64,000 nt of DNA from Myxococcales bacterium. Lineage in GTDB: Bacteria > Myxococcota_A > Polyangia > Polyangiales > Ga0077539. The notes beneath the pieces were generated by a model that did not search any database, was not told where the DNA came from, and saw nothing but the letters and a program-made list of their open reading frames with translations. The first letter of the stretch is position 1. Each line of letters begins with the position of its first letter. This document shows positions 1 through 64,000 of this stretch, in pieces. The translations under genes and the position numbers were made by a program. The stretch covers positions 1 to 64,000 of the forward strand of contig JAEUKH010000021.1 of the NCBI GenBank assembly GCA_016792845.1. Direction: 5' to 3'.

Positions 1-288
1 TTCGATCTCCTCTCGAAGACGTTGTACCTCTCTCGCCAGGGCATCGCAAAGGTTGGCTCCCGGCGAAGGTCCTGGGTCAGCGCTCCTCACGCGAACGGAG
101 GCACGCCAAACACGCATGTTGCTTTGCGGGATGATCTCCCAAGCACTGAGCGGCCGCCCCATGACGTCGCGCTGAACGGTGGCGCTGTCACCCGCGCCGG
201 AGTCGGCAGCCTTGCACCCGCACCCGCCACCAACAGCCTGAGCCCTCGCGCCAAACTCAGCCTTCGGAGCAATCTCAAACGACTTCAT
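1..288 (-). CDS. MKSFEIAPK-leader cysteine/glycine-rich protein, copy 1 (3' end outside window)
   Basis: Open minus-strand frame from the ATG at 288 to the window edge, about 96 codons seen. The first residues MKSFEIAPK are followed by a Gly/Cys-rich stretch (GGGCGCK) and a conserved block QRDVMGRPLSAWEIIP, then diverging sequence. The same layout recurs in the genes at 980-1906 and 2852-3679. A good ribosome site (AAAGGAG) lies 6 bases before the ATG. No function is recognised. The short Gly/Cys leader could be a targeting or maturation signal, but that is inference. Confidence 0.75.
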   Translation of the reverse strand, partial: MKSFEIAPKAEFGARAQAVGGGCGCKAADSGAGDSATVQRDVMGRPLSAWEIIPQSNMRVWRASVRVRSADPGPSPGANLCDALAREVQRLREEIE

Positions 289-473
289 CGCTGACTCCTT
301 TCGAGCATCGTCTCCCCGGTAGCCGCTGTCGGGGCTCGGTCGCGGCTCCTGGCAGAGCAGGGGGCAGAGCCACGAACTCTGGGGCTGCGACCACCTACAC
401 GCCCGCCATTCCGACATTTCCCCCCCCCAGTCTTCTCGGCATTCCGGCTGGAGGCCGAAACCTGCACACGGGG

Positions 474-977
474 TTAACGATGATATGGCGTGCCGAAGTA
501 TGCGTCGAGCCAGTTGCACATCACACTGCGAGCGGATGCCGGATCTTTGCCGAGCGCGATCTGCATTTCGACGCACGCTGAAATTCCACCGGTTGCATTT
601 GACTGAGCCAGTGAAAATTCTGATGACCCAGGGTAGACGAATTGAGTTCGAAAGTTCAGCAGTGTCACGATCGCACGTAAAATGCCCCTTGATGCCTGTC
701 TCTCGGTGCCGACCTCAACAATCATCACTTCTAGCGCCCTTGATTCAAGAAAAGTACCCGAGAACTCGTTCACTTGATCCCAGAGCTGTAGACAGTTTGA
801 TGGCACTTTCGAGCGAGGTAGAATACTGCCAAATGAAAACTCCCCGAGTGCCGCTGAGAGTGCAGATAACTCATCGAGCACCTCCCTCTGTCGGCTCGCA
901 TCCAAGACCAGACGCGAATGAGGGCGACATAAGTCAGTGTAGAGGCAAGGCGAGAGTTCGACCGCGCTTCTCGACAT
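474..977 (-). CDS. Hypothetical protein coupled to the cassette gene upstream
   Basis: 167 codons starting MSRSAVELSP. The ATG at 977 lies two bases after the TGA stop of the 980-1906 gene (TGA-AA-ATG), so the pair is very probably translationally coupled. A longer frame starting at 1052 exists but would overlap the neighbour out of frame, so the coupled ATG is preferred. No signal peptide, membrane segment or known domain was recognised. Its position as partner of a gene with a variable C-terminus would fit an immunity or chaperone-type gene, but nothing in the sequence itself shows that. Confidence 0.6.
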   Translation of the reverse strand: MSRSAVELSPCLYTDLCRPHSRLVLDASRQREVLDELSALSAALGEFSFGSILPRSKVPSNCLQLWDQVNEFSGTFLESRALEVMIVEVGTERQASRGILRAIVTLLNFRTQFVYPGSSEFSLAQSNATGGISACVEMQIALGKDPASARSVMCNWLDAYFGTPYHR

Positions 978-979
978 TT

Positions 980-1906
980 TCAACACACCTTGGTGCAGTC
1001 GTCGTAACACCCTTGATTCGCGCCACACTCGTCGGTACAGCAACCCGGGCAACGTAGCCAGCCAACATTGCGGCAGTTCTCATAATTGGGTGGCCGAGGA
1101 AAGGGCCAGTCCAGGGAGCCGGACGTAGGATTGAAACACCCGCGCAGCGCGCGTTCGGCACTCGCGAGCCTGGCCACCAATGGAGCAATGTCACGCTCAT
1201 AGGAGAGGTCGGGATTGCCGAGCCTGCTACGAACTCGGCTCTCCGTATCACGCGCCCGGTGCAATGCCGCAAGGCATGCCAGCCTCCGGTACCCTTCCAG
1301 AGTCCCCTGATTCAGAGTGCCCACGCTAAAAGCCACACTGCACGCATTCCACATATGCCAGATGGCGTTGCGCGTAGCGACACCAGCACCTTCGAGTGGG
1401 GAGCGAGTGTAGGCCTGACCTAATGCCGCGCAGAGGTGCATTGGATCTCGCGCAGTGCAAGTCCTTCGAGCATCCTCCCAGGCATTGGCTACCTCGTCCC
1501 AACCACCTCCGTACCTCGCGCCTCGTCTTTGTAGTTCGTCCCGAATAGCCTGCACCTCTCGGCTCAACGCATCACAAAGCCGCGCCCCCGGAGCAGGCGG
1601 ACCGTGACCGGCGCTTCTCACGCTCACGGGAACGTTGGAGGAAATGGCAAGGGGTAACAATTCCCACGCCTTCAACACCCTCCCCATCACATCGTGCCGT
1701 ACTGTCGCCCCGCCCCCCCCGCCACAATCCCCACCCTTGCACCCGCAGCCGCTCTTCCCCCCACACCCGCCCACCGCGCTCGACGCGGCGCCCCCGCTAC
1801 CCCCAAACCCATGCGCAATCGTGCCCATCCCTCTGCCCGCACTGCCAACGCCGTTCGCCGCCCTCTCGCCAAACCCAGTCTTCGGAGCAATCTCAAACGA
1901 CTTCAT
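980..1906 (-). CDS. MKSFEIAPK-leader cysteine/glycine-rich protein, copy 2
   Basis: 308 residues. The leader MKSFEIAPKTGFG is followed by about 45 residues extremely rich in Gly, Ala and Cys, the block HDVMGRVLKAWELLP, and a C-terminal part unlike that of copy 3. It shares the leader, a CDALSREVQ-like segment and adjacent arginines with copy 1, so copies 1 and 2 are closer. The last 30 residues hold a cluster of Cys (CPGCCTDECGANQGCYDDC) suggesting disulfides or metal binding. Start ATG at 1906 has AAAGGAG upstream. The next gene begins two bases after its stop. No family recognised. Confidence 0.75.
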   Translation of the reverse strand: MKSFEIAPKTGFGERAANGVGSAGRGMGTIAHGFGGSGGAASSAVGGCGGKSGCGCKGGDCGGGGGATVRHDVMGRVLKAWELLPLAISSNVPVSVRSAGHGPPAPGARLCDALSREVQAIRDELQRRGARYGGGWDEVANAWEDARRTCTARDPMHLCAALGQAYTRSPLEGAGVATRNAIWHMWNACSVAFSVGTLNQGTLEGYRRLACLAALHRARDTESRVRSRLGNPDLSYERDIAPLVARLASAERALRGCFNPTSGSLDWPFPRPPNYENCRNVGWLRCPGCCTDECGANQGCYDDCTKVC

Positions 1907-2038
1907 CGCTGACTCCTTTCAAGCATTGCCTCTCCGGTAGCCGCTGGCAGGGCCAGAACGCGCGGCGTGTTCTTGTGATCGATCACGGCTCGCCGCGAAC
2001 ACAGGGCGCGCGCATCACGCGATCGAACGCCGCGAGAA
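1868..2038. repeat. 171-bp direct repeat, copy A (leader plus upstream region)
   Basis: Aligns without gaps to 3641-3811 with four mismatches by eye. It covers the first 13 codons and about 130 bp upstream of the minus-strand cassette gene, so both genes carry the same promoter and ribosome site. A more diverged version lies upstream of the gene starting at 288 (about 255-345). Confidence 0.9.
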
Positions 2039-2111
2039 GAGAAGGTACCGTCGAGAGCGTGTCGCCTCAGAGGGTGTTTGCTCGTGGACATCGGTGCGTA
2101 TGGTCTTTGGC

Positions 2112-2460
2112 ATGACCCCCTCCAACCCCATTCGCAACGGCTACCCCACCGACCTGAGCGACGCAGAGTGGTCGCTGATCGAGCCCTTTGTCCCCCTCCG
2201 GTAACCGCTCTTTACAGAGACGAAGTATGACCGGCGAAACGTGATCGACGGCATTCTCTACAAGTTGCATACCGGTTGCCAGTGGCGACTTCTGCCCAAC
2301 GACCTTCCGCCTTGGCGATCGAAGTTGCAGGCCGGGTTCGATTGGCCGCGGGCCGCACTGAAGATCCCACGCATGTGGTGACCGACAGTCAATCTGTGGC
2401 TCATCCAGACCGCAGAGCGCGTTGGCATCCAAGTTCAACTCGCACAGCGGGCGGTCGAGC
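2112..2460 (+). pseudogene. Decayed IS5-family (DUF4096-type) transposase
   Basis: An ATG at 2112 opens NGYPTDLSDAEWSLIEPFVP, the typical start of IS5-group transposases, then meets TAA after about 30 codons. A second piece, in another frame from about 2227, reads [20 protein letters not shown] and [10 protein letters not shown] third piece further on carries TDSQSV, matching the conserved DSQSV block near the first catalytic Asp. The C-terminal half is missing. The frameshift, internal deletion and truncation make it non-functional. No terminal inverted repeats were identified. Confidence 0.85.
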
Positions 2461-2851
2461 GCTCGATCGCACGGCACAACAGCTGGAAGTGACTGTCAAA
2501 TAAGTATGATCGCTCAATTGCCTCCTTTCAGACCCCGGTTCGCGATCGGATTGGTTGGCCTCATGCTTGGTCGGTTAACCGAAGATGTGGCATGATGCGA
2601 TGGGTAAACGCACCCGGCCTAGCGTCTTCTGTGTCGTGGTTGCCAGGTGATCGCGCAATATCGAAGGCAACTTTGGTTGCAGATGGCGATTGACTCCTCA
2701 GGTCGCGGTGGTGGCCCGAAGACGTATTCTCTCATCGCTCGATGAGCAGCTGGCGTGTTGATCATACACCGCCGATGGCAGATGCTAAAGCAGTTCTGCT
2801 GAGTCAGTAGAGTGAAGTAGAATGCGATCACAGAGAGCATTGTCATCTCAT
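2461..2851. other. Gene-poor segment of lower GC
   Basis: Between the transposase remnant and the end of the copy 3 cassette gene. Base composition is visibly more AT-rich than the rest of the window. A 75-codon minus-strand frame (2619-2846) has no ribosome site or recognisable content. Probably degraded insertion debris. Confidence 0.5.
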
Positions 2852-3679
2852 CTAGTACCTGTAGACATTTCTAACCACGGCAGGAATCTCGCAGTCGCAG
2901 CCGCGATGACTGCCAACTGTACGACGAGTCGTCGCAACGACGTCAGCATATGCGGTTGCCAAAATAGACTCTCTGTCAATTGCTTGGGCGAGCGCATTTG
3001 TTAGCTCAGATTCCGCCAACGCACAGATTCGCTGTCGAATGCTGGAGTGGTCGGCTCCCATAGAGGCGCATTCTTGATAGAGGCCATTTAAGATGGCCCA
3101 CTGGGATTGCAGAGGTCTCAGTTGTTGGTCGATGTCGGGCCAGTTGTATAGGTCTCGGAGTCGGTGGAGTGAGTATTGTTCGATGAGATTGAGGTTCATC
3201 ATCCATAAAATAAGATCGCAAGGATTAGCCACATTGCCTTGTTGGCAGGCGCGAATCAACTCGAAGATTCGCCCAATTTCTCTTTCCCAGCTATCGATTT
3301 CAACCTGAATACTCTCGGCTCGGCGTTGTAGTACCCAGCAGTGTTCTTGTACCTCTACAGGGCACCACGCGCCGGTCGGGGGGAGTCGGGGGGGCTGAAA
3401 CCGAGGAAATTGCCTGTGAGCGGCGTCAAACCCGATGGCCGAGCCACTTCGAGAGGCTGACCGACTCCAGTGTTTAGAACTGTCGATGGGCAACAACTCC
3501 CACGCCTTGAGCGGCCGCCCCATGACGTCGCGCTGAACGGTGGCGCTGTCACCCGCGCCGGAGTCACCAGCCTTGCACCCGCACCCGCCCGATGTGCGTG
3601 TTGCAGAGCCGCCGCACCCACCAACAGCCTGAGCCATCGCGCCAAACCCAGTCTTCGGAGCAATCTCAAACGACTTCAT
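2852..3679 (-). CDS. MKSFEIAPK-leader cysteine/glycine-rich protein, copy 3
   Basis: 275 residues with the leader MKSFEIAPKTGFG, a Gly/Cys block (GGCGCKAGDSGAGDS) nearly the same as copy 1, and QRDVMGRPLKAWELLP. From about residue 65 it departs from the other copies into a mostly helical-looking, Gln/Glu/Leu-rich region ending CDCEIPAVVRNVYRY. The ATG at 3679 has AAAGGAG upstream. The 171-bp repeat copy B covers its start and upstream region. Its downstream side has lost any partner gene and holds the transposase remnant. Function unknown. Confidence 0.75.
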   Translation of the reverse strand: MKSFEIAPKTGFGAMAQAVGGCGGSATRTSGGCGCKAGDSGAGDSATVQRDVMGRPLKAWELLPIDSSKHWSRSASRSGSAIGFDAAHRQFPRFQPPRLPPTGAWCPVEVQEHCWVLQRRAESIQVEIDSWEREIGRIFELIRACQQGNVANPCDLILWMMNLNLIEQYSLHRLRDLYNWPDIDQQLRPLQSQWAILNGLYQECASMGADHSSIRQRICALAESELTNALAQAIDRESILATAYADVVATTRRTVGSHRGCDCEIPAVVRNVYRY

Positions 3680-3811
3680 CGCTGACTCCTTTCAAGCATT
3701 GCCTCTCCGGTAGCCGCTGGCAGGGCCAGAACGCGCGGTGTGTTCTTGTGAGCGATCACGGCTCGCCGCCAACACAGGTCGCGCGCATCACGCGATCGAA
3801 CGCCGCGAGAA
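3641..3811. repeat. 171-bp direct repeat, copy B (leader plus upstream region)
   Basis: Counterpart of 1868-2038; the four differences seen are single-base substitutions. It begins inside the leader of the gene starting at 3679 and ends about 30 bp before the next minus-strand gene. Confidence 0.9.
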
Positions 3812-3839
3812 AGAACGAGAACGCCAAGGTTTGATGGCC

Positions 3840-4253
3840 TCAGTCTGAATAGCCAGCCACGACGACCTGCAACTGGAGCGACACGTTGTTCGGGCTCGTG
3901 ATGCGAAAGCGCCCGTATGCCCCTTGATCAGACGGTGAGGTGATCTGCATGAAGGTCACCGCAGGCAGGTTGTTGGCCGACCCGGCAGAGACGGTCTTGC
4001 CCACGCTCGAGGTCGCCCAGGTGTCGTACTCCGGCGCATTGGTGAACTGATATTCAACCGTTGCGCTCGCCGTAAACCCAGACGCCCCGCGCATGATGAG
4101 CTGCACCTGCAATCGCTCGACGCTCCCCAGAAGCGCAGCGTGCTCTTGCGAGGTGTAGAACACCGGCGGCGCGCTCGCGTCGCCCGAGATCACCTGATCG
4201 AACACCACAAGATTGAATACGCGTGCCATGAGACCGCCCCCGTACCCGCCCAT
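3840..4253 (-). CDS. Hypothetical small beta-rich protein
   Basis: About 137 residues, beginning MGGYGGGLMARVFNLVV if the ATG at 4253 is used; the ATG at 4229 (MARVFN) is an equally good choice. The sequence alternates hydrophobic and polar residues with many Ser, Thr, Val and Asn (for example VSLQLQVVVAGYSD at the end), as in a beta-sandwich. No signal peptide and no known family recognised. It stands alone, upstream of the cassette cluster and in the same direction. Confidence 0.6.
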   Translation of the reverse strand: MGGYGGGLMARVFNLVVFDQVISGDASAPPVFYTSQEHAALLGSVERLQVQLIMRGASGFTASATVEYQFTNAPEYDTWATSSVGKTVSAGSANNLPAVTFMQITSPSDQGAYGRFRITSPNNVSLQLQVVVAGYSD

Positions 4254-4688
4254 CACACCCGAGCGGATGACGCGACCGTCACGCCCTTCGAGTCACCACG
4301 ACCCCCAGAGCGTGACACGTCTTTCTGGCGATCAGCATTAGCCCCCCCCCCACACGATTCTGTCAACAGCCGCCTTCGTTTTTCTGTCTCAGCTGGCATT
4401 GGGTGCGAAATTACGTTGTGCTGTCAACCACTTCGAAGGCGCCGTGTGCACCTGCGCGCTGCGCTGTCAGGCGCGTCGAGGCCCGGCTCAGACGCGACGA
4501 ATCGCCTCTCAACACGCATCAATACTCCCCAACGCGCCCCGGCGTAGTCGATGCCTCGGGGCCATTTTGTCAGTTCGCGACGTCGCGCACGACCCGAGGG
4601 AGACCTGCGTCGCCGCCTCGCACGCTCAGAGGTCACGCCCGATCGTGAGCGTCATCGACCCTGAGGGGGGAGGCCCGTCTGTGAAGGC
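4254..4688. other. Intergenic stretch with no supported gene
   Basis: Lies between the small beta-rich gene and the 3' end of the kinase gene. It contains a run of ten C at about 4342-4351. Plus-strand frames entering it continue antisense to the kinase tail and show no coding character. No RNA gene seen. Confidence 0.5.
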
Positions 4689-6260
4689 TCAGCGCAAGAT
4701 CGGCGCGCCGTTGACCGAGACCGCGTTCCGTCGCGGACGCACACGCCGGGCAGGGCTCGCGGCGGGTGCGACCCGCTCCGTGTTCGTCACCGTCGTGTCA
4801 GCCGATGGGGGCACGGGCGCCGCCGCAACGGGCGCCGCCGCAACGGGCGCCGCCGCAACGGGCGCGCGCACCGGAGACACCACCGGGGCCGCCGCAACGG
4901 GCGCGCGCACCGGAGACACCACCGGGGCCTCCCTCACCGGGGTCGCCGCGGCGCTGCGAGAGGGGCCGCGGGCGCGCACGATCAGCCCCGCGCTGACCCC
5001 GAGGCTCAGCACCGCCAACGCCGCGCTGGCCCACAGCGCCACCCGGCGACTCGGAGGCTCAGCCTCGACCAGCGGGCTCTCGTGCGAGATCGACTGAATG
5101 CTCGGCCCCACTTCGAGCGAGCCCGACGAGACCGACGGCGGCGCCTGCAAGGCCGACACCTGGGCCAACGAGAGCGAGCGCGAGAGCGAGGGCGAGGTGT
5201 CGTGACGGTGCAGGCTCACCGAGAGCGAGGCGCCCTCGTGAGCGCCCGAGAGCGAAGGCATCGGGTCGATGGCCTCGATGCCCGAAGCGTCGATGGCGTC
5301 GGGCGCCGTGCGGTCTTCAGTGTTCAACACCGGGTGGCTTTGAAACAGAGGCTCCCACGTCGCGGCGACCTTGGGCGCGGCGAAGGGCAAGAGCGCCCGA
5401 CCCATGCTCAACAGATCGGCGAAGCGCGCGGCCGGGTCGCGCGAGAGCGCCCGCAAGATCACCGCCTCGAAGCCCGGAGCGAGCCCCTCGCGGAGACGGC
5501 TCGGCGGCTCGAAGCGCCCCTGCACGATCGCGTGCAAGGTCTCGTACAAGGTCGGCCCCGCGAAGGGGCGCCGGCCCGTGACGCACTGGTACAAGATCAC
5601 CCCGAGGCTGTACTGGTCGCTGCGGGCGTCGGCGTTGCGCGCGCCGCGGGCGAGCTCGGGCGGGATGTAATACGGCGTGCCGAGCAGCGTGCTGCCCCCC
5701 GTGAGGGTCTGCAACGACGGCCCGTCGCTGATCTTCGAGATGCCGAAGTCGAGCACCTTCACCACCTCGACGCCCTGACGGGTGCGCGAGAGAAAGACGT
5801 TCGCTGGCTTCAAATCGCGGTGAACGATGCCCTCGTCGTGCGCCGCCTGCACCGCCGACAAGACCGGCAGCATGATCTCGACCGTACGCTCGACCGAACA
5901 CAACGGCTGACGCTTGAGCCGCGAACCGAGGTCGTCGCCGTCGAGAAACTCCATCACGAGGTAGGGCATCTGCTCGACCACGCCGACGTCGAAGACATCG
6001 ACGACGTGCGGGTGATCGATCTTTGCCACCGCCACGCCCTCGCGCTCGAAGCGCGCGAGCACCTTCTTGTTGCGCGCGACCTCGGGGCGTAACACCTTCA
6101 ACGCCACGCGCTTCTTCAGCGAGGTGTGGAGGGCCTCGTACACCTCGCCCATGCCGCCTCGACCCATCTGCCGCACGATGGTGTAGCGGCCGAACGCACT
6201 GCCCGGCGCGAGGATGTCACCCTCTGACGTCGCGAGCCCCTCGCTGTCGTCGTCATTCAT
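4689..6260 (-). CDS. Membrane-anchored Ser/Thr protein kinase
   Basis: 523 residues from the ATG at 6260; an in-frame GTG at 6287 would add nine residues. The N-terminal half is a complete Hanks-type kinase: glycine loop GRGGMGEVYE, catalytic HRDLKPANVF, DFGISK, GTPYYIPPE and SDQYSLGVILYQ. A Ser-rich linker follows, then one transmembrane helix (about residues 425-445) and a Pro/Ala/Val tail made of short tandem repeats. It would phosphorylate cytoplasmic targets with its tail in the periplasm. It is a single gene, and its substrate cannot be told from context. Confidence 0.95.
   Translation of the reverse strand: MNDDDSEGLATSEGDILAPGSAFGRYTIVRQMGRGGMGEVYEALHTSLKKRVALKVLRPEVARNKKVLARFEREGVAVAKIDHPHVVDVFDVGVVEQMPYLVMEFLDGDDLGSRLKRQPLCSVERTVEIMLPVLSAVQAAHDEGIVHRDLKPANVFLSRTRQGVEVVKVLDFGISKISDGPSLQTLTGGSTLLGTPYYIPPELARGARNADARSDQYSLGVILYQCVTGRRPFAGPTLYETLHAIVQGRFEPPSRLREGLAPGFEAVILRALSRDPAARFADLLSMGRALLPFAAPKVAATWEPLFQSHPVLNTEDRTAPDAIDASGIEAIDPMPSLSGAHEGASLSVSLHRHDTSPSLSRSLSLAQVSALQAPPSVSSGSLEVGPSIQSISHESPLVEAEPPSRRVALWASAALAVLSLGVSAGLIVRARGPSRSAAATPVREAPVVSPVRAPVAAAPVVSPVRAPVAAAPVAAAPVAAAPVPPSADTTVTNTERVAPAASPARRVRPRRNAVSVNGAPILR
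4805..4930. repeat. In-frame tandem repeats in the kinase tail
   Basis: A 15-bp unit around GGGCGCCGCCGCAAC is repeated about three times and is followed by two copies of a unit of about 39 bp containing ACCGGAGACACCACC. All lengths are multiples of three and encode the APVAA and APVVSPVR repeats of the periplasmic tail, so copy-number changes would keep the frame. Confidence 0.85.
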
Positions 6261-6335
6261 CACAGCGCGTTCGAAAACACTACCCACTCAAGCCCCGCCC
6301 TTCAAGCCGCGGGATCCCCCAAATGACAGCCTCGC

Positions 6336-7124
6336 TCACACCAGCGCGTCGTACGGCGCGAAGGGCGTGACGCAGGGCGGCCCTGCCGCATAGGCGTAGT
6401 GCAGCACCCGCCCGGGCGCGAGCGCCAGGAGCGTCGAAGACACCGTCGCGAAGGCCCCAACGTGCACGCAGAGCGACTGGAGGTTGTCGGCCAGCGAGGG
6501 GTCAACCCACGGCTCCCGCGGCGGGAGGCGCTCGGGGCGAGGGTGATCGTGACGGCCCATCATCTGCGCGAGCGCCGCAGACGCTTCGGGCAAGGTGAGG
6601 GCGGCGAGCCGCGAGGGGGGCATCCATTCGACCGGCAGCTCGGTCTTGGGAAAGGCCGCCGAGCCCATCACATCGTTGGCGAGCACATGCTGCCCCGGGC
6701 CGAGCGCGTGAAGGGTGCACCGCGCGGGCTCAGGCCGAAGGTAGGCCACCGAGAGCGCCTCGGCGTCACCGAAGAAGAGATTGAACGGGCGGTAATGCCG
6801 CGGGTCGAGTGCGCGGAGATACGCCGCCGCGGCCGCCGTCGAGCCTTGCCGAAGAACAGCCAAGACCACCTCGCCCCGCGAGCGCCAGGGGCCCGCGCGA
6901 CCCAAGGGCGTGCGCTGGTTGGTGAGCCCTACGAAGAATCCTCGGCGGGTGACGCCGAGCCAGGTGCCGCCCGCTTCGAGGTCGCGGCCCCCTAAGAGCA
7001 CCTCGGCGCCCGCCTCAAGCACCGCAGGAGGGGCCGACGGGCGGTGCACGAATTCGTCACGGTTGGCCGCGATGATGAGCCCCGCTTGGGGGTGAACCCT
7101 GCTGTACGCGACGAGCGTGCACAC
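6336..7124 (-). CDS. NRDE/TANGO2-family protein
   Basis: 262 residues starting MCTLVAYSR, with the family's N-terminal Cys, the NRDEF motif near residue 21, the GGRDLEAGGTWLG block and GLTNQR. Length is normal for the family. Members are related to eukaryotic TANGO2; their biochemical role is not settled, although a role in haem or membrane-lipid metabolism has been proposed for eukaryotic relatives. It begins six bases after the XdhC stop, so it is the last gene of a moaA-xdhC-NRDE operon. Confidence 0.9.
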   Translation of the reverse strand: MCTLVAYSRVHPQAGLIIAANRDEFVHRPSAPPAVLEAGAEVLLGGRDLEAGGTWLGVTRRGFFVGLTNQRTPLGRAGPWRSRGEVVLAVLRQGSTAAAAAYLRALDPRHYRPFNLFFGDAEALSVAYLRPEPARCTLHALGPGQHVLANDVMGSAAFPKTELPVEWMPPSRLAALTLPEASAALAQMMGRHDHPRPERLPPREPWVDPSLADNLQSLCVHVGAFATVSSTLLALAPGRVLHYAYAAGPPCVTPFAPYDALV

Positions 7125-7130
7125 AGACCC

Positions 7131-8021
7131 TCAGGCGCCCTGCGCGGGGGCATCGGGGCGCGCGACCCGCGTAGAACGTGGCGCCGTCTGCGACGGAGAC
7201 AAGGCAAACCCGCGGCGAAATGCGACCAGCTCGGCCGCGATGGAGACCGCAATTTCGAGCGGTGCGCGGGCCCCGATGCTCAAACCCAAGGGCATGCGGA
7301 CGCGGTCGCACGCTTCGGCCGAGAGGCCGCGGGCTTCGAGCCGGGCGCGGGTGCGCTGCGCCTTCGCGCGGCTGCCGACGCCGCCGACGAAGCTGTAATT
7401 GCGCTCGAGGGCCCACAAGATGGCGTCTTGATCGAGGCGGTGGTCGTGCGTCATCACCAACACGGCCCCCCGCGTCGGAACCCGCCCGCCGAGCACCGTC
7501 GGGTCACCCCGAAGCACCGTCGCCCCCGGAAAGCGCGACGCCTCGCTCCACCCCTCGCGGGGGTCGCACACCGTCACCGCAAAGCCCAACGACACCAAGA
7601 GCGGCACCAAGGCGCCGGCCACATGGCCGCCCCCCACCACGGCCACGGGCATCGCCGCCGCGAGGGGCTCAAGCAGCACCGTCACCGAGCCCCCGCAGCA
7701 CATGCCCAACGACGCGCCGAGGGCGAGCTCGAGGGTCTCGGGAGTGGCCTCGCCGCGCCGTGCGGCGTCGAGCTGTTGCACCATCGCCCGCAGGGCCCGC
7801 TGCTCTAACGCGCCGCCCCCGAGGGTGCCCGCGCACGCGCCGTCGGCGACCAAGAGGAGCTTCTGCCCAGGCGTCGCCGGGGCGCTCCCCCTCCGCGCGA
7901 GCACCGTCGCGAGCACCGACGCGGCCCCTGCGGCGCTGGCCTCCGCGGCGAGGGCCAGCACCTCATGAACCTCGGCCGCGCGCGGCTTCGGGAGGCTCTC
8001 ATCGTCGTCACACTCGACCAA
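7131..8021 (-). CDS. XdhC/CoxI-family molybdoenzyme maturation factor
   Basis: 296 residues. The N-terminal XdhC domain has TPGQKLLL, GTLGGGALE and the MCCGG motif; the C-terminal Rossmann-like domain has VVGGGHVAG and FVGGVGSRAK. In this family the protein binds molybdenum cofactor and helps load or sulfurate it in xanthine dehydrogenase-type enzymes. The start at 8021 lies six bases after the moaA stop, which supports a cofactor-linked operon. The target molybdoenzyme is not in this window. Confidence 0.93.
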   Translation of the reverse strand: MVECDDDESLPKPRAAEVHEVLALAAEASAAGAASVLATVLARRGSAPATPGQKLLLVADGACAGTLGGGALEQRALRAMVQQLDAARRGEATPETLELALGASLGMCCGGSVTVLLEPLAAAMPVAVVGGGHVAGALVPLLVSLGFAVTVCDPREGWSEASRFPGATVLRGDPTVLGGRVPTRGAVLVMTHDHRLDQDAILWALERNYSFVGGVGSRAKAQRTRARLEARGLSAEACDRVRMPLGLSIGARAPLEIAVSIAAELVAFRRGFALSPSQTAPRSTRVARPDAPAQGA

Positions 8022-8027
8022 CGGCGG

Positions 8028-9068
8028 TCAGCCTCCGATGGCCCGCATCGAGACCCCGCGCGCGCTCACCTCGGTGCACCCTTGCCACTGCGCGTCGGGC
8101 TTCATGGCCCACGCGGCGTCGAGGGCCTCGGCGATGACGGCGTCGGTGTCGTCGCCCTCGCGCATGGCCTCGCGCAACGGGGCCGCGAAGCCCACCGCAT
8201 CGGCGGTCGCGAGGCAAGGCCGCAGGGTGCCGTCGCTGCTCGCCCTGAGGCGGTCGCAACCTCCACAGTACGTGTCGGTCGAGCCCGAGATGAAGCCCAC
8301 CCGCGCGCCGCTCCCGTCGCGGGCGAAGAGGTATTTCGCAGGGCCTCGATCGGGGTCACGGGTCGCCTCGCGATCGACCAGAAGGTGCCCAAGGCGGCGC
8401 CGCTGCTCGGCCATCGACACGAGCTTGTCGCGCCAGATCTTGCCGCCCTCGCCGACGCCCATCACCTCGATGAAGCGCGGTGTAATTTGTCGGGCCCAGG
8501 CCCAGCGCACCATGGCCTCAAGGCTCTCGTCGTTCTCGCCCCTGAGCACCACGGTGTTGGTCTTGAGCTCGTCAAAGCCCGCGGCCCGCGCGGCCTCGAC
8601 GCCCGCGATGACGGCGTCGAAATCGCCGCCGCGGGTGATGGCCGAGAAGCGCGCCGGGTCGAGGGTGTCGAGCGAGATGGTGAGGCGTCGCAGGCCCGCC
8701 TCGCGCAGCGTCTTGGCGAGGGGCGCGAGGTGCGCGCCGTGGGTGGTCATCGCGAGGTCGTCGAAGCCCAAGGCGGCGATGCGGCGCACCATCGACACGA
8801 CGTCTTTGAACAGCAACGGCTCGCCGCCGGTGAGGCGGACGCGTCGAACACCGCGCGCGTAAAGACCGCGCAGCACGGCCTCCCAAGCGTCGACGTCGAG
8901 GCGATCTTCGGCCGCGAGGTAACCCTCAGCCCGCGACGGGCGGCAGTACACGCACGCCATGTCGCAGCGATCGGTCAGTGACACCCGCACGAGCCGCGCC
9001 GAGGCGCGCTCGATCGCCACGCGCCCCGCACGAACCGTCGAAGCCACCACTGGAAGTTGAAATGCCAT
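8028..9068 (-). CDS. moaA: GTP 3',8-cyclase MoaA (molybdenum cofactor biosynthesis)
   Basis: About 346 residues from the ATG at 9068. The radical-SAM cysteines are in CDMACVYC, followed by LTGGEPLL. The C-terminal second Fe-S cluster is CGGCDR plus a Cys 14 residues later, and the protein ends in the conserved Gly-Gly tail (RAIGG). It converts GTP to the cyclic precursor of molybdopterin. The frame is open further upstream, but the ATG at 9068 places the first cysteine at a normal distance. First gene of the moaA-xdhC-NRDE operon, divergent from the gene at 9199. Confidence 0.97.
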   Translation of the reverse strand: MAFQLPVVASTVRAGRVAIERASARLVRVSLTDRCDMACVYCRPSRAEGYLAAEDRLDVDAWEAVLRGLYARGVRRVRLTGGEPLLFKDVVSMVRRIAALGFDDLAMTTHGAHLAPLAKTLREAGLRRLTISLDTLDPARFSAITRGGDFDAVIAGVEAARAAGFDELKTNTVVLRGENDESLEAMVRWAWARQITPRFIEVMGVGEGGKIWRDKLVSMAEQRRRLGHLLVDREATRDPDRGPAKYLFARDGSGARVGFISGSTDTYCGGCDRLRASSDGTLRPCLATADAVGFAAPLREAMREGDDTDAVIAEALDAAWAMKPDAQWQGCTEVSARGVSMRAIGG

Positions 9069-9198
9069 CGCGAGAGCCGCGCCTAGTGTGAGCCAAGCGC
9101 GAAGAAATGTCATGCCCTCACGACGACGCCCGTGCCGCGGGTGCGGTTGTCGTTGCGGCAACGCTTCTGCATCTGAAACCATCGCCGCCACGAGCCCG

Positions 9199-11373
9199 AT
9201 GACGCCCCCGCGTGCCCCCTTCGCCGAACGCTCGATCGAGACGCTCTTGTACGTCTCGTTGAGCGCCCTCGCGGTGTTCGCGCGGCTCTCGCGCCACGCG
9301 ACGGTGTGGGTGGGCGATGCGGTGATCGCGCCCGAGCCCGACGCGTTCTACCATCTTCGCCGCGCGACGCTGACGCTCGAGCACTTTCCGCGGGTGCCGC
9401 TGCGAGACCCCTGGCTCGATTGGCCCGTCGGAGGGGCCGCGACATGGTCTCCGGGCTTCGACCAGCTCCTCGCGCTCGGCCCGTGGCTGGCGGGCCTCCG
9501 CGGCGCCTCTGCGATGCGGGCGATGACCCTCGTGCCGGTGACCTTGGGCCTCGCCCTGGTGCTCGCGAGCGCCGCGCTGGCCTCGCGTGCGCTCTCGACC
9601 GCGCGCGCCTCAGAGCGCCTCTCGGGCCTCGGCCTCGCGGGCCTCTTGGCCGCACTCTTGCCCAACAGCGTGGCCATCTCGACCCTCGGCCGAACCGACC
9701 ATCACATCATCGAAGCGCTCTTCTGTGTCATGGGCGGGCACCTCCTGTTGACCCTCTCCGCGGCCCCCGCGCGCAAGACCGAGGGCCTCGTCGCGCTCTG
9801 GGTCGCTTGCGGAATCCACTTGTTCTCAGGGCACGTCATGTACGTCGGCGTCTTCGCCGCTGCGCAGGCCGCGCGGGCCCTCGCGTCGCCCCCCGCCCGC
9901 GGGCCGACCCCTGGCGCGCTCGGGCTCGGCCTCGGCGCCCTCCTCGTGGCCCTCGCCGACGCCCGGTGGATCAACGCCCATCACGCCCCGTGGCACCCGC
10001 TGCATCTCTCCTGGTTGCAGCCCTCGCTGGTGGCCCTCGCGGCGGCGGCCCTCGCACCTTTGGGCTGGGCGCAGGGCCCCGCATGGCGTCGCGGCCTCGC
10101 GGCGTGCGGCGTGGCGACCCTCGCGTGTTTGGGCCTCGCGGCGCTGCCCGGGGCGCGCGACGGCTTCTTCGCGGGGCTCGTCGGCTGGCTCGGCACCCGC
10201 GACCCCTGGATGGCCACCATCGACGAGTGCCGTCCGCTCTTTCGGGAGCCGCCCTTCAGCGTCGCGGCGTGGCGCCCGCTTTACGGCCTCCTCGGGTGGG
10301 TGGGGTGCGTCTTTCCGCTGAGTTTGACGGTGATTTGGGGGCGACGCGAGCTCGCCGCGCCCCTCAAGGTGATGGTCTCGCTCTTGACCGCGCTCGCCTT
10401 GCTGCAACTGCGCTTTGTGCGACCCATGGTGGGCCTCGTGGCGGTGATCACGGCCCTGGCCTGGGTCTCGGCGTACCAGCATCTCCGCGCGACGCGGTGG
10501 CGCTGGGCCGTGGGCGCGTGGCTCGCGCTCTGCCTCGGCGACCCGCGACTCTGGGTCTACCTTCGCCCCGTGCAGTCGCGCACCATGACCCCCGCGGTCG
10601 AGCTCTCGCTGCACCTCGCCCAGCGCGACCCCAACCCCCAACCAAACCACCAACCCGCCATCTGGACGCCATGGGACGACGGCTTCACCGCCCTCGTCAT
10701 CGGTCAACACCCCGTGCTCACCAGCGGCTTCGGCCCCTACCTCGACCGCCCACGCTTCGAGGCCCTCGAAGCCACACGCTTCGGCGCCGAGCGCGCCATC
10801 GACGCCATGCTCGCCGCCCGCGACGCCGGCTGGGTGCTCACCGGAGCCCTCGACCGCGCCGAACACCCGGGCCCTCACAACGAAGCCCTCGTCGGCACCA
10901 ACCCCGCGGGGCGCCCGGCCCTCGACGCCCGCTACGTCGCGCAGGTCGCCTCGTCGGTCTGGGCCCTCGGCGGCAGCGGCTTCTCATCGTGCAACGTACC
11001 GCATTTGCATCACTTTTGGCCCGTCGCGGCCTCGTCATGGCGCTACGCCGACACCCGCCGCCCGCTGCCCGGGCTGTGGCTCTACCGCCGCGTCGCCGGG
11101 GCCCAGCTTCGCCTCGCGCCGGGCACCCGCGGTCGCCTCGTCGCGCGCCTCGCGACCTCGGTCACAGCGCGAGCTGTTCAGTACGAAGCCTGGGTCGAGC
11201 TCGGCGCAGACACCGACGCGCTGACCTTGCCGCTCCCGTCAGGGTGGCGCGGGCTCAACATCGAGACCGGGCCCGCGTACACGCTGACCCTCGATGGCGC
11301 TCCGTGGGGCACCGTGACGGTGAGCCCCGAGGCCGCCCTCGGCGGTCGAGAGGTCGCGCGGATCGCTCCGTGA
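9199..11373 (+). CDS. STT3/PglB-like oligosaccharyltransferase, integral membrane
   Basis: About 724 residues from the ATG at 9199. The first luminal-type loop contains EPDAFYHLRR, matching the acidic metal-binding motif of STT3 enzymes. A second loop has LGRTDHHIIE, like the bacterial and archaeal GRxDHH motif. After 11-13 hydrophobic helices a soluble C-terminal domain begins with TPWDDGF, a degenerate WWDxG motif. It would transfer a lipid-linked glycan to protein Asn. No glycan-assembly genes surround it. Further in-frame upstream codons exist but overlap the moaA promoter area. Confidence 0.85.
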   Translation: MTPPRAPFAERSIETLLYVSLSALAVFARLSRHATVWVGDAVIAPEPDAFYHLRRATLTLEHFPRVPLRDPWLDWPVGGAATWSPGFDQLLALGPWLAGLRGASAMRAMTLVPVTLGLALVLASAALASRALSTARASERLSGLGLAGLLAALLPNSVAISTLGRTDHHIIEALFCVMGGHLLLTLSAAPARKTEGLVALWVACGIHLFSGHVMYVGVFAAAQAARALASPPARGPTPGALGLGLGALLVALADARWINAHHAPWHPLHLSWLQPSLVALAAAALAPLGWAQGPAWRRGLAACGVATLACLGLAALPGARDGFFAGLVGWLGTRDPWMATIDECRPLFREPPFSVAAWRPLYGLLGWVGCVFPLSLTVIWGRRELAAPLKVMVSLLTALALLQLRFVRPMVGLVAVITALAWVSAYQHLRATRWRWAVGAWLALCLGDPRLWVYLRPVQSRTMTPAVELSLHLAQRDPNPQPNHQPAIWTPWDDGFTALVIGQHPVLTSGFGPYLDRPRFEALEATRFGAERAIDAMLAARDAGWVLTGALDRAEHPGPHNEALVGTNPAGRPALDARYVAQVASSVWALGGSGFSSCNVPHLHHFWPVAASSWRYADTRRPLPGLWLYRRVAGAQLRLAPGTRGRLVARLATSVTARAVQYEAWVELGADTDALTLPLPSGWRGLNIETGPAYTLTLDGAPWGTVTVSPEAALGGREVARIAP

Positions 11374-11379
11374 TCGAAG

Positions 11380-12675
11380 CTATTTGAGCGCGCCCGCGGG
11401 CACCACCGCGAGCTGCCAGCCCCCGAGACCGGCGTTGTACCAATCGAGCACGAAGCTCTGCCCGTCGGGGCTCCGTTGCAGCCGAAAGAGGTCTGAGCCC
11501 TCGCTCACACTGACGCTGCGCGACCCGAGCACCTCGCGGAGCCCCGGGTGATACCGCACAAGACGCGTGCGCGCGGTGCCCTCGCCCAGAAGCACCGCGA
11601 GGGTCTCGTCGTCGTACCAGGTCGCGCCAAACGTGCGAGGGTGCGACCCGGCGAGGCTCACCAGGGCTTGCTCTGAGACCCGCGAAGTGCACGAAATCAC
11701 AGCGTAACGGGCGGGGCCCTGGGCGAACCTCAGCGCCGTCACGAGGAGCCGCTGCCCGTCGGGCGAGAGGGCCACGCTCACACGCTCGGGCGACCAACGG
11801 GCGCGGTCGTCGACGGTGACCAGCGCGACGCTGCGATGCTCGTGCGCGTCGCCGCCGTCGCCGAAATACAAGCTCAGACCGTCTTGCGCGTGCTGCCGGA
11901 GCTCGGCAACCTGCGTCGGCCCCAACCACTGAAGCGCGCGCCCCTCACCGACCCGCCCCCCGGGGAAGGTCACCCCGCGGCGGTGCAGCCCGTCGAGCAA
12001 CACCAGATGGCCGTCGCCCCCGCGCGCCCACGGGCTCACCTGAATGGCGACGTGCTCGCCGTCGGGGCAAAGCGAGGGGCGCAGCGCGCTCCACGGGGCG
12101 AGGTCGACCTGGTCACCGAGCGCGTGGCTCCAAGCCCAGACGGTGTGCGGGTCGAGCTTGCTCCGCAGGCTGCGGGCGCGGGTGTCGAAGAGGTACCACG
12201 CGACCGCGTCACGGGCGTCGGCGTTGCGCCACGCGTCGAGGGCGTCGGCCACCAAGAGCTGCCCAGGGCCCGTCGCGAGCTGAAGCCGCGCCTCGTGAGA
12301 CACTCCGAGCAAGCGCCACGACTCGACCAGGCCCCCATCGGGCACGGCGTACACGCTGAGCGTGGCCACCCCGGGGGTCTCGCTCTGCCTTAACACCCAG
12401 AGCTCGTCGTCGCTGACAAAGGCGAGGTCTACAATGTCGCGCTCGCCACTCAATTGACAATGTGACACCCCGGAGCCGAGGGCCACACACTCGACGGTGG
12501 TCGCGGGGCGCGGCGTCTGGGCTTCAAAGGCGCGGCCCCAAAGGGCCATCCATCGGCCCCCGGGGCTCAAGGTGTACCGCGTGAGCGGCGTCACGACCCG
12601 CCGCACACCGCCGACCCAGGGCTTCAGCCATAGCGCATCGACCACAGCGCCTCTCGCTATACACCGTGCGCGCAT
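11380..12675 (-). CDS. Beta-propeller-like protein of unknown function
   Basis: About 431 residues from the ATG at 12675 (a TTG at 12747 would add 24). It holds several irregular repeats of the kind SPGGRWMALWG, FVSDDELWVLR, LSPDGQRLLV and RSPDGQSFVL, typical of WD40/TolB-type propeller blades. No clear signal peptide. It is convergent with the STT3-like gene (seven bases apart) and divergent from glgC. Ligand and role unknown. Confidence 0.7.
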   Translation of the reverse strand: MRARCIARGAVVDALWLKPWVGGVRRVVTPLTRYTLSPGGRWMALWGRAFEAQTPRPATTVECVALGSGVSHCQLSGERDIVDLAFVSDDELWVLRQSETPGVATLSVYAVPDGGLVESWRLLGVSHEARLQLATGPGQLLVADALDAWRNADARDAVAWYLFDTRARSLRSKLDPHTVWAWSHALGDQVDLAPWSALRPSLCPDGEHVAIQVSPWARGGDGHLVLLDGLHRRGVTFPGGRVGEGRALQWLGPTQVAELRQHAQDGLSLYFGDGGDAHEHRSVALVTVDDRARWSPERVSVALSPDGQRLLVTALRFAQGPARYAVISCTSRVSEQALVSLAGSHPRTFGATWYDDETLAVLLGEGTARTRLVRYHPGLREVLGSRSVSVSEGSDLFRLQRSPDGQSFVLDWYNAGLGGWQLAVVPAGALK

Positions 12676-12816
12676 GGCGGGGGTCGCAATCTCAGCGCGA
12701 GCCCCCGGGGCAAAGGCCCGCCCACGCCGTCGCCCCGCGCTGTGCAAAGTGTGATGCGCGCGATGGTCGGTGCGAAGAATCGGCCGCGGGGGTATAGGTG
12801 TCGGTCGGGAGCCACC

Positions 12817-14082
12817 ATGAGCGACGCACGACCCTTTCGTGGGCGCCGAAAAGTGCCGCAGTTTCTGTCGATGGTCTTGGCCGGCGGTGAGGGCAAGCGG
12901 CTCTTACCGTTGACCGCAGAGCGGGCCAAGCCCGCGGTGCCCTTCGCGGGGCGGTATCGCATCATCGACCTGGTGCTCTCAAACCTGGTGAACTCGGGTT
13001 TGACGCGTATCAAGGTGTTGACGCAATACAAGTCGGCGTCGCTCGAAGAGCATGTGGCGAGGGCCTGGCGTCTGTCGCCCATCCTCGACAACTTTATTGA
13101 GACCATCCCGGCGCAGCAGCGCACGGGGCTCACCTGGTTTCGAGGCAGCGCCGACGCGGTGTGGCAGTGCTTCAACGTCGTCAAAGACGCCGACCCCGAC
13201 TACGTCGCCATCTTCGGCGGCGACCACGTCTACAAGATGGACGTGCGGCTCATGATCGACCGGCACTTTGACACCGAGGCCGACCTGACGGTGGCCGCCA
13301 TCCCGGTGCCGAAGGCCGAAGCCAGCGCCTTCGGTGTGCTGCAAATCGACGCGCAGGGGCGGGTGCTGTCGTTCCTTGAGAAGCCCGCCGACCCGCCCGA
13401 GATGCCCGAGCGGCCGGGGTGGTGCCTTGTTTCGATGGGCAACTACATCTTCGGCGTCGATGTGCTCGAAGAAGAGCTGCGCCGCGACATCGCCGATGAG
13501 ACCTCGGCCCACGATTTCGGCAAGAGCATCCTGCCCTCGATGGTGGCCCGCGGTCGCAACGTGGTGATCTTCGACTTCGCCACCAACGTCATCCAAGACG
13601 AAGAGAACCCGAGCTATTGGCGCGACATCGGCACCATCGAGAGCTACTTCGACGCCCAGATGGATCTCGTCTCGATCAAGCCTGAATTCAACCTCTACAA
13701 TCGCCGCTGGCCGATCCGTACGGGCATCAGCTTTGACCCGCCGGCGAAGTTCGTCTTCAGCGATCAGAGCCAGGCGAGGGTCGGGCTCGCCACCGACTCG
13801 CTGGTCACCGACGGGTGCATCATCTCAGGGGGGCAGATTCACCGGTCGGTGCTCGCCAACCGGGTGCGGGTCAACTCGTTCGCCCAACTCGAAGAGTGCG
13901 TGCTCCTCGAAGGGGTGCAGGTCGGGCGCTACGCGCGCATCCGTCGCGCCATCGTCGACAAGGGCGTCAACATCCCGCCGGGGATGCAAATCGGCTTCGA
14001 CGTCGACGAAGACCGCAAACGATTTCACATCTCTGACACGGGGATCATCGTCATCCCCAAGGGCGCCATCCTCGAAAAGTAG
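12817..14082 (+). CDS. glgC: Glucose-1-phosphate adenylyltransferase
   Basis: 421 residues from the ATG at 12817. The nucleotide-binding motif GGEGKRLLPLT, the AKPAVPFAGRYRIID block, FGGDHVYKMD and SFLEKP are all present, with a C-terminal left-handed beta-helix. It makes ADP-glucose for glycogen synthesis. The longer upstream frame starting at 12742 has no support. No other glycogen genes are adjacent. Confidence 0.97.
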   Translation: MSDARPFRGRRKVPQFLSMVLAGGEGKRLLPLTAERAKPAVPFAGRYRIIDLVLSNLVNSGLTRIKVLTQYKSASLEEHVARAWRLSPILDNFIETIPAQQRTGLTWFRGSADAVWQCFNVVKDADPDYVAIFGGDHVYKMDVRLMIDRHFDTEADLTVAAIPVPKAEASAFGVLQIDAQGRVLSFLEKPADPPEMPERPGWCLVSMGNYIFGVDVLEEELRRDIADETSAHDFGKSILPSMVARGRNVVIFDFATNVIQDEENPSYWRDIGTIESYFDAQMDLVSIKPEFNLYNRRWPIRTGISFDPPAKFVFSDQSQARVGLATDSLVTDGCIISGGQIHRSVLANRVRVNSFAQLEECVLLEGVQVGRYARIRRAIVDKGVNIPPGMQIGFDVDEDRKRFHISDTGIIVIPKGAILEK

Positions 14083-14171
14083 CGCCCCCCGCGCGGCCCT
14101 GACACGCCCAAGGCCCCCCGTCAAACCCCGCCCGCTCTCGTTGTAAGGAACTACACACCTACATCGGCTCC

Positions 14172-15692
<1,521 letters not shown>

Positions 15693-15750
15693 CGAGGGGG
15701 CTGCGCATCGACAAGGGCGGGGCGAGGGCTTAGAAGCGTCGCCCGTGAAG

Positions 15751-16668
15751 ATGACACGCCCAGCAGTTTTGACCCTCGTGACGGTGCTCGCGCTCGGATG
15801 CGCGTCGACGAGCCCGCAGACTCCGACCCCAAGCAGCGCGGCCCACGTCACCGAGACCTTGGTCGACGCCGCGGTCTCGACGCTGAGCAACGAGCCCGAT
15901 GCGACCGCGGTCGCGCCGGCCCCAGCGCCGGCCCCGGTGGCGATCACCGTGGGCGCCCGCCGCGAGGTGCCGACCCCGAGCCCCACGGTGCGCATCACCG
16001 CACCCCGCGCCAACACAACGGTGCGCGAGAACCGGGTCGAGCTGAGGCTCGACGTCCGCAACTGGCGCAACGCCGACGACGCCAATGATCATCGGCACAT
16101 CCATGTGGTGGTCGACAACAACGACTACATCCGGGTCGACGACCCGCGGCGCCCGGTGGTGCTCGAAAACCTCAGCGAAGGCACCCATGTGGTGCGCGCC
16201 TTCCCGGGGTGGGAGACCCACGAGTCGGTGAAGACCGACGGCGCCCTCGCGGTGTTGGTCTTTCACGTCGGCCGCGCGACGCCGAATTTTGCCTTCAACC
16301 CCCGCGCGCCGATGCTGACCTACTCGCGCCCCAAGGGCGCCAACAACGGCCCCGCGAGCGACCACATCTTGCTCGATTTCTATCTCTCGAACGTGCCTCC
16401 GGGCGATCTCGGCGCTGAGGGCGTGCGCGTACGGCCGACCATCGACGGCACGGCCTTCGCGGCCCTGACCGCGTGGCAACCGCACTACATCGAGCATCTC
16501 GCCGAGGGCGAGCACACCATCGTGCTCGAGCTCCTGGGGCGCGACGGCCAGCTCCTGGCGGGCCCGTTCAACCGCGCCGAGCGTCGCATCACCGTGAGCC
16601 GCACCGCACCGCCTCCGCCGCCCGCGACCGCCCCCGCCGCCGCCGCGATGGAGCACGCGGGTCACTGA
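15751..16668 (+). CDS. Putative lipoprotein with beta-sandwich domains
   Basis: About 305 residues. MTRPAVLTLVTVLALGCAS is a lipoprotein signal with the modified Cys near residue 17. A Thr/Pro/Ala-rich linker is followed by segments such as VELRLDVRNW, HIHVVVDNNDYI, LSEGTHVVRAFPG and LAEGEHTIVLELLG, which look like repeated Ig-type units handling side-chain hydration (HRHIHV). It ends in a Pro/Ala tail. Longer upstream frames overlap dnaB and are unsupported. No family name is offered. Confidence 0.8.
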   Translation: MTRPAVLTLVTVLALGCASTSPQTPTPSSAAHVTETLVDAAVSTLSNEPDATAVAPAPAPAPVAITVGARREVPTPSPTVRITAPRANTTVRENRVELRLDVRNWRNADDANDHRHIHVVVDNNDYIRVDDPRRPVVLENLSEGTHVVRAFPGWETHESVKTDGALAVLVFHVGRATPNFAFNPRAPMLTYSRPKGANNGPASDHILLDFYLSNVPPGDLGAEGVRVRPTIDGTAFAALTAWQPHYIEHLAEGEHTIVLELLGRDGQLLAGPFNRAERRITVSRTAPPPPPATAPAAAAMEHAGH

Positions 16669-16821
16669 CCGCAGCCCGCTTATCTTTGCTGTGAATTGAC
16701 GGCGTTTGCCGTTGATGAATGGCGTTCACCGTCGAACGATGGCGCCTCTCGCTCCTCACCGTCGGTGAGGTCTTCAGGCAGGCGCAACGCGCGCAGGCCT
16801 CGCGCCCGCCGCGTGCGCCCC

Positions 16822-17463
16822 TCAGGGGATCGTAAACGGGATCTGAAACTCTTGCCGGTCGTAGGTGAAGTTGAGCTGGTAGGCGCCCACGATGCGGCCG
16901 CCGACCGCCACCGAGAGGGTCACCGGCGTGTTGCTCGACGAGCACATGTCGTACGCCACCACGCGGATGCGGTAGGTGCCGCTCGGCGGAGCCGCAGACC
17001 AGTACACGTTCTCGACCGTCGGAGGCGCCACCGAACAGGCCGCGTTGGCGTCGCGGTCGAGCACGCCGCCCGAACGGCTGTTGCGACGACCGTAGTAAAT
17101 CTCTTCGTTGAAGGGGTCGACCACGTGAAGGTCGATGTCTGACGAGGAGTTCCACGCGGCGGTGACTTGGATGTTGCCGGTCTGGTAGCCGCAACCCTCG
17201 TCGATGACGCCGTTGCAGTTGTCGTCGAGGCCGTTACACTGCTCGGGCGCCCCGGGGTTGCACGCCGCCTGGAGCGCCACCACCCCCGTCGGCACCGCCA
17301 CGCTCGCCGTCAGCGTCGAGCTGGTGGCCACCGTCGGACGCGGCGTCACCACCGTGGTCGTCGTGCCATAGAGCTGCCCGTTGCCGCGCACCACACACGC
17401 GCTCAAGGCCTGGAACGTGCCGAGCACCACAAGCCCCGCGGTCAGCCGTTTGTACATTGTCAT
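16822..17463 (-). CDS. Lipoprotein with MopE-type CNGLDDNCNG motif
   Basis: 213 residues from the ATG at 17463. The signal ends LSACVV (lipobox). A CNGLDDNCNGVIDEGC segment follows, the calcium/metal-type loop common in surface proteins of Myxococcota. The C-terminal part (SDIDLHVVDPFNEEIYYG, SGTYRIRVVAYD) resembles a DUF2135-like or pre-peptidase-type beta-sandwich. Predicted to be anchored to the outer membrane and exposed. It is convergent with the previous lipoprotein gene and divergent from the phosphatase gene. Confidence 0.82.
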   Translation of the reverse strand: MTMYKRLTAGLVVLGTFQALSACVVRGNGQLYGTTTTVVTPRPTVATSSTLTASVAVPTGVVALQAACNPGAPEQCNGLDDNCNGVIDEGCGYQTGNIQVTAAWNSSSDIDLHVVDPFNEEIYYGRRNSRSGGVLDRDANAACSVAPPTVENVYWSAAPPSGTYRIRVVAYDMCSSSNTPVTLSVAVGGRIVGAYQLNFTYDRQEFQIPFTIP

Positions 17464-17649
17464 CACTACCCTATGCTCCTTCTGCGCGTCCCCGACGCTG
17501 TCAGTGCGAGAAGGGTGCGACGCTTTGAGCGTCCCTTCAAGCACCAACCGGCCATGTTGTGACACCCTCTTGTTCAGAGGCTCACCCACAACGGTGAGCG
17601 GCCCTTCGTGCAGACGCCTGCGCGGGGCGTGGTACGTTCGACCCAGCCC

Positions 17650-18474
17650 ATGTCTTTCACCCAAGAGGCAGAAGTCGCCGTCGCGGCCCTCGAAGCCGCC
17701 CAAGCCCTCGTGCGCCGCATTTACGCATCGCGCTTCGCCGTCGATTGGAAGGGGGTCGGCGACCCCGTCACCCAAGCCGATCGCGAGGCCAACGCCGTCA
17801 TCGTCGCGGCCCTCAAAGCGGCCTTCCCGCACGATGTCATCTGCGCCGAAGAGGGAGAAGAGGGCGACAACCGTGAGGCGGCCACCCGCGGGGGGCGCTG
17901 CTGGTTCGTCGACCCCCTCGACGGCACCCGCGAATTCGTCGATCGCAACGGCGAGTTCTGCATCATGCTGGGCCTCGCCGTCGACGGCGTCGCGACCTTC
18001 GGCGCCATCGCGATCCCTGAGACGGGGCGCTTCGTGTTGGGCGACCCCTCCCGAGGCCTCAGGGTGCGCGACGGCGACGGCGACTGGCATCCGCTCGCCG
18101 CGCCTGTGCCCGCCGCGCACGCGCCCTTGCGCGCCGTGGTGTCGCGCTCACACCCCAACCCCGCGGTGCTCGATGTGCTGAAAGAGGCCGGGGTCGACAC
18201 CCTGCGCCCTTGCGGGAGCGTGGGGCTCAAAGTCGAGCGCGTCCTCTCGGGCGAGGCCGAGGTGTACCTCCATCTCGGTCGCGGCCCCAAACTGTGGGAC
18301 ACCTGCGCGCCCGAGGCCCTCGCCCGCGCCGCGGGGCTCTCGGTGACCCGCGCCGACGGGCAGGCCCTGTCGTACCAGACCGCAGCCCTCGGGGTCGACG
18401 ACGGCTTCCTCGTGGCCCGCCCGGCGCTGGCCGAAACCGTGCTGAGGGCCCTCGAAAGCAAGCGCGCTCTCTAA
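17650..18474 (+). CDS. cysQ: CysQ/inositol-monophosphatase-family phosphatase
   Basis: 274 residues from the ATG at 17650. The Li-sensitive phosphatase motifs are present: GDPVTQADREAN, EEGEEGDN and the metal-binding DPLDGTREF, with the second motif LWDTCAPEAL. The REF ending of DPLDGT favours 3'(2'),5'-bisphosphate nucleotidase over inositol monophosphatase. It would hydrolyse PAP/PAPS in the cytoplasm. It is followed closely by two small genes on the same strand. Confidence 0.9.
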   Translation: MSFTQEAEVAVAALEAAQALVRRIYASRFAVDWKGVGDPVTQADREANAVIVAALKAAFPHDVICAEEGEEGDNREAATRGGRCWFVDPLDGTREFVDRNGEFCIMLGLAVDGVATFGAIAIPETGRFVLGDPSRGLRVRDGDGDWHPLAAPVPAAHAPLRAVVSRSHPNPAVLDVLKEAGVDTLRPCGSVGLKVERVLSGEAEVYLHLGRGPKLWDTCAPEALARAAGLSVTRADGQALSYQTAALGVDDGFLVARPALAETVLRALESKRAL

Positions 18475-18517
18475 GCCCGATTGCAGAGAAGAACGTGCGC
18501 GGCGCGAGGGCGGGTGT

Positions 18518-18730
18518 ATGCTCGCGGCGATGACCCGCGACGAGGCCGACCTCGAATTCTGCCACGCCTGCAACGAGCCCATCGAGGGCGAGCCTGCGGG
18601 GGCCGGGTTGTTGGTGTTCGTCCGCGGCGACGAGGTCGTCTACGAAGAGCCGCCGTTGTGTGAGCGGTGCGCCCTGGCCATCAGCATGACGGCCCTCGAT
18701 CGCTGGTTTCACGAAGAAGAAGAGGGGTGA
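18518..18730 (+). CDS. Small protein with two CxxC knuckles
   Basis: 70 residues; the ATG at 18530 (MTRDEAD) is an alternative. CHAC near residue 15 and CERC near residue 48 form a likely four-Cys zinc site. The tail is acidic (WFHEEEEG). It ends four bases before the next start, so the two are probably co-transcribed. Function unknown. Confidence 0.7.
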   Translation: MLAAMTRDEADLEFCHACNEPIEGEPAGAGLLVFVRGDEVVYEEPPLCERCALAISMTALDRWFHEEEEG

Positions 18731-18733
18731 GCG

Positions 18734-19318
18734 ATGTGGCCTGCGCGTTCTGCGATTCCGACCATTCCGGCCCACGCGATGGTGTCTCGCGACGCGGTCG
18801 ACGCCGCCGAAGAGGCCCTGTCGGCGCGCTCTGACCTCGAGTCTGGGGTCGAGCGCGCCCTCGACGCCATGGAGTCTGCGCAGCCCGCCCTCTCGGCCCA
18901 ACTCGACGCCGTGCTCGATGTCACCACCGACGAGACCGCCGAGGCCCTCGCGCAGTTTCTCTCGGTGATCGCCTGGCGCTCGTTTGTCGAAGCCTTCGGC
19001 GCGCGACTGAACGCCGTCGAGGCCTCGTCGCTTGCCGCCGCGCGGGCCATGTTCGAGTACGACGAAGAGCTGCGCCGCGGCGACCCCCACGCCGTGCTCG
19101 AGAGCGACGACGTCGTGGCCATCGGGCAGCCCCATCTCGTCGGCTTTCTCCGCGATCAGATCGAGGCCGCGCTCGAACCCGACGAAGACGGCGAGCCCGC
19201 CGAGGCCGACCCCGACGCCGTCGACGCTGTGTACAAATCCGTGCTGGTGATGATCCTCGCGATGGGGCAATCGGTGGCGCCGCCGCGCGGCGTGGTGCTC
19301 GCGCCGATGCTGGCCTAG
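18734..19318 (+). CDS. Hypothetical acidic alpha-helical protein
   Basis: 194 residues, rich in Ala, Glu, Asp and Leu, with long amphipathic helices and no signal peptide or membrane helix. It contains an acidic run (EPDEDGEPAEADPD). It starts four bases after the small zinc-site gene and ends about 20 bp before the Ser/Thr kinase gene, so it may belong to the same transcript. No family recognised. Confidence 0.7.
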   Translation: MWPARSAIPTIPAHAMVSRDAVDAAEEALSARSDLESGVERALDAMESAQPALSAQLDAVLDVTTDETAEALAQFLSVIAWRSFVEAFGARLNAVEASSLAAARAMFEYDEELRRGDPHAVLESDDVVAIGQPHLVGFLRDQIEAALEPDEDGEPAEADPDAVDAVYKSVLVMILAMGQSVAPPRGVVLAPMLA

Positions 19319-19339
19319 ACCGTGCTTTGAGGCGCAGCG

Positions 19340-20806
19340 ATGGTGCAAGCGGGCAGTACCCTCGGCAACAAATACCGCCTCGTCGAGCGCCTCGGCGAAG
19401 GGGGCATGGGCTCGGTTTGGGTCGCTGAGAACCTCGCCATCAAGGGCGCCGAGGTGGCCATCAAGGTGCTCCACGGCAACTTCATGGGCGACGCCGACGC
19501 CGTGCGGCGCTTCCGCCAAGAGGCTGAAGCCGCAGTAAAAATCGGCCACCCGAACATCGTCAACGTCATCGATTTTGGCTTCGACGACGACAAAACCCCC
19601 TACCTCGTGATGGAGCGCCTCAAGGGCGAATCGCTCGCCGCCCGCCTCGAACGCGAAGGCGCCCTCGCGCCGCGCGAGGCCGTCGAGGTGATGCTCCCGG
19701 TGCTCAAGGCCCTCGAAGCCGCCCACGAGCACGACATCTTGCACCGCGACCTCAAGCCCGAGAACATCTTTCTCGCGCGAATGGGCGAACATACGCACCC
19801 GAAGGTGCTCGATTTCGGCGTGTCGAAGTTTCTCGGCGACGACGCAGAGCGGGTGAAAATGACCCGCACGGGCGCCCTCATCGGCACCCCGGCGTACATG
19901 AGCCCCGAGCAGAGCCTCGGCGACAGCACCGTCGACCTGCGCAGCGACGTCTGGGCGCTCGGGGTGATCTTGTACGAGCTCATCTCGGGGGCGCTGCCCT
20001 ACGAGGGGGCCAACTACAACGCCATGTTGGTGCGCATCGCCACGGGCGAAGCGGTGCCGCTTGAGAGCATCACCGAGGGCGTCGACCCCAAGCTCGTCGC
20101 GGTCATCGCGAGGGCCATGGCCCGCAGCCGCCGAGAGCGCTTCGCATCGGTCAGGGCCTTTCGGCAGGCGCTTGAGCGCTGGCTCCGCGGCGATGACCCG
20201 CAGGTGTCGGCGCCGCCGCGGGCGCCCTCAGGCGGCGCAGGGCCACGACCGTCGCTCGACATCGAAGGCATGCCGACCCTCGTCGACAGCGCCCGCACAA
20301 ACCCCAAGACGCCGACCGGGTGGCGCCGCCGCTGGCCCTTGGTGGGCGTCTCGGCGGCGCTCGTCGCCATTGCGGCAGGCATCGCGCTGAGGGCGAGCCC
20401 CAATGCGGCGGGCATCGAGCGCGAGGCGCAGGCCGCGATGGGCGCCTCGGTGCAAGCCCATCGTCTTGAAATTGCAGAGCTTCCGCCTGAGGCGCATGTG
20501 CTCCTTGATGACCGCGCGGTGATGCTCCCGACGGTGATCCGTGAAGACGGCGACCACCGGGTGAGGGTCGACGCGCCGGGGTACCGCCCGTGGCTCACCG
20601 TCATCGCGCGCCCTCGCACCGACGTGACGTTGCAGTACCGCGGCGAGCCCTTGGCCCAACCCGTCGCGCCCGCGCCGTTGTTGCCGCCCGCGCCGCCGGT
20701 GGCGAGGGTGATGACCCCTCGGGCGAGGGTTCACCCGGCGCCGCATCCGCAAGGGCACCGACCCCGCGCGATCAATGACATGATCGGCACCGGTGACCCG
20801 TACTGA
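19340..20806 (+). CDS. Ser/Thr protein kinase with PEGA-like C-terminus
   Basis: 488 residues. The kinase domain (about 10-270) has GEGGMGSVW, HRDLKPENIF, DFGVSK, GTPAYMSPE and RSDVWALGVILYE. One membrane helix lies at about 332-352. The periplasmic part has a PEGA-type unit (ELPPEAHVLLDD... HRVRVDAPGYRPW), usual in myxobacterial kinases, and a His/Arg/Pro-rich tail. All catalytic residues are present. It is likely co-transcribed with the two hypothetical genes upstream. Confidence 0.95.
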   Translation: MVQAGSTLGNKYRLVERLGEGGMGSVWVAENLAIKGAEVAIKVLHGNFMGDADAVRRFRQEAEAAVKIGHPNIVNVIDFGFDDDKTPYLVMERLKGESLAARLEREGALAPREAVEVMLPVLKALEAAHEHDILHRDLKPENIFLARMGEHTHPKVLDFGVSKFLGDDAERVKMTRTGALIGTPAYMSPEQSLGDSTVDLRSDVWALGVILYELISGALPYEGANYNAMLVRIATGEAVPLESITEGVDPKLVAVIARAMARSRRERFASVRAFRQALERWLRGDDPQVSAPPRAPSGGAGPRPSLDIEGMPTLVDSARTNPKTPTGWRRRWPLVGVSAALVAIAAGIALRASPNAAGIEREAQAAMGASVQAHRLEIAELPPEAHVLLDDRAVMLPTVIREDGDHRVRVDAPGYRPWLTVIARPRTDVTLQYRGEPLAQPVAPAPLLPPAPPVARVMTPRARVHPAPHPQGHRPRAINDMIGTGDPY

Positions 20807-20838
20807 AACGCTTGAAACAAAAGCGGTCTCAGATGTGG
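20803..20838. repeat. Short repeat after barrel gene 1 (copy 1)
   Basis: CTGAAACGcTTGAAACAAaA followed by GCGGTCTCAGA recurs at 21942-21977 with few changes, in both cases spanning the stop and 3' flank of a minus-strand barrel gene. The first copy can form a 5-bp stem (CGCTT/AAGCG). It may be a weak terminator or duplication residue. Confidence 0.6.
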
Positions 20839-21593
20839 AAGAGTATCCCGAAATTCCACGAGAGCAGGCTGCCGATGCGGCGGTCGTTGTAGGCCTCCAA
20901 CAGCGCGATGTCATAGCGCGCCCCGGCGAAGATGGCCTTCCGCCACGGGATCGCAAACAACAGCCCGAGGCCCGCCGAGACCGACACGCCCGCGCCCGTA
21001 CCGCTCGGAGGGTTCAGCAACGGGAGGGCCGACGCCAGACGGGTTGAGCGGTTCGGCACGAACCCATCGACGGTGAACTCCGCGAACGGGTAAAAGAGCC
21101 ACCAGCGGGCGAGGTAGTACCGCGCCCCAAAGCCGAACCCATACATTCTGAGCGGTTCGGTGTCAGGTTCGTGGTTTGACCATTCGGTCATCCCTCCTTC
21201 GATCAGCAGCGTCAAGCGAGGGGTCAGCACGAAGCCCAACTCGCCATAGAGGGTCACCGACGGCCCGTAGGAGTCAGGGAGGGGCCCGAACGAGGCCGCG
21301 CCGCGCACCCCCATCGTGGCGAAGGGGCCGAACGACATGGGGCTCTCTTCCTCGAACCAGGCGTCGTCGAACGGATGGTCTTCGGGCCGCAGCCACGCCC
21401 TCACTCTGGTGAACGGGCCGCGGTAGGCTGCCGGCCGAGGCGAACTCTGCTCCGTCGACGCCGAACCGCTCGCAGGCGGCGTCGCGGTCACCCTCGCCTC
21501 GACGCTCGCCTGCGCCACGCCTGAAGTCGTCGGCCGAACCGGGGGAGGGGCTCGCGAGGGGTCTGCCATGGCCACCCGCCCCATGGCCAGCAC
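20829..21593 (-). pseudogene. Outer-membrane beta-barrel protein with a stop codon in its signal peptide
   Basis: 254 codons are open from a GTG at 21593. The sequence has alternating strands (TLYGELGFVLTPRLTLLIEGG, GFGFGARYYLARWWLFYPFAEF) and ends in LLSWNFGILFHI with a terminal aromatic-containing strand. Read from the ATG at 21638, the natural start would be MKTM-stop-RSAAWFTLAGVLAM...AMA, which aligns codon for codon with the signal peptide of the paralogue at 21968-22852 (MTTMRRRAVGLLAAGVL). Codon 5 is TAA (21624-21626) where the paralogue has CGA. Without the signal start the barrel would not be exported, so this is probably a recent pseudogene, unless the GTG start restores enough of the signal. 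Confidence 0.7.
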
Positions 21594-21638
21594 CCCCGCA
21601 AGAGTGAACCATGCAGCACTCCGTTACATCGTTTTCAT

Positions 21639-21967
21639 CGTGGGCAGCGTATCACGGGCCTCACGCGACAACCCCAGCGAGCAGATCATTTTTGAACGAT
21701 TTGCGCGCTGCGACCGACCCGCTCAAGCGCTCGACGCGTCGCGAGGCGACACACCGCGCACCTCGAAGATCGCTCTACGGGTAGGCCTCGAAGCTCAAAG
21801 GCAGCGCACCGTACGCCGACGCCGTCTGCGAGCAGGCGCTTCGATGCTGTGGCGCCGATACCATTGACAGAGCGTCAAGATCGACGCGCCGAACACGACG
21901 GTGCGGCCTCAGCGGCGCCGCGCCCGCGTGCGTGAGCCTCGCTGAAACGGTTGAAACAACAGCGGTC
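21639..21967. other. Intergenic region at the left edge of the palindrome domain
   Basis: No coding frame is supported here. It contains the first YTGAC-N5-GTCAR site (21864-21878) and the second copy of the short repeat at 21942-21977. Confidence 0.5.
21864..21878. repeat. Palindrome site 1 (TTGAC-AGAGC-GTCAA)
   Basis: First copy from the left. It is intergenic, between the two barrel genes; nothing similar occurs in the preceding 21.8 kb. Confidence 0.9.
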
Positions 21968-21977
21968 TCAGAAGTGC
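21942..21977. repeat. Short repeat after barrel gene 2 (copy 2)
   Basis: CTGAAACGgTTGAAACAAcA followed by GCGGTCTCAGA; see 20803-20838. It overlaps the stop region of the 21968-22852 gene. Confidence 0.6.
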
Positions 21978-22852
21978 CAGAGGAGCCCGCCGTGACAGAG
22001 GAGCACGTCGCCCACCTCGAGCTCGGTGTTGGCCTCGCTCAGCGTGAGGTCGTAGCGAAGCCCCACGAGGAGCCCGAAATTGCCCGAGAGTTCAAGCAGC
22101 GCGCCGAGACCCGCCGAGGCCGAGACGCCGGTACCCGCGCCGCTCGCGCGGGTGGTCGAGCCCGACGTGGTCGACACGAGCGGCGAGAACGCGTCGACGG
22201 TGAGGTCGACGAAGGGGTGAAAGCTCCCCGTGCGCACGAGGTGATACCGCACCCCGATGCCGTAAGAGAGCACCGAGAGCGGTTCGGCGCTCGCGTCGGT
22301 AGGGCTCAACGCGCGAAGACCCACCTCGGCGCGCAACGCCAGACCGCCGCGGAGCATCACCCCAGCCTCGCCGAGCACGCTGAAGCCCGAACCGTAGGTG
22401 TCGGAGAGGGCGCTCCCCATCGGAACGGCCGCGCCCGCACCGCCCATCACAAACAAGCCAGGGCGCATCAGCTCTGACTCCGTCGGCGCAGGCGGCACAC
22501 GCACCATCGGATACACCGGCTGGCTCACCCCAATGGGAGGCTGAACATAGCTTCGCCCGGTTCGTACCGAACCCGTGACCGGCGGCGGCGCGTTGAACTC
22601 TTGCCCCGTCCCCGACACCGGCGGCGGCGCGTTGAACTCTTGCCCCGTCCCCGACACCGGCGGCGGCGCGCCGTAGTTGTCAGTCACCGGCGGCGGGGCC
22701 CCGGTGTTCACGTTGACATTGGCCCGCACCGTGCGACGCGTCGCAGGTTGGGCCGAGTCTGGGAGCGGGTTGGGGTCTGCCGAAGCGACCCGCGCCACAC
22801 TCAACACCCCCGCCGCGAGGAGCCCCACTGCACGTCGTCGCATCGTCGTCAT
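21968..22852 (-). CDS. Outer-membrane beta-barrel protein, intact paralogue
   Basis: 294 residues from the ATG at 22852. The signal peptide MTTMRRRAVGLLAAGVLSVARVASA is followed by a Pro-rich linker with three similar APPPV units (two identical 45-bp repeats around 22575-22665). A barrel domain follows (GFSVLGEAGVMLRGGLALRAEVGL, YGIGVRYHLVRTGSFHPFVDL), ending LLCHGGLLWHF. It is related along its length to the gene at 20829-21593. Probably an outer-membrane porin-like or structural protein; ligand unknown. Confidence 0.82.
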   Translation of the reverse strand: MTTMRRRAVGLLAAGVLSVARVASADPNPLPDSAQPATRRTVRANVNVNTGAPPPVTDNYGAPPPVSGTGQEFNAPPPVSGTGQEFNAPPPVTGSVRTGRSYVQPPIGVSQPVYPMVRVPPAPTESELMRPGLFVMGGAGAAVPMGSALSDTYGSGFSVLGEAGVMLRGGLALRAEVGLRALSPTDASAEPLSVLSYGIGVRYHLVRTGSFHPFVDLTVDAFSPLVSTTSGSTTRASGAGTGVSASAGLGALLELSGNFGLLVGLRYDLTLSEANTELEVGDVLLCHGGLLWHF

Positions 22853-22964
22853 GACGGCGGCGCTCGTATCACAAGCGTACAAAAGTGGCACTCGCACGCG
22901 CCAGATTTTCGGGCGCTCTCGGCGTTGTGCCGGGCGCGCCGCGGCCGATACACTCGGCCCCCTC

Positions 22965-23360
22965 ATGAGCGAGCAAGACACGGCGGGGGGCGGCCGCGAC
23001 GACGAGGCGGCACGCAGAGCGCGCGCCCGCGAACACATCGCCCGCGGCGAGCACGGGGCCGCCTGGGCCGCCTTGCACCCGCTCTGGCGAAACCTCAGCG
23101 CCCACGACGATCGCACCCCGGGGTGCCTCTGCGGGGCTTGCCTCAAGCCCGAGGTCGGCGCCCTCGAACACCAAGGGATGCGCTTCGAACGGCGCTTCGG
23201 CGCAGCCTGCGAGAAGGTGCTGTGGTTCTGGCTTCCGACAAGTTTGACAGGGCGTCAAGATGAGATCGTCGCCCGCGTCGATGCCGACCTCGCGGCACGC
23301 TATGGCGCGCAAAATGAAGACGACGAAGACTACGACGACGAAGACGGAGACGACGAATGA
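22965..23360 (+). CDS. Small protein with a CLCGAC motif
   Basis: 131 residues from the ATG at 22965 (MSEQDTAGG). Helical N-terminal half, then TPGCLCGACLKPE and a very acidic tail (NEDDEDYDDEDGDDE). The reading frame is open farther upstream but overlaps the divergent barrel gene's start. Its TGA overlaps the ATG of the HEAT-repeat gene (ATGA), so the two are coupled. A palindrome copy lies inside it. Function unknown; the tetra-Cys-like group may bind metal. Confidence 0.75.
   Translation: MSEQDTAGGGRDDEAARRARAREHIARGEHGAAWAALHPLWRNLSAHDDRTPGCLCGACLKPEVGALEHQGMRFERRFGAACEKVLWFWLPTSLTGRQDEIVARVDADLAARYGAQNEDDEDYDDEDGDDE
23244..23258. repeat. Palindrome site 2 (TTGAC-AGGGC-GTCAA)
   Basis: Inside the 22965-23360 gene, read as S-LTGRQ-D, that is, in the less common LTxRQ frame. 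Confidence 0.9.
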
Positions 23361-26116
23361 GTGCTGACAGCGTGTCAGACATGCTCTTGACGCTCCGCGA
23401 GGGCAGCCTGAGCGCGCGGGCCGCGGCGCTCTCGAAGCTCCCGGCGTCGCCGATCACCCGAGGGGTCGTTCACGAGCGCCTGCGGGTCGAGCGGGCCATC
23501 GAATTGAGGGTCGCCCTGCTGCGCTGGCTGGCGAGACACCCCGCCCACGAGAGCCTCGCGAGCGTCGAGGCGGCGCTCGATGCGGCCGCGCCGAGGGAGC
23601 GCGACGCCGCCGTTCGTGCGACCCAGGCGCACCGCGCGCGACACCTCGCGCCCGCCCTGCGACACCTCGCCCGCGAAGACGACACCTGGTGGGTGCGACG
23701 CACCGCCCTCTGGAGCCTCCTCGCCCTCAGCGGGCCCGCCGCCGTGGCGCCGCTCCTTGAGAGCCTCGATGACCCCTTCTGGCGCGTGCGCCATGCGGCC
23801 CTCCAGTGCCTTGAGCGGCTCGCCGTCGCCAACCTTGACAGCGTGTCAAACGCCATCGCGGGGCATCGCCCTGAGAGCGCCGCGGGGGCCGCCGCGCTCA
23901 CCTGGCTCGCGGCGCGGCGCGAGGGGCGCGAGCACGCCGCGCACGAGGCCGTCACGCCCGCGCGGGTGGCCGACCCGTGGTTCGACCCCGACCCCGCGGT
24001 GATCGCCGCGCGGCTCGCTTCGGCCGAGGGCGTCCCCCCTGAGGTGTGGGCGGCCTATCTCGCTGACCCCCACGAGAGCCTGCGCCGCCTCGCGGTGCGC
24101 CGCCTGCGTCGCGAAGGCACGCCCACGGCGCTGCGGGCGGCCTTGCGGTGGGCCGTCGACCCGCGGGTGCCCTACGCCCGCGCCTCGGTCGAGCGGGTGA
24201 TCACCGGCCTCGCGCCCGCGGCGGCCCGGGGGCTCCTCGAAGAGGCCCTCAAGACCCCCGCGCTTCGGCTGTTTGCGCTGCAATTTCTCAAGCGTCACCC
24301 CAGGCACCGCGACGCCGCGCTGCCCACCGACTGGGCGCACGACGCGCCCGCGCTGCGCGCCCTGAGCGTGAGCCTCGTGGCCGACGCCGAGGCCGACCCG
24401 GCCGCGTACCAACGGCTCCGCGCGGCCACCCTCGACCCCAGCGAGGCCGTGCGCGACGCCGCCGTCGAGGCCCTCGTCGCCCAAGGCTGTGACCCAGGGC
24501 CGGTGCGCCCCGAACAGCTCTCTCCGCGGGGGCGCCGTTGGCTCGCCGAGCACGCCCGCGCGCACGGCGACCTCGACGCCCTCAGGGGCCTCGCCGGTGA
24601 TGTTGACATGGTGTCAAAGGTGATCGCCCTCGGGGCCCTCGCGGGGCGCGCCGCCCTCGACGAGGCGACCCTCGGGGGGCTCCGTGAGGCGCACGACCCT
24701 TGGCTCCGCGCCCTCGCGGTGACCCCGAGCACGGCGGCCGAGGTGCTCGCCCACGACCCCGACCCGGTGCTGCGTCGCGCGGCGCGGGTGCGGCTCGGGG
24801 CGCTCACGCCCGCCCAGACGGCGGAGTGTCTGGCGTCGCGCGACCCTTGGCTGCGGGCTTCGGCCTTGGCCTCGCTCGGGCCCGACCCGGCCCACCTGGT
24901 CGACGCCCTTGAGGGCCTCGGCGCACGCGACGCGGGGGTCCGGCACGCCGCGCGGCGATGGCTCGACGCCCAGCCCGACCTGCCGACGCTGCTTTGGGCG
25001 CACCGCGACCACCCGCGGGTCGGCGTCGCGGCGCTGTCACGCTACATTCAAGGGCCGCACGCCGAGGCGAGGTGGCGCCAGTGCTGGGCCCGCGACGACC
25101 TCTCGGCAGCCCAGAGAGAGCACCTCAAGGCCCTCGCCCTGACGCTACGGGCGGCCGACATCGTCGCCCTCGGGGCGGAGCCCGTGCGGTACACCCGCGA
25201 GAAGATTGACAGTGTGTCAACAGTGGCGCGTCGGCGCTTCGGTCGCGCGGGTCGCGCGGTGGCGCCGCTGGCGCTCTCGGGGGTCTACGAGCTCGGGGCC
25301 GCCGCGCTCGATCAGGCCCGCGAGGCGGGGGTGAATCTGTTCTTCTGGGAGCCCGGGTACCATCGCTTGGGGCACTGGCTCCGGCGCAACGCGCGGCGTG
25401 ACCCCGAGGCCATGGTGGTGAGCGGGAGCTACGAGGCCTCGGAGCGGGCGATTCGCCGCGACGTCGAGCGGGCGCTGCGGGCGACGGGGCGCGAGCAGCT
25501 CGACGCGTTTCTGCTGTTCTGGGCGCGCTCGGCGGCGCGGCTCGATGCCGAGAGCTTCGAGCTCGTCGAGGCCTTGAAGCGCGAGGGCAAGGTGGCCGCG
25601 GTGGGCTTCTCGACGCACCACCGCACCCTGGCCCGCGAGGCCCTCGAAGCGCACCCGTGGGACGTGGTGATGGTGCGCCACTCGGCGGCCCACCCGGGCT
25701 GCGAAGACGAGCTCTTTGACACGGTGTCAAAAACAGGCGCGACGGCGCTGACCTTCAGCGCCATGAGCTACGGGCGCTTGCTCAAGGCCGCGCCCGGGAG
25801 CCCGCTCAACACGGCCCTCCCGCGCGCCGACGAGTGTTATCGCTTTGCGATGCAGCCCGCCGCGGTGGCGGCCAACATCGCGGCGCCGCGCACCGCCGAC
25901 GAGCTCGGGGTGGCCTTGCGGGCGCTCGACGGCGTCGGGCTCGACCCGGCCCGCGAGGCGGCGCTCCGGGCGCACGGGGCCGCGGTGCGCGGGCGCGGGC
26001 GTGCGTTCAACGCGCTCGTCCGTGCGCCGATCAGCGCCGAGTTGGGCCCGGGGGTCGACCTGGCCCTCGCGGCCCTGGGTGAGACCGACGACGACGCCTT
26101 GGCCGAGGTGGGGTGA
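23357..26116 (+). CDS. HEAT-repeat protein fused to a degenerate aldo-keto reductase domain
   Basis: 919 residues. About residues 15-600 are Ala/Leu/Arg-rich helical repeats of HEAT/PBS-lyase type (for example DPFWRVRHAALQCLERL, DPSEAVRDAAVEALVAQG). From about 620 on the sequence follows the aldo-keto reductase order (LALSGVYELGAAALDQAREAGVNLFFW, EQLDAFLLFWARS, VAAVGFSTHHR). However, the usual catalytic Lys and His positions read VVSGSY and LLFWAR, and the DxAxxYG motif is not intact, so catalysis is doubtful. It begins by ATGA overlap with the small gene upstream, carries five palindrome copies, and ends 240 bp before the retron RT. Confidence 0.85.
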   Translation: MSADSVSDMLLTLREGSLSARAAALSKLPASPITRGVVHERLRVERAIELRVALLRWLARHPAHESLASVEAALDAAAPRERDAAVRATQAHRARHLAPALRHLAREDDTWWVRRTALWSLLALSGPAAVAPLLESLDDPFWRVRHAALQCLERLAVANLDSVSNAIAGHRPESAAGAAALTWLAARREGREHAAHEAVTPARVADPWFDPDPAVIAARLASAEGVPPEVWAAYLADPHESLRRLAVRRLRREGTPTALRAALRWAVDPRVPYARASVERVITGLAPAAARGLLEEALKTPALRLFALQFLKRHPRHRDAALPTDWAHDAPALRALSVSLVADAEADPAAYQRLRAATLDPSEAVRDAAVEALVAQGCDPGPVRPEQLSPRGRRWLAEHARAHGDLDALRGLAGDVDMVSKVIALGALAGRAALDEATLGGLREAHDPWLRALAVTPSTAAEVLAHDPDPVLRRAARVRLGALTPAQTAECLASRDPWLRASALASLGPDPAHLVDALEGLGARDAGVRHAARRWLDAQPDLPTLLWAHRDHPRVGVAALSRYIQGPHAEARWRQCWARDDLSAAQREHLKALALTLRAADIVALGAEPVRYTREKIDSVSTVARRRFGRAGRAVAPLALSGVYELGAAALDQAREAGVNLFFWEPGYHRLGHWLRRNARRDPEAMVVSGSYEASERAIRRDVERALRATGREQLDAFLLFWARSAARLDAESFELVEALKREGKVAAVGFSTHHRTLAREALEAHPWDVVMVRHSAAHPGCEDELFDTVSKTGATALTFSAMSYGRLLKAAPGSPLNTALPRADECYRFAMQPAAVAANIAAPRTADELGVALRALDGVGLDPAREAALRAHGAAVRGRGRAFNALVRAPISAELGPGVDLALAALGETDDDALAEVG
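23364..23378. repeat. Palindrome site 3 (CTGAC-AGCGT-GTCAG)
   Basis: Third to seventh codons of the HEAT/AKR gene, read A-DSVS-D. Outer bases are C and G, still complementary. Confidence 0.88.
23835..23849. repeat. Palindrome site 4 (TTGAC-AGCGT-GTCAA)
   Basis: HEAT/AKR gene, read L-DSVS-N within the helical repeats. Confidence 0.9.
24603..24617. repeat. Palindrome site 5 (TTGAC-ATGGT-GTCAA)
   Basis: HEAT/AKR gene, read V-DMVS-K. Confidence 0.9.
25206..25220. repeat. Palindrome site 6 (TTGAC-AGTGT-GTCAA)
   Basis: HEAT/AKR gene, read I-DSVS-T, at the junction between the HEAT part and the reductase-like part. Confidence 0.9.
25716..25730. repeat. Palindrome site 7 (TTGAC-ACGGT-GTCAA)
   Basis: Reductase-like part of the HEAT/AKR gene, read F-DTVS-K. 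Confidence 0.9.
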
Positions 26117-26164
26117 TGGCGAAGAGCGGGTGTGATGGGCCTTGCGAGGCGGCGCGATTTCGTC

Positions 26165-26184
26165 AAGACTCCGAGGCGGGTCTT
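26165..26184 (+). other. Stem-loop after the HEAT/AKR gene
   Basis: AAGACTC and GGGTCTT can form a 7-bp stem with one G-T pair around a 6-base loop, 50 bp after the stop codon and 16 bp before the proposed retron a1. There is no T-run, so whether it terminates or belongs to the retron leader is open. Confidence 0.45.
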
Positions 26185-26200
26185 ACAGGGCGGTGCCCGA

Positions 26201-26346
26201 GGCGAGTGCCTAGCGTTCAGTCTGCGATGTTCCGTCGCGGCCGTGTCCGTCTTTCACTGAAGAAGCTGATTCCGCGAGTCCGCGCTGCGTGCGGTCCCTA
26301 CTCGCGGATCAGGTGCCTCGAAAGTAGTCAGCCTCGCGGCATCGCC
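26201..26346 (+). ncRNA. Candidate retron msr-msd non-coding RNA
   Basis: a1 GGCGAGTGCC (26201-26210) can pair with a2 GGCATCGCC (26338-26346) with one bulged base. Immediately after a1 comes TAGCG, the usual context of the branching G (here 26213). An outer msr stem TTCAGT/ACTGAA (26216-26221 with 26256-26261) encloses a hairpin CTGCGA/TCGCGG (26222-26240). The msd candidate is a long hairpin, CTGATTCCGCGAGT with ACTCGCGGATCAG (26266-26279 with 26300-26312, one bulge), containing a small CCGC/GCGG hairpin in its loop. The RT starts 12 bp after a2, the normal retron order. Confidence 0.75.
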
Positions 26347-26357
26347 CTGGAGTCCCG

Positions 26358-27803
26358 ATGAATCTGGTCAACCTCCTGGTCACCTTGCGTGACGCCCTGG
26401 TTGATTTTGAGGCCAACCGACAAAAGATCCTCACGCTCCTCAAGACGCACCAGGGGCTGAGCGAGTTCGAAGTGGCGCGCTATTTCGTGGCCGCCGAGGC
26501 TGCCCCGCGGGTGCACAAATACCTCGCGAGTCGCGACCCCCGCGAGCGTCGCATCGGGGTCGAGTGCGCGCGCTTCCTCTTGCCGCCGAACGACGCCGCC
26601 GCGGTGCTGCGTCGCGCCCTGGTCGACCCCGACACTTCCACCCGCGACCGCGCCGACCGGCTCCTCGCGCAGCTCGAACGCCAAGAGGCCCCCCTCCGCG
26701 CGCGTCGAAGCACCCCCGAGGCCGAGCTCGTCGACGCCTGGGGCCCCACGGGCTGGCGCTTCGGGCGCCTCCTGCGCAACCCCCCGGCGCGCAAAAAAGC
26801 CAAGCTCGCGCCGGTGCCCCGCGCCGTCTCGGCGGTGCTGAAATCCGAAGAGACCTTCCTCAAAGCGATCGAGGTTGACAGTGTGTCAGCACTTCAGCCC
26901 TTGTACCGCGCGGGCGACGGCCCTGGGGCGCCGTATGTGCGCTTCGAGATCGCCAAGCGCGGCGGCGGGGTGCGCGCGATCCTGGCCCCGCGCAAGGCCC
27001 TGAAGGGGGTTCAGCGGGCCCTCTACGAGAAGGTGCTCTCGAAGCTGGCGACCCACGACGCGGCGCACGGGTTTGTGCCCGGGCGCTCGGTGGTCACCAA
27101 CGCGAGGCCGCACCAAGGGGCCGTGACCATCTTGAAGGTCGACCTCGCAGACTACTTTCCGACGCTGCATTATCGCCGCGTTCAGGGGTATTTCGCGCGG
27201 GTGCTGAAGGCCAACGCCAAGGTCGCGACGCTCATCGCGGGCCTCACCACCCACCGCGACCGCCTGGCCGACGGGTATGTCACCCGCCCCGGGGTGATGC
27301 CGCAAGGGGCGCCCACCTCGCCGGCCCTCGCCAACCTGGTCAGCCGCCGCCTCGATGAGCGCCTCGACGGCCTCGCGAAGAAGGTCGGGCTCCGTTACAC
27401 CCGTTACGCCGACGACCTCACCTTCTCGTGGCACGAGGCCCCGCCCACGCGACAGGCCCTCGCGCGGGTGCTCTGGTGGGTGTCGCAGATCGCCCGCGAA
27501 GAAGGCTTCGCCCTCAACGAGCGTAAGACCCGCGTCTTGCGGCCGCACCAGCAGCAGCTCGTCACCGGGGTGGTGGTCAACGCGGGGCTCCATGTGCCGC
27601 GCGCCCTCAAGCGAACCCTCCGCGCGATGCTGCACGAGGCCCGGGTCAAGGGCGTCGAGGTCGCCGCGCGAGGCCGCGCCGATTTCTACAACACCCTCCT
27701 CGGACACGCCGCCTGGGTGAACGCCGTCGAGCCCGCCCTCGGGGCGCGCCTCCTCGCCGAGGTCAAGGCCCTCGCGGCCCGCGAAGGAGCCGCCCATGTT
27801 TGA
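26358..27803 (+). CDS. Retron reverse transcriptase
   Basis: 481 residues with an N-terminal helical extension of about 170 residues, as in the long RTs of Myxococcus-type retrons, followed by the RT domain. Motifs: AHGFVPGRSVVTNAR, DLADYFPTL (about 261), QGAPTSPALANL (about 315), RYADDLTFS with catalytic YADD at 350-353, and the retron thumb motif LVTGVVVN (about 400). It would synthesise msDNA from the RNA encoded just upstream. Its TGA lies 8 bases inside the next gene, so the two are coupled. It carries one palindrome copy between the extension and the RT domain. Confidence 0.93.
   Translation: MNLVNLLVTLRDALVDFEANRQKILTLLKTHQGLSEFEVARYFVAAEAAPRVHKYLASRDPRERRIGVECARFLLPPNDAAAVLRRALVDPDTSTRDRADRLLAQLERQEAPLRARRSTPEAELVDAWGPTGWRFGRLLRNPPARKKAKLAPVPRAVSAVLKSEETFLKAIEVDSVSALQPLYRAGDGPGAPYVRFEIAKRGGGVRAILAPRKALKGVQRALYEKVLSKLATHDAAHGFVPGRSVVTNARPHQGAVTILKVDLADYFPTLHYRRVQGYFARVLKANAKVATLIAGLTTHRDRLADGYVTRPGVMPQGAPTSPALANLVSRRLDERLDGLAKKVGLRYTRYADDLTFSWHEAPPTRQALARVLWWVSQIAREEGFALNERKTRVLRPHQQQLVTGVVVNAGLHVPRALKRTLRAMLHEARVKGVEVAARGRADFYNTLLGHAAWVNAVEPALGARLLAEVKALAAREGAAHV
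26875..26889. repeat. Palindrome site 8 (TTGAC-AGTGT-GTCAG)
   Basis: RT gene, read V-DSVS-A at about residue 174, just before the RT domain. Confidence 0.88.
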
Positions 27804-28761
27804 CGCCGAGCTCGCCGCGGTGATCGCCGACCCTCGCGATGACGTGCCGCGGCTGGTCTATGCTGACGCTGTGTCAACAGTTGACCCCGCGCGGGCGGAG
27901 TACATCCGTCTCGCGGTGGCGCTGGCGCAGCCGGGCAGCACGGCGAGCGAGCGGCGCGGGTACCGCGAGGTGTTGCGCGGGCTGTCGCGCTCGAACCTGG
28001 CGCGGTGGGAGAGCGCGCTGAAGGTCAGCGCCGCGGTGAGCTGGTCGCGAGGCTTTATTGACGGAGTGTCAGCGTCGTACCGGCCGCGCGCGGGTTGGCT
28101 CGACGTGGCGCGCCTGGCGCCGGTGACGAAGGTCGCGATCGGGTACCAGCGCGACGCCGCCGCGTGGGAGGCGCTGCTCGCAGCGTCGCTCGTGCCGCGG
28201 CTCGAACAGCTGCGGATCTCGGGGGCCGGGCGGCTCCTCGATCTGGCGTCGGTGCCCGTCGAGGCGCTTCGGTTTCTAGGGGTCTCGAGCATGGCCGCCA
28301 CGGTGCCCGAGGCCCTCGCGCAGCTGCCCTGGGTGAGCGCCCTCGACACCCTGATGATCAACTCGTCGCGGGCCTTCAACGACAGCGGTCTGAACACCCT
28401 CCTCGCCGCGCACCCCGCCGCCCGGTGGAAGAACCTCTACCTCTCGGGCGCCTCGATCACCGACGCGGGGCTCGAACAGCTCATCAGGCACCCGGTCTAC
28501 GAGGGCCTCGAGATCGTCTGCCTCAACCGCACGATGATCACCTCGGCGGGGGTCGCCGCGCTGGCCCAGAGCCCCCAAAGCCGCGGGCTCAAGATGCTCG
28601 AAGTGGCCAACACCAAGCTCGACCCCGCGGGGGTCACGGCGCTCATCCAGAGCGACACCCTCGGCGGCCTCACGCGGCTCAAGGTGCGCGGCCGGGTCAG
28701 CCGAAACGAGGCCCTCATCGCCGCGCTCCGCGCGCGCTACCCGAAGGTCGTCATCGCCTGA
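27796..28761 (+). CDS. TIGR02996-type leucine-rich-repeat protein coupled to the retron RT
   Basis: 321 residues. The N-terminus (FDAELAAVIADPRDDVPRLVYAD...DPARAEYIRL) matches the short TIGR02996 domain found in myxobacteria and planctomycetes ahead of repeat regions. In the family this segment usually reads YADWLEERGDP; here a palindrome copy makes it YADAVSTVDP. Residues about 170-310 are ribonuclease-inhibitor-type leucine-rich repeats (LYLSGASITDAGLEQL, VCLNRTMITSAGVAAL, LEVANTKLDPAGVTAL). Its ATG overlaps the RT stop by 8 bp, so it is a candidate retron accessory protein. Role unknown. Confidence 0.88.
   Translation: MFDAELAAVIADPRDDVPRLVYADAVSTVDPARAEYIRLAVALAQPGSTASERRGYREVLRGLSRSNLARWESALKVSAAVSWSRGFIDGVSASYRPRAGWLDVARLAPVTKVAIGYQRDAAAWEALLAASLVPRLEQLRISGAGRLLDLASVPVEALRFLGVSSMAATVPEALAQLPWVSALDTLMINSSRAFNDSGLNTLLAAHPAARWKNLYLSGASITDAGLEQLIRHPVYEGLEIVCLNRTMITSAGVAALAQSPQSRGLKMLEVANTKLDPAGVTALIQSDTLGGLTRLKVRGRVSRNEALIAALRARYPKVVIA
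27863..27877. repeat. Palindrome site 9 (CTGAC-GCTGT-GTCAA)
   Basis: LRR gene, read A-DAVS-T. It replaces the normally conserved WLEER of the TIGR02996 domain, and another TTGAC half-site follows four bases later. Confidence 0.88.
28058..28072. repeat. Palindrome site 10 (TTGAC-GGAGT-GTCAG)
   Basis: LRR gene, read I-DGVS-A. Confidence 0.88.
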
Positions 28762-28762
28762 G

Positions 28763-28777
28763 TTGACGGTGTGTCAA
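28763..28777. repeat. Palindrome site 11 (TTGAC-GGTGT-GTCAA)
   Basis: At the convergent junction: it begins one base after the LRR stop, and its right half contains the TGA stop (28774-28776) of the minus-strand gene. Confidence 0.9.
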
Positions 28778-29553
28778 AGCGCGGGCGCCGCCAGGGTCAT
28801 GACCCCGTCTTCGAAGCGATCGAGGGCGTACCCGAGGCTCCAGAGCGATTCGAGCTCGACGAAGGGGTGCGCCCCCCGTTCGGCGCGGGCGAGGCTCGCC
28901 CAGAACGCCACCTCGGCGGCGTCGTACGAGACCCCCGAGCGCGTCGCGACACATTGCGAGAGCACCCGCTCGCGCCGGGCCTCGGCGGCCGCGATGGCCT
29001 CAGCGGGCGGCCCGATCGCGGCGACCAGCGACGACCAGTGCGCGGGCCCGAGCCCTGGCGTGACGCCGCGGCCCTGACAGCGCGCCCGCCACCGCCGCGG
29101 GTCGACCACGCGCCAGCAGAGGGTCACCTCGCCCGATCTATTTGACAGTGTGTCAAAGCGCTCGCAGAGCGAGCGTCGGAGCGCGTCGGCGACGGCCTCG
29201 GCGGTGACGACGCCCTGCCAGTCGGCGCCCAGGGCCACGAGCGCCGAGAGCGTGGGAGGGGTATCGACGGCGCGCCCGAGGTCGTCGACGAAGCGACGGT
29301 GACGGTCGCTGAGCCACGCCTCGGGCGCCATGGCCTCGAAGGCCTCGCGCGGCGACACATGCCCGCGCCACGCCATGTTCGAACCCGCAAGACGCGAGAG
29401 CAAGGCCGAGAAGGGAGCAGGCCGCGTCACACACTCGGCCACCACCCGCGGCGGCGCCCCGGTGAGCTGTTCGAGCGCCGCGGCGAGGCCCGCGCGCGAC
29501 GGAGCCATCACCCGCGCGGCGAAGCGGTCGGCGTCTTCTTCCGGGTGAGTCAT
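28774..29553 (-). CDS. Hypothetical protein next to the retron
   Basis: 259 residues from the ATG at 29553. It starts MTHPEEDADRFAARVMAP, which recalls the EExANxFAxxLLxP end of ImmA/IrrE metallopeptidases, but the HExxH part is absent and nothing upstream supplies it, so the likeness may be chance. The rest is Ala/Arg/Leu-rich and helical. It is convergent with the LRR gene, ending inside a palindrome copy, and holds another copy in the middle. No function recognised. Confidence 0.65.
   Translation of the reverse strand: MTHPEEDADRFAARVMAPSRAGLAAALEQLTGAPPRVVAECVTRPAPFSALLSRLAGSNMAWRGHVSPREAFEAMAPEAWLSDRHRRFVDDLGRAVDTPPTLSALVALGADWQGVVTAEAVADALRRSLCERFDTLSNRSGEVTLCWRVVDPRRWRARCQGRGVTPGLGPAHWSSLVAAIGPPAEAIAAAEARRERVLSQCVATRSGVSYDAAEVAFWASLARAERGAHPFVELESLWSLGYALDRFEDGVMTLAAPAL
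29142..29156. repeat. Palindrome site 12 (TTGAC-AGTGT-GTCAA)
   Basis: Inside the minus-strand 28774-29553 gene, read F-DTLS-N on that strand. Confidence 0.9.
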
Positions 29554-29673
29554 CGGGCTCTCTTATACGCCTTCGGCCCTCGGGCCCACGGCCCCCTGCG
29601 GGTGACATTGTCGAAGCGGGGCACTCTGTGTCATGCGTGAAGCGAGCAAACCATGCACTGCGCACTTCTTATG

Positions 29674-29688
29674 TTGACGGTCAGTCAA
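29674..29688. repeat. Palindrome site 13 (TTGAC-GGTCA-GTCAA)
   Basis: Intergenic, ending 31 bp before the GTG start of the 29720 gene. The corresponding site 15 has exactly the same distance to its gene. Confidence 0.9.
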
Positions 29689-29719
29689 AACACTCTGGCC
29701 GCGCCGCGCCGAGGTCAAC

Positions 29720-31336
29720 GTGCGCACGGGTGACGGGTGGCGGTTGCGGTACCCGGGGCGCTTCGGCGACACGCGGGTGCGGTGGGCGATCGACCTCGTG
29801 TGGGCCGCGGCGGTGATGGCGCTTTTGGGGCTGCTCATGCCGAGCGTGCTGAGCACCGCAGGGGCGATGATGTCGTCTGAGCACCCGGTGTACCGCTTGC
29901 GGCGTCGGCCCACCGAGGCAGAGGGCGCGCGAGGGCTTGTGTGGGGGCCTACGCGATGGCGTGACAGCGCCGCGGCGGCGTCGGCTCCGGTGTTCTGTGT
30001 GGTCGAGCATCAGCGCGAGGTGCCCGGGCGTCTGGGGCCTCGCTGGGAGACCGACTACCGCGGGCGCTGGGCCAGCCCGGGCCTTCGGGTGCACGGCGAC
30101 GGGGGCGCGTGGGGGCTCGCGGTGGCGCCCGAGGCGGTGTTCTTCTCGCCGCCGCGGTGGGTGGCGTCAGAGCGCGGGCGGGCGCTGTTGCCAGACGTTC
30201 CGTCGGGCGGGCGTGTGTTCGAGGCGTGCGTGAACGAAGGGGCCGCGGTCTTCGTCGACGGGTGCCGCGCGGGCGACACCCTCGGGGCCTGCCGCGGCGT
30301 GCGCTCGCTGGTTCTGACCGAAGGGGCCGTCGCCAGGCCTCGGGTCCAGCGCCTCGTCGTGGCCGCCCTGGCCCGGGTCTTCGAGGCCGCGTTGATCTTC
30401 TTTCTGATCCTCACGCCGCTCGCCCGCCGCTTCGGACAGCCCGGGTGGGTCGAGCTGCTCGTGAGCCTCGGCGACCTCGACGCGCCCCGCGCGGTGAGCC
30501 CGCGCTGGGTCGAACTGCTCCGTAGAAGCGGCCTCCTCCACGCCGTGCCCGCGGGTGAGGGCGTCTCGCGCGCCTGGGCCGTCGCCGTGACGGGGCTCCG
30601 GCTCCTGCGTTTCGCCGTCTACGGAGCCTTCGAGGCCTACAACGCCTGGGCCCAAGCCCAGAAGGTCGGGGCCGCGTTGCGCTATGTTGACGGTCTGTCA
30701 AATACCGCGCTGGCCACCGCACCGATGGGGGTCTGCGCGGTCGAGCTGCGGGTCGCTGACGGGGCGGCGCTGGTGCCGGGGGGCGCGAGCGGCGCGGCGC
30801 GCGCGATGGTGATGGGCGCCGTCGAGGTCTTCGACCCGCGGCACTGGATGGGGCCTCGGGTGTCGGCGGGCGTGTTCGGCTTTCCGCAGCAGATCGACGT
30901 GGTCGACGCGGCGGGCATGGCGGGTCGGCTCGACGTGAGCCGCTGCGGGTGTGACCTGCGCTGCGTGGTCGCACAGCACCGCGCAGACGAAGAGGCCGGC
31001 GTGTGGGCCCAGTTTGGCGCGCTGACCCAGGCCTTCGCGCTGCCCCTCAAGGGCCGCTTCGAGCTCGAGCTCTCGTACGTCGATCGCGGCGAGTCGCTCT
31101 TCGTTCTCGGGCCCGTTCATCGGCGGCGCGGCGGCGGCGCGTACCGCGAAGGCGACGTGCCAGTGATCGCGCTCCCCGAGTTGGGCTTCAGCTTTCTCCA
31201 CGCGGGCACCCGCGAGAGCCTCCTGGCGGCCTTGCGCCGCGCCCGGGCTCGAAGCGTGGCCTTCATGCTCGCCTGGGGCGCGGGCACCCTCGCGCTCGCC
31301 CTCGCGACGCTGGCCCTCGTGGCCTTGGGGCTCTAA
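29720..31336 (+). CDS. Multi-pass membrane protein, paralogue 1
   Basis: 538 residues from a GTG at 29720. Membrane helices are predicted near residues 22-42 (IDLVWAAAVMALLGLLM), about 215-235 (VFEAALIFFLILTPLA) and at the C-terminus (AFMLAWGAGTLALALATLALVALGL). The segment between the first two contains VFCVVEHQREV and VFVDGCRAGDTLGACR. The same architecture and segments occur in the next gene, so they are an old duplication. A weak likeness to GIDE-type membrane domains is possible, but I do not claim it. Function unknown. Confidence 0.75.
   Translation: MRTGDGWRLRYPGRFGDTRVRWAIDLVWAAAVMALLGLLMPSVLSTAGAMMSSEHPVYRLRRRPTEAEGARGLVWGPTRWRDSAAAASAPVFCVVEHQREVPGRLGPRWETDYRGRWASPGLRVHGDGGAWGLAVAPEAVFFSPPRWVASERGRALLPDVPSGGRVFEACVNEGAAVFVDGCRAGDTLGACRGVRSLVLTEGAVARPRVQRLVVAALARVFEAALIFFLILTPLARRFGQPGWVELLVSLGDLDAPRAVSPRWVELLRRSGLLHAVPAGEGVSRAWAVAVTGLRLLRFAVYGAFEAYNAWAQAQKVGAALRYVDGLSNTALATAPMGVCAVELRVADGAALVPGGASGAARAMVMGAVEVFDPRHWMGPRVSAGVFGFPQQIDVVDAAGMAGRLDVSRCGCDLRCVVAQHRADEEAGVWAQFGALTQAFALPLKGRFELELSYVDRGESLFVLGPVHRRRGGGAYREGDVPVIALPELGFSFLHAGTRESLLAALRRARARSVAFMLAWGAGTLALALATLALVALGL
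30687..30701. repeat. Palindrome site 14 (TTGAC-GGTCT-GTCAA)
   Basis: Membrane paralogue 1, read V-DGLS-N. It lies at the position equivalent to site 18 (V-DSVS-A) in membrane paralogue 2. Confidence 0.9.
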
Positions 31337-31383
31337 GCTCTGCCCCGCGTCTGGGGGTCGATGCGCAGGGCCCGCGACGTGTC

Positions 31384-31398
31384 TTGACACTGTGTCAA
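31384..31398. repeat. Palindrome site 15 (TTGAC-ACTGT-GTCAA)
   Basis: Intergenic, ending 31 bp before the ATG of the 31430 gene. Confidence 0.9.
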
Positions 31399-31429
31399 TC
31401 TCACACCCCTGAGCGGAGCGACGCGCGCC

Positions 31430-33079
31430 ATGCGAACCGGATCACGACACCAACACGCATGGCTCGACACGGGGTCGGGGGGCTGCCTCGGGGCGGGCCT
31501 CAATTTCGGCCTGCGGGCGCTGGTCTTCTCGTGTCTCCTGCTGATGTTGCTCTTCGGCGCGCTCGGCCTCGGGCGGCTGTTCGACCCCGACGAGGTCGTG
31601 TATCGCCTCGGGCGCCCGGTCAGCGAGGCCGAGGCCCGGCGCGGCGTGCGGCGCGGTGCCTTCACCGCCCAAGGGCGAGGCGGCGCGTACCCGAGCGACA
31701 CCCGATCGCTCGCGCCGGCGCTCTGTGAGGTCACCCACGAGCACTACGTGTCGGGCAAAAATGGCGGCTGGCGGCGCGACTTTACGAGCGCCTACGCGGC
31801 CGACGGGGTGACCCTCGACGCCGACCCGCAACGGCTCAGCGTCGACTTTGTGGGCGCGCGATGGGCCTTCGAGCCGACGCGCTGGCGCCTCGACCCCTCG
31901 TTTCGTGCGCTCTTCCCCGCGATGCCCCCGGGCGGCAGGGTGCGCTCGCAGTGCGCCTACCAGGGCGAGCGGGTCTTTGTCGAAGCGTGCCTCCGCGACC
32001 CGACGACCCTGTCGCAATGTGCTGACAGAGTGTCAACGATCACCCTGGCGCCCACCTCGCAGCCGCGCCGGGCCCGGCAGGCGAGCGAGATCGGGTATCA
32101 GCTCGCGTGCCTCTTTGTGGCCCTCGCGGGGTTGGCGTTCTGGCTCGCACGGGCGTTGCGACCGGGGGCTTGGTTTGACACGCTGTCAACGCTTTCTGGC
32201 TCGCCCGACCCAGCCCCTGCGCGTCGCCGGTTGATGCTGGCGGGGCTCGTTGTGCTGCTCGCGACGGTGGCCCTGACGGTGCTTGAAACCTTTGTGCGGG
32301 AGTCGCTTCAGGGGGTTCCGTGGGCGGGGCTGGTGATGGTGACGGGGGGCGGGGCGCTGTCGGCGGTGGCGCTCGCGTTGGCGCTCCATCAGCTGCGGTT
32401 CATGCGGGGGCTGATCGCATTTGTTGACAGTGTGTCAGCGATTCGCTTCGACCGCCCCGAGCCGGGCGTCGCGGGCGTCTCGCTGCGGGTGGCGCCTGAC
32501 GCGCCGGTGGTCGATGGGGGCGCGCTCGGGCCCTCGAAGCCTCTCTTGGGGGTCGAGATCGACGTCTTTGTCGCGCAGCATCGCTCGGTGCGACGGGTGC
32601 GATACGGCGCTTTTCTGAGCGCCTCGTGGCTGCCGGTGAGCGACGGGTACGGCAACGGCGTGCTCACCCTCGCCCGCGCGTCGCTCGACCTCAGGGCCAA
32701 GGTCTGGCGCTTCGTGAGCGGCGGCGGAGAGGGCTTCATGAGCGCCTTGCGCGCGAGCGTGGCGCAGGTGGCGGCGCCGAAGGGAGTGCCCTACGAGGTC
32801 GAAGTCTCGTACCTCGATCGGGGCGAGGCGCTCTATGTCATCGGCCAGGCGACGGTGGTCGAAGACCTCGGCGGGCAGAGCGATTACCGCGCCATCGGCC
32901 GCAGGGCAGAGCTCGGCCGCGAGGGCCCCGTGGTGGTTCACGCAGGCACCCGCGAGAGCTTCCGCGGGCGACTCGTGGCGTGGTGCGCGCTCTTGATCGC
33001 CGCGGCGACGGCGGCCTCGGCGCTTACGCTCCTGGGCGTCGGCGCCGCAGGGTGGCTGTACCATCACTCGTCAGGCTGA
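31430..33079 (+). CDS. Multi-pass membrane protein, paralogue 2
   Basis: 549 residues from the ATG at 31430. Helices near 24-46 (LNFGLRALVFSCLLLMLLFGAL), 222-242, about 265-285 and 290-312, and at the C-terminus (ALLIAAATAASALTLLGVGAAGWL). Shared features with paralogue 1 include an early EVVYRLGRPVSEAEARRG segment (VYRLRRRPTEAEGARG there), a RVFVEAC segment, VSYLDRGEALYV (LSYVDRGESLFV there) and HAGTRES. It carries three palindrome copies. Unknown membrane role. Confidence 0.75.
   Translation: MRTGSRHQHAWLDTGSGGCLGAGLNFGLRALVFSCLLLMLLFGALGLGRLFDPDEVVYRLGRPVSEAEARRGVRRGAFTAQGRGGAYPSDTRSLAPALCEVTHEHYVSGKNGGWRRDFTSAYAADGVTLDADPQRLSVDFVGARWAFEPTRWRLDPSFRALFPAMPPGGRVRSQCAYQGERVFVEACLRDPTTLSQCADRVSTITLAPTSQPRRARQASEIGYQLACLFVALAGLAFWLARALRPGAWFDTLSTLSGSPDPAPARRRLMLAGLVVLLATVALTVLETFVRESLQGVPWAGLVMVTGGGALSAVALALALHQLRFMRGLIAFVDSVSAIRFDRPEPGVAGVSLRVAPDAPVVDGGALGPSKPLLGVEIDVFVAQHRSVRRVRYGAFLSASWLPVSDGYGNGVLTLARASLDLRAKVWRFVSGGGEGFMSALRASVAQVAAPKGVPYEVEVSYLDRGEALYVIGQATVVEDLGGQSDYRAIGRRAELGREGPVVVHAGTRESFRGRLVAWCALLIAAATAASALTLLGVGAAGWLYHHSSG
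32022..32036. repeat. Palindrome site 16 (CTGAC-AGAGT-GTCAA)
   Basis: Membrane paralogue 2, read A-DRVS-T. Confidence 0.88.
32175..32189. repeat. Palindrome site 17 (TTGAC-ACGCT-GTCAA)
   Basis: Membrane paralogue 2, read F-DTLS-T. Confidence 0.9.
32424..32438. repeat. Palindrome site 18 (TTGAC-AGTGT-GTCAG)
   Basis: Membrane paralogue 2, read V-DSVS-A, just after a membrane helix; equivalent position to site 14. Confidence 0.88.
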
Positions 33080-33138
33080 ATGCGTGTGTTCTCGTGCCCA
33101 AGGGATGCGCTAGGGTCGAGGCCTGATTGGAGGTTCTT

Positions 33139-35694
33139 ATGCGTGAAGAAAGAAGCCTGCGCGGCTGGTTCACCCTGTGCGTGGGGCTCAGCCTGGCGGC
33201 GTGCTCAGGCAACTCTGTGGTCGGGGGCCCCGTCGATGCGGGCACCGACCTCGGCGGCGACACGGGGCTCGACGTCGGCCTCGACAGCGGCAACGACAGC
33301 GGCAACGACAGCGGCAACGACAGCGGCAACGACACCGGCAACGACACCGGCAACGACACCGGCCCTGCGCGCTGTACCGGCGACAACGACTGCGCGTCGA
33401 GCAGCCTCGGCCCCGTCTGCGACACCGCCACAGGGCAGTGCGTACGCTGCACGTCCAGCAACGACCGGTGCCCCGTCGGTCAGTACTGCACCCGCGACAA
33501 CGCTTGCGCGGCGGGCTGCCGAGACGACAACGCCTGCGCTGGCTCGGCAAGCGACGCCGGCACCGCTCGCGGCGGCCGCTGTGACACCACCAGCCGTCAG
33601 TGTGTCGAGTGTGTCACCGACGAGCACTGCCCCTCGGGCAACCTCTGCGTGGGCAACACCTGCGTGCTCGGGTGCAGCTCGACCCGGCCCTGCGCGGGCG
33701 GGCAAACGTGCTGCTCCGGGGCATGTGTTGACACAACGTCAAACATTGCGGCCTGCGGCGCGTGTGGCAACCGCTGCATGGTCGAGAACGCGATGGCGTC
33801 GTGTTCGAATGGCGTGTGCACCGTCGGGGCCTGCACGGCGCCCTTCGCAGACTGCGACGGCATGAGCGCCAACGGGTGCGAGGCGAACACGCAGACCAGC
33901 AGCGACCACTGTGGCGCTTGCGGTCGCGGGTGCGCGGCCCGGGCCAACAGCAGCGCGGCCTGTGCGGCCGGCGCCTGCGTCTACACCTGCTCGGTCGGCT
34001 TCGCAGACTGCGACATGGATCCGAGCAACGGCTGCGAGGTCGACCTCCGCACGAGCACGGGGCACTGCGGTGCGTGCGGCCGCGTGTGCGACCCGCCGAA
34101 CGGCACCGCGGCGTGTGTCGACAGCCAATGCACCATCGGGCGCTGCGCCGAAGGCTTCGGCAACTGCGACATGAACGCGAGCAACGGGTGTGAGGCCGAC
34201 CTGAGGTCGAGCGTGGCCCACTGTGGCGCGTGCGGTACGATGTGCATGGGCGGCGACAACGCAGTGCCGGCGTGCGCCTCGGGCCGCTGCGCGCTGACTT
34301 GCACGGCGGGCTTTGCAGATTGTGATGGCGACGCGAGCAATGGCTGCGAGGTCGACACGCGAAGCAGCGCGGGCAACTGCGGCGGGTGCGGGCGTGCGTG
34401 CGCGGTGAGCAACGGCACCGCCGTGTGCGCGGCCTCGCAGTGCACGGTGGGTGCCTGCAACGCGGGCTTCGCCAACTGCGACAACAACGCGGCCAACGGG
34501 TGCGAGGTCAACACGCAGACGAGCACGGCGCACTGCGGCGCTTGCGGCACGGCCTGCGCGCGCGCCAACGCGGCCGCGACCTGCACCGGGGGCACCTGCG
34601 GCCTCGGAGCCTGCAACGCTGGCTTCGGCGACTGCGACATGAACGCGAGCAACGGGTGTGAGACCAACCTGCTGAGTAGCGCGACCCACTGCGGCGCCTG
34701 CGGGGTGGTGTGTAGCTTCTCCAACGCGGCCGCGGTCTGTACGGCGGGCACCTGCGGCCTTGGGGTCTGCACGACGGGCTTTGGCAACTGCGACGGCAAC
34801 CCCGCCAACGGGTGCGAGACCAACACGCAGACGAGCGCGGCACACTGTGGCGCGTGCGGGGTGGCCTGCACGGCAGGGCAGAGCTGCACCGCGGGGGCGT
34901 GCACGCGGCTCGCGAGCTGCGCGGCGATTCACACGGCCTTTCCGAGTTTGCCGAGCGGGGTGTACTCGATCGACCCTGACGGCGTCGGCAGCCTCGCGCC
35001 CTCTGACGTGTACTGTGACATGGTCACCGACGGCGGCGGTTGGACCCTCGTCGCCACCGTTTACAACAGCACCCCCACTGACACCCGCCGGTGGAACACC
35101 GACGCCGTCTTCGTCGACGCGAGCACCTTCGGCACCGTCGCAAACCGCACGAGCGACGACTACAAGAGCCCCGTCTACACCCAGCTCGCGGGCCGCGATC
35201 TGTTGGTGATGAGCGAGCAGTACCACTTCGGCTTCAGGGCGCTCATGCCCAACCTGGCCTTCGGTCCGTACATCGCGACGCAGGTGACCAACACCTGCGC
35301 CGAGCGGTGGGTGCGCTCGGGTGTTGACTTCGCGTCAAGCAATCTCAACACGACCCATCGGGGCGGCCTCGGCTTCACCGTGCGCGGCCGCGATGTCAAC
35401 GGCGGGGGGCCCACCGGCTCGGTGGGATGTGCCACCGCAGGGTCAAACGAGAACAGCTTCATCAACTTCGCCTCAGGGCCCTCATGGTGGGTCTTCGGCG
35501 TCGGCAACTGCGTCAACTGTGCCGGCGGGTGGACGAGCTACGACAACGGCATGCTCAACTACGCGTCGCTTCAGTTTGGGGCCTGCACCGCGGGCTCGTG
35601 GCCCTGCAACGCCAACGCCCTCTGGTGGTCGAGCAGCGTGTACCCCTCAAACGCCGACACCAAGACTCAGTACATCCAGCTCCTCGTGCGCTGA
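33139..35694 (+). CDS. Cysteine-rich surface lipoprotein with fibrinogen-like C-terminus, paralogue 1
   Basis: 851 residues from the ATG at 33139, which has GGAGG six bases upstream. The lipoprotein signal ends SLAACSG. A flexible linker of repeated DSGN/DTGN units follows (33286-33363). About residues 75-590 hold cysteine-rich repeats of the form FADCDxxxxNGCEvxxxTSxxHCGACGxxC, about eight in a row. The last 240 residues resemble a fibrinogen-type domain (SGVYSIDPDG, VYCDMVTDGGGWTLVA, ALWWSSSVYPS). Likely outer-membrane anchored and exposed, perhaps binding glycans. The next gene is a shorter paralogue. Confidence 0.88.
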   Translation: MREERSLRGWFTLCVGLSLAACSGNSVVGGPVDAGTDLGGDTGLDVGLDSGNDSGNDSGNDSGNDTGNDTGNDTGPARCTGDNDCASSSLGPVCDTATGQCVRCTSSNDRCPVGQYCTRDNACAAGCRDDNACAGSASDAGTARGGRCDTTSRQCVECVTDEHCPSGNLCVGNTCVLGCSSTRPCAGGQTCCSGACVDTTSNIAACGACGNRCMVENAMASCSNGVCTVGACTAPFADCDGMSANGCEANTQTSSDHCGACGRGCAARANSSAACAAGACVYTCSVGFADCDMDPSNGCEVDLRTSTGHCGACGRVCDPPNGTAACVDSQCTIGRCAEGFGNCDMNASNGCEADLRSSVAHCGACGTMCMGGDNAVPACASGRCALTCTAGFADCDGDASNGCEVDTRSSAGNCGGCGRACAVSNGTAVCAASQCTVGACNAGFANCDNNAANGCEVNTQTSTAHCGACGTACARANAAATCTGGTCGLGACNAGFGDCDMNASNGCETNLLSSATHCGACGVVCSFSNAAAVCTAGTCGLGVCTTGFGNCDGNPANGCETNTQTSAAHCGACGVACTAGQSCTAGACTRLASCAAIHTAFPSLPSGVYSIDPDGVGSLAPSDVYCDMVTDGGGWTLVATVYNSTPTDTRRWNTDAVFVDASTFGTVANRTSDDYKSPVYTQLAGRDLLVMSEQYHFGFRALMPNLAFGPYIATQVTNTCAERWVRSGVDFASSNLNTTHRGGLGFTVRGRDVNGGGPTGSVGCATAGSNENSFINFASGPSWWVFGVGNCVNCAGGWTSYDNGMLNYASLQFGACTAGSWPCNANALWWSSSVYPSNADTKTQYIQLLVR
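33728..33742. repeat. Palindrome site 19 (TTGAC-ACAAC-GTCAA)
   Basis: Surface lipoprotein paralogue 1, read V-DTTS-N just before an AACGACGN repeat; homologous in position to site 22. Confidence 0.9.
35324..35338. repeat. Palindrome site 20 (TTGAC-TTCGC-GTCAA)
   Basis: Fibrinogen-like domain of paralogue 1, read V-DFAS-S in WVRSGVDFASSNL; homologous in position to site 23. Confidence 0.9.
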
Positions 35695-35759
35695 GCGCGC
35701 TGGGGCACTCTCTCCGCATGCGACGCGGCGTGGCCCGGTGCTATCGTCGTGCCGCGCTT

Positions 35760-37400
35760 ATGACCCTGCGACGCCGCTGTGCATCCTGCGCTCCCTCGCA
35801 GGCCCTCGCGCTGACCCTCTCGCTCACCCTCGGCGTCTCGCTCGCGGGCTGTGATGACACCATCACCGAGCCGCCTCGCGACGCCACCCTCGACCGCGCC
35901 TCCCTCGACGCCGTCGACGAGGGCCTCGACGTCGCGCCCGACCTCACCCTCATCGATCGTGTTGACGCTGGGTCAATCTCGACCCGATGCACCTCGAACG
36001 CCGCCTGCGAGAGCCCGACCGACGCCGCGGTCGATGCGGGCGACGCCTCGCTGGCGCCCGGGTCGACGCCGTACTGTGAGCCCGTCTCGGGGCGCTGTGT
36101 GGCCTGCCTCAGCGACACGCAGTGCCCGCCCGGCAACCTCTGCATGGGCAACCGCTGCGCGCCTGGGTGCAACCCCAACCAGCGGTGCCCCGAGGGGCTC
36201 GTCTGCTGCCAGGGCGCGTGTCTTGACACACTGTCAGATGTGACCCATTGCGGCGCCTGCGACAACACCTGCTCAGGGGGCCAAGGGGTCTACGCGTGCG
36301 TCAGCGGCCAATGCACGGTGAGCCGCTGCAACGCGCCCTTCGCAGACTGCGACGGCAGCGGGCAGAACGGCTGCGAGGTCAACCTCGTCACCAGCGCGGC
36401 GCACTGCGGCGGCTGCAACATGCCCTGCGCCACGCGCCTCGGCACCCAGGTCGCCTGCGTCGGGGGCACCTGTCAGTACGCCTGCGAGCCCGACTTCTTC
36501 GACTGCGACGCTGACCCTTCGAACGGCTGTGAGGCCAACCTTCAGACCAGCGTGACCCACTGCGGCGCCTGCGGGGTCGGGTGCGCGAGCGAGCAGGTCT
36601 GTGTCGCCGGGGTGTGCCGCGGCCCGGGCAGCTGCGCCGAGCTGCGCGCCTCGCGCCCTTCGACCCCGAGCGGGGTCTATCGCATCGACCCCGACGGCGA
36701 AGGGGGCGCTGACGCCTTCGACGTCTACTGCGAGATGAGCCTCGACCGCGGGGGGTACACCCTCGTCGGTACGATCTACAACACGCCCGGAGGCGACACC
36801 CGGAGCTGGGCCGAGCCCGCAGTGTTCACCGGCGCGACGACCTTCGGCGCCCTCAGCGCGCGGACGAGCGGTGACTTCAAGAGCCCCGCGTGGGCGAGCG
36901 TGCCGGGGCGCGACCTCTTGGTGGTCACCGACGAGTATCACTTCGGGTTTCATAACCTCGTTCCGGCGCAGAGCCTGGCGGCGTTTGTGAGCGCTCAGAT
37001 GCCCGAGGGGTGCAGCGAGCGGTGGGTGCGCTCGGGTGTTGACGTCGCGTCAGACAATCTCACCACGATGACCCGGCGCGGGCTCGGCTTCGCGGTGCTC
37101 GGGCGCGACCTCCAGGGCGAGGGCAGCGACGGGTGCCGCAGCGGGGCGAGCACCGAGAGCGGCGTGATCAACTTCGCCGCGGGCCCCGAGTGGTGGGTCT
37201 TCGGCGTGGGCAACTGTCGAAACTGCGGCCCCTCGTGGTCAAGCTACGACAACGGCATGCTCGCGCTCAGCGCCTTCAACATGGTGCGCTGCTCGATGGA
37301 CGCCTGGCCCTGCAACGACCTCGGCCTCTGGTGGTCGAGCTCGATCAGGCCGAGCGGCCCCGAGACCAAGACCCGCTACGTGCAGCTCTATCTCCGCTGA
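35760..37400 (+). CDS. Cysteine-rich surface lipoprotein with fibrinogen-like C-terminus, paralogue 2
   Basis: 546 residues from the ATG at 35760 (an ATG at 35718 is also in frame). The signal ends VSLAGCDD. It has a shorter version of the paralogue's plan: acidic linker, CVACLSDTQCPPGNLCMGNRC region, three or four HCGAC repeats, and a fibrinogen-like domain (SGVYRIDPDGEGGADAFDVYCEM, LGLWWSSSIRPSG). It ends 29 bp before the end of the opposing prepilin-peptidase gene. It carries three palindrome copies, two at positions homologous to those of paralogue 1. Confidence 0.87.
   Translation: MTLRRRCASCAPSQALALTLSLTLGVSLAGCDDTITEPPRDATLDRASLDAVDEGLDVAPDLTLIDRVDAGSISTRCTSNAACESPTDAAVDAGDASLAPGSTPYCEPVSGRCVACLSDTQCPPGNLCMGNRCAPGCNPNQRCPEGLVCCQGACLDTLSDVTHCGACDNTCSGGQGVYACVSGQCTVSRCNAPFADCDGSGQNGCEVNLVTSAAHCGGCNMPCATRLGTQVACVGGTCQYACEPDFFDCDADPSNGCEANLQTSVTHCGACGVGCASEQVCVAGVCRGPGSCAELRASRPSTPSGVYRIDPDGEGGADAFDVYCEMSLDRGGYTLVGTIYNTPGGDTRSWAEPAVFTGATTFGALSARTSGDFKSPAWASVPGRDLLVVTDEYHFGFHNLVPAQSLAAFVSAQMPEGCSERWVRSGVDVASDNLTTMTRRGLGFAVLGRDLQGEGSDGCRSGASTESGVINFAAGPEWWVFGVGNCRNCGPSWSSYDNGMLALSAFNMVRCSMDAWPCNDLGLWWSSSIRPSGPETKTRYVQLYLR
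35962..35976. repeat. Palindrome site 21 (TTGAC-GCTGG-GTCAA)
   Basis: Linker of surface lipoprotein paralogue 2, read V-DAGS-I. Confidence 0.9.
36223..36237. repeat. Palindrome site 22 (TTGAC-ACACT-GTCAG)
   Basis: Paralogue 2, read L-DTLS-D before a HCGAC repeat; counterpart of site 19. Confidence 0.88.
37039..37053. repeat. Palindrome site 23 (TTGAC-GTCGC-GTCAG)
   Basis: Paralogue 2, read V-DVAS-D in WVRSGVDVASDNL; counterpart of site 20. Confidence 0.88.
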
Positions 37401-37417
37401 GACAACGCGAACAATCT

Positions 37418-37432
37418 TTGACAGGGTGTCAA
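37418..37432. repeat. Palindrome site 24 (TTGAC-AGGGT-GTCAA)
   Basis: At a convergent junction. Its right half supplies the TGA stop (37429-37431) of the minus-strand prepilin-peptidase gene. Confidence 0.9.
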
Positions 37433-38388
37433 AGTTCGTCGCCGCGCATCCAGGCGACCCAGAGTCGCACGAGGGTGTCTCCGCCGAACATGTACTCGAT
37501 GGCGCCGAGCGCGAGGAAGGGGCCGAAGGGGATCACCGTACGCAAGAGCCCCGGGTCAGCGCCTGGGTCAGCGCCCTTCTCGGTGTTCGCCTCGTCGCCC
37601 TCGTCTCGTTCGCTTGAGGTCTCGGCTTGTGAGGCCTCGTCTTCGTCGTCTTCAAGGAGCGCAGGGTCTGGGCCGATGCGCCACCCGGTGACCCGCGAGA
37701 CGCCCGTCGCGACGAGGCCCTGGAGGGCGCCCGCAGAGAGCGCGAAGAGGACAGCCGGCGGCCCCAGGAAGGCCCCCACCATCGCCAGGAGCTTGGCGTC
37801 TCCGAGGCCCATGCCCTCGCGTTTGAGGAAGCGACTCCAGATGAAATACAGCGAGAAGGGGATGGCGAACCCGAGGGCGGCGCCGCTCGCGGCGTTGCGC
37901 CAGTCGAGGCCCGGCAGCACAAGCGCGGCGATGAGCCCGACGAGGGTGCCCCCGAGGGTGATCACGTCGGGCAAGAGAAAGGTCTCAAGGTCGATGAACG
38001 AGGCCGTGAGCAAGCCCCACACGAACGCGAAGCGCAGAAAGAAGAGCGCCGAGACGTGCCCGAGGCTCAGGTCGACCTCGTGCCGCAGGAGCCGCTCGAG
38101 CACGGCGAAGGCGGCCACCCCGTAGAGCGCTTCGACAAAGGGGTATCGCGGTGAAATCGGCGCCTTGCAGTCTCGGCAGCGCCCCCGCAGCCACATCCAC
38201 CCGAGCACCGGTACGTTGTCGTACCAGCGCACGGGCTTGTCGCAGTGAGGGCAGTGCGAGGGCGGCGAGACCACCGAGAGCTCGCGGGGCCAACGGTAGA
38301 TCATCACGTTGGCGAAGCTGCCCCAGAGCGAACCCCAGATCAGGGCGAAGGCGCGGAGGTACCAGAGCGGCAGGTCGGTGGCGTCCAT
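37429..38388 (-). CDS. pilD: Type IV prepilin peptidase (A24 family)
   Basis: 319 residues, multi-pass. The N-terminal zinc-type region has CPHC and CRDC, followed by SPRYPFVEAL. The two catalytic Asp are in the family positions ASFIDLETFLLPD and GMGLGDAKLL. It would cleave and N-methylate type IV pilin and type II secretion pseudopilin precursors at the inner membrane. A highly acidic insertion (EDDEDEASQAETSSERDEGDE, about 225-250) lies in a cytoplasmic loop and is unusual. No pilus genes are adjacent. Confidence 0.95.
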   Translation of the reverse strand: MDATDLPLWYLRAFALIWGSLWGSFANVMIYRWPRELSVVSPPSHCPHCDKPVRWYDNVPVLGWMWLRGRCRDCKAPISPRYPFVEALYGVAAFAVLERLLRHEVDLSLGHVSALFFLRFAFVWGLLTASFIDLETFLLPDVITLGGTLVGLIAALVLPGLDWRNAASGAALGFAIPFSLYFIWSRFLKREGMGLGDAKLLAMVGAFLGPPAVLFALSAGALQGLVATGVSRVTGWRIGPDPALLEDDEDEASQAETSSERDEGDEANTEKGADPGADPGLLRTVIPFGPFLALGAIEYMFGGDTLVRLWVAWMRGDEL

Positions 38389-38430
38389 CAGTGAGGTCGG
38401 TGGGGTCGCACCATAACCCCGAGGGTGGTG

Positions 38431-39183
38431 TCAACCGACACGGCGCGCAACGCGGAGCGCGCGCAGGGTCTCTCGGGCCCGCACGATCTCAGCCGCGAGG
38501 GTCACCGAGCGCATGGGCTCTTGGGCGTTGCGCTTCAAAAACACCCGAAGGTTCTCGGCCGCGTCTTCATGGTCGCCGCGGGCAAAGTGCAACAAACCCC
38601 GGATGTATCGCCCGTACCCTTCGCCCGAGCGCGAGGCCCCGAGGTCGTCGAGGATGTCATTCAGCTCGTCGGCGTCGCCGAGCTCGTCGCCGCGGTCGAT
38701 GCGCGACAAGAGCCGCTGACCGCGATGCAAAGGCTTCATCGTCAACGACCAGCGCACGGCCCGGTCAAAGGCCGAAACGGCCTCGTTGAAGAAGGCCCCG
38801 TGGTGCAGCGCCGAACCCGCCTGCGCCCAATGCAACGCGCGCCGCGAGGCCGGTGCGTTGCGGGCCGCGAGCCGGTGCGCACGCGCGGCCGAGGCCCACC
38901 ACCCGAGCGCCGCACAGGCCCGGCCGAGGTCGGCCCACGCGAGCTCTTGCATCACCCCGAGCCGCACCATCTTGCGCGCCACGGCGTGGGCGCTCCGAAC
39001 GCGGTGGGCGTAGAGGTGAGCGCGGTAGATCTCACGCAAGAGCAGCAACTGGGCGTCTGGGTCGATGGGCCCGTCGCTCGCCCCGAGCCCCCGCTGCGCA
39101 ATGCTCCCGGCCACAGTCGGCGCTCGACTGTTCACCGCGACCCGGAGGTAATCATCGGCCGTCATGGGCCTCTGCTTGCGCAC
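38431..39183 (-). CDS. TPR-like helical repeat protein
   Basis: 250 residues (ATG at 39183; another at 39165). It has paired helices of TPR character (AWADLGRACAALGWWASAARAHRLA, HWAQAGSALHHGAFFNEAVSAFDRAV, YIRGLLHFARGDHEDAAENLRVFL). No signal peptide. Same strand as the prepilin-peptidase gene, 42 bp upstream of its start. It carries no palindrome copy although it lies within the domain. Partner unknown. Confidence 0.78.
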   Translation of the reverse strand: MRKQRPMTADDYLRVAVNSRAPTVAGSIAQRGLGASDGPIDPDAQLLLLREIYRAHLYAHRVRSAHAVARKMVRLGVMQELAWADLGRACAALGWWASAARAHRLAARNAPASRRALHWAQAGSALHHGAFFNEAVSAFDRAVRWSLTMKPLHRGQRLLSRIDRGDELGDADELNDILDDLGASRSGEGYGRYIRGLLHFARGDHEDAAENLRVFLKRNAQEPMRSVTLAAEIVRARETLRALRVARRVG

Positions 39184-39312
39184 GGATGCACGCTAGCACG
39201 CCCCTCGGCGGGCGCGCGGCGGCCGAGAGACATTCTCAGGCAAAGACTTCGCCAGAGCGTACAGATTTGCCCAGAATCTGGGCAGTTGTGCAAAGCCCGT
39301 GGCGCCCCGAGG

Positions 39313-40401
39313 CTAGCCCCGGAGCTCCGACCTTGGGGTGCCCGACTGCACCCTGAGATGCTGCAAGGTCGGCGCGAGCCCCGGGCTCAGCACGCTCGGG
39401 GTGACTTCGCTCGACGGAAACATCTGCACAAAATCGCCGTTGTGGGGCACCCGATCGACGAGCACCCTTTCGAGACACATCGACGTGTACTGGTCGGCCG
39501 CAAACTCGGGCGTGTTGGCGTTGAGCACCACGTCGAGATCGCCCGCCCGCGCCGCCCCCGCCACGCCCAGAATGCCCGACGCCTTGGGGCTCCAGTTGTC
39601 GGCCGCGGTGCCGTTCTCGCTGCACCCCCAGACGCCGCGATCGGTCTTGAAGAACAAGGTCTGATTGCCCACCGTGTGACCCGGGGTGCGGAGCAGCATC
39701 ACGCCGTCGCCGAGCATCACGTCGCCCTCGGTGAGCACCACCCGGTCGGGCGGCAGGTCGCTCAGCGCGCCCGACACGAACCACGCCCGCTGCATCGGGT
39801 GGAGCCGCGAGGCGCCCTCCCACTCGGCCCTCGGGCACAGCCATTTCGCCTTCGGAAAGCGCGCCCGCTGCGCGCCCGACACCGTGCCGAGGAGGCCCCG
39901 CAGGTCTTGGGTGTGGAGGTGATCAAAGGCCAGGTAGTCAATGTGCTCGACGCCCAGGCCCAACTGCCTCAGCTGAACCTCGATCGGGTCAAAGCGCGTG
40001 GCCAGGAGCCGCGCGCCGCGCTCTCCGACCTGGGCGATGAGCTTCGCGAAGAAGGGCGTGGCCCGCGAGGCCTCGATGTCGGTCGGGTTGAACAGCAAAC
40101 GCTTCAACGACCCGTGCTGTTGAAACTCAATCAACAACGCGCGGTGCGTGAGGGTGACAAAGGGCGCCGGCGAGAGCGCCGCGCCCTGAAACGCGAAGCG
40201 GCTCGGGTACACCAGCGTGGTGAGCGGCAAGGTCGCCACGGCCTGAACCGTCGGCCCCGCGCGAAAGGTCTCGCCCAAGCCCGCGCCCGCGTCGAGCACC
40301 CGCGCGTGACGCTCGGCGGTCGATGCGCTCAGCCACGCCGCGTCGAGCTGGGTGAGGAGACGAAGCTCGGGCGCGGTGCCCGTCGGTTGACGCTGTGTCA
40401 A
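39313..40401 (-). CDS. Metallo-beta-lactamase-fold protein with altered metal motif
   Basis: 362 residues if translation starts at the TTG at 40401 (MTQRQ), which has GAGG at a suitable distance. The fold is suggested by HIDYLAFDHLHTQDLRG, DGVMLLRTPGHTVGNQTLFF and VVLNANTPEF. The canonical HxHxDH is replaced by HLHTQD, so metal binding may be altered or lost. It follows the MATE gene by ten bases and is probably translated with it. Substrate unknown. Confidence 0.78.
   Translation of the reverse strand: MTQRQPTGTAPELRLLTQLDAAWLSASTAERHARVLDAGAGLGETFRAGPTVQAVATLPLTTLVYPSRFAFQGAALSPAPFVTLTHRALLIEFQQHGSLKRLLFNPTDIEASRATPFFAKLIAQVGERGARLLATRFDPIEVQLRQLGLGVEHIDYLAFDHLHTQDLRGLLGTVSGAQRARFPKAKWLCPRAEWEGASRLHPMQRAWFVSGALSDLPPDRVVLTEGDVMLGDGVMLLRTPGHTVGNQTLFFKTDRGVWGCSENGTAADNWSPKASGILGVAGAARAGDLDVVLNANTPEFAADQYTSMCLERVLVDRVPHNGDFVQMFPSSEVTPSVLSPGLAPTLQHLRVQSGTPRSELRG
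40387..40401. repeat. Palindrome site 25 (TTGAC-GCTGT-GTCAA)
   Basis: Its minus-strand TTG is the apparent start codon of the MBL-fold gene, reading MTQRQ. Confidence 0.9.
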
Positions 40402-40410
40402 GAGAGTGCC

Positions 40411-41817
40411 TCAGTGTAGGTCGGTAGGATGTGTCGCGGAGTGGCCGTGTGCTGACGAGGTGTCAAAAATTCTTTCGAGGCTCAGGGTGCGGCTGCGGCG
40501 GTGCCAGAACCCGATGAGGCCGAGGGCCACCGCGGCGAGGCCGGTGGCGAGGCCGATCCACATGCCGACGGCGCCGCGGCGGAGCACGAACGCGAAGAGA
40601 CAGCCTACCGGGAGGCCGATGAGCCAGTGGCCGATGAGGTTGGCCACCATCGGCGAGAGGGTGTCGCCGAGCCCGCGGAGGGCGCCCGAGAGCGTCACCT
40701 GGAGGCCGTCGAAGAGCTGAAAGAGCGCGGCACAAAACAAGAGCGCGTGGGCCAGCGTGAGCACCTCGGGGTCGAGCGAGAAGAGCCCGAGGAGCGGGCG
40801 CCACGCGAGCAAGAGGGTGAGCCCCGAGGCGAGCATGAACGTGGCCCCGAGGAGCACCGCCGCCCAGCCCGCGCGTCGGCTCTCGACGAGGGCGCCGCGC
40901 CCGAGGCTCTGCCCCACCCGCACGGTGCCCGCGGCCGAGAGCCCCAAGGGTACCATGAACGTGAAACTCGCGATCTGGAGCACCACCTGGTGCGCCGCCG
41001 CGGGCCCGGCGCCGATGCGGGCCATGAGCAGCGACGAGACCGAGAACACGCCGCCTTCGAGCACCAGCTGAACGCTCGCCGGGAGCCCCAGCTTCAAGAG
41101 CCTCTGCAAGCGCGCCGGGTCAGGCCCGAGGCCCGCATCGCGGAGCCGCAGGCCCTTGCGGGCGGCGTATCCGAGCAGGGCGAGCATCATGAAGACCCGC
41201 GACAAGACCGTCGCCCAGGCCGAGCCCGCCACGCCCAAGGCCGGGGCGCCCCAACGCCCCGTGACGAGGAGCTGGTTGACCGCGAAATTCACCCCGTTGG
41301 CGGCGAGGAGGATCACCATCGCGGCGCGGGTGTCGCCCAAGGCCTGGAGGGTCTGCCGGGCCGCGTTGAAGAGCAGCACCGGGCCGATGCTGAGGGCCAC
41401 CACGCGCAGAAAGGCTTGGGCGCCCGGCACCAGGGCGGGGTCGATGCCGAGCCCCGGGAGCCGCGAGGCGGCCCAGAAGAGCGCCGCCATCAGCGGCAGG
41501 CTCGCGCCCGCGGCGACGTAGAGCCCCTGAACGTAGGTGTGCGCGATCTCGCGGCGATCGCCCGCGCCGTAGGCCACCGCGGCGACGTGGTCGACGCCCA
41601 AGAGCATGCCGAGCCCGGCCGCGAAGGCGACGTAGTAGACCGCCGAGCCGACGCTCACGGCGCCGATCGCGGCGCGGCCGAGCTGGCCCACCGCGAGGGT
41701 GTCGACGAGCGACATGAGCATCACGCCGAGGTGACCCAAGATGACCGGCCACGCGAGGCTTAGGGTCGGTGTCAGCTCGGGGCGCAATCGCGAGAGCGCC
41801 GACCGCACAGAAGACAT
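40411..41817 (-). CDS. MATE-family multidrug/metabolite efflux transporter
   Basis: 468 residues from the ATG at 41817 (another at 41832), with 12 predicted helices in two related halves. Typical MATE segments are AWPVILGHLGVMLMSLVDTLAVGQLG, GSAVYYVAFAAGLGMLLG, and TLQALGDTRAAMVILLAANGVNFAVNQLL. It would export cationic or aromatic compounds by Na+ or H+ exchange across the inner membrane. The C-terminal tail contains a palindrome copy. The stop codon overlaps the ribosome site of the MBL-fold gene. Confidence 0.95.
   Translation of the reverse strand: MSSVRSALSRLRPELTPTLSLAWPVILGHLGVMLMSLVDTLAVGQLGRAAIGAVSVGSAVYYVAFAAGLGMLLGVDHVAAVAYGAGDRREIAHTYVQGLYVAAGASLPLMAALFWAASRLPGLGIDPALVPGAQAFLRVVALSIGPVLLFNAARQTLQALGDTRAAMVILLAANGVNFAVNQLLVTGRWGAPALGVAGSAWATVLSRVFMMLALLGYAARKGLRLRDAGLGPDPARLQRLLKLGLPASVQLVLEGGVFSVSSLLMARIGAGPAAAHQVVLQIASFTFMVPLGLSAAGTVRVGQSLGRGALVESRRAGWAAVLLGATFMLASGLTLLLAWRPLLGLFSLDPEVLTLAHALLFCAALFQLFDGLQVTLSGALRGLGDTLSPMVANLIGHWLIGLPVGCLFAFVLRRGAVGMWIGLATGLAAVALGLIGFWHRRSRTLSLERIFDTSSAHGHSATHPTDLH
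40452..40466. repeat. Palindrome site 26 (CTGAC-GAGGT-GTCAA)
   Basis: C-terminal tail of the MATE gene, read F-DTSS-A on the minus strand; only 50 bp from site 25. Confidence 0.88.
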
Positions 41818-41904
41818 CACAATGCACCACACAACAACGAAGAGGCCGTCGTGCTAGCACGCCAGGCTCTGGTGAAACACCCGCAGGGTGCGAGGGCCGG
41901 GAGG

Positions 41905-41921
41905 TTGACGAAGAATGTCAA
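41905..41921. repeat. Palindrome site 27, 7-bp spacer variant (TTGAC-GAAGAAT-GTCAA)
   Basis: Intergenic, between the divergent MATE and 41967 genes. A third half-site TTGAC follows at 41930-41934, giving TTGAC-N7-GTCAA-N8-TTGAC. Confidence 0.7.
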
Positions 41922-41966
41922 CAACGACCTTGACGACCCCGGGGGGCAGTGGCCCACTTGCGCCCC

Positions 41967-42629
41967 ATGACGAACTCGAGTGATGCGGTGGTGCGCGCGG
42001 TGACGCAGCGGGTGGTCGACTCTTTTACCGCGCAGGGGGCCTTGTTTACAGGGCTCGACGTCTCAAACGTGGTGAAGAACACCTTGACCGATGTGCGGCA
42101 CCGGCAGTGCGCGCCGGTGATTCGCGAGCTCTTTGAGCGCGGCGCGATGGGCGACTACACCCAGACGCTCATTGATGTGTTGGCCGAGGGGCACAAGCCC
42201 ACCCAGGCCTACCTCTACCATCTGCCCGAGCATCCGGCGTCTCTCTACGACGACGCGCATCGGTCGCAGCTTGCCATTCCGCCGGTGAGCACGTCGATGG
42301 CGATTGATGAGAACGCGCTGGGGTCTGCGGCGGCCGAGGCGCCGGTGGTGATCGGGCGCGACGGGCGCGGGCGGGTGCCGCGGCAGCTCTTGTTGAACGC
42401 GGGGCTCGTCGACGACGCCCTCTACGCGCTGTCGTACACGGGGCCCGCGCGGGTGACCCTCACGGCGCCGACGGGGCTCGAAGACGAAGACGAGATGGGG
42501 GCGACGATCGAGTACGAGCACCCGTCGCTCTTGCACATCCCGCGGCGGTTGATGAGTGTGTTCGCGCCCGGCCTCAAGGTTGTCGCCCGGGTCAGCCACG
42601 AGCAAGTCGAGCTTGTGCCCGCCCATTGA
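41967..42629 (+). CDS. Hypothetical protein upstream of the PARP gene
   Basis: 220 residues from the ATG at 41967 (MTNSSDAVV; another ATG at 41949). The N-terminal helical part contains FTGLDVSNVVKNTLTDVRHRQCAPVIRELFERG. The C-terminal part has GRDGRGRVPRQLLLNAGL, which resembles an AbrB/SpoVT-like or other short DNA-binding beta element, but this is weak. It lies 39 bp before the WGR-PARP gene and may be co-transcribed. It carries no palindrome copy. Confidence 0.7.
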   Translation: MTNSSDAVVRAVTQRVVDSFTAQGALFTGLDVSNVVKNTLTDVRHRQCAPVIRELFERGAMGDYTQTLIDVLAEGHKPTQAYLYHLPEHPASLYDDAHRSQLAIPPVSTSMAIDENALGSAAAEAPVVIGRDGRGRVPRQLLLNAGLVDDALYALSYTGPARVTLTAPTGLEDEDEMGATIEYEHPSLLHIPRRLMSVFAPGLKVVARVSHEQVELVPAH

Positions 42630-42668
42630 TCGTACGCCCCACATTCTGAAGAGAGACACAGCCGCGCC

Positions 42669-44144
42669 ATGAGCACAAACACCGACGGCCCCATCGAAGA
42701 GATCATCCTCAACTGGACCGACCTGACCGGTAAGAAGACCGGCGCGACGGCCCTGGGGTCAAACAAGTTCTACAAGGGCTCGATTTTTCAGAACGGTAAC
42801 ACCTTCAAGGTGGTGTTCAACTACGGTCGCGTGGGGCAGGCCGGGCAGACCCAAGAGGTGAGCGCGGCGACCCTCGACGCCGCCCGCAAGGCGCTGAACA
42901 AGAAGATCGATGAGAAGGTGGCCAAGGGCTACACCCGCATCGAGATGCGCAGCGAAAAAGACGAGCTCGACAAGGCGAAATCGAAGGGCGTCGAGCTCGA
43001 CAAGCCCAAGACCAAGGCCGTGCGGACCCGCGAGTTTCACCCCGAGGTCGAGGCGCTCTTGAAGATCCTCTACGGCAGCACCGGGGCCGCCGTGGCCGCG
43101 GGCCTGTCGTCGACGGCGGGGGCGACCAAAGACGCTCCGCTCGGCAACCTCAGCGACAAGCAGCTCGACAAGGGCGCAGACATCCTCGACGACGCCGAGA
43201 AGCTCATTCAGAAGAAGGGCTCGAAGAACGACTTCGTCGACCTCACGAATGACTTCTTTAGCAACATCCCGCGCAACATCGATCACGCGCGCAAGGGCGG
43301 TCGGTTGAACCTCGACGCGATCTTGCTCAACGACGCCAAGCGCATCGAAGAGCAGCGCACCTTCATCGGCCTCTTGCGCGACGCCTTCTTGCAGAAGGAG
43401 GTCTTCGCCAAGGCCGCCGAGGTCGATGACCCGACCGAGGTCTGGTACGACGGTCTGAAGTGCGACATCGAGCACGTCGACGCGAAGTCTGACTATTACA
43501 AGTACGTCAAGAACTTGTTCGAGAAGGGGCAGTCGCCGAAGAACTCGAACTTCTACAACCTGCTGAAGCTCGGCCGCGTGTGGAAGTGTGAGCAGCAAGG
43601 CCGCAAGGCCGGGTTTGAAGAGTACGCGGGCGTTATCGCGAAGAAGGCCGGCGCCACCGGGGTCGTTCCGGGCTGGCACGGCACCCGCACTGAGAACCTG
43701 ATGGGCATCTGCAAGACCGGGTTGTTGATGCCAGAGAACCTGCCCAAGGGCGTTCACATCACCGGTCGCGCCTTCGGCCTCGGCATCTATCACACGCCGT
43801 GCTGGCTCGACTCGGGCGACAACACCGCCGTCGACGAGAACGGCAAGAAGTTTACCCGGCACAACGGCGCGCTCAAGAGCTTGAATTACTCGTCGCTCCG
43901 CGGGGCGTATTACCATCACGGTAACACGGCCAACTTCGGGTACATGTTCCTCGAAGAGCTGGCGCTCGGGGTGCCAGAGCTCGCGTTGCAGGCTTGTTTT
44001 AACAAACCTCGGCCCAACACCGGGTGCGATTACATCTATGCGCGGGCCCACGGGCACCAGTCGCTCGCCAACGACGAGGTGGTCACCTTCTCTGAGAATG
44101 CCTCGCGCCGCGTGGCCATTCTTGAAGTGACGTACAAGAAGTGA
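42669..44144 (+). CDS. Bacterial poly(ADP-ribose) polymerase with WGR domain
   Basis: 491 residues. The WGR-like domain (about 15-90) has NGNTFKVVFNYGRVGQAGQTQ. A PARP regulatory domain follows, with the marker PLGNLSDKQLDKGADIL near 158. The catalytic domain has WHGTRTENLMGICKTGLL, FGLGIYHTP and NDEVVTFSE, supplying the H-Y-E triad as His337, Tyr374 and Glu470. It should transfer ADP-ribose from NAD+, probably in response to DNA breaks as in eukaryotic PARP2/3. No zinc fingers or BRCT. Lys-rich and free of palindromes, unlike its neighbours. The next gene overlaps its stop (GTGA). Confidence 0.93.
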   Translation: MSTNTDGPIEEIILNWTDLTGKKTGATALGSNKFYKGSIFQNGNTFKVVFNYGRVGQAGQTQEVSAATLDAARKALNKKIDEKVAKGYTRIEMRSEKDELDKAKSKGVELDKPKTKAVRTREFHPEVEALLKILYGSTGAAVAAGLSSTAGATKDAPLGNLSDKQLDKGADILDDAEKLIQKKGSKNDFVDLTNDFFSNIPRNIDHARKGGRLNLDAILLNDAKRIEEQRTFIGLLRDAFLQKEVFAKAAEVDDPTEVWYDGLKCDIEHVDAKSDYYKYVKNLFEKGQSPKNSNFYNLLKLGRVWKCEQQGRKAGFEEYAGVIAKKAGATGVVPGWHGTRTENLMGICKTGLLMPENLPKGVHITGRAFGLGIYHTPCWLDSGDNTAVDENGKKFTRHNGALKSLNYSSLRGAYYHHGNTANFGYMFLEELALGVPELALQACFNKPRPNTGCDYIYARAHGHQSLANDEVVTFSENASRRVAILEVTYKK

Positions 44145-45358
44145 AGCGGGCGAGGGGCCGCGCTGTGGGGCTCCTCGCGCTGCTCGCGGCGGGGCGTAGC
44201 GACGCCTGGCCGTTGCCCCTCGACACCCTCGACGACCTCTCTCGCGCGCTCTCCGCGCCGCTCTCGCCGACCGAGCCCGTGGCGCTCTGCCTGGCCTCGC
44301 ACGCAGCGACCGTGGCCCAACTCGAAGGCGCCCTCGCGACCCCCGAGCGCCGGGTCTCGCACAACGCCGCGGCGTGTTGGGGGCTCGCCCCGAGCGCCTC
44401 TTGGGTGCTCAGGGTCGAGGCGGGGGCCGGGGTTTCGGTGACACAACACACCGCCGACGGAGAGACCCGCGAACGCTCCCTCGGGGCCCTGAGCCCGCAT
44501 CTTGAGCGCGCGCTCGGGCTCTCGCGCCCGCCGCGCTGGCCCGAAGCCCCCGCGCCGCGGCTGCGCACGGTGATGATGCCCTTTCGTGAGCTGGTGGCCC
44601 TCGGCGTCGCGCGGCTCGACCCCGAAGGCCCTGAGACCCTGGTGCTCCTCGCGCCGACCCGGGTGCACCTCGCCCGCTTCGAAGCCGGGAGCTTGCGCTT
44701 TCTGACGCCTCCCCAGGGCGTCGACCTCAGCGCCGTCGGAGGGAGCCCTGAGCCGCTCCGCGAGCCGCTCGGGGTCGCATTGTTTGACAGTACGTCAAAT
44801 TCGATCGTCTTGCGCACCAGCGCGATGGCCGCCACGGTGCAGCTCAGGGTGGTCGCGGGGCGCTTCGAGGTGCGCGCGCTCGGCGCGGCCTGGCCCCTCA
44901 CCGCAGACCCTACAGGGCCTGGGTACTCGCTCCGCGTTGACCGTGTGGTGGGGCTCGATGGGGCCCTCGCGGGCTTGCCTGAGCGGGCACGCGGGGCGCT
45001 CCCGTTGGCCACCGCCGAGGGGCTCGTCGGGTGTGACGGCGAGGGGCAGTGCGGGGTGTACCGCGGGGCCGATGAAGTATTGACGCTGCGTCAAATTGTG
45101 CCGCCCGTTTGGGTCGGCGATGTCGACGAGGACGGGGTCGTCGAGGTGTTGGGCGCGAGCCCCGTGGGGCCCGAGGCGGGCGAGGCGCTGAGGGTGATGC
45201 GGGTTCGCGGCGCGAGCGTCACGGCGCACCCTGCCTTGCCCATCGCGGGGCCGATGCTCGGCCTCACGGTGGGGCGGGTGTTGACCGCCGAGAACAGCGT
45301 GGTGGTGGCCTGGCGCGACCGGGCGCGGCGCACCGTGACGCTCTCGGTGCTGCCGTGA
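44141..45358 (+). CDS. Exported hypothetical protein (FG-GAP/propeller-like)
   Basis: 405 residues from a GTG that overlaps the PARP stop by four bases. The N-terminal signal is MKRARGRAVGLLALLAAGRSDA. Later segments such as VARLDPEGPETLVLLAPTRVHLARFE and WVGDVDEDGVVEVLGASPVGPEAG resemble FG-GAP/VCBS repeats, including a calcium-type DVDEDG loop. It ends by GTGA overlap with the next gene. Probably periplasmic or surface. Two palindrome copies. Confidence 0.75.
   Translation: MKRARGRAVGLLALLAAGRSDAWPLPLDTLDDLSRALSAPLSPTEPVALCLASHAATVAQLEGALATPERRVSHNAAACWGLAPSASWVLRVEAGAGVSVTQHTADGETRERSLGALSPHLERALGLSRPPRWPEAPAPRLRTVMMPFRELVALGVARLDPEGPETLVLLAPTRVHLARFEAGSLRFLTPPQGVDLSAVGGSPEPLREPLGVALFDSTSNSIVLRTSAMAATVQLRVVAGRFEVRALGAAWPLTADPTGPGYSLRVDRVVGLDGALAGLPERARGALPLATAEGLVGCDGEGQCGVYRGADEVLTLRQIVPPVWVGDVDEDGVVEVLGASPVGPEAGEALRVMRVRGASVTAHPALPIAGPMLGLTVGRVLTAENSVVVAWRDRARRTVTLSVLP
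44784..44798. repeat. Palindrome site 28 (TTGAC-AGTAC-GTCAA)
   Basis: 44141-45358 gene, read F-DSTS-N; the spacer itself is nearly palindromic. Confidence 0.9.
45080..45094. repeat. Palindrome site 29 (TTGAC-GCTGC-GTCAA)
   Basis: 44141-45358 gene, read V-LTLRQ-I, the alternative frame. Confidence 0.9.
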
Positions 45359-46701
45359 CGCGGCTCTCGCGGCGCGCGCTCTTGTCTGCGATGGCGCTCG
45401 CCCCGGGGGTCGCAGGGGCGGTGCTGCGAACGCGCTACGGCGGCGTCGTGCGGTTGCCGGCCCTTGGGGTCGAGGCGGTGCGCGACCCGGGGTGGGTGAG
45501 CACACCCGAGGGCGCCTTTCAGGTTGCCCTCGAACACGCGACCTTGGCCCGAATGCGCGCCGACGAGGGCGTCGACTGGCCCCTCTTGCGTGAGCCGCCG
45601 ACGGTCGATGACACCCGCGCGGTGATGGTGCTCCGCGGGGGCATGCAGTGGGCGCCCGGTCGCGGGGTCGACGCCCACGCCGTGCTCGCCGCGTGGCGCC
45701 GCGTTCGGGCTGCTCCCCTCGGTCGTCTCGCGCTCTCGCTCGTCGCGCCCGGCGCGCAGCCTGAGGCCCTCGACCCGAGCACGCTGCGCGTCACCCTGGT
45801 GCGCCGCGGGGCGCTCGACGACCTCGGGCTCGCGCCGCCCCTCGCGCCGACCTCCGTCGCGGGGCGACAGCTCCGAGGGCTCGGCGCCTTCTCGGTCGAC
45901 CCGCAGCGCGACACGCGGTGGGTGCGCAACCCGAGCTGCCCCGCAGGGGGGGCGTTTCTTGACAGTGTGTCAATCGTTCAACACGAGACCCGCGCTGAGG
46001 CGCTCCGCGCGTTCGCGACGCGGGGGGTCGACGCCTCGTGGTGGGGGCCGTCGCTCTACGGGGGTGAGCGCGCGGTGAACACGGTTCAGAGCCGTGCGGG
46101 CGCGGTGGTGGGGTTGATCCCCGGGCGGGGCTCGCGGCTGGCCAACCCCGGCCACGCGCGGCGCATCGAGCAGATCGCAGAAGCGTTGACGGGGCGTCAA
46201 GGGTTGCTCTCGGCGCTGACCTTGGGGCGCGGCGCTGCGGCCCCCTCGACGGTCGAGGCTTTGCGGAGCGCGGTGGGGCGCGAGGTGCTTCAGATCGCGC
46301 GTCCGCTGCGTGACGGCATGCTCGACGCGGTGGGCGAGCGGCTCGTGGCGCTCTTCGACGCCGCGGGGATGCGGGCCACCTTGGTGGGCCCCGACGAGGG
46401 GGCGGCGCTGACGCTTCGGGCGGTGGCTCCGGTGGGGCGCGGCGAGGTGTGGGCCTTGGCGTCGTTCTTCGCGGTGGCCGCGTCTGAGGTCGGCGACGAG
46501 TCTGGCCCGGCGGCGATGGTGGGCGCCGAGGTGCCGCAACAGGGCGCCCTCGCGGCTGCCGTGTGGTCGCGCAGCGCGGCGGCGGTCTTGGGCCTCTGGG
46601 TGCCCTCGCTGGCCCTCGACCCCAGGGTCGAAGGCGCGCGCTTCGACGGGCTCGGGAGGCTCGTGCTCGATGACGCAGCCTTCGCCCGCGCGCCGGGGTA
46701 G
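45355..46701 (+). CDS. Exported protein resembling peptide-binding (SBP family 5) proteins
   Basis: 448 residues from the GTG at 45355, overlapping the previous stop. It begins MTRLSRRALLSAMALAPGVAGA, a twin-arginine-like signal. Later parts follow the order of family 5 extracellular solute-binding proteins (VMVLRGGMQWAPGRGVDAHAVLAAWRRVR, LRVTLVRRGALDDL, and a late AAVWSRSAAAVLGLWVPSL), but the match is distant. No permease genes are adjacent. A histidine kinase follows by 12 bp, so it could be an input protein for that kinase. Confidence 0.68.
   Translation: MTRLSRRALLSAMALAPGVAGAVLRTRYGGVVRLPALGVEAVRDPGWVSTPEGAFQVALEHATLARMRADEGVDWPLLREPPTVDDTRAVMVLRGGMQWAPGRGVDAHAVLAAWRRVRAAPLGRLALSLVAPGAQPEALDPSTLRVTLVRRGALDDLGLAPPLAPTSVAGRQLRGLGAFSVDPQRDTRWVRNPSCPAGGAFLDSVSIVQHETRAEALRAFATRGVDASWWGPSLYGGERAVNTVQSRAGAVVGLIPGRGSRLANPGHARRIEQIAEALTGRQGLLSALTLGRGAAAPSTVEALRSAVGREVLQIARPLRDGMLDAVGERLVALFDAAGMRATLVGPDEGAALTLRAVAPVGRGEVWALASFFAVAASEVGDESGPAAMVGAEVPQQGALAAAVWSRSAAAVLGLWVPSLALDPRVEGARFDGLGRLVLDDAAFARAPG
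45959..45973. repeat. Palindrome site 30 (TTGAC-AGTGT-GTCAA)
   Basis: 45355-46701 gene, read L-DSVS-I. Confidence 0.9.
46186..46200. repeat. Palindrome site 31 (TTGAC-GGGGC-GTCAA)
   Basis: 45355-46701 gene, read A-LTGRQ-G, the same peptide as site 2. Confidence 0.9.
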
Positions 46702-46713
46702 AGTCGCCGCGCC

Positions 46714-48450
46714 GTGGGACTGCGAACGCGCTTGTGGGTGGCGATGATGGTGAGCGCCGTGGTGCCCCTCGCGGGCGCCGGGTGGGGCGCACGCCGCGCG
46801 GTGGTGCGGCGCTTCGAAGAAGAAGACCAGCGTCGCCGCGAGGCCGCCGTGGCGCGGGTCGAGCGCAGCCTCGAAGGTCGCGCCAACGCCCAAGCGCGCT
46901 CGCTCCGGCGCTTCTGCGCGCACGACTACCTCGTCGACAGGGCCCTCGTTCAGCTCGGCAGCGGCGCCCCCGCCGAAGGGAGCCAAGACGCCCTCACCCT
47001 CGTGTGGCCCGAGGTGCAGACGGCGCTCGGGTTTGACACACTGTCAATGGTCTCTCAAGAGGGCCGGGTGTTGGCCTCGGCGCACTACCCTGGCCGTGTT
47101 GGGAGCCTCGATCTTGCGACCTTCGAGGTGGCGTCGCGGGCGCGGGCGAGCGCGTGGGTTCGGGCCGTTCGGGTGCGTGAGGGGCAAGCGCCGCACGACC
47201 GCCTGGTGTTAGAGAGCGCGTGTGTTCGGTCGCGGGGCCCGGTGGCGGTGGCGGTCTCTGGGGGGGTGGCCCTCGACGCGCAGCGCTTCGACGAGGCGGC
47301 CCAAGACGAGGGCGTGCGGGTGCGGCTGGTGCTGGCCCCGAGCGAGATGCCGGGCTCGTCGTCGCAGCGGGTGGTGAGCCTCCGCGGGGCTGACGGGCGG
47401 CCTGTGGCGTCGGTGCTGATCGAGCGCGACGACAAGCCCTTGCGGCGCCTCTTGTCGACGGTCGATGCCTTGCTGGCGGTGGCGGCGTTGGCCGCGGCGG
47501 TGGTGGCTGCGGCGGTGGCGGCGGCCTTCGCGACGCGTCTGGCGCGGCCCATTCGCCGGGTGGCCGAGGCGGCCGACAAGATCGCGGCGGGCGATCGCAT
47601 GGTCGAGCTCGATGTTCAGGCCTCGGCCGAGGTGGGGCGCATGGTGGCGGCGTTCAACGCCATGGTTCGCTCGCTCAACAGCGCCGAGAAGCGCGTACGC
47701 AGGGCCGAGCGCCTCGCCGCGTGGCGCGACATCGCGCGGCAGATGGCGCACGAGATCAAGAACCCGCTCACCCCGATTCGCATGGGGATCGAACGTCTAC
47801 GGAAGCTCCACGGGCGCAACGTCGAAGACTTCGCTGCGCGCTTTGTTGAAGAGACTGACGTGATCCTCGAAGAGGTCGAGCGGCTGCGGCGGCTCGTCGA
47901 AGACTTCTCACGCTTCGCGCGGATGCCACGCCCAAAGCTCGGGGCCGTGCGGCTGCACGAGCTCCTCGCGCATGTGGTTGACCTTCACGCGAACGAGAGC
48001 GTCTCGCTCGCATGGGTCGAAGAGGGCTGCGCGGTGGCGACGATGCCGCCCTTGAGGGCCGACCGCGACCAGCTCACACAGGTGTTGGTCAACCTGGTCT
48101 CGAACGCGACTTGGGCGGCAGAGAGCCGCGCGGGCCAAGACCCGGGGCGCGGCCCGGGGCGGGTGCGGCTGGTGGTGACCCAACCCGAGAGCACCCGGGT
48201 CAGGGTGAGCGTCGAAGACAACGGCGCGGGCATCGACCCCGATGTGATGCTGCGGCTCTTTGAACCCTATGTCACCCGACGCCCCGGGGGCACCGGGCTC
48301 GGGCTCGCCATCGCGTACCGCATCGCCGTCGATCACGGCGGCGCGCTCACGGCCCATTCGAGCCCAGAGGGGGCGCGCTTCGTGTTGGAGCTTCCGTTTC
48401 AGGGGCCCGCGGCGGTGGGGCTCGACACGCAGAACGACGAGCTCGGCTGA
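46714..48450 (+). CDS. Membrane sensor histidine kinase (NtrY-like)
   Basis: 578 residues from a GTG at 46714. One helix near 7-25, a periplasmic sensor region (about 30-245), a second helix (about 250-272, Ala/Val rich), HAMP, then HisKA with the phospho-acceptor in QMAHEIKNPLTPI and an HATPase domain (NLVSNATWAA, EDNGAGIDP, GGTGLGLAI). The HEIKNPLTPI sequence is typical of the NtrY group. No response regulator is adjacent. It is the last of three genes joined by overlaps or a 12-bp gap, and contains the rightmost palindrome copy. Confidence 0.94.
   Translation: MGLRTRLWVAMMVSAVVPLAGAGWGARRAVVRRFEEEDQRRREAAVARVERSLEGRANAQARSLRRFCAHDYLVDRALVQLGSGAPAEGSQDALTLVWPEVQTALGFDTLSMVSQEGRVLASAHYPGRVGSLDLATFEVASRARASAWVRAVRVREGQAPHDRLVLESACVRSRGPVAVAVSGGVALDAQRFDEAAQDEGVRVRLVLAPSEMPGSSSQRVVSLRGADGRPVASVLIERDDKPLRRLLSTVDALLAVAALAAAVVAAAVAAAFATRLARPIRRVAEAADKIAAGDRMVELDVQASAEVGRMVAAFNAMVRSLNSAEKRVRRAERLAAWRDIARQMAHEIKNPLTPIRMGIERLRKLHGRNVEDFAARFVEETDVILEEVERLRRLVEDFSRFARMPRPKLGAVRLHELLAHVVDLHANESVSLAWVEEGCAVATMPPLRADRDQLTQVLVNLVSNATWAAESRAGQDPGRGPGRVRLVVTQPESTRVRVSVEDNGAGIDPDVMLRLFEPYVTRRPGGTGLGLAIAYRIAVDHGGALTAHSSPEGARFVLELPFQGPAAVGLDTQNDELG
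47033..47047. repeat. Palindrome site 32 (TTGAC-ACACT-GTCAA)
   Basis: Sensor region of the histidine kinase gene, read F-DTLS-M. Last copy; none in the remaining 17 kb. Confidence 0.9.
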
Positions 48451-48473
48451 GCCGCGCGGCGGCGCCAAAGGGG

Positions 48474-48513
48474 GTGGAGCCCGTCCACCCGGTGGACACC
48501 CTGGAGGCTCCAC
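48474..48513 (+). terminator. Nested inverted repeat after the histidine kinase gene
   Basis: Outer arms GTGGAGCC (48474-48481) and GGCTCCAC (48506-48513) are perfect complements and enclose an inner perfect repeat, GTCCAC-CCG-GTGGAC (48483-48497). It begins 23 bp after the stop codon. An AT-rich stretch follows (48514-48560) but no clear T-run. It fits a strong RNA structure ending the kinase transcript or leading the next gene; a protein-binding site is the alternative. Confidence 0.6.
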
Positions 48514-48629
48514 GTTGATTGAAAAAGATGGCTTTGAAATAGGGCATTTTATTCTGGCATCGCGCTCGCAGTAGCCCCCTCAGGCTGGGTGACCCCCACA
48601 ACCCCACAAAGCCCGAAGGAGGCTCTCTC

Positions 48630-48848
48630 ATGAATGGCGATTCAGCAGCACAAGGCAACGGCCGCAGCCCTGCGAAATGGGTCTACACCGTGATCGAACG
48701 CGACAACCAGCGCAGCGTCTGGACGCGCATCGGCGCCGGGTGGATCAACCGCGACGGCTCGATGACCCTCAAGCTCGACGCCCTGCCCGTCAACGGCACC
48801 CTCCAGGTGCGCGACCCCGAGCCGCGGGCGAACGGCGGTGCGCCGTGA
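48630..48848 (+). CDS. Small conserved-looking protein upstream of comEA-like gene
   Basis: 72 residues with an excellent ribosome site (AAGGAGG, 48616-48622) before the ATG. The core WVYTVIERDNQRSVWTRIGAGWINRDGSMTLKLDALPVNG is compact and beta-rich, with a polar N-terminus and Pro-rich end. I have seen similar short proteins annotated as hypothetical in many proteobacteria, without function. Its TGA overlaps the GTG of the next gene (GTGA). Confidence 0.8.
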   Translation: MNGDSAAQGNGRSPAKWVYTVIERDNQRSVWTRIGAGWINRDGSMTLKLDALPVNGTLQVRDPEPRANGGAP

Positions 48849-49213
48849 AGTCGATTGTTTTCGCGATGTTCCTCACGCTCTCGCTCAGCCTCATGGGGGC
48901 CTCGGCGTGGGCCGACCCGCCCGCCGCGGCGGCCCGCCCGAGCGGCCCGACGGCTTCGTCAGAGGGGGTCGTGAACATCAACGCGGCCACCCAAGACGAG
49001 CTCGAACGGCTGCCCGGCATTGGCCCCGCGCGGGCCGAGGCGATCGTACGGTTGCGCGAGCGGGTGCGTCGCTTCGGGCACGTCGAAGACCTCGTCCGGG
49101 TGCGCGGCATCGGTCGCGCGAGCATGCGCCGGCTGCGCCCGTTTGTGAGCCTCGAAGGGCCCACAACGCTCGAAGCGAGGCCCTCGCGCGAGGCGCTCCG
49201 CTCAGGACTGTAA
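48845..49213 (+). CDS. ComEA-like helix-hairpin-helix DNA-binding protein, exported
   Basis: 122 residues from a GTG overlapping the previous stop. The signal peptide runs to about residue 22 (MGASAWA). The domain VVNINAATQDELERLPGIGPARAEAIVRLRE... LVRVRGIGRASMRRLRPFV is a double helix-hairpin-helix as in ComEA, which binds incoming DNA in the periplasm during transformation. Its last 12 bases overlap the end of hisG on the other strand. Other competence genes are not in this window. Confidence 0.88.
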   Translation: MKSIVFAMFLTLSLSLMGASAWADPPAAAARPSGPTASSEGVVNINAATQDELERLPGIGPARAEAIVRLRERVRRFGHVEDLVRVRGIGRASMRRLRPFVSLEGPTTLEARPSREALRSGL

Positions 49214-49848
49214 GGGGCCCGCGAGCTGCGCGCCGAGGGCGTCGATGCGCGCGCGTCGGAGCTTGAGGCGGGTGCGGTTGGCGACCATCACGGCGCTGAC
49301 CTCGCACACCGTCTCAAGCTCGACGAGGCCGTTCTGCCGGAGCGTCTCGCCGGTCTCGACGAGGTCGACGATGACATGCGAGAGGCCGGTCAAGGGCGCG
49401 GTCTCGACCGAACCTTGAACGTAGATGATCTCAACCTCGATGCCCCGTTGTGCGAAATGACGCGCGGCGATTCGAGGGTATTTCGAGGCCACGCGGAGCA
49501 CTGGGTCGTGCGACGTCGACGCGCGCTCGGCCGGCGCGGCGACCACCATGCGGCAACGACCGAGGCCCGTCTCATAGGGCAAGGCCAGGTCGGCCCCGCG
49601 CTCGAGGAGCACGTCGCGGCCCACCACGCCCACGTCGGCGGCGCCGTGTTCGACATAGGTCGGCACGTCGTCGGGCTTGAGGAGCAAGATCCGCAGGCCC
49701 GCGGGGTCGTCACGCCAAGGGCTCTCGCGCACGAGCCGACGGTCGGCCATGTCGAGGGTCGCGGCGCTCACGCCCGCGGCGCTGAGGCGGGGCGCGAGCT
49801 GCTTCAAAAGACGCCCTTTGGGCAGGGCGAGGGTGAGGGGGCGTTGGT

Positions 49849-49852
<4 letters not shown>
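49202..49852 (-). CDS. hisG: ATP phosphoribosyltransferase, short form
   Basis: 216 residues from a TTG at 49852 that overlaps the murA stop (TTGA). It begins [17 protein letters not shown] and contains [19 protein letters not shown] and the phosphate-binding [14 protein letters not shown]. First step of histidine synthesis (ATP plus PRPP). The short form lacks the regulatory domain and normally needs HisZ, which is not in this window. The frame is open further upstream into murA, but only the TTG gives a normal N-terminus. Confidence 0.95.
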
Positions 49853-51114
<1,262 letters not shown>

Positions 51115-51206
51115 CGCCGAGGGGCTCTAACACAGCCCCCGGGTCACAACCACTGCCTGTCAGAACGGGCCCCCGGGGCGAGAAAAACCCGGGTGAATCA
51201 AACGAC

Positions 51207-53318
51207 TTACTGATTGACCGTGAGGTTCACGCTGGTCTGCGCGTCCATCGCGGAGCCCGGGCCGATGGGCGCGATGGTGGTCACCCGGCTCCGCAAACAG
51301 CTGTCGAGCCGCGGGTCAGGGCTGTTCGACACCGAGGCGCCGGTAAACCGCCCCTGCCCGTTCACCGACACCGTGATCGTCACCGTGCGCGACTGCATCG
51401 ACGGGTTCAGCCGCAAGAGCTGCTGCCAGCACGTCTGCGTGATACGGCTGCCCTCGAACCCGCGCATCATCGCTCGGCCTCGGGCCGCGTCGTCTTGGGG
51501 GGCGCCATTGCCGCCGTTGCTCCCATTGGGCACCACCCGCGTCGCTGCGCTCCCCACCGGGCCCCCAGAGTTCGCAGGGCCCCCAGCCTGGGCGCCCAAC
51601 TCTCGCATCAACCGCTGCTGCTCAGGCGTCAGCTGTGCCGACGGCGCAGCCGCGCGCGGTGCATTGGGATGGTGCGGCCTCGCTGCCGCGGTGTGCGCAG
51701 GGTCACCCGCCATGTTGGGCGCCGGCGCGGCCTCGGGCTCTTGCGGGGTGGGGGCGGCCTCGGCCACCGTCGGCGCGGGCGGGGGCGCGGGCGGAGGCGT
51801 CGGCGCGGGGGCGGGGGTCGGCGCGACCACGGGTGCGGCCACCACCGGCGCAGGCGCAGGGGGCTGCTGGTTTTGCCGCGAGAGCACGATGCCGCCTGCG
51901 ACCCCAGCGACGAGCATGCCGCCGCCGAAGAGCATCATCACCGCGACCGGGAGGCCCTTCTTCTCTTCACGGGGCGGCTGCACGGCGACCGGCGCCACCG
52001 CCGGGGCCGCTGGGGCCATCGGCGCGAGCGGAGCGGTCATCACCGGCGTCGCCGGGGGCGGCGCCATCGAAGGGGCGCCAGGCGCCAGCGAGGGGGTCAT
52101 CAACGGGCCCAAGCCCGAGGGCGCCATCGGCGCAGCGAGCACCGGGGCCGCCTTGGCGCTTGCGAAGAGGTCTTCGGGCAGCTCGTCTTCGGTCGCTGGG
52201 GCGGGCGGCGCGGGCGGCTCGGGCTTCGCTTCGACCTTCGCCTCGGGCTTCGGCGGCGGCGGCCGCTCGGAGAGCGCCTTCGCGGGCGGAGCAGGCGGCG
52301 GCGGCCGCTCAGAGGGCGCCCGGGCCGTCACCGGCGCGGGGGGCGGCGTGGCCGTCGACTCGACCATGGTGCGCTCGCCCGGAGCCTCCTCAAGGAGCTC
52401 GTTGTGCGCGCTCTCGACAGGCGCCAACGGCTTCATGCTGGCCATCAGCGCGAGGGCGATGGCAGGGTCGACGCCGGTGATGCGGGTCGCCTCTTCGTCG
52501 TCGTCGTGGAGCATCGGACGCGCGGTCGAGAGCGGGTGCTTGTGCCCCGCGCCGATGGGCACAACCTTCGCGCCAGGGGCCGCCGGTGCGGCGGGCTTGC
52601 TCGGCCCCGCGGGCTTCTCGGCGGGCGCCTTCTTGCCCATCTCGTCGAGCAGGTTGCCCGACATACGCTGCGACGCGATGCGGAGCAGGTCGCCCAACTC
52701 GGCGACGTTGCGCAGCGGGCGCCAGTCGTCGAGGCCCTCACGCCAGACCAGGGTGTCGGCGGTGACGTCGCCGCTCTGCACCTTGGCGATGAGGTCTTTG
52801 CGCGCGAGGGGGCCCACCGGGAGGTCGCGGATGCCGGCGTACCAGCCCGTCTCGCTGGCGTTCAAGATCGCCGCGGCGCTCGGGCCCGACGCTGCGTTGC
52901 GCGCGGCCGAGGGCGCGAGCGGGCCGCGCGGGGCGGCGGTGCTCGGCGTGCGCGGGGCGGCACCGGCGCCGAAGGCGGGCCCGGTGGTGGTGGCCGAGCG
53001 CACCCGGGGGGCGGGGCGGGCGGCACCCGCAGGGCTCGCACCGGCCGCGGCGGCGCTGATGGGGGCGACCTGTGCGCCTGCGAGGGTCGCGGGCCGGGCC
53101 CGGGCGGGGGGGCGGGGCGCGGGGGCGGGCGGCTCAGACGGCATCGGCGCCGCGCTCATGCCAGAGTTGTCAGACGAACCCTCGGCGGGCACGCTGCTCG
53201 CTTGAATCTCGATGACGTGCGAGCATTTCTTACACTTGAAGCGGGTCACCGGCCGACCGCGGAGCTTCTCATCGTCGACGTGGTACTTCTGCTTACAGTT
53301 GTCGCAGAGGAAGTTCAT
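51207..53318 (-). CDS. GltJ/AgmX-like protein: zinc ribbon, GYF and TonB-like C-terminus
   Basis: 703 residues. The N-terminal zinc ribbon (CDNCKQKYHVDDEKL...CKKC, residues 5-33) is followed by an Ala/Pro linker. A GYF_2-type domain (GWYAGIRDLPVGPLARKDLIAKVQSGDVTADTLVWREGLDDW) lies around 155-200. A long Pro/Ala linker, one membrane helix (VMMLFGGGMLVAGVAGGIVLS) and a C-terminal TonB/TolA-like domain (TITVSVNGQGRFTGASVSNSPDP) complete it. This order matches GltJ (AgmX) of the Myxococcus gliding machinery, whose zinc ribbon and GYF domains contact cytoplasmic regulators. Related paralogues of other function exist, so the gliding role is inference. Confidence 0.82.
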   Translation of the reverse strand: MNFLCDNCKQKYHVDDEKLRGRPVTRFKCKKCSHVIEIQASSVPAEGSSDNSGMSAAPMPSEPPAPAPRPPARARPATLAGAQVAPISAAAAGASPAGAARPAPRVRSATTTGPAFGAGAAPRTPSTAAPRGPLAPSAARNAASGPSAAAILNASETGWYAGIRDLPVGPLARKDLIAKVQSGDVTADTLVWREGLDDWRPLRNVAELGDLLRIASQRMSGNLLDEMGKKAPAEKPAGPSKPAAPAAPGAKVVPIGAGHKHPLSTARPMLHDDDEEATRITGVDPAIALALMASMKPLAPVESAHNELLEEAPGERTMVESTATPPPAPVTARAPSERPPPPAPPAKALSERPPPPKPEAKVEAKPEPPAPPAPATEDELPEDLFASAKAAPVLAAPMAPSGLGPLMTPSLAPGAPSMAPPPATPVMTAPLAPMAPAAPAVAPVAVQPPREEKKGLPVAVMMLFGGGMLVAGVAGGIVLSRQNQQPPAPAPVVAAPVVAPTPAPAPTPPPAPPPAPTVAEAAPTPQEPEAAPAPNMAGDPAHTAAARPHHPNAPRAAAPSAQLTPEQQRLMRELGAQAGGPANSGGPVGSAATRVVPNGSNGGNGAPQDDAARGRAMMRGFEGSRITQTCWQQLLRLNPSMQSRTVTITVSVNGQGRFTGASVSNSPDPRLDSCLRSRVTTIAPIGPGSAMDAQTSVNLTVNQ

Positions 53319-53363
53319 CGGTCTCTCCAGCGAGAATAGGTACGGCGACCCGGCGTCGTCGTG

Positions 53364-54971
53364 TCACTCGGGTTTGAGCAACGCCACGATCCGTTCTTGG
53401 ATCTGTTGTTGCGTCGGCGCGTCGGGGGCTACAAAAAATGCCCTCTCCCACGCCTCAAGGGCCTTTCGTCGAAACCCGACCCGCTCATAGAGCACGCCGA
53501 GGTTCTTCAGCGCAGGGAAGAAGGTCTCGTCACCCTCGACCGCCGCTTCGAGCATCGTGATGGCGCGAAAGACCTCGCCCCGCCGCCCGAGAAGCAAACC
53601 AAGATGGTATCGAAGCCGCGGAAAGCCATCGACATTCGACGGCACCGCGAGGGCCTGCTCGACCACCGACACCGCCAGCCCCGCGTCGCCCCGTTGGTAC
53701 GCCTCGGTGCTCGCCACCAAGGCCTGATCGACCGCGGGCGGCAACACCTCAGGCGGTCGCCCCGGGTGCTGCCCGTCGAGCAGGGCCTCGACCCGCGGCA
53801 CGGTGTCAACCAGCGACAAGGGCTTGGGCAAGAGCGCCTGCACCCCGAGGCTCTCGGCGAGGTCGTCGCCCGCGCGCCAGCCCGCCCAGCGGCTGCTCAG
53901 CATCACCCAGCGCACCAGTTGCCACGCAGGGTCTTCGCGCAAGGCCGCGAGCTGCCCGAACGAGCGCCCGAGCCCGTCGTCGGGGTCGGTGGCGTCGGTG
54001 GGGTCGAGCACCACCATGTCGGGGCGCCGCCCGTCGCCCTGGCGGGCCATCAGCGCGGCCACGCCGTCGAGCGCGACCACCGAGTGACCGAGCTCGCTCA
54101 ACGCCTCGCGGAGCGCCTCGCGGCTCGCCCCGTCGGCGTCGACGACCCACACCAGCTTGCCCGTCGGCGCCACCGAGGGGAGCTTCGACATCGTCGACTG
54201 GCCCCGCTCGGGGGGCACCGAGGGGCTGCGCATCGGCGCGAACAAGCCCTGCCCCACCGGGCCCCGGGCGCTCGGCGGCATCGGCGGCGGCGGCGGCACC
54301 GACACCGAAGGCGGCAAGGGAGAACGCAACGCGGGCATGCCGTACGCGGGGGTGCCGCCCGGCGTCTGGGGGCGCACCGAGGCGGTGGGCGAAGGCAGCG
54401 CCGGCGGGCCCGCCTTGGAGCGCCCGGGCGTCAACGAAATACGGCCCAACACCGCCCCTGGGACGCCCGTCGGCGGGGTCGCCGGCGGCGGCGGCACCAT
54501 CACCTGCGGGCTCGCCTTGGGGGCCAACGAGGGCGTCGCGCCGCTGAGGGCCCGCGGCCCCACCAAGACGCTCTCGCCCTCGGCCCGCGCAGCGTACGCG
54601 CGGTCGATGAGGGCCCGCAGGCGGTCGGCCTCGGCGACGAAGGGCACCACCTTGCGGCCCGAGACGAACTCGACGTCGTCGATAGTCTTCTTGTCGCCCG
54701 GCGCCACCATCGCGAGAAACAAGCTCTCGGGCGTCTGAAGAACAGGCAACACCCCGTGCTGCCGGGCCATCTCTGAAGGTACGAGGTCGAGGTCTGAGAG
54801 CTGGATCCGCAGGCTGTCGGGGTCGACACCCGGGACTTGATGCCGCTCTGACAGGGGCACCAGGCCCGAGAGGGCGTGGGTGGCCTCGGGCGACAGCGCA
54901 AATTCGCCCGACGTGTCGTTACGGCCAGCGGCGGGGGTGCCGGGGTTTTGGGTGTCGTCGCGAAGCGGCAT
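53364..54971 (-). CDS. MshEN-like plus receiver-like plus TPR protein
   Basis: 535 residues from the ATG at 54971. Residues about 40-130 resemble the GspE/MshE N-terminal domain (LVPSEMARQHGVLPVLQTPESLFLAMVAPGDKKTIDDVEFVSGRKVVPFV), which in some proteins binds c-di-GMP. After a Pro-rich linker comes a receiver-like domain (KLVWVVDADGASREALREALSELGHSVVALDG, MVVLDPTDA, LLPKPLS), with Asp and Lys positions recognisable. It ends in TPR helices (ALKNLGVLYERVGFRRKALEAWERAFFV). It lies 45 bp upstream of the GltJ-like gene on the same strand, so they may form an operon for motility or polar assembly. Confidence 0.8.
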   Translation of the reverse strand: MPLRDDTQNPGTPAAGRNDTSGEFALSPEATHALSGLVPLSERHQVPGVDPDSLRIQLSDLDLVPSEMARQHGVLPVLQTPESLFLAMVAPGDKKTIDDVEFVSGRKVVPFVAEADRLRALIDRAYAARAEGESVLVGPRALSGATPSLAPKASPQVMVPPPPATPPTGVPGAVLGRISLTPGRSKAGPPALPSPTASVRPQTPGGTPAYGMPALRSPLPPSVSVPPPPPMPPSARGPVGQGLFAPMRSPSVPPERGQSTMSKLPSVAPTGKLVWVVDADGASREALREALSELGHSVVALDGVAALMARQGDGRRPDMVVLDPTDATDPDDGLGRSFGQLAALREDPAWQLVRWVMLSSRWAGWRAGDDLAESLGVQALLPKPLSLVDTVPRVEALLDGQHPGRPPEVLPPAVDQALVASTEAYQRGDAGLAVSVVEQALAVPSNVDGFPRLRYHLGLLLGRRGEVFRAITMLEAAVEGDETFFPALKNLGVLYERVGFRRKALEAWERAFFVAPDAPTQQQIQERIVALLKPE

Positions 54972-55095
54972 TGGGGGCTTCAAACATTGCACACCCTGCA
55001 CGCGGCGACACAAACCCAGAGGTGTCGCCGGAGGAGGTGAGCTCGCCGGAGCCTACCATCGTTGCGACTTCGGCTTCAATCACCGAAGCGACCCA

Positions 55096-55653
55096 TCACA
55101 TGCCAGAGAGAATGCGGAAGTCGTCGCCAACGCGTTCGATTTCGAGTCGGTTGTCGCCCACGCGTCGCGACCAGACTTCATCTTGGTTGCTGGAGGTGTT
55201 GGCATCGCGCACGGGGTCGATGGTGAGCATCGAGGTGCCGCGGCGGTTGGTCTCGAGGGCGCGGGGGCGTCGGAGGGTGTACGAGCCCGAGTAGGTGTAA
55301 TCGATGAAGATGCGCTCTGGGCGATCGGGGTCGACGGTGACGCGGCGGTAGCGCATTTCGTACCGCACCTCGAGGAGGTCGTCGGCCCAGGCGGTGACGA
55401 GGCGCTGGAGGCCGTCGTAGCCGTAGTCGTCGTCGCCGCGGGGGGTGCCGCTGTCTTCGTAGTAGTTCGGAGAGGTGATTGACAGCAGGGTGCGGGCGTC
55501 GCGGCCTTCGACGGCGTGGCGGTAGCGCTCGCAGAACGAGACCACCGCGCGGTTCACAGAGGTGTCGGGTACGTCGGTGTTGGGGATGCGGCCGGTGGCA
55601 CAGCCCATGAGCGAGGCCCACCCGAATACCTTCAAAACGCTTGTGATTCGCAT
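55096..55653 (-). CDS. Putative lipoprotein (SnoaL/NTF2-like)
   Basis: 185 residues from the ATG at 55653. The signal MRITSVLKVFGWASLMGCAT has a lipobox at LMGC. The mature part (VVSFCERYRHAVEGRDARTLLSITSPNYYEDSG..., YDGLQRLVTAWADDLLEVRYEMRYRRVTVDPDRPERIFIDYTYSGSYTL) has the helix-then-curved-sheet pattern of SnoaL/NTF2-like folds. Ligand unknown. It stands alone between the MshEN-like gene and a divergent small gene. Confidence 0.8.
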   Translation of the reverse strand: MRITSVLKVFGWASLMGCATGRIPNTDVPDTSVNRAVVSFCERYRHAVEGRDARTLLSITSPNYYEDSGTPRGDDDYGYDGLQRLVTAWADDLLEVRYEMRYRRVTVDPDRPERIFIDYTYSGSYTLRRPRALETNRRGTSMLTIDPVRDANTSSNQDEVWSRRVGDNRLEIERVGDDFRILSGM

Positions 55654-55830
55654 GACTTGAGACACTTCTCCGTGAGGGCGCGGTCGGGGCACGGGCGCCG
55701 ACCGATGGCGGGGCAACGGCCCGCGCGGGGCGGGATATTCCCCAGAACGGGCGTCGCTGACAACCATCGTTCGGGTGATCGATGGGGTGTGTTCTTGCAT
55801 CGCGGGCTGCGAGGGTGTTAGGCGCGGGCC

Positions 55831-56073
55831 GTGTCTACCGAAGGTCACGGCGCGTCGGCCCGTCGCAAACGGCGTATTGAAGAGGCCATCCTTGAGGTTG
55901 AGGGGGTGGTGGGGGTGCAGGTCTGGCAGCTCCCCGGGCGCGTCGAGGTGGGGGTTCGGCTCTCGCCCTCGGGCTCGACCAGTTCGGTGGTGGCGCGGGT
56001 CCGCGAGGCCGCCGAGACCCTCCGCGAAGACGACGAGGCTTGGGACGTCGGGGTGCTCAGCGACGCCCCCTGA
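55831..56073 (+). CDS. Small hypothetical protein
   Basis: 80 residues from a GTG at 55831. RRKRRIEEAILEVEGVVGVQVWQLPGRVEVGVRLSP has the beta-alpha-beta look of a ferredoxin-like or Asp23-type small domain. It is convergent with ald (four bases apart). No function. Confidence 0.6.
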   Translation: MSTEGHGASARRKRRIEEAILEVEGVVGVQVWQLPGRVEVGVRLSPSGSTSSVVARVREAAETLREDDEAWDVGVLSDAP

Positions 56074-56077
56074 AGGC

Positions 56078-57193
56078 TCAGCCGAGGACGCTCGCGAGGG
56101 GGGTGTACTCGAGCCCGTGGGCTTGTGCGACGGCCTCGTAGGTGCACGCGCCGTCGTAACAGTTGATGCCGAGGGCGAAGGCCGCATCGTCGTGGGCCGC
56201 GCGGGCGACGCCCTTGTCGGCGATGGCGATGGCGTACTTCATCGTGGTGTTGGTGAGCGCGAAGGTCGAGGTGTGCGACACCGCGCCGGGCATGTTGGGC
56301 ACGCAATAGTGAATCACCCCGTCGATCTCGTAGGTGGGGTGGTCGTGGCTGGTGGGGCGCACGGTCTCGATGCAGCCGCCTTGATCGACGGCCACGTCGA
56401 CGATGACCGAGCCCTTCTCCATCTTGCCGACGAGGGTGCGGTCGACGAGGGTGGGCGCCTTGGCGCCGGTGACGAGCACGGCGCCGATCACCAGGTCAGC
56501 GCGGGTGACCACTTCTTCGATGTTGGCGGGGTTTGAATAGAGCGTCTCGATGGCGCCGCCGAAGATGTCTTCGAGGTAATCCATCGTCTCGGCTTTGACG
56601 TCGAGCACGGTGACCTGGGCGCCCATGCCGACGGCGATGCGCGCGGCGTTGCGGCCGACCACGCCGCCCCCGAGGATGACCACGCGACCGCGGCGGGTGC
56701 CGGGTACGCCCCCGAGGAGCACGCCCTTGCCGCCGCGCCATTTCTCAAGCGACGTCGCCCCGGCCTGGACGGCCATTCGCCCCGCGACCTCGCTCATCGG
56801 GTGCAAGAGCGGCAGGGCGCCGTTGGCGAGCTGGATGGTCTCATAGGCCACCGCGCGGACTTTTTTCTCCATGAGTTTGCGGGTGAGCACGGGCTCGGCC
56901 GCGAGGTGGAGGTAGGTGTAGATCACCAGGCCCGGGCGAAAGTACTCAAACTCTGCGGCGAGCGGCTCTTTCACCTTCATGATCATGTCGGCGCGGTGCC
57001 ACACCTCGGCGGCGCTGGCGGCGAGGGTCGCCCCGGCGGCGATGTACTGGGCGTCCGAGAGGCCCGAGCCTTCGCCCGCGGTGGTCTCGACGAGCACCGT
57101 GTGCCCTCGCGCCACAAGCTGACGAACACCGGCCGGGGTCATCCCTACGCGATACTCACGAGTCTTGATCTCTTTCGGAACGCCAACAATCAC
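56078..57193 (-). CDS. ald: Alanine dehydrogenase
   Basis: 371 residues from the GTG at 57193, which follows a good ribosome site (GAGGTGA); an upstream TTG at 57211 is less likely. It begins [22 protein letters not shown]. The catalytic-domain motifs MKVKEPL and HLAAEP and the NAD-binding [17 protein letters not shown] are present, as is the late [16 protein letters not shown]. It interconverts alanine and pyruvate plus ammonia with NAD+. Confidence 0.97.
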
Positions 57194-57418
57194 GGTCTCA
57201 CCTCTTGCCAACCCATGTGGTCTGCAAGCCCCATCACCAGGGCTCTGGCCCGCCTTTGAGCACTACTTCGCACAGAAGGGAAGGGCCTCCCTGCACGACA
57301 CAACGCAGCATTCGTTTCGACGCGACGTGCCGAGGTGACAAGGGCCCGAGGGTGTGGCTAAAGGGCCTCTGCGAGGCCGCGATGCGGGCTCGCGGCTCTC
57401 TCACCCCACAGGATCGGC

Positions 57419-58444
57419 GTGCCCAAGGCTCTCTGGATTGTCGCGGTACTGGTCTTCATGCTCGCGGGGGCGCTCGGCGCGGCCTTCTACGAGGGTTGGG
57501 TGCGGGTGCCGTGGGCGTCGCGGTACGTCGAGCTTGAGGCCCAATTGCGCGACCACGGGCCCGTGGCGGTGGTGGGGGCGACGCCGTTGGGCTTGCGCGT
57601 CGAGGGGGGCCCGCTGGTGCCCGTGGCGCGCGCGCCGGGCGTGTCGGCGGCCTTGGCGGGGCGTGCGCCCGAGGGGCTGGTCGCGGCGCTCAGGGCCGAG
57701 CATTTTGACGCGTTGATGGTGCGCCCGGGGGCTCCCGCGGTGCCGGGCTCGGTGGGGGCGACCCTGACCGCGCGGGGGGCGGTGGCGGGGCTGAGCGCGG
57801 GCTACGTCGACCCTGTCGCGACGGTGTATGCGCCGGCCGAGCGGGTTGAGGTGAGCGCCGACGACGCGGCCCGGATGGTCTCGGTGGCGCGGCTGATCAT
57901 GTCGGGCGCGGTGGCGCCGCCTGAGCGGTTGTTTCCCGAGAGTTTGCGCCGTTCGCGGCCGGTCGAGCTGGCCTTGGTGTTGCGTGAGGGGCACGAGCCT
58001 GTGATCTGGCGCAGCGCCCGCGCGGGCTCGTTGGCGCGCGCGCTCATCGACGTCAGCCTGGCCGTGCTCGACCGATGGGCGACGCGGCAGCAAGACAACC
58101 TCGGGCGGCTCCGAGACGCGTTAAACACCCGCAGTTTGACCCTCGCGGTCTTCTACGAGAAGGGCGTCTTGGGGGCCCGAGACGAGGCCTTTCTGCGCAG
58201 CGTCGCCGCGTCGCGGGTCTGGTCGCTCGGGTACGAGCGCACGACGGGGTGGGAGTACGCGCTGCCGCTCGCGCCGTGGCAATCGGCCCGCGACCCGGTG
58301 CGCACCTTGGCGGAGCTCACCCGCGACCGGGGCGTGCCTGCGCCGGGGTACCTCCGGCCTGAGCTCACGCTTTACAGGTTTCGCGCGCTTCAGTTGATTG
58401 AAGAGAGCCCCGGGGGGCCGGTTCAGCGTTACGACCCTGAGTGA
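57419..58444 (+). CDS. Membrane-anchored hypothetical protein
   Basis: 341 residues from a GTG at 57419. One N-terminal helix (LWIVAVLVFMLAGALGAAFY) anchors a periplasmic or cytoplasmic domain. The later part (SARAGSLARALIDVSLAVLDRW, DALNTRSLTLAVFYEKGVLG, WEYALPLAPWQSA) has an AMMECR1-like flavour, but the evidence is weak. It is convergent with the histidine kinase gene, five bases apart. Function unknown. Confidence 0.7.
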   Translation: MPKALWIVAVLVFMLAGALGAAFYEGWVRVPWASRYVELEAQLRDHGPVAVVGATPLGLRVEGGPLVPVARAPGVSAALAGRAPEGLVAALRAEHFDALMVRPGAPAVPGSVGATLTARGAVAGLSAGYVDPVATVYAPAERVEVSADDAARMVSVARLIMSGAVAPPERLFPESLRRSRPVELALVLREGHEPVIWRSARAGSLARALIDVSLAVLDRWATRQQDNLGRLRDALNTRSLTLAVFYEKGVLGARDEAFLRSVAASRVWSLGYERTTGWEYALPLAPWQSARDPVRTLAELTRDRGVPAPGYLRPELTLYRFRALQLIEESPGGPVQRYDPE

Positions 58445-58448
58445 GGGG

Positions 58449-60647
58449 TCAGGGCCGAAGGCTGCGGGTGTGGAGCACGCTCATGTGCTCGCCGGTGCTG
58501 AGCTCTTCGGCGCCGCTCGGGGCGCTGGTGTTGGCGATGGCGGCGGGGGTCGGCAGCACCACCGCGAAGGTTGTGCCGTGCTTGTCTGAGGCCCTGACGT
58601 CGATGCGCCCGCCGACGCTCTCGACCAGCCGTTGGCAGATGGGCAGCCCGAGCCCGGTGCCTTGTTGTTTGGTGGTAAAGAATGGGATGAAGAGGTTCGC
58701 GCGGATCGACGCGTCGATGCCCGGCCCGGTGTCTTTGACGTGAATCTCGACCAGCTCGGGGCCGCGCTCTGACTCTTTGGTCACAAAGGTGCCGAGGGGG
58801 CGAACGAGGGTGCGCACCGTGAGGGTGCCCCGGCCTTGCATCGCGTCGAGGGCGTTGCGGATCAGGTTGAGCAAGACCTGCCTGAGGTGCTCGGCGTCCA
58901 TCTTGACTTGCGGGAGGTCGGTCGCAAGATCTCGATAAAGCTCGATATTTTCGGGCAGGTCGGTGGCCACCAGCTTGAGGGCGCGCTCGACGCTGTCGTT
59001 GACGTCGAGGGGGGCGGGGTTACCCTGATAGGGCCTCGCATAGTCGAGGAATGAGCGCACCACCCGGTCGAGGCGCCCCACCTCTTCGACAATAATGTCG
59101 AGGAACTCGCGTTGGGGCATGTCTGCGGGGGCGTTACCTTGAATGAACTGTGCGGCGCCCTTGATGCCGCCGAGGGGGTTACGGATCTCGTGCGCGAGCC
59201 CGGCGGCCATTTCGCCGAGGGCCGCGAGCCGGTCGCGCTCTTTGATGCGCGCGTGGAGGCGGCTGTTCTCGATCACGATCGCGCATTGGGTGCCGAGGGC
59301 GCGGAGCGTCGCGATTTCGTCTTGGCTGAAGGCGTCGCGCACGCGGTCATCGTCCATCGTGAGGAGCCCGAGGAGGTCGCCGCTGTCTGATTCGATGGGG
59401 AGCCCGACCCCGGCGTGCAGCTCATGGAGGAGCCGCGCGCACTCTGCGAGCCGCTCGGCTTCGCGGGTCTCGCCGAGCTCATTGCGGTCTTCGGCCTCGC
59501 GGAGCAGGGTGTCTCTCGCGACGGCCCCGGAGGGGTGCGCGAGCTCGACGAGGGTGCGCAGCGAGGCCACTTCGAGGTGGGTCACGGCGTTGGGGCCCAC
59601 CGAGGTGACGCGCTCGAGGCCTTTGCGTTCGGCGTCGACGAGGTACAGCGAGGCCGAGGTGACGCGCCGCGATTCGAGCAACCCTTCGATCAAGACGCGC
59701 CCCAGGGCTTCGAGCTCAAGGGTGTGGGCGAGGCGGTGTCGCAGCACCGAGACGGCGCGATCGAAGTCGATGCGCTCGCCGAAGAAGAGCCGCCCGATCT
59801 CGGCCTCGACCTTGTCTCGAAGCGGGTCGAACACGATCAAGATGGCCAACGAGGCGACGATGGCGTTGAGAAAGTACGGGCCCTCATCGCGGTGGACCCC
59901 CGCCGCCACCACCTGCCAGTCGACCAGGCGGTAGTAGATCCCCGCGAGCACCAGGGCCGTGGCGGTGAGCACGAGGAAGCGCCCCGCGAGCTCGTAGAGG
60001 TCGACGATGCGGCGCCGCTCCATCACCTCGGAGAGCATGTAGAGAACGCCCAAGACCAAGATCGAGCCGAGGTTCGGCAGGGCCGAGGTGACGACGCGGT
60101 TGACGATGAAGGGCACGAGGTCGGCGGTGGTCACCAGCGCCGTCAAGACCCCGACGCCCACGAGGTACATCGCGCGGCGGCGCTCTTGGCGCGAGGGCGT
60201 CTCGCGCGAGCGGGTGTAGAGCGCGCTCACGGCGGCGATGATGAGCCCCAAGACGTAGGCCGAGATGGCGCCGCGGATGATGGCGCCGTACGGCATCATG
60301 CCGAACCAGGGTGAGAGCACCAAGGCCAACATCGGGAAGAGAAGCCACGTCGCCCACCGATCGAGGGCCGTGCGATGGGCCGGCGCGTCGAGCCGAAACG
60401 CGCGAAGGAAGCGCACCGCGGTCTGCGGCAGGAGCACCGCCATCAGGGCCGTAAAGCGCGCCAGGATCGAGCCCGGGCCCGAGCCTCGCGATTCGAGAAA
60501 GGTCGCCAGGTACCAGACCGCCACGTTGCTCGCGAAGCCGATGAAGAGCCAGTGCATGCGGCGCTTGCGGGCGCGCAGCACCACCTTGCCCGCGATGGCG
60601 AAGGCGAGCACGGCGGAGAAGAGCGGGGTCGAGAGGCGGAGATCCAT
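58449..60647 (-). CDS. Multi-pass membrane GAF histidine kinase
   Basis: 732 residues. The N-terminal third has seven or eight hydrophobic helices (histidine-kinase N-terminal 7TM type). A GAF domain follows (about 310-470, LRHRLAHTLELEALGRVLIEGLLESRRVTSASLYLVD). HisKA has the phospho-acceptor in AAGLAHEIRNPLGGIKGAAQF, and the ATPase domain has NLIRNALDAMQG, DTGPGID and GTGLGLPICQRLVESVGG. A complete, probably active sensor. No response regulator lies alongside; the zinc-ribbon gene upstream ends 18 bp before its start. Confidence 0.95.
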   Translation of the reverse strand: MDLRLSTPLFSAVLAFAIAGKVVLRARKRRMHWLFIGFASNVAVWYLATFLESRGSGPGSILARFTALMAVLLPQTAVRFLRAFRLDAPAHRTALDRWATWLLFPMLALVLSPWFGMMPYGAIIRGAISAYVLGLIIAAVSALYTRSRETPSRQERRRAMYLVGVGVLTALVTTADLVPFIVNRVVTSALPNLGSILVLGVLYMLSEVMERRRIVDLYELAGRFLVLTATALVLAGIYYRLVDWQVVAAGVHRDEGPYFLNAIVASLAILIVFDPLRDKVEAEIGRLFFGERIDFDRAVSVLRHRLAHTLELEALGRVLIEGLLESRRVTSASLYLVDAERKGLERVTSVGPNAVTHLEVASLRTLVELAHPSGAVARDTLLREAEDRNELGETREAERLAECARLLHELHAGVGLPIESDSGDLLGLLTMDDDRVRDAFSQDEIATLRALGTQCAIVIENSRLHARIKERDRLAALGEMAAGLAHEIRNPLGGIKGAAQFIQGNAPADMPQREFLDIIVEEVGRLDRVVRSFLDYARPYQGNPAPLDVNDSVERALKLVATDLPENIELYRDLATDLPQVKMDAEHLRQVLLNLIRNALDAMQGRGTLTVRTLVRPLGTFVTKESERGPELVEIHVKDTGPGIDASIRANLFIPFFTTKQQGTGLGLPICQRLVESVGGRIDVRASDKHGTTFAVVLPTPAAIANTSAPSGAEELSTGEHMSVLHTRSLRP

Positions 60648-60665
60648 GAGGTGCGGCTCGGGTGA

Positions 60666-61415
60666 CTATTGAAGACCGTTCTTGCGGCGCTCGGCCATTC
60701 GCTCCCACTCGCGGTCGACCTCGATGCGGGCCGTCTCTTGGGGCGAAGACGCGGGGTCGATGCGCACCCGCGCGCCCGGGTCGAGGGCCCCTTGGATGTC
60801 GCGGAAGGTGTACTGAAGAATGCCCTCGCGGTTGATCTCGACGCTGGCGCGGCCCTTCTGACTCATCGACGAGAGGAGCCTGTCGGCCTCGGCCAGGGTG
60901 ATCGCGAGGTTCTGCGCGACCTCGACGGTGGTGACGCTGCCTTTGCGGAGCTGGGCCATCGCGAGGATGCCCTGCTCCATCGCGTCGTCGCGCTTCTCTT
61001 TGGCCCGCTTGTCGAGCGATTTCGATGCGCTGAGCGTGGCCGCGCCGGCCGCCGCGCCGAGGGCGCCGATCACCACGCCCGTGACCAGCGGTGTCACGAG
61101 CGAGGCCGCGAAGAGGCTCACGATCAGCCCGACGAGGCCGCCCACCAGGAGCCCGCCGGCGATCATGGCCCAACCGAGGGCGCCGGTGATCCACGAGCCG
61201 ACGCGGTGGGCTGAGCCGACCATGTCGAGGGGTACGCCCGCGAGGGGCCCGCGCACCGCCCCGCAGCCCGCGCAGACCACCGCGCCGCCGCGGATCAGGG
61301 TGGGCGCCGGCTGGTGGCAGGTGTTGCAGGTTGAGCCGTAGTCAGCGCGACCGCAGTGGGTGCAGAGGCGATCGCCCGGGGCCATCGCCGAGCCGCAGAC
61401 GGTGCATTGCTTCAT
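60666..61415 (-). CDS. Double zinc-ribbon membrane protein
   Basis: 249 residues. Four CxxC pairs occur in the first 55 residues (CTVC, CTHC, CNTC, CAGC), giving two zinc ribbons. Two adjacent hydrophobic helices rich in Gly and Ala (about 75-125) follow, then a charged helix and a winged-helix-like segment (MAQLRKGSVTTVEVAQNLAITLAEADRLLSSMSQKG). It is on the same strand as the histidine kinase and immediately upstream of it. Possibly a membrane-bound regulator; target unknown. Confidence 0.8.
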   Translation of the reverse strand: MKQCTVCGSAMAPGDRLCTHCGRADYGSTCNTCHQPAPTLIRGGAVVCAGCGAVRGPLAGVPLDMVGSAHRVGSWITGALGWAMIAGGLLVGGLVGLIVSLFAASLVTPLVTGVVIGALGAAAGAATLSASKSLDKRAKEKRDDAMEQGILAMAQLRKGSVTTVEVAQNLAITLAEADRLLSSMSQKGRASVEINREGILQYTFRDIQGALDPGARVRIDPASSPQETARIEVDREWERMAERRKNGLQ

Positions 61416-61470
61416 CGCGGGTACCGTAGGTCGTCGAAGCCCTCGGCGAAACGGCCCGTTCGCGAGAAAG

Positions 61471-61890
61471 TCACCCTTCGCCGAGCAATTTGCTCATCGA
61501 CGCTTCGTCGGCCGGCGTAAACGGGTACTTCTCAAACTCGTCGCTGCGGACCCAGCGAAACTCGTGCACGTTGGCGGCCCGCGGAGCCTCGCTCACGAGG
61601 CGACAATCGTAGAGATGCAGGTCGACCGAGTAGGCCTCATACGCGTGCGACACGAACGAGATGAGGGTGCCCACTTCGATCTCGGCGTCGAGGCGGTGAC
61701 GCACCTCGCGGCGGAGCGCCTCGGCGTCGGTCTCGCCCCCCTCGACCTTGCCGCCCGGAAACTCCCACAACAGCGGCAGCACCGCGCTCGGGCGACGTTG
61801 GGTGATAAGGTACTGACCGTCGCGCTCGATCACCGCAGCGACCACGCGGATGGTCTTCGTGGGCTGCGAAACAGCTGCCGTTGTTGACAT
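61471..61890 (-). CDS. MutT-like Nudix protein with a changed Nudix box
   Basis: 139 residues from the ATG at 61890. The fold and first part of the Nudix box are clear (VVAAVIERDGQYLITQRRP, WEFPGGKVEGGET), but where the consensus has REuxEExGu the sequence reads REVRHRLDA, so both metal-binding Glu of the EE pair are His and Arg. Activity on 8-oxo-dGTP is therefore doubtful unless other residues substitute. Length and C-terminal part (FRWVRSDEFEKYPF) are normal for MutT-like proteins. Confidence 0.88.
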   Translation of the reverse strand: MSTTAAVSQPTKTIRVVAAVIERDGQYLITQRRPSAVLPLLWEFPGGKVEGGETDAEALRREVRHRLDAEIEVGTLISFVSHAYEAYSVDLHLYDCRLVSEAPRAANVHEFRWVRSDEFEKYPFTPADEASMSKLLGEG

Positions 61891-61950
61891 GGTGAGGGGC
61901 GGGGAGCCTAGCGCACACCTCACCGCTTCGACAAGTGCCGCGTGGCTCGG

Positions 61951-62463
61951 CTAGGGCTCTGAGATGGGCACCGAGAGGCTCTCTGCGGCGCCCTCGCGGC
62001 GGAGATCGACGCGCAGGGCGCTGGCCGTGGCGCACGCGCGCAGGGCCTCGACGGCGCCCTCGGGTCGCTCGATGGGGTGGCCGTTGACGGCCGTGATGAC
62101 GTCGCCGAGGCGCAGGTCGAGGCCGTGGCGGCGCCAGTCGTCGAGGTGCTCGGCGGTGAGCAGCCGAAAGCCCACAAAGCGGCCCTGCGAGAGGGCCGGG
62201 GCGACCTCGATCTGGGTGAGGAAATGGCCCATTCCGCTTTGGAGGGCGTCGGTGAGGGCGCGCCGCGGGATGGGGCCTTGCCCCAAGGGCGCGAGGGCGC
62301 GCGGCGCGGGCCTGCGCGGTGACGCGACGGCCGCGATGGGGGTCGGCCCTGTGCCCGGCCCCGAGGGCACGAGCGAGGGGTCGACCGCCGAGGGCCCCGG
62401 GCGCCCCGCGCAGCCGAGGGCGAGGCCGAGGGCCAACACCAACACCTCTTCAGCGCGACGCAT
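61951..62463 (-). CDS. Lipoprotein with a PDZ (GspC-type) domain
   Basis: 170 residues from the ATG at 62463, overlapping the end of tmk by 14 bases. The signal MRRAEEVLVLALGLALGCAG has a lipobox. A Pro-rich stretch leads to a PDZ domain (GFRLLTAEHLDDWRRHGLDLRLGDVITAVNGHPIERPEGAVEALRA) of the type in type II secretion protein C. Probably periplasmic scaffolding or protease-related. Translationally linked to tmk. Confidence 0.82.
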   Translation of the reverse strand: MRRAEEVLVLALGLALGCAGRPGPSAVDPSLVPSGPGTGPTPIAAVASPRRPAPRALAPLGQGPIPRRALTDALQSGMGHFLTQIEVAPALSQGRFVGFRLLTAEHLDDWRRHGLDLRLGDVITAVNGHPIERPEGAVEALRACATASALRVDLRREGAAESLSVPISEP

Positions 62464-63106
62464 GGGCCGCCTCGACGGTGCGCAACACCGCCGCGTGGAT
62501 GTCATCTTCGCTGGCCTCACCATTGAGGTGAACGACCTTGTCGTGTTGAAAGTACTTTTCGATTTCGAGATAGAAGGTCGCGAGCCGCGCCTGGAGGTCG
62601 TCGTGCTCGTAGAGCTCGGGCCGCGCGCCGCGGTGCTTGCGCCGTCGGTTGGCGGTCTGCGCCGAGACGTCGAGCACGAGGGTGAGGTCGGGGCGCCGGG
62701 CCCGGCCGTTGATGGCGCGGATCCAGTCGGCGACGTCGGGCTGGCCCGATGAGATGCCCTGGTAGGCGACGCTCGAAATGTCGTAGCGGTCGCTCACCAC
62801 GGTGACGCCCTCGCGCAACAAGGGCTCGATTTCGGCTTCGAGGTGATCGAGCCGGTCGGCGGCGAAGAGCAGCGCGAGGGTGCCCCAAGAGAGGGGCTGG
62901 GCGGGGCCGCCTGCGCTCGATCCGGGGAGCACGAGGCGGCCCGTGAGCACCTGACGGATCGTCGTCCCGATGGGGCCGTCGCTCGGTTCGCGGGTCGAGC
63001 GTGCGGCGACGTTGCGCGCGCGCAGCGCTTGAACGAGTCGGTTGGTCTGGGTGGTGGTGCCCGCGCCGTCGATGCCTTCGAGCACCACAAAGAGCCCTTC
63101 ACTCAT
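62450..63106 (-). CDS. tmk: Thymidylate kinase
   Basis: 218 residues. The P-loop is in VVLEGIDGAGTTTQ (GTTT rather than the more common GKTT/GKST), followed by TREPSDGPIG, the DR(Y/H) motif SDRYDISSVAYQG, and LTLVLDVSAQTANRR in place of the LID-region entry. It phosphorylates dTMP to dTDP. The Lys of the P-loop is replaced by Thr here, as happens in a subgroup of bacterial thymidylate kinases. It is followed by the PDZ lipoprotein gene. Confidence 0.94.
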   Translation of the reverse strand: MSEGLFVVLEGIDGAGTTTQTNRLVQALRARNVAARSTREPSDGPIGTTIRQVLTGRLVLPGSSAGGPAQPLSWGTLALLFAADRLDHLEAEIEPLLREGVTVVSDRYDISSVAYQGISSGQPDVADWIRAINGRARRPDLTLVLDVSAQTANRRRKHRGARPELYEHDDLQARLATFYLEIEKYFQHDKVVHLNGEASEDDIHAAVLRTVEAAHASR

Positions 63107-63223
63107 GGTCTGCGGCGTCTTCGCACACTCTCCGCGCAGAGCTGAAATTTGTGTTGAAGGTGCTGCGGCGCGGCGTGCTGTGCGGTTGTGCTGTCAGGGG
63201 TGTTGTGAGACACCCACGCGGCA

Positions 63224-64000
63224 GTGAAGCACATTCATTTGATCGGCGTGGCAGGCACCGGGATGGGGGCCTTCGCGGGGCTCCTCAAGGCCGCCGGATA
63301 CAGGGTCACCGGGAGCGACGTGGCGTTCTATCCGCCGATGGGCGACATGCTCAAGGCCTGGGGGGTCGAGACCCTCGAAGGCTACGACGCTGCGCATCTG
63401 GCGTCGGGCCCAGACTGCGTGGTGGTGGGCAACGTGTGTCGCCGCGACAACCCCGAGGCCAGGGCGGCCATCGACGGGGGGCTGGCGTATCGCTCATTCC
63501 CCAAGGCGTTGGGCGAGCTGTTTCTTGCGACGCGCCGCTCGTTCGTGGTGGCGGGCACACACGGCAAGACCACCACCACGGCGCTGGTCTCGTGGCTCCT
63601 CTCTGCCCTCGGGATGGACCCGTCGTTCCTCGTTGGGGGGGTGACCCGCAACTTTGATTCGAGCTTCAGGCTCGGCAAGGGCGGGGCTTTTGTGGTCGAA
63701 GGCGACGAGTATGATTCGGCGTTCTTTGAAAAGATCCCGAAGTTCTGGTCGTATCGCGCGCAGTGCGCGATCTTGACCAGCGTCGAGCACGATCACATCG
63801 ACATCTACCCCGACCCCGCGTCGTACCTCGACGCGTTTCGGGGCTTCGTCTCGCGGCTCCCGCCCGACGGGCTCCTGGTCGCGCACTGCGACCCTGCGGT
63901 GGTCGAAATCGCCCGCAAGGCGCCGTGTAAAGTTGTCTATTACGGGTTGACCACCGACCGGGCGCCCGAGGGCGTGGTGCCGTCGTGGCAAGCGGCGCCC
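63224..64000 (+). CDS. mpl: UDP-MurNAc:L-alanyl-gamma-D-glutamyl-meso-DAP ligase (3' end outside window)
   Basis: Open from the GTG at 63224 to the window edge, 259 codons. KHIHLIGVAGTGMGAFAGLLKAAGYRVTGSD, YPPMGDML, VVVGNVCRRDNPE, AGTHGKTTTT (ATP site), FLVGGVTRNFDSSFRLG, EGDEYDSAFFEK and EHDHIDIYPD follow Mpl and separate it from MurC (YPPM, GNxxxRxNPE, DEYDxAFFxK). It attaches recycled murein tripeptide to UDP-MurNAc. Divergent from tmk with 117 bp between. Confidence 0.95.
   Translation, partial: MKHIHLIGVAGTGMGAFAGLLKAAGYRVTGSDVAFYPPMGDMLKAWGVETLEGYDAAHLASGPDCVVVGNVCRRDNPEARAAIDGGLAYRSFPKALGELFLATRRSFVVAGTHGKTTTTALVSWLLSALGMDPSFLVGGVTRNFDSSFRLGKGGAFVVEGDEYDSAFFEKIPKFWSYRAQCAILTSVEHDHIDIYPDPASYLDAFRGFVSRLPPDGLLVAHCDPAVVEIARKAPCKVVYYGLTTDRAPEGVVPSWQAAP

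Follow-up and report, generated by a model that had tools for sequence, protein, structure and literature searches.

The DNA analysed here, a window of 64 kb, contains 31 matches to the interrupted palindrome YTGAC-N5-GTCAR, 22 of which are TTGAC-N5-GTCAA, and all of them lie within positions 21864-47047. In the 6.7 Mb genome the 15-bp word was found 217 times, and 199 of these copies sit in 36 islands (at least two sites each) that together make up 157 kb. We propose, tentatively and with a probability of roughly 0.42, that the 217 palindromes are the predicted sites at which a dimeric protein of the helix-turn-helix type would form nucleoprotein patches over about 36 islands.

The copy numbers given for the window by the sequence-only reading were reproduced, and 100 dinucleotide shuffles of the window yielded a mean of 0.20 copies of YTGAC-N5-GTCAR and at most 2. 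The excess persists against a codon-aware null model, which had been set beforehand as the test: synonymous-codon shuffling of the window genes gave 0.29 expected genic sites (maximum 2 in 200 shuffles) compared to 26 observed, and for the window together with 40 further loci 3.35 sites (maximum 9) were expected compared to 157 observed. It also holds in the genome-wide count, proposed earlier as a check, with only 2 copies of a reversed control facing the 217. The bias of the spacer towards R in first and Y in last position, noticed before in the window, proved to be real; across the 217 copies the spacer is mostly R-S-W-S-Y, and the dyad consensus reads T-T-G-A-C-R-S-W-S-Y-G-T-C-A-A with an A/T preference 4 bp outside. 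Information stops about 4 bp beyond the word, so that a larger repeat around the site was rejected. Spacers of other lengths between 0 and 19 were found in 0-2 copies each of the YTGAC form; the single copy with a 7-bp spacer reported earlier does exist, but at chance level. One-mismatch variants are no more frequent in the neighbourhood of sites (2 in 169 kb) than far from them (6 in 372 kb).

The sites of the window, to which no strand is assigned, begin with the intergenic TTGACAGAGCGTCAA (21864..21878), followed by TTGACAGGGCGTCAA (23244..23258), genic by the gene call, and by CTGACAGCGTGTCAG (23364..23378), which occupies codons 3-8 of the gene at 23357-26116. Genic as well are TTGACAGCGTGTCAA (23835..23849), encoding LDSVSN, TTGACATGGTGTCAA (24603..24617), TTGACAGTGTGTCAA (25206..25220) and TTGACACGGTGTCAA (25716..25730), the last encoding FDTVSK; of 11 relatives with 34-43% identity, most show an LPVAR-like sequence at this place. 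Within a reverse transcriptase gene lies TTGACAGTGTGTCAG (26875..26889), and CTGACGCTGTGTCAA (27863..27877) and TTGACGGAGTGTCAG (28058..28072) are also genic. TTGACGGTGTGTCAA (28763..28777) is placed between convergent genes, a second TTGACAGTGTGTCAA (29142..29156) is genic, and TTGACGGTCAGTCAA (29674..29688) is one of only two sites in a divergent intergenic position among the 203 sites classed. The genic TTGACGGTCTGTCAA (30687..30701) is followed by TTGACACTGTGTCAA (31384..31398) between same-strand genes and by three further genic sites, CTGACAGAGTGTCAA (32022..32036), TTGACACGCTGTCAA (32175..32189) and a second TTGACAGTGTGTCAG (32424..32438); the protein encoded at 31430-33079 gave no relative as a query against the named genomes. 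In alignments with genome G002, the genic sites TTGACACAACGTCAA (33728..33742) and TTGACTTCGCGTCAA (35324..35338) encode VDTTSN in place of VDTQAN and VDFASS in place of ADFVSA. After the genic TTGACGCTGGGTCAA (35962..35976), TTGACACACTGTCAG (36223..36237) and TTGACGTCGCGTCAG (37039..37053), TTGACAGGGTGTCAA (37418..37432) again lies between convergent genes. TTGACGCTGTGTCAA (40387..40401) lies at the called start of the gene at 39313-40401 and forms a 65-bp pair with CTGACGAGGTGTCAA (40452..40466) at the C-terminal end of the MatE gene at 40411-41787. The remaining sites, all genic, are TTGACAGTACGTCAA (44784..44798), TTGACGCTGCGTCAA (45080..45094), a third TTGACAGTGTGTCAA (45959..45973), TTGACGGGGCGTCAA (46186..46200) and, in a histidine kinase gene, TTGACACACTGTCAA (47033..47047), which encodes FDTLSM where the aligned protein of G001 has FAALSL.

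As these comparisons indicate, coding sequence is changed to create sites. In CoaBC, EMRDAVTA of G005 corresponds to EMFDSVSN in this genome, in an ungapped alignment with conserved flanks. Insertion of a 15-bp element was rejected as a source of the sites, the alignments being ungapped at the sites wherever relatives align; gaps were seen at the N-terminus of a HEAT protein and in a few pairs of repeat proteins.

Gene classes could be assigned to 203 of the 217 sites, the other 14 being located outside the loci examined. Inside genes 157 of the 203 were found, and only 2 of the 46 intergenic sites fall into divergent gaps. For loci with at least five sites the density amounts to 10.0 per kb in convergent gaps, 0.70 in genes and 0.63 in divergent gaps, and in 18 of the 203 cases the site supplies the TGA stop of a gene. 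A hexamer resembling a -10 element accompanies 1 of 406 site strands, and dispersed promoters were therefore rejected for this genome.

An even spread over the genome is not observed, 157 kb containing nearly all copies. The island of the window, 21864..47047, holds its 31 copies in 25.2 kb between flanks that are site-free over 21.9 and 17.0 kb in the window, and the local density is near one site per 0.7 kb. Gaps between sites appear random in size (CV 1.05), whereas a need for coverage might be expected to space them regularly. There is an excess of gaps of 64-66 bp (8 versus 0.6 expected, reached in 0 of 5000 simulations), with the reservation that the spacing classes were chosen after inspection of the gaps and that two of the eight pairs are one duplicated segment. 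Multiples of 156 bp among the gaps fit repeats of MopE-like proteins. Housekeeping functions are represented in the islands, for example by coaBC, purD and rnc; the gene content of the islands is mixed and gives no reason for the choice of these islands. Confinement to a macrodomain, suspected from contigs without islands, was dropped after a simulation in which the island-free length was as by chance (P 0.31; the contigs cannot be ordered). Contig C29, with a GC content of 0.46 in its first 20 kb and likely a contaminant, was excluded from this contig test.

According to the proposed mechanism, each palindrome would be occupied by one dimer, and neighbouring dimers may be in cooperative contact. 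The protein would act over gene bodies and gene ends and not at promoters. Since the islands hold housekeeping genes, the patches would more plausibly organise or mark the stretches, by compaction, tethering or segregation, than repress them. A palindrome-binding nucleoid or segregation protein had been among the earlier guesses and fits best because of the placement in gene bodies and at 3' ends, the missing promoter preference, the strict dyad and the recurring pair spacing. A more far-reaching version, which we regard as doubtful, would be a chromosome-marking system new to description: selection would have placed a strict 15-bp word in both housekeeping and accessory genes, within scattered islands reaching up to 30 kb, and an organising dimeric protein would read it, with several unlike phages carrying the word and using or mimicking the mark.

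The phage contigs are also central to the strongest alternative, silencing similar to that by stoperators or KorB, in which a repressor bound in genes and at gene ends would block transcription or slide and thus switch islands off; the system might be phage-derived. In favour of this, the word is repeated 14 times in 29.6 kb in phage group A, 11 times in 54.9 kb in phage group B and 10 times in the 9.2 kb of phage contig L448, compared to 0.03-0.15 copies expected per set, an expectation that ignores selection for presence of the word because the contigs were chosen from stretches already containing it. These were 327 stretches, 282 with a single copy and 13 with at least three; the phage loci L282 and L283 were left out of the counts as duplicates of L341 and L288. 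Some phage sites are likewise located at stops and C-termini, and in two phage contigs, which code for ParB proteins related to each other, the first start of the parB open reading frame is preceded by a site at a distance of 70 and 85 bp. The stoperators of phage L5 are mainly intergenic and are proposed to block elongation, with 24-34 repressor sites throughout the genomes of L5 and Bxb1 and TGTCAA contained in the L5 site (PMC3029335); KorB slides over as much as 1.5 kb to reach promoters (PMC11790492). However, the stoperators are asymmetric, oriented 13-bp sites in phage, whereas the sites studied here are palindromes in chromosomal genes. The latter do not lie in prophage either: housekeeping genes are among their hosts, and no phage structural family is among the families listed for the window island and other site-bearing genes (in one list the first 25 of 96). 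Together with the lack of promoter preference, this makes silencing unlikely in our estimation. The phages suggest a ParB-type protein as an alternative binder; when 1.45 of the 6.7 Mb (22%) were searched with a profile of the two phage ParB proteins, no relative was found, which also speaks against silencing.

Less probable still is a tag for DNA uptake or recombination, by which the word would label DNA that close kin import or exchange, and the islands would be recently exchanged tracts. Uptake sequences of Neisseria and Pasteurellaceae are short, non-palindromic words that occur about once per kb, both within genes and where genes end. The density of sites in islands, their position in coding DNA and the convergent 3' ends resemble these features, and GC3 of island genes lies slightly above that of the flanks (0.9 points, P 0.08). 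In contrast to uptake sequences, of which a genome contains hundreds to thousands (PMC2346458), the word is palindromic and densely placed only in the islands. The earlier suggestion of an uptake mark thus lost ground, since the word is confined to islands of native composition. Tetranucleotide profiles of the islands score 0.87-0.975 against site-free contigs, compared to 0.76-0.86 for other genera; of nine island pieces, three do not exceed the 10th percentile reached by site-free chunks. Synonymous codon usage separates islands with a leave-one-locus-out AUC of 0.55 (mean 0.48 and maximum 0.56 in 30 permutations). Import of the islands from another genus, a donor of the same genus apart, is supported by neither measure. 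Further arguments against exchange are the same order of coaBC and its neighbour in G002, the scarcity of one-mismatch variants and the lack of a densely tagged donor in the class, of which 317 genomes were compared. There, TTGAC/GTCAA copies number 182 in this genome and 42 in the next. In the distant genome G129 the 42 copies are unclustered, 40 of 42 obey the R/Y spacer rule as judged by eye, and all eight sites inspected are genic; the reading of the word as a patch-forming site leaves them unaccounted for. The 21 copies in G043 are probably due to chance because none obeys the rule by eye.

Even lower odds are given to a classical regulon, in which a repressor of the TetR family would have unusually many operators. 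In the related genome G009 two sites precede a TetR gene by 15 and 50 bp, and G003 encodes a relative of this regulator (73% identical) with a site just upstream, so that in a related genus the word apparently serves a TetR regulator as operator. G009 contains only 17 copies, 11 of them between genes, in contrast to the 217 largely genic copies here. A pattern scan of named genomes revealed a second or third copy in at least 11 of the 113 stretches listed; in five of these the copies are 15-45 bp apart and look like ordinary operator pairs. The best match to the G009 TetR in this genome is encoded within island C30; one site precedes the start of its gene by about 30 bp, and another follows directly after the end. 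Any gene inside an island has sites nearby anyway. The G009 TetR is matched only in its DNA-binding region (32% over 99 residues, E 5.6e-6), nearly as good scores are obtained by two further TetR genes of the genome (E 6.1e-5 and 1.6e-4), and the recognition helices differ (IGRTLLFYYF versus ISRQALYLHF). A two-sequence structure model reached a mean pLDDT of 63, too weak for a fold search. The C30 protein may be considered a candidate binder. For a regulon, overlap with promoters would be expected, and the predominance of genic sites, the rarity of divergent gaps and the single -10-like hexamer oppose it.

It is very improbable that the word is the target of a DNA methyltransferase or another DNA modification, for which a strict, bipartite palindrome would be suitable, as modification alone explains neither the islands nor the changed protein sequence. 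Least probable of all is an RNA hairpin active in transcripts: most sites lie in transcribed DNA and each can self-pair on one strand, but no enrichment is seen for forms with one mismatch, even where G-U pairs are tolerated, and the outer pair on the sense strand shows no clear bias (U-G 12 versus C-A 6).

Returning to the proposed dimeric protein with patches over islands, its sites can be compared with those of known chromosome-organising systems. In the six spellings tried, the consensus was not found printed in the literature searched, in agreement with the earlier statement that no such site is described, but the apparent TetR operator and the phage copies qualify this. Site-specific nucleoid proteins are little known in this bacterial group. 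Two phage contigs with the word beside ParB genes recall the ParB-family systems Noc and KorB, whose site sequences are unlike the word, and a ParB relative was not found in the 22% searched. Noc has about 70 sites with a 14-bp palindromic consensus (PMC4726725). In MatP/matS the likeness lies in palindromic chromosome-domain sites with TGAC...GTCA arms; matS, which is GTGAC-RNY-GTCAC with 13 bp and 23 copies within Ter (PMC3116907), differs from the 15-bp word with its outer Y/R base, N5 spacer and far more numerous, island-bound copies. Similar in placement is SlmA of E. coli nucleoid occlusion, a TetR-family binder whose palindromic SBS are located mainly in coding DNA, as are 157 of 203 sites here. 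SBS is GTGAGTACTCAC, occurs at 24-52 sites and is underrepresented in or absent from Ter (PMC3116907, PMC4726725), whereas TTGAC-RSWSY-GTCAA forms dense islands without a macrodomain signal. Island-confined selection for a DNA word that alters residues of core enzymes has no counterpart in the site systems compared here. If the reading is correct, the word would give access at the sequence level to the way chromosomes are organised locally in a large group of bacteria, and a ready route to the binding protein. Because several phages contain it as well, whether their genomes are connected with the marking of host chromosomes can be tested directly. The best reading is that the sites would work like those of SlmA, Noc or MatP and not as a promoter regulon.

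The dense excess of YTGAC-N5-GTCAR described in the sequence-only reading was confirmed in the window, where all 31 copies lie within 21864-47047 against an expectation of 0.20 from dinucleotide shuffles and where, among the spacer lengths compared, enrichment is limited to 5 bp. The checks proposed there, a count over genome and relatives and a codon-aware null, likewise support the claim. With synonymous codons shuffled inside called genes, 26 genic sites were observed in the window versus 0.29 expected, and 157 versus 3.35 (200 shuffles, maximum 9) in the window together with 40 other loci of the genome. This null is conservative because the protein sequences are kept fixed; genes were called by a custom script, and start positions are the called starts. 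The genome (6.7 Mb, 56 contigs; probably myxobacterial, judging by the names of its proteins' relatives) contains 217 copies versus 2 for the reversed control, all enumerated via four complementary patterns (35, 30, 85 and 67 rows). Their outer bases are T and A in 182 cases, with a single outer change in 29 and both changed in 6. Among 317 genomes of the class, these 182 copies of TTGAC-N5-GTCAA are followed by 42 in G129, 21 in G043, 17 in G009 and at most 13 in the others.

The symmetric consensus is Y-T-G-A-C-R-S-W-S-Y-G-T-C-A-R, with A/T favoured four bases outside; its spacer, R-S-W-S-Y, bears out the previously noted bias towards a purine first and a pyrimidine last. The word is strict, one-mismatch forms of TTGAC-N5-GTCAA being no commoner beside sites (2 in 169 kb, at most 700 bp from sites) than elsewhere (6 in 372 kb). 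In the six spellings searched, the consensus is printed in none of the papers covered, and none of them matched a search for a TetR operator with these half-sites.

Linkage at 8 kb grouped the 217 sites into 54 clusters. Eighteen are singletons, some of which probably arose by chance, for example the one in lexA at C5:94635 (frame 0). The other 199 sites are confined to 157 kb, forming 36 islands of at least two sites, the biggest being those of the window (31) and of contigs C28 (22), C39 (11) and C11 (10). In islands with at least five sites the median gap is 701 bp with a CV of 1.05 (132 gaps). The summed length of island-free contigs does not exceed the chance expectation (P 0.31).

Judged by their sequence, the islands appear native, not foreign. 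When nine pieces of islands were compared with site-free contigs, tetranucleotide correlations came to 0.87-0.975. Site-free chunks of equal size gave a similar spread, though C30, C39 and one C28 piece score at or below the 10th percentile of these chunks. For other genera of the family the loci score 0.76-0.86. Codon usage of island and flank genes is not separable beyond permutation, and the order of coaBC and its neighbour is kept in the compared genome G002. Within its island the window encodes a retron-like reverse transcriptase (26358-27803), whose best NCBIfam scores are to retron RT families, below curated cut-offs; a bacterial WGR-PARP_reg-PARP protein is found at 42669-44144.

Several observations concern the assemblies. 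Window 2089-2316 shares 79% identity with a portion of L010:1735-2258; that stretch is repeated at many positions in the genome, including several at the ends of contigs (C11, C39, C41). The first 20 kb of contig C29 (L221) show a GC of 0.46 and a foreign tetranucleotide profile, so that C29 is probably a contaminant. In the compared genome G003, TTGACCAACTGTCAA lies 105-232 bases from the start of contigs C1, C6, C10, C32, C36 and C71 and is a repeat at assembly breaks.

Where relatives align well, alignments indicate that sites arise without insertion. In CoaBC, ATG CGC GAC GCG GTC ACC GCC GTG of relative G005 corresponds to ATG TTT GAC AGT GTG TCA AAC CAC in the present genome, the flanks (VRSA upstream, MAAAV downstream) being identical in all seven relatives displayed. 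Comparable replacements were found at sites in a MopE-like protein, a histidine kinase, a sigma-54 activator and a 919-residue HEAT/aldo-keto protein, the closest relatives of the latter being merely 43% identical. This HEAT-repeat and aldo/keto reductase protein, encoded at window 23357-26116, has relatives in several named myxobacteria. In 431 called genes, 129 of 594 TCA codons fall within sites. The 157 in-gene sites use two reading frames (128 and 29); the third, which would place TGA in frame, is absent, and 18 of 203 sites provide the stop codon of a gene. Among the genes that carry sites are coaBC, purD, rnc and a peptidase U32 as well as transporters, kinases and many unknowns.

Across the 41 loci, 46 of the 203 sites are intergenic (157 genic), with 22 between convergent, 22 between same-strand and 2 between divergent genes. 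In loci with at least five sites, and with a site at most 4 bases from a gap edge assigned to the gap, convergent gaps carry 10.0 sites per kb (9 of 18 hit), same-strand gaps 1.6 and 1.3 (7 of 41 and 2 of 26), genes 0.70 and divergent gaps 0.63 (2 of 18). Of 406 site strands, 1 bears TANNNT at -10 spacing. Eight gaps measure 64-66 bp versus 0.6 expected, a number reached in 0 of 5000 simulations; four measure 133-134 bp (P 0.001) and two 22 bp (P 0.02), these classes being chosen post hoc and one 64-bp pair duplicating another.

The relatives bear on the possibility of a regulator's operator. G009 has copies before genes, within genes and between convergent genes; on its contig C137 two sites lie 15 and 50 bp ahead of a TetR gene, and a relative of this TetR in G003 (73% identical) has a site just upstream. 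Since sites precede both genes, the word is probably the operator of that regulator. In the present genome, the G009 TetR is matched best by a TetR gene belonging to island C30 (weak, E 5.6e-6; two other TetR genes score nearly as well); one site lies roughly 30 bp upstream of the called start of this gene, and a second directly past its end. Its product combines a lysine-rich N-terminal tail with a TetR_N domain, and a search of 5.8 billion proteins (7994 candidates scored) yielded, apart from the protein itself, a single one with 32% identity. As its recognition helix differs from that of the G009 TetR, it is a candidate binder of the word, not a finding. The 42 copies in G129 (3 for the control) are dispersed and unclustered, follow the R/Y spacer rule in 40 cases and were genic in 8 of 8 examined; they may reflect either a codon habit or the same system at low density. 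The Planctomycetota MAG SJ201 (L137) has three copies in 4 kb.

The same word occurs in phages. Exact 15-mers in IMG/VR comprised 327 stretches, of which 282 contain the word once, 32 twice and 13 at least three times. Three contigs without shared DNA, grouped as A by sample (soil), GC (0.56-0.57) and site form, hold 14 copies in 29.6 kb; B (GC 0.37) holds 11 in 54.9 kb and L448 10 in 9.2 kb, spanning 5.4 kb. Two more contigs, with a GC of 0.65-0.66, contain 3 in 17.6 kb and 6 in 35.3 kb. Base composition predicts 0.03-0.15 copies, ahead of selection for holding the word, and the reversed control gives 0. Dispersed copies at GC 0.37-0.66 were noted in phage contigs L288, L324, L341, L371, L378, L379, L391, L494 and L473. 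PHROGs matches include terminase and portal protein in group A, terminase in L448, and DNA polymerase and a DnaB-like helicase in B. In group A, sites are placed at a stop, at C-termini, between genes and in the middle of genes, where the frame is the same (VDTVSK, FDTVSN), with a promoter-like -35 box on 2 of 30 site strands. In L448, several copies apparently lie just ahead of small ORFs, which looks like an operator array. Two phage contigs, L288 and L494, one from group A and one of GC 0.65, encode ParB-like proteins. For the group A protein (ParB_N E 5e-12), a site lies 70 bp upstream of the first start codon in the ORF; for the relative on the other contig (E 1.5e-62), the distance is 85 bp. 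ParB was found in these 2 of 19 dense loci searched, the contigs being partial and L283 repeating L288; a search of 1.45 Mb of the 6.7-Mb present genome revealed no such protein.

The dyad is strict, selection strong, pair spacing recurrent and promoter preference absent, which points to a DNA-binding dimer with a role other than promoter control. Plain silencing is disfavoured since the islands hold housekeeping genes. The predicted protein would build local nucleoprotein patches, organising or marking the island stretches. From placement and dyad, the nucleoid or segregation protein suspected earlier is retained in this local form, which we tentatively favour with a probability of about 0.42. 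Uptake sequences were compared by their generally known features. Stoperators (excerpts of PMC3029335) and KorB (excerpts of PMC11790492) served as further comparison systems, and the proposed patch-forming sites are likened to those of SlmA, Noc and MatP, as far as excerpts of PMC4726725 and PMC3116907 describe them.
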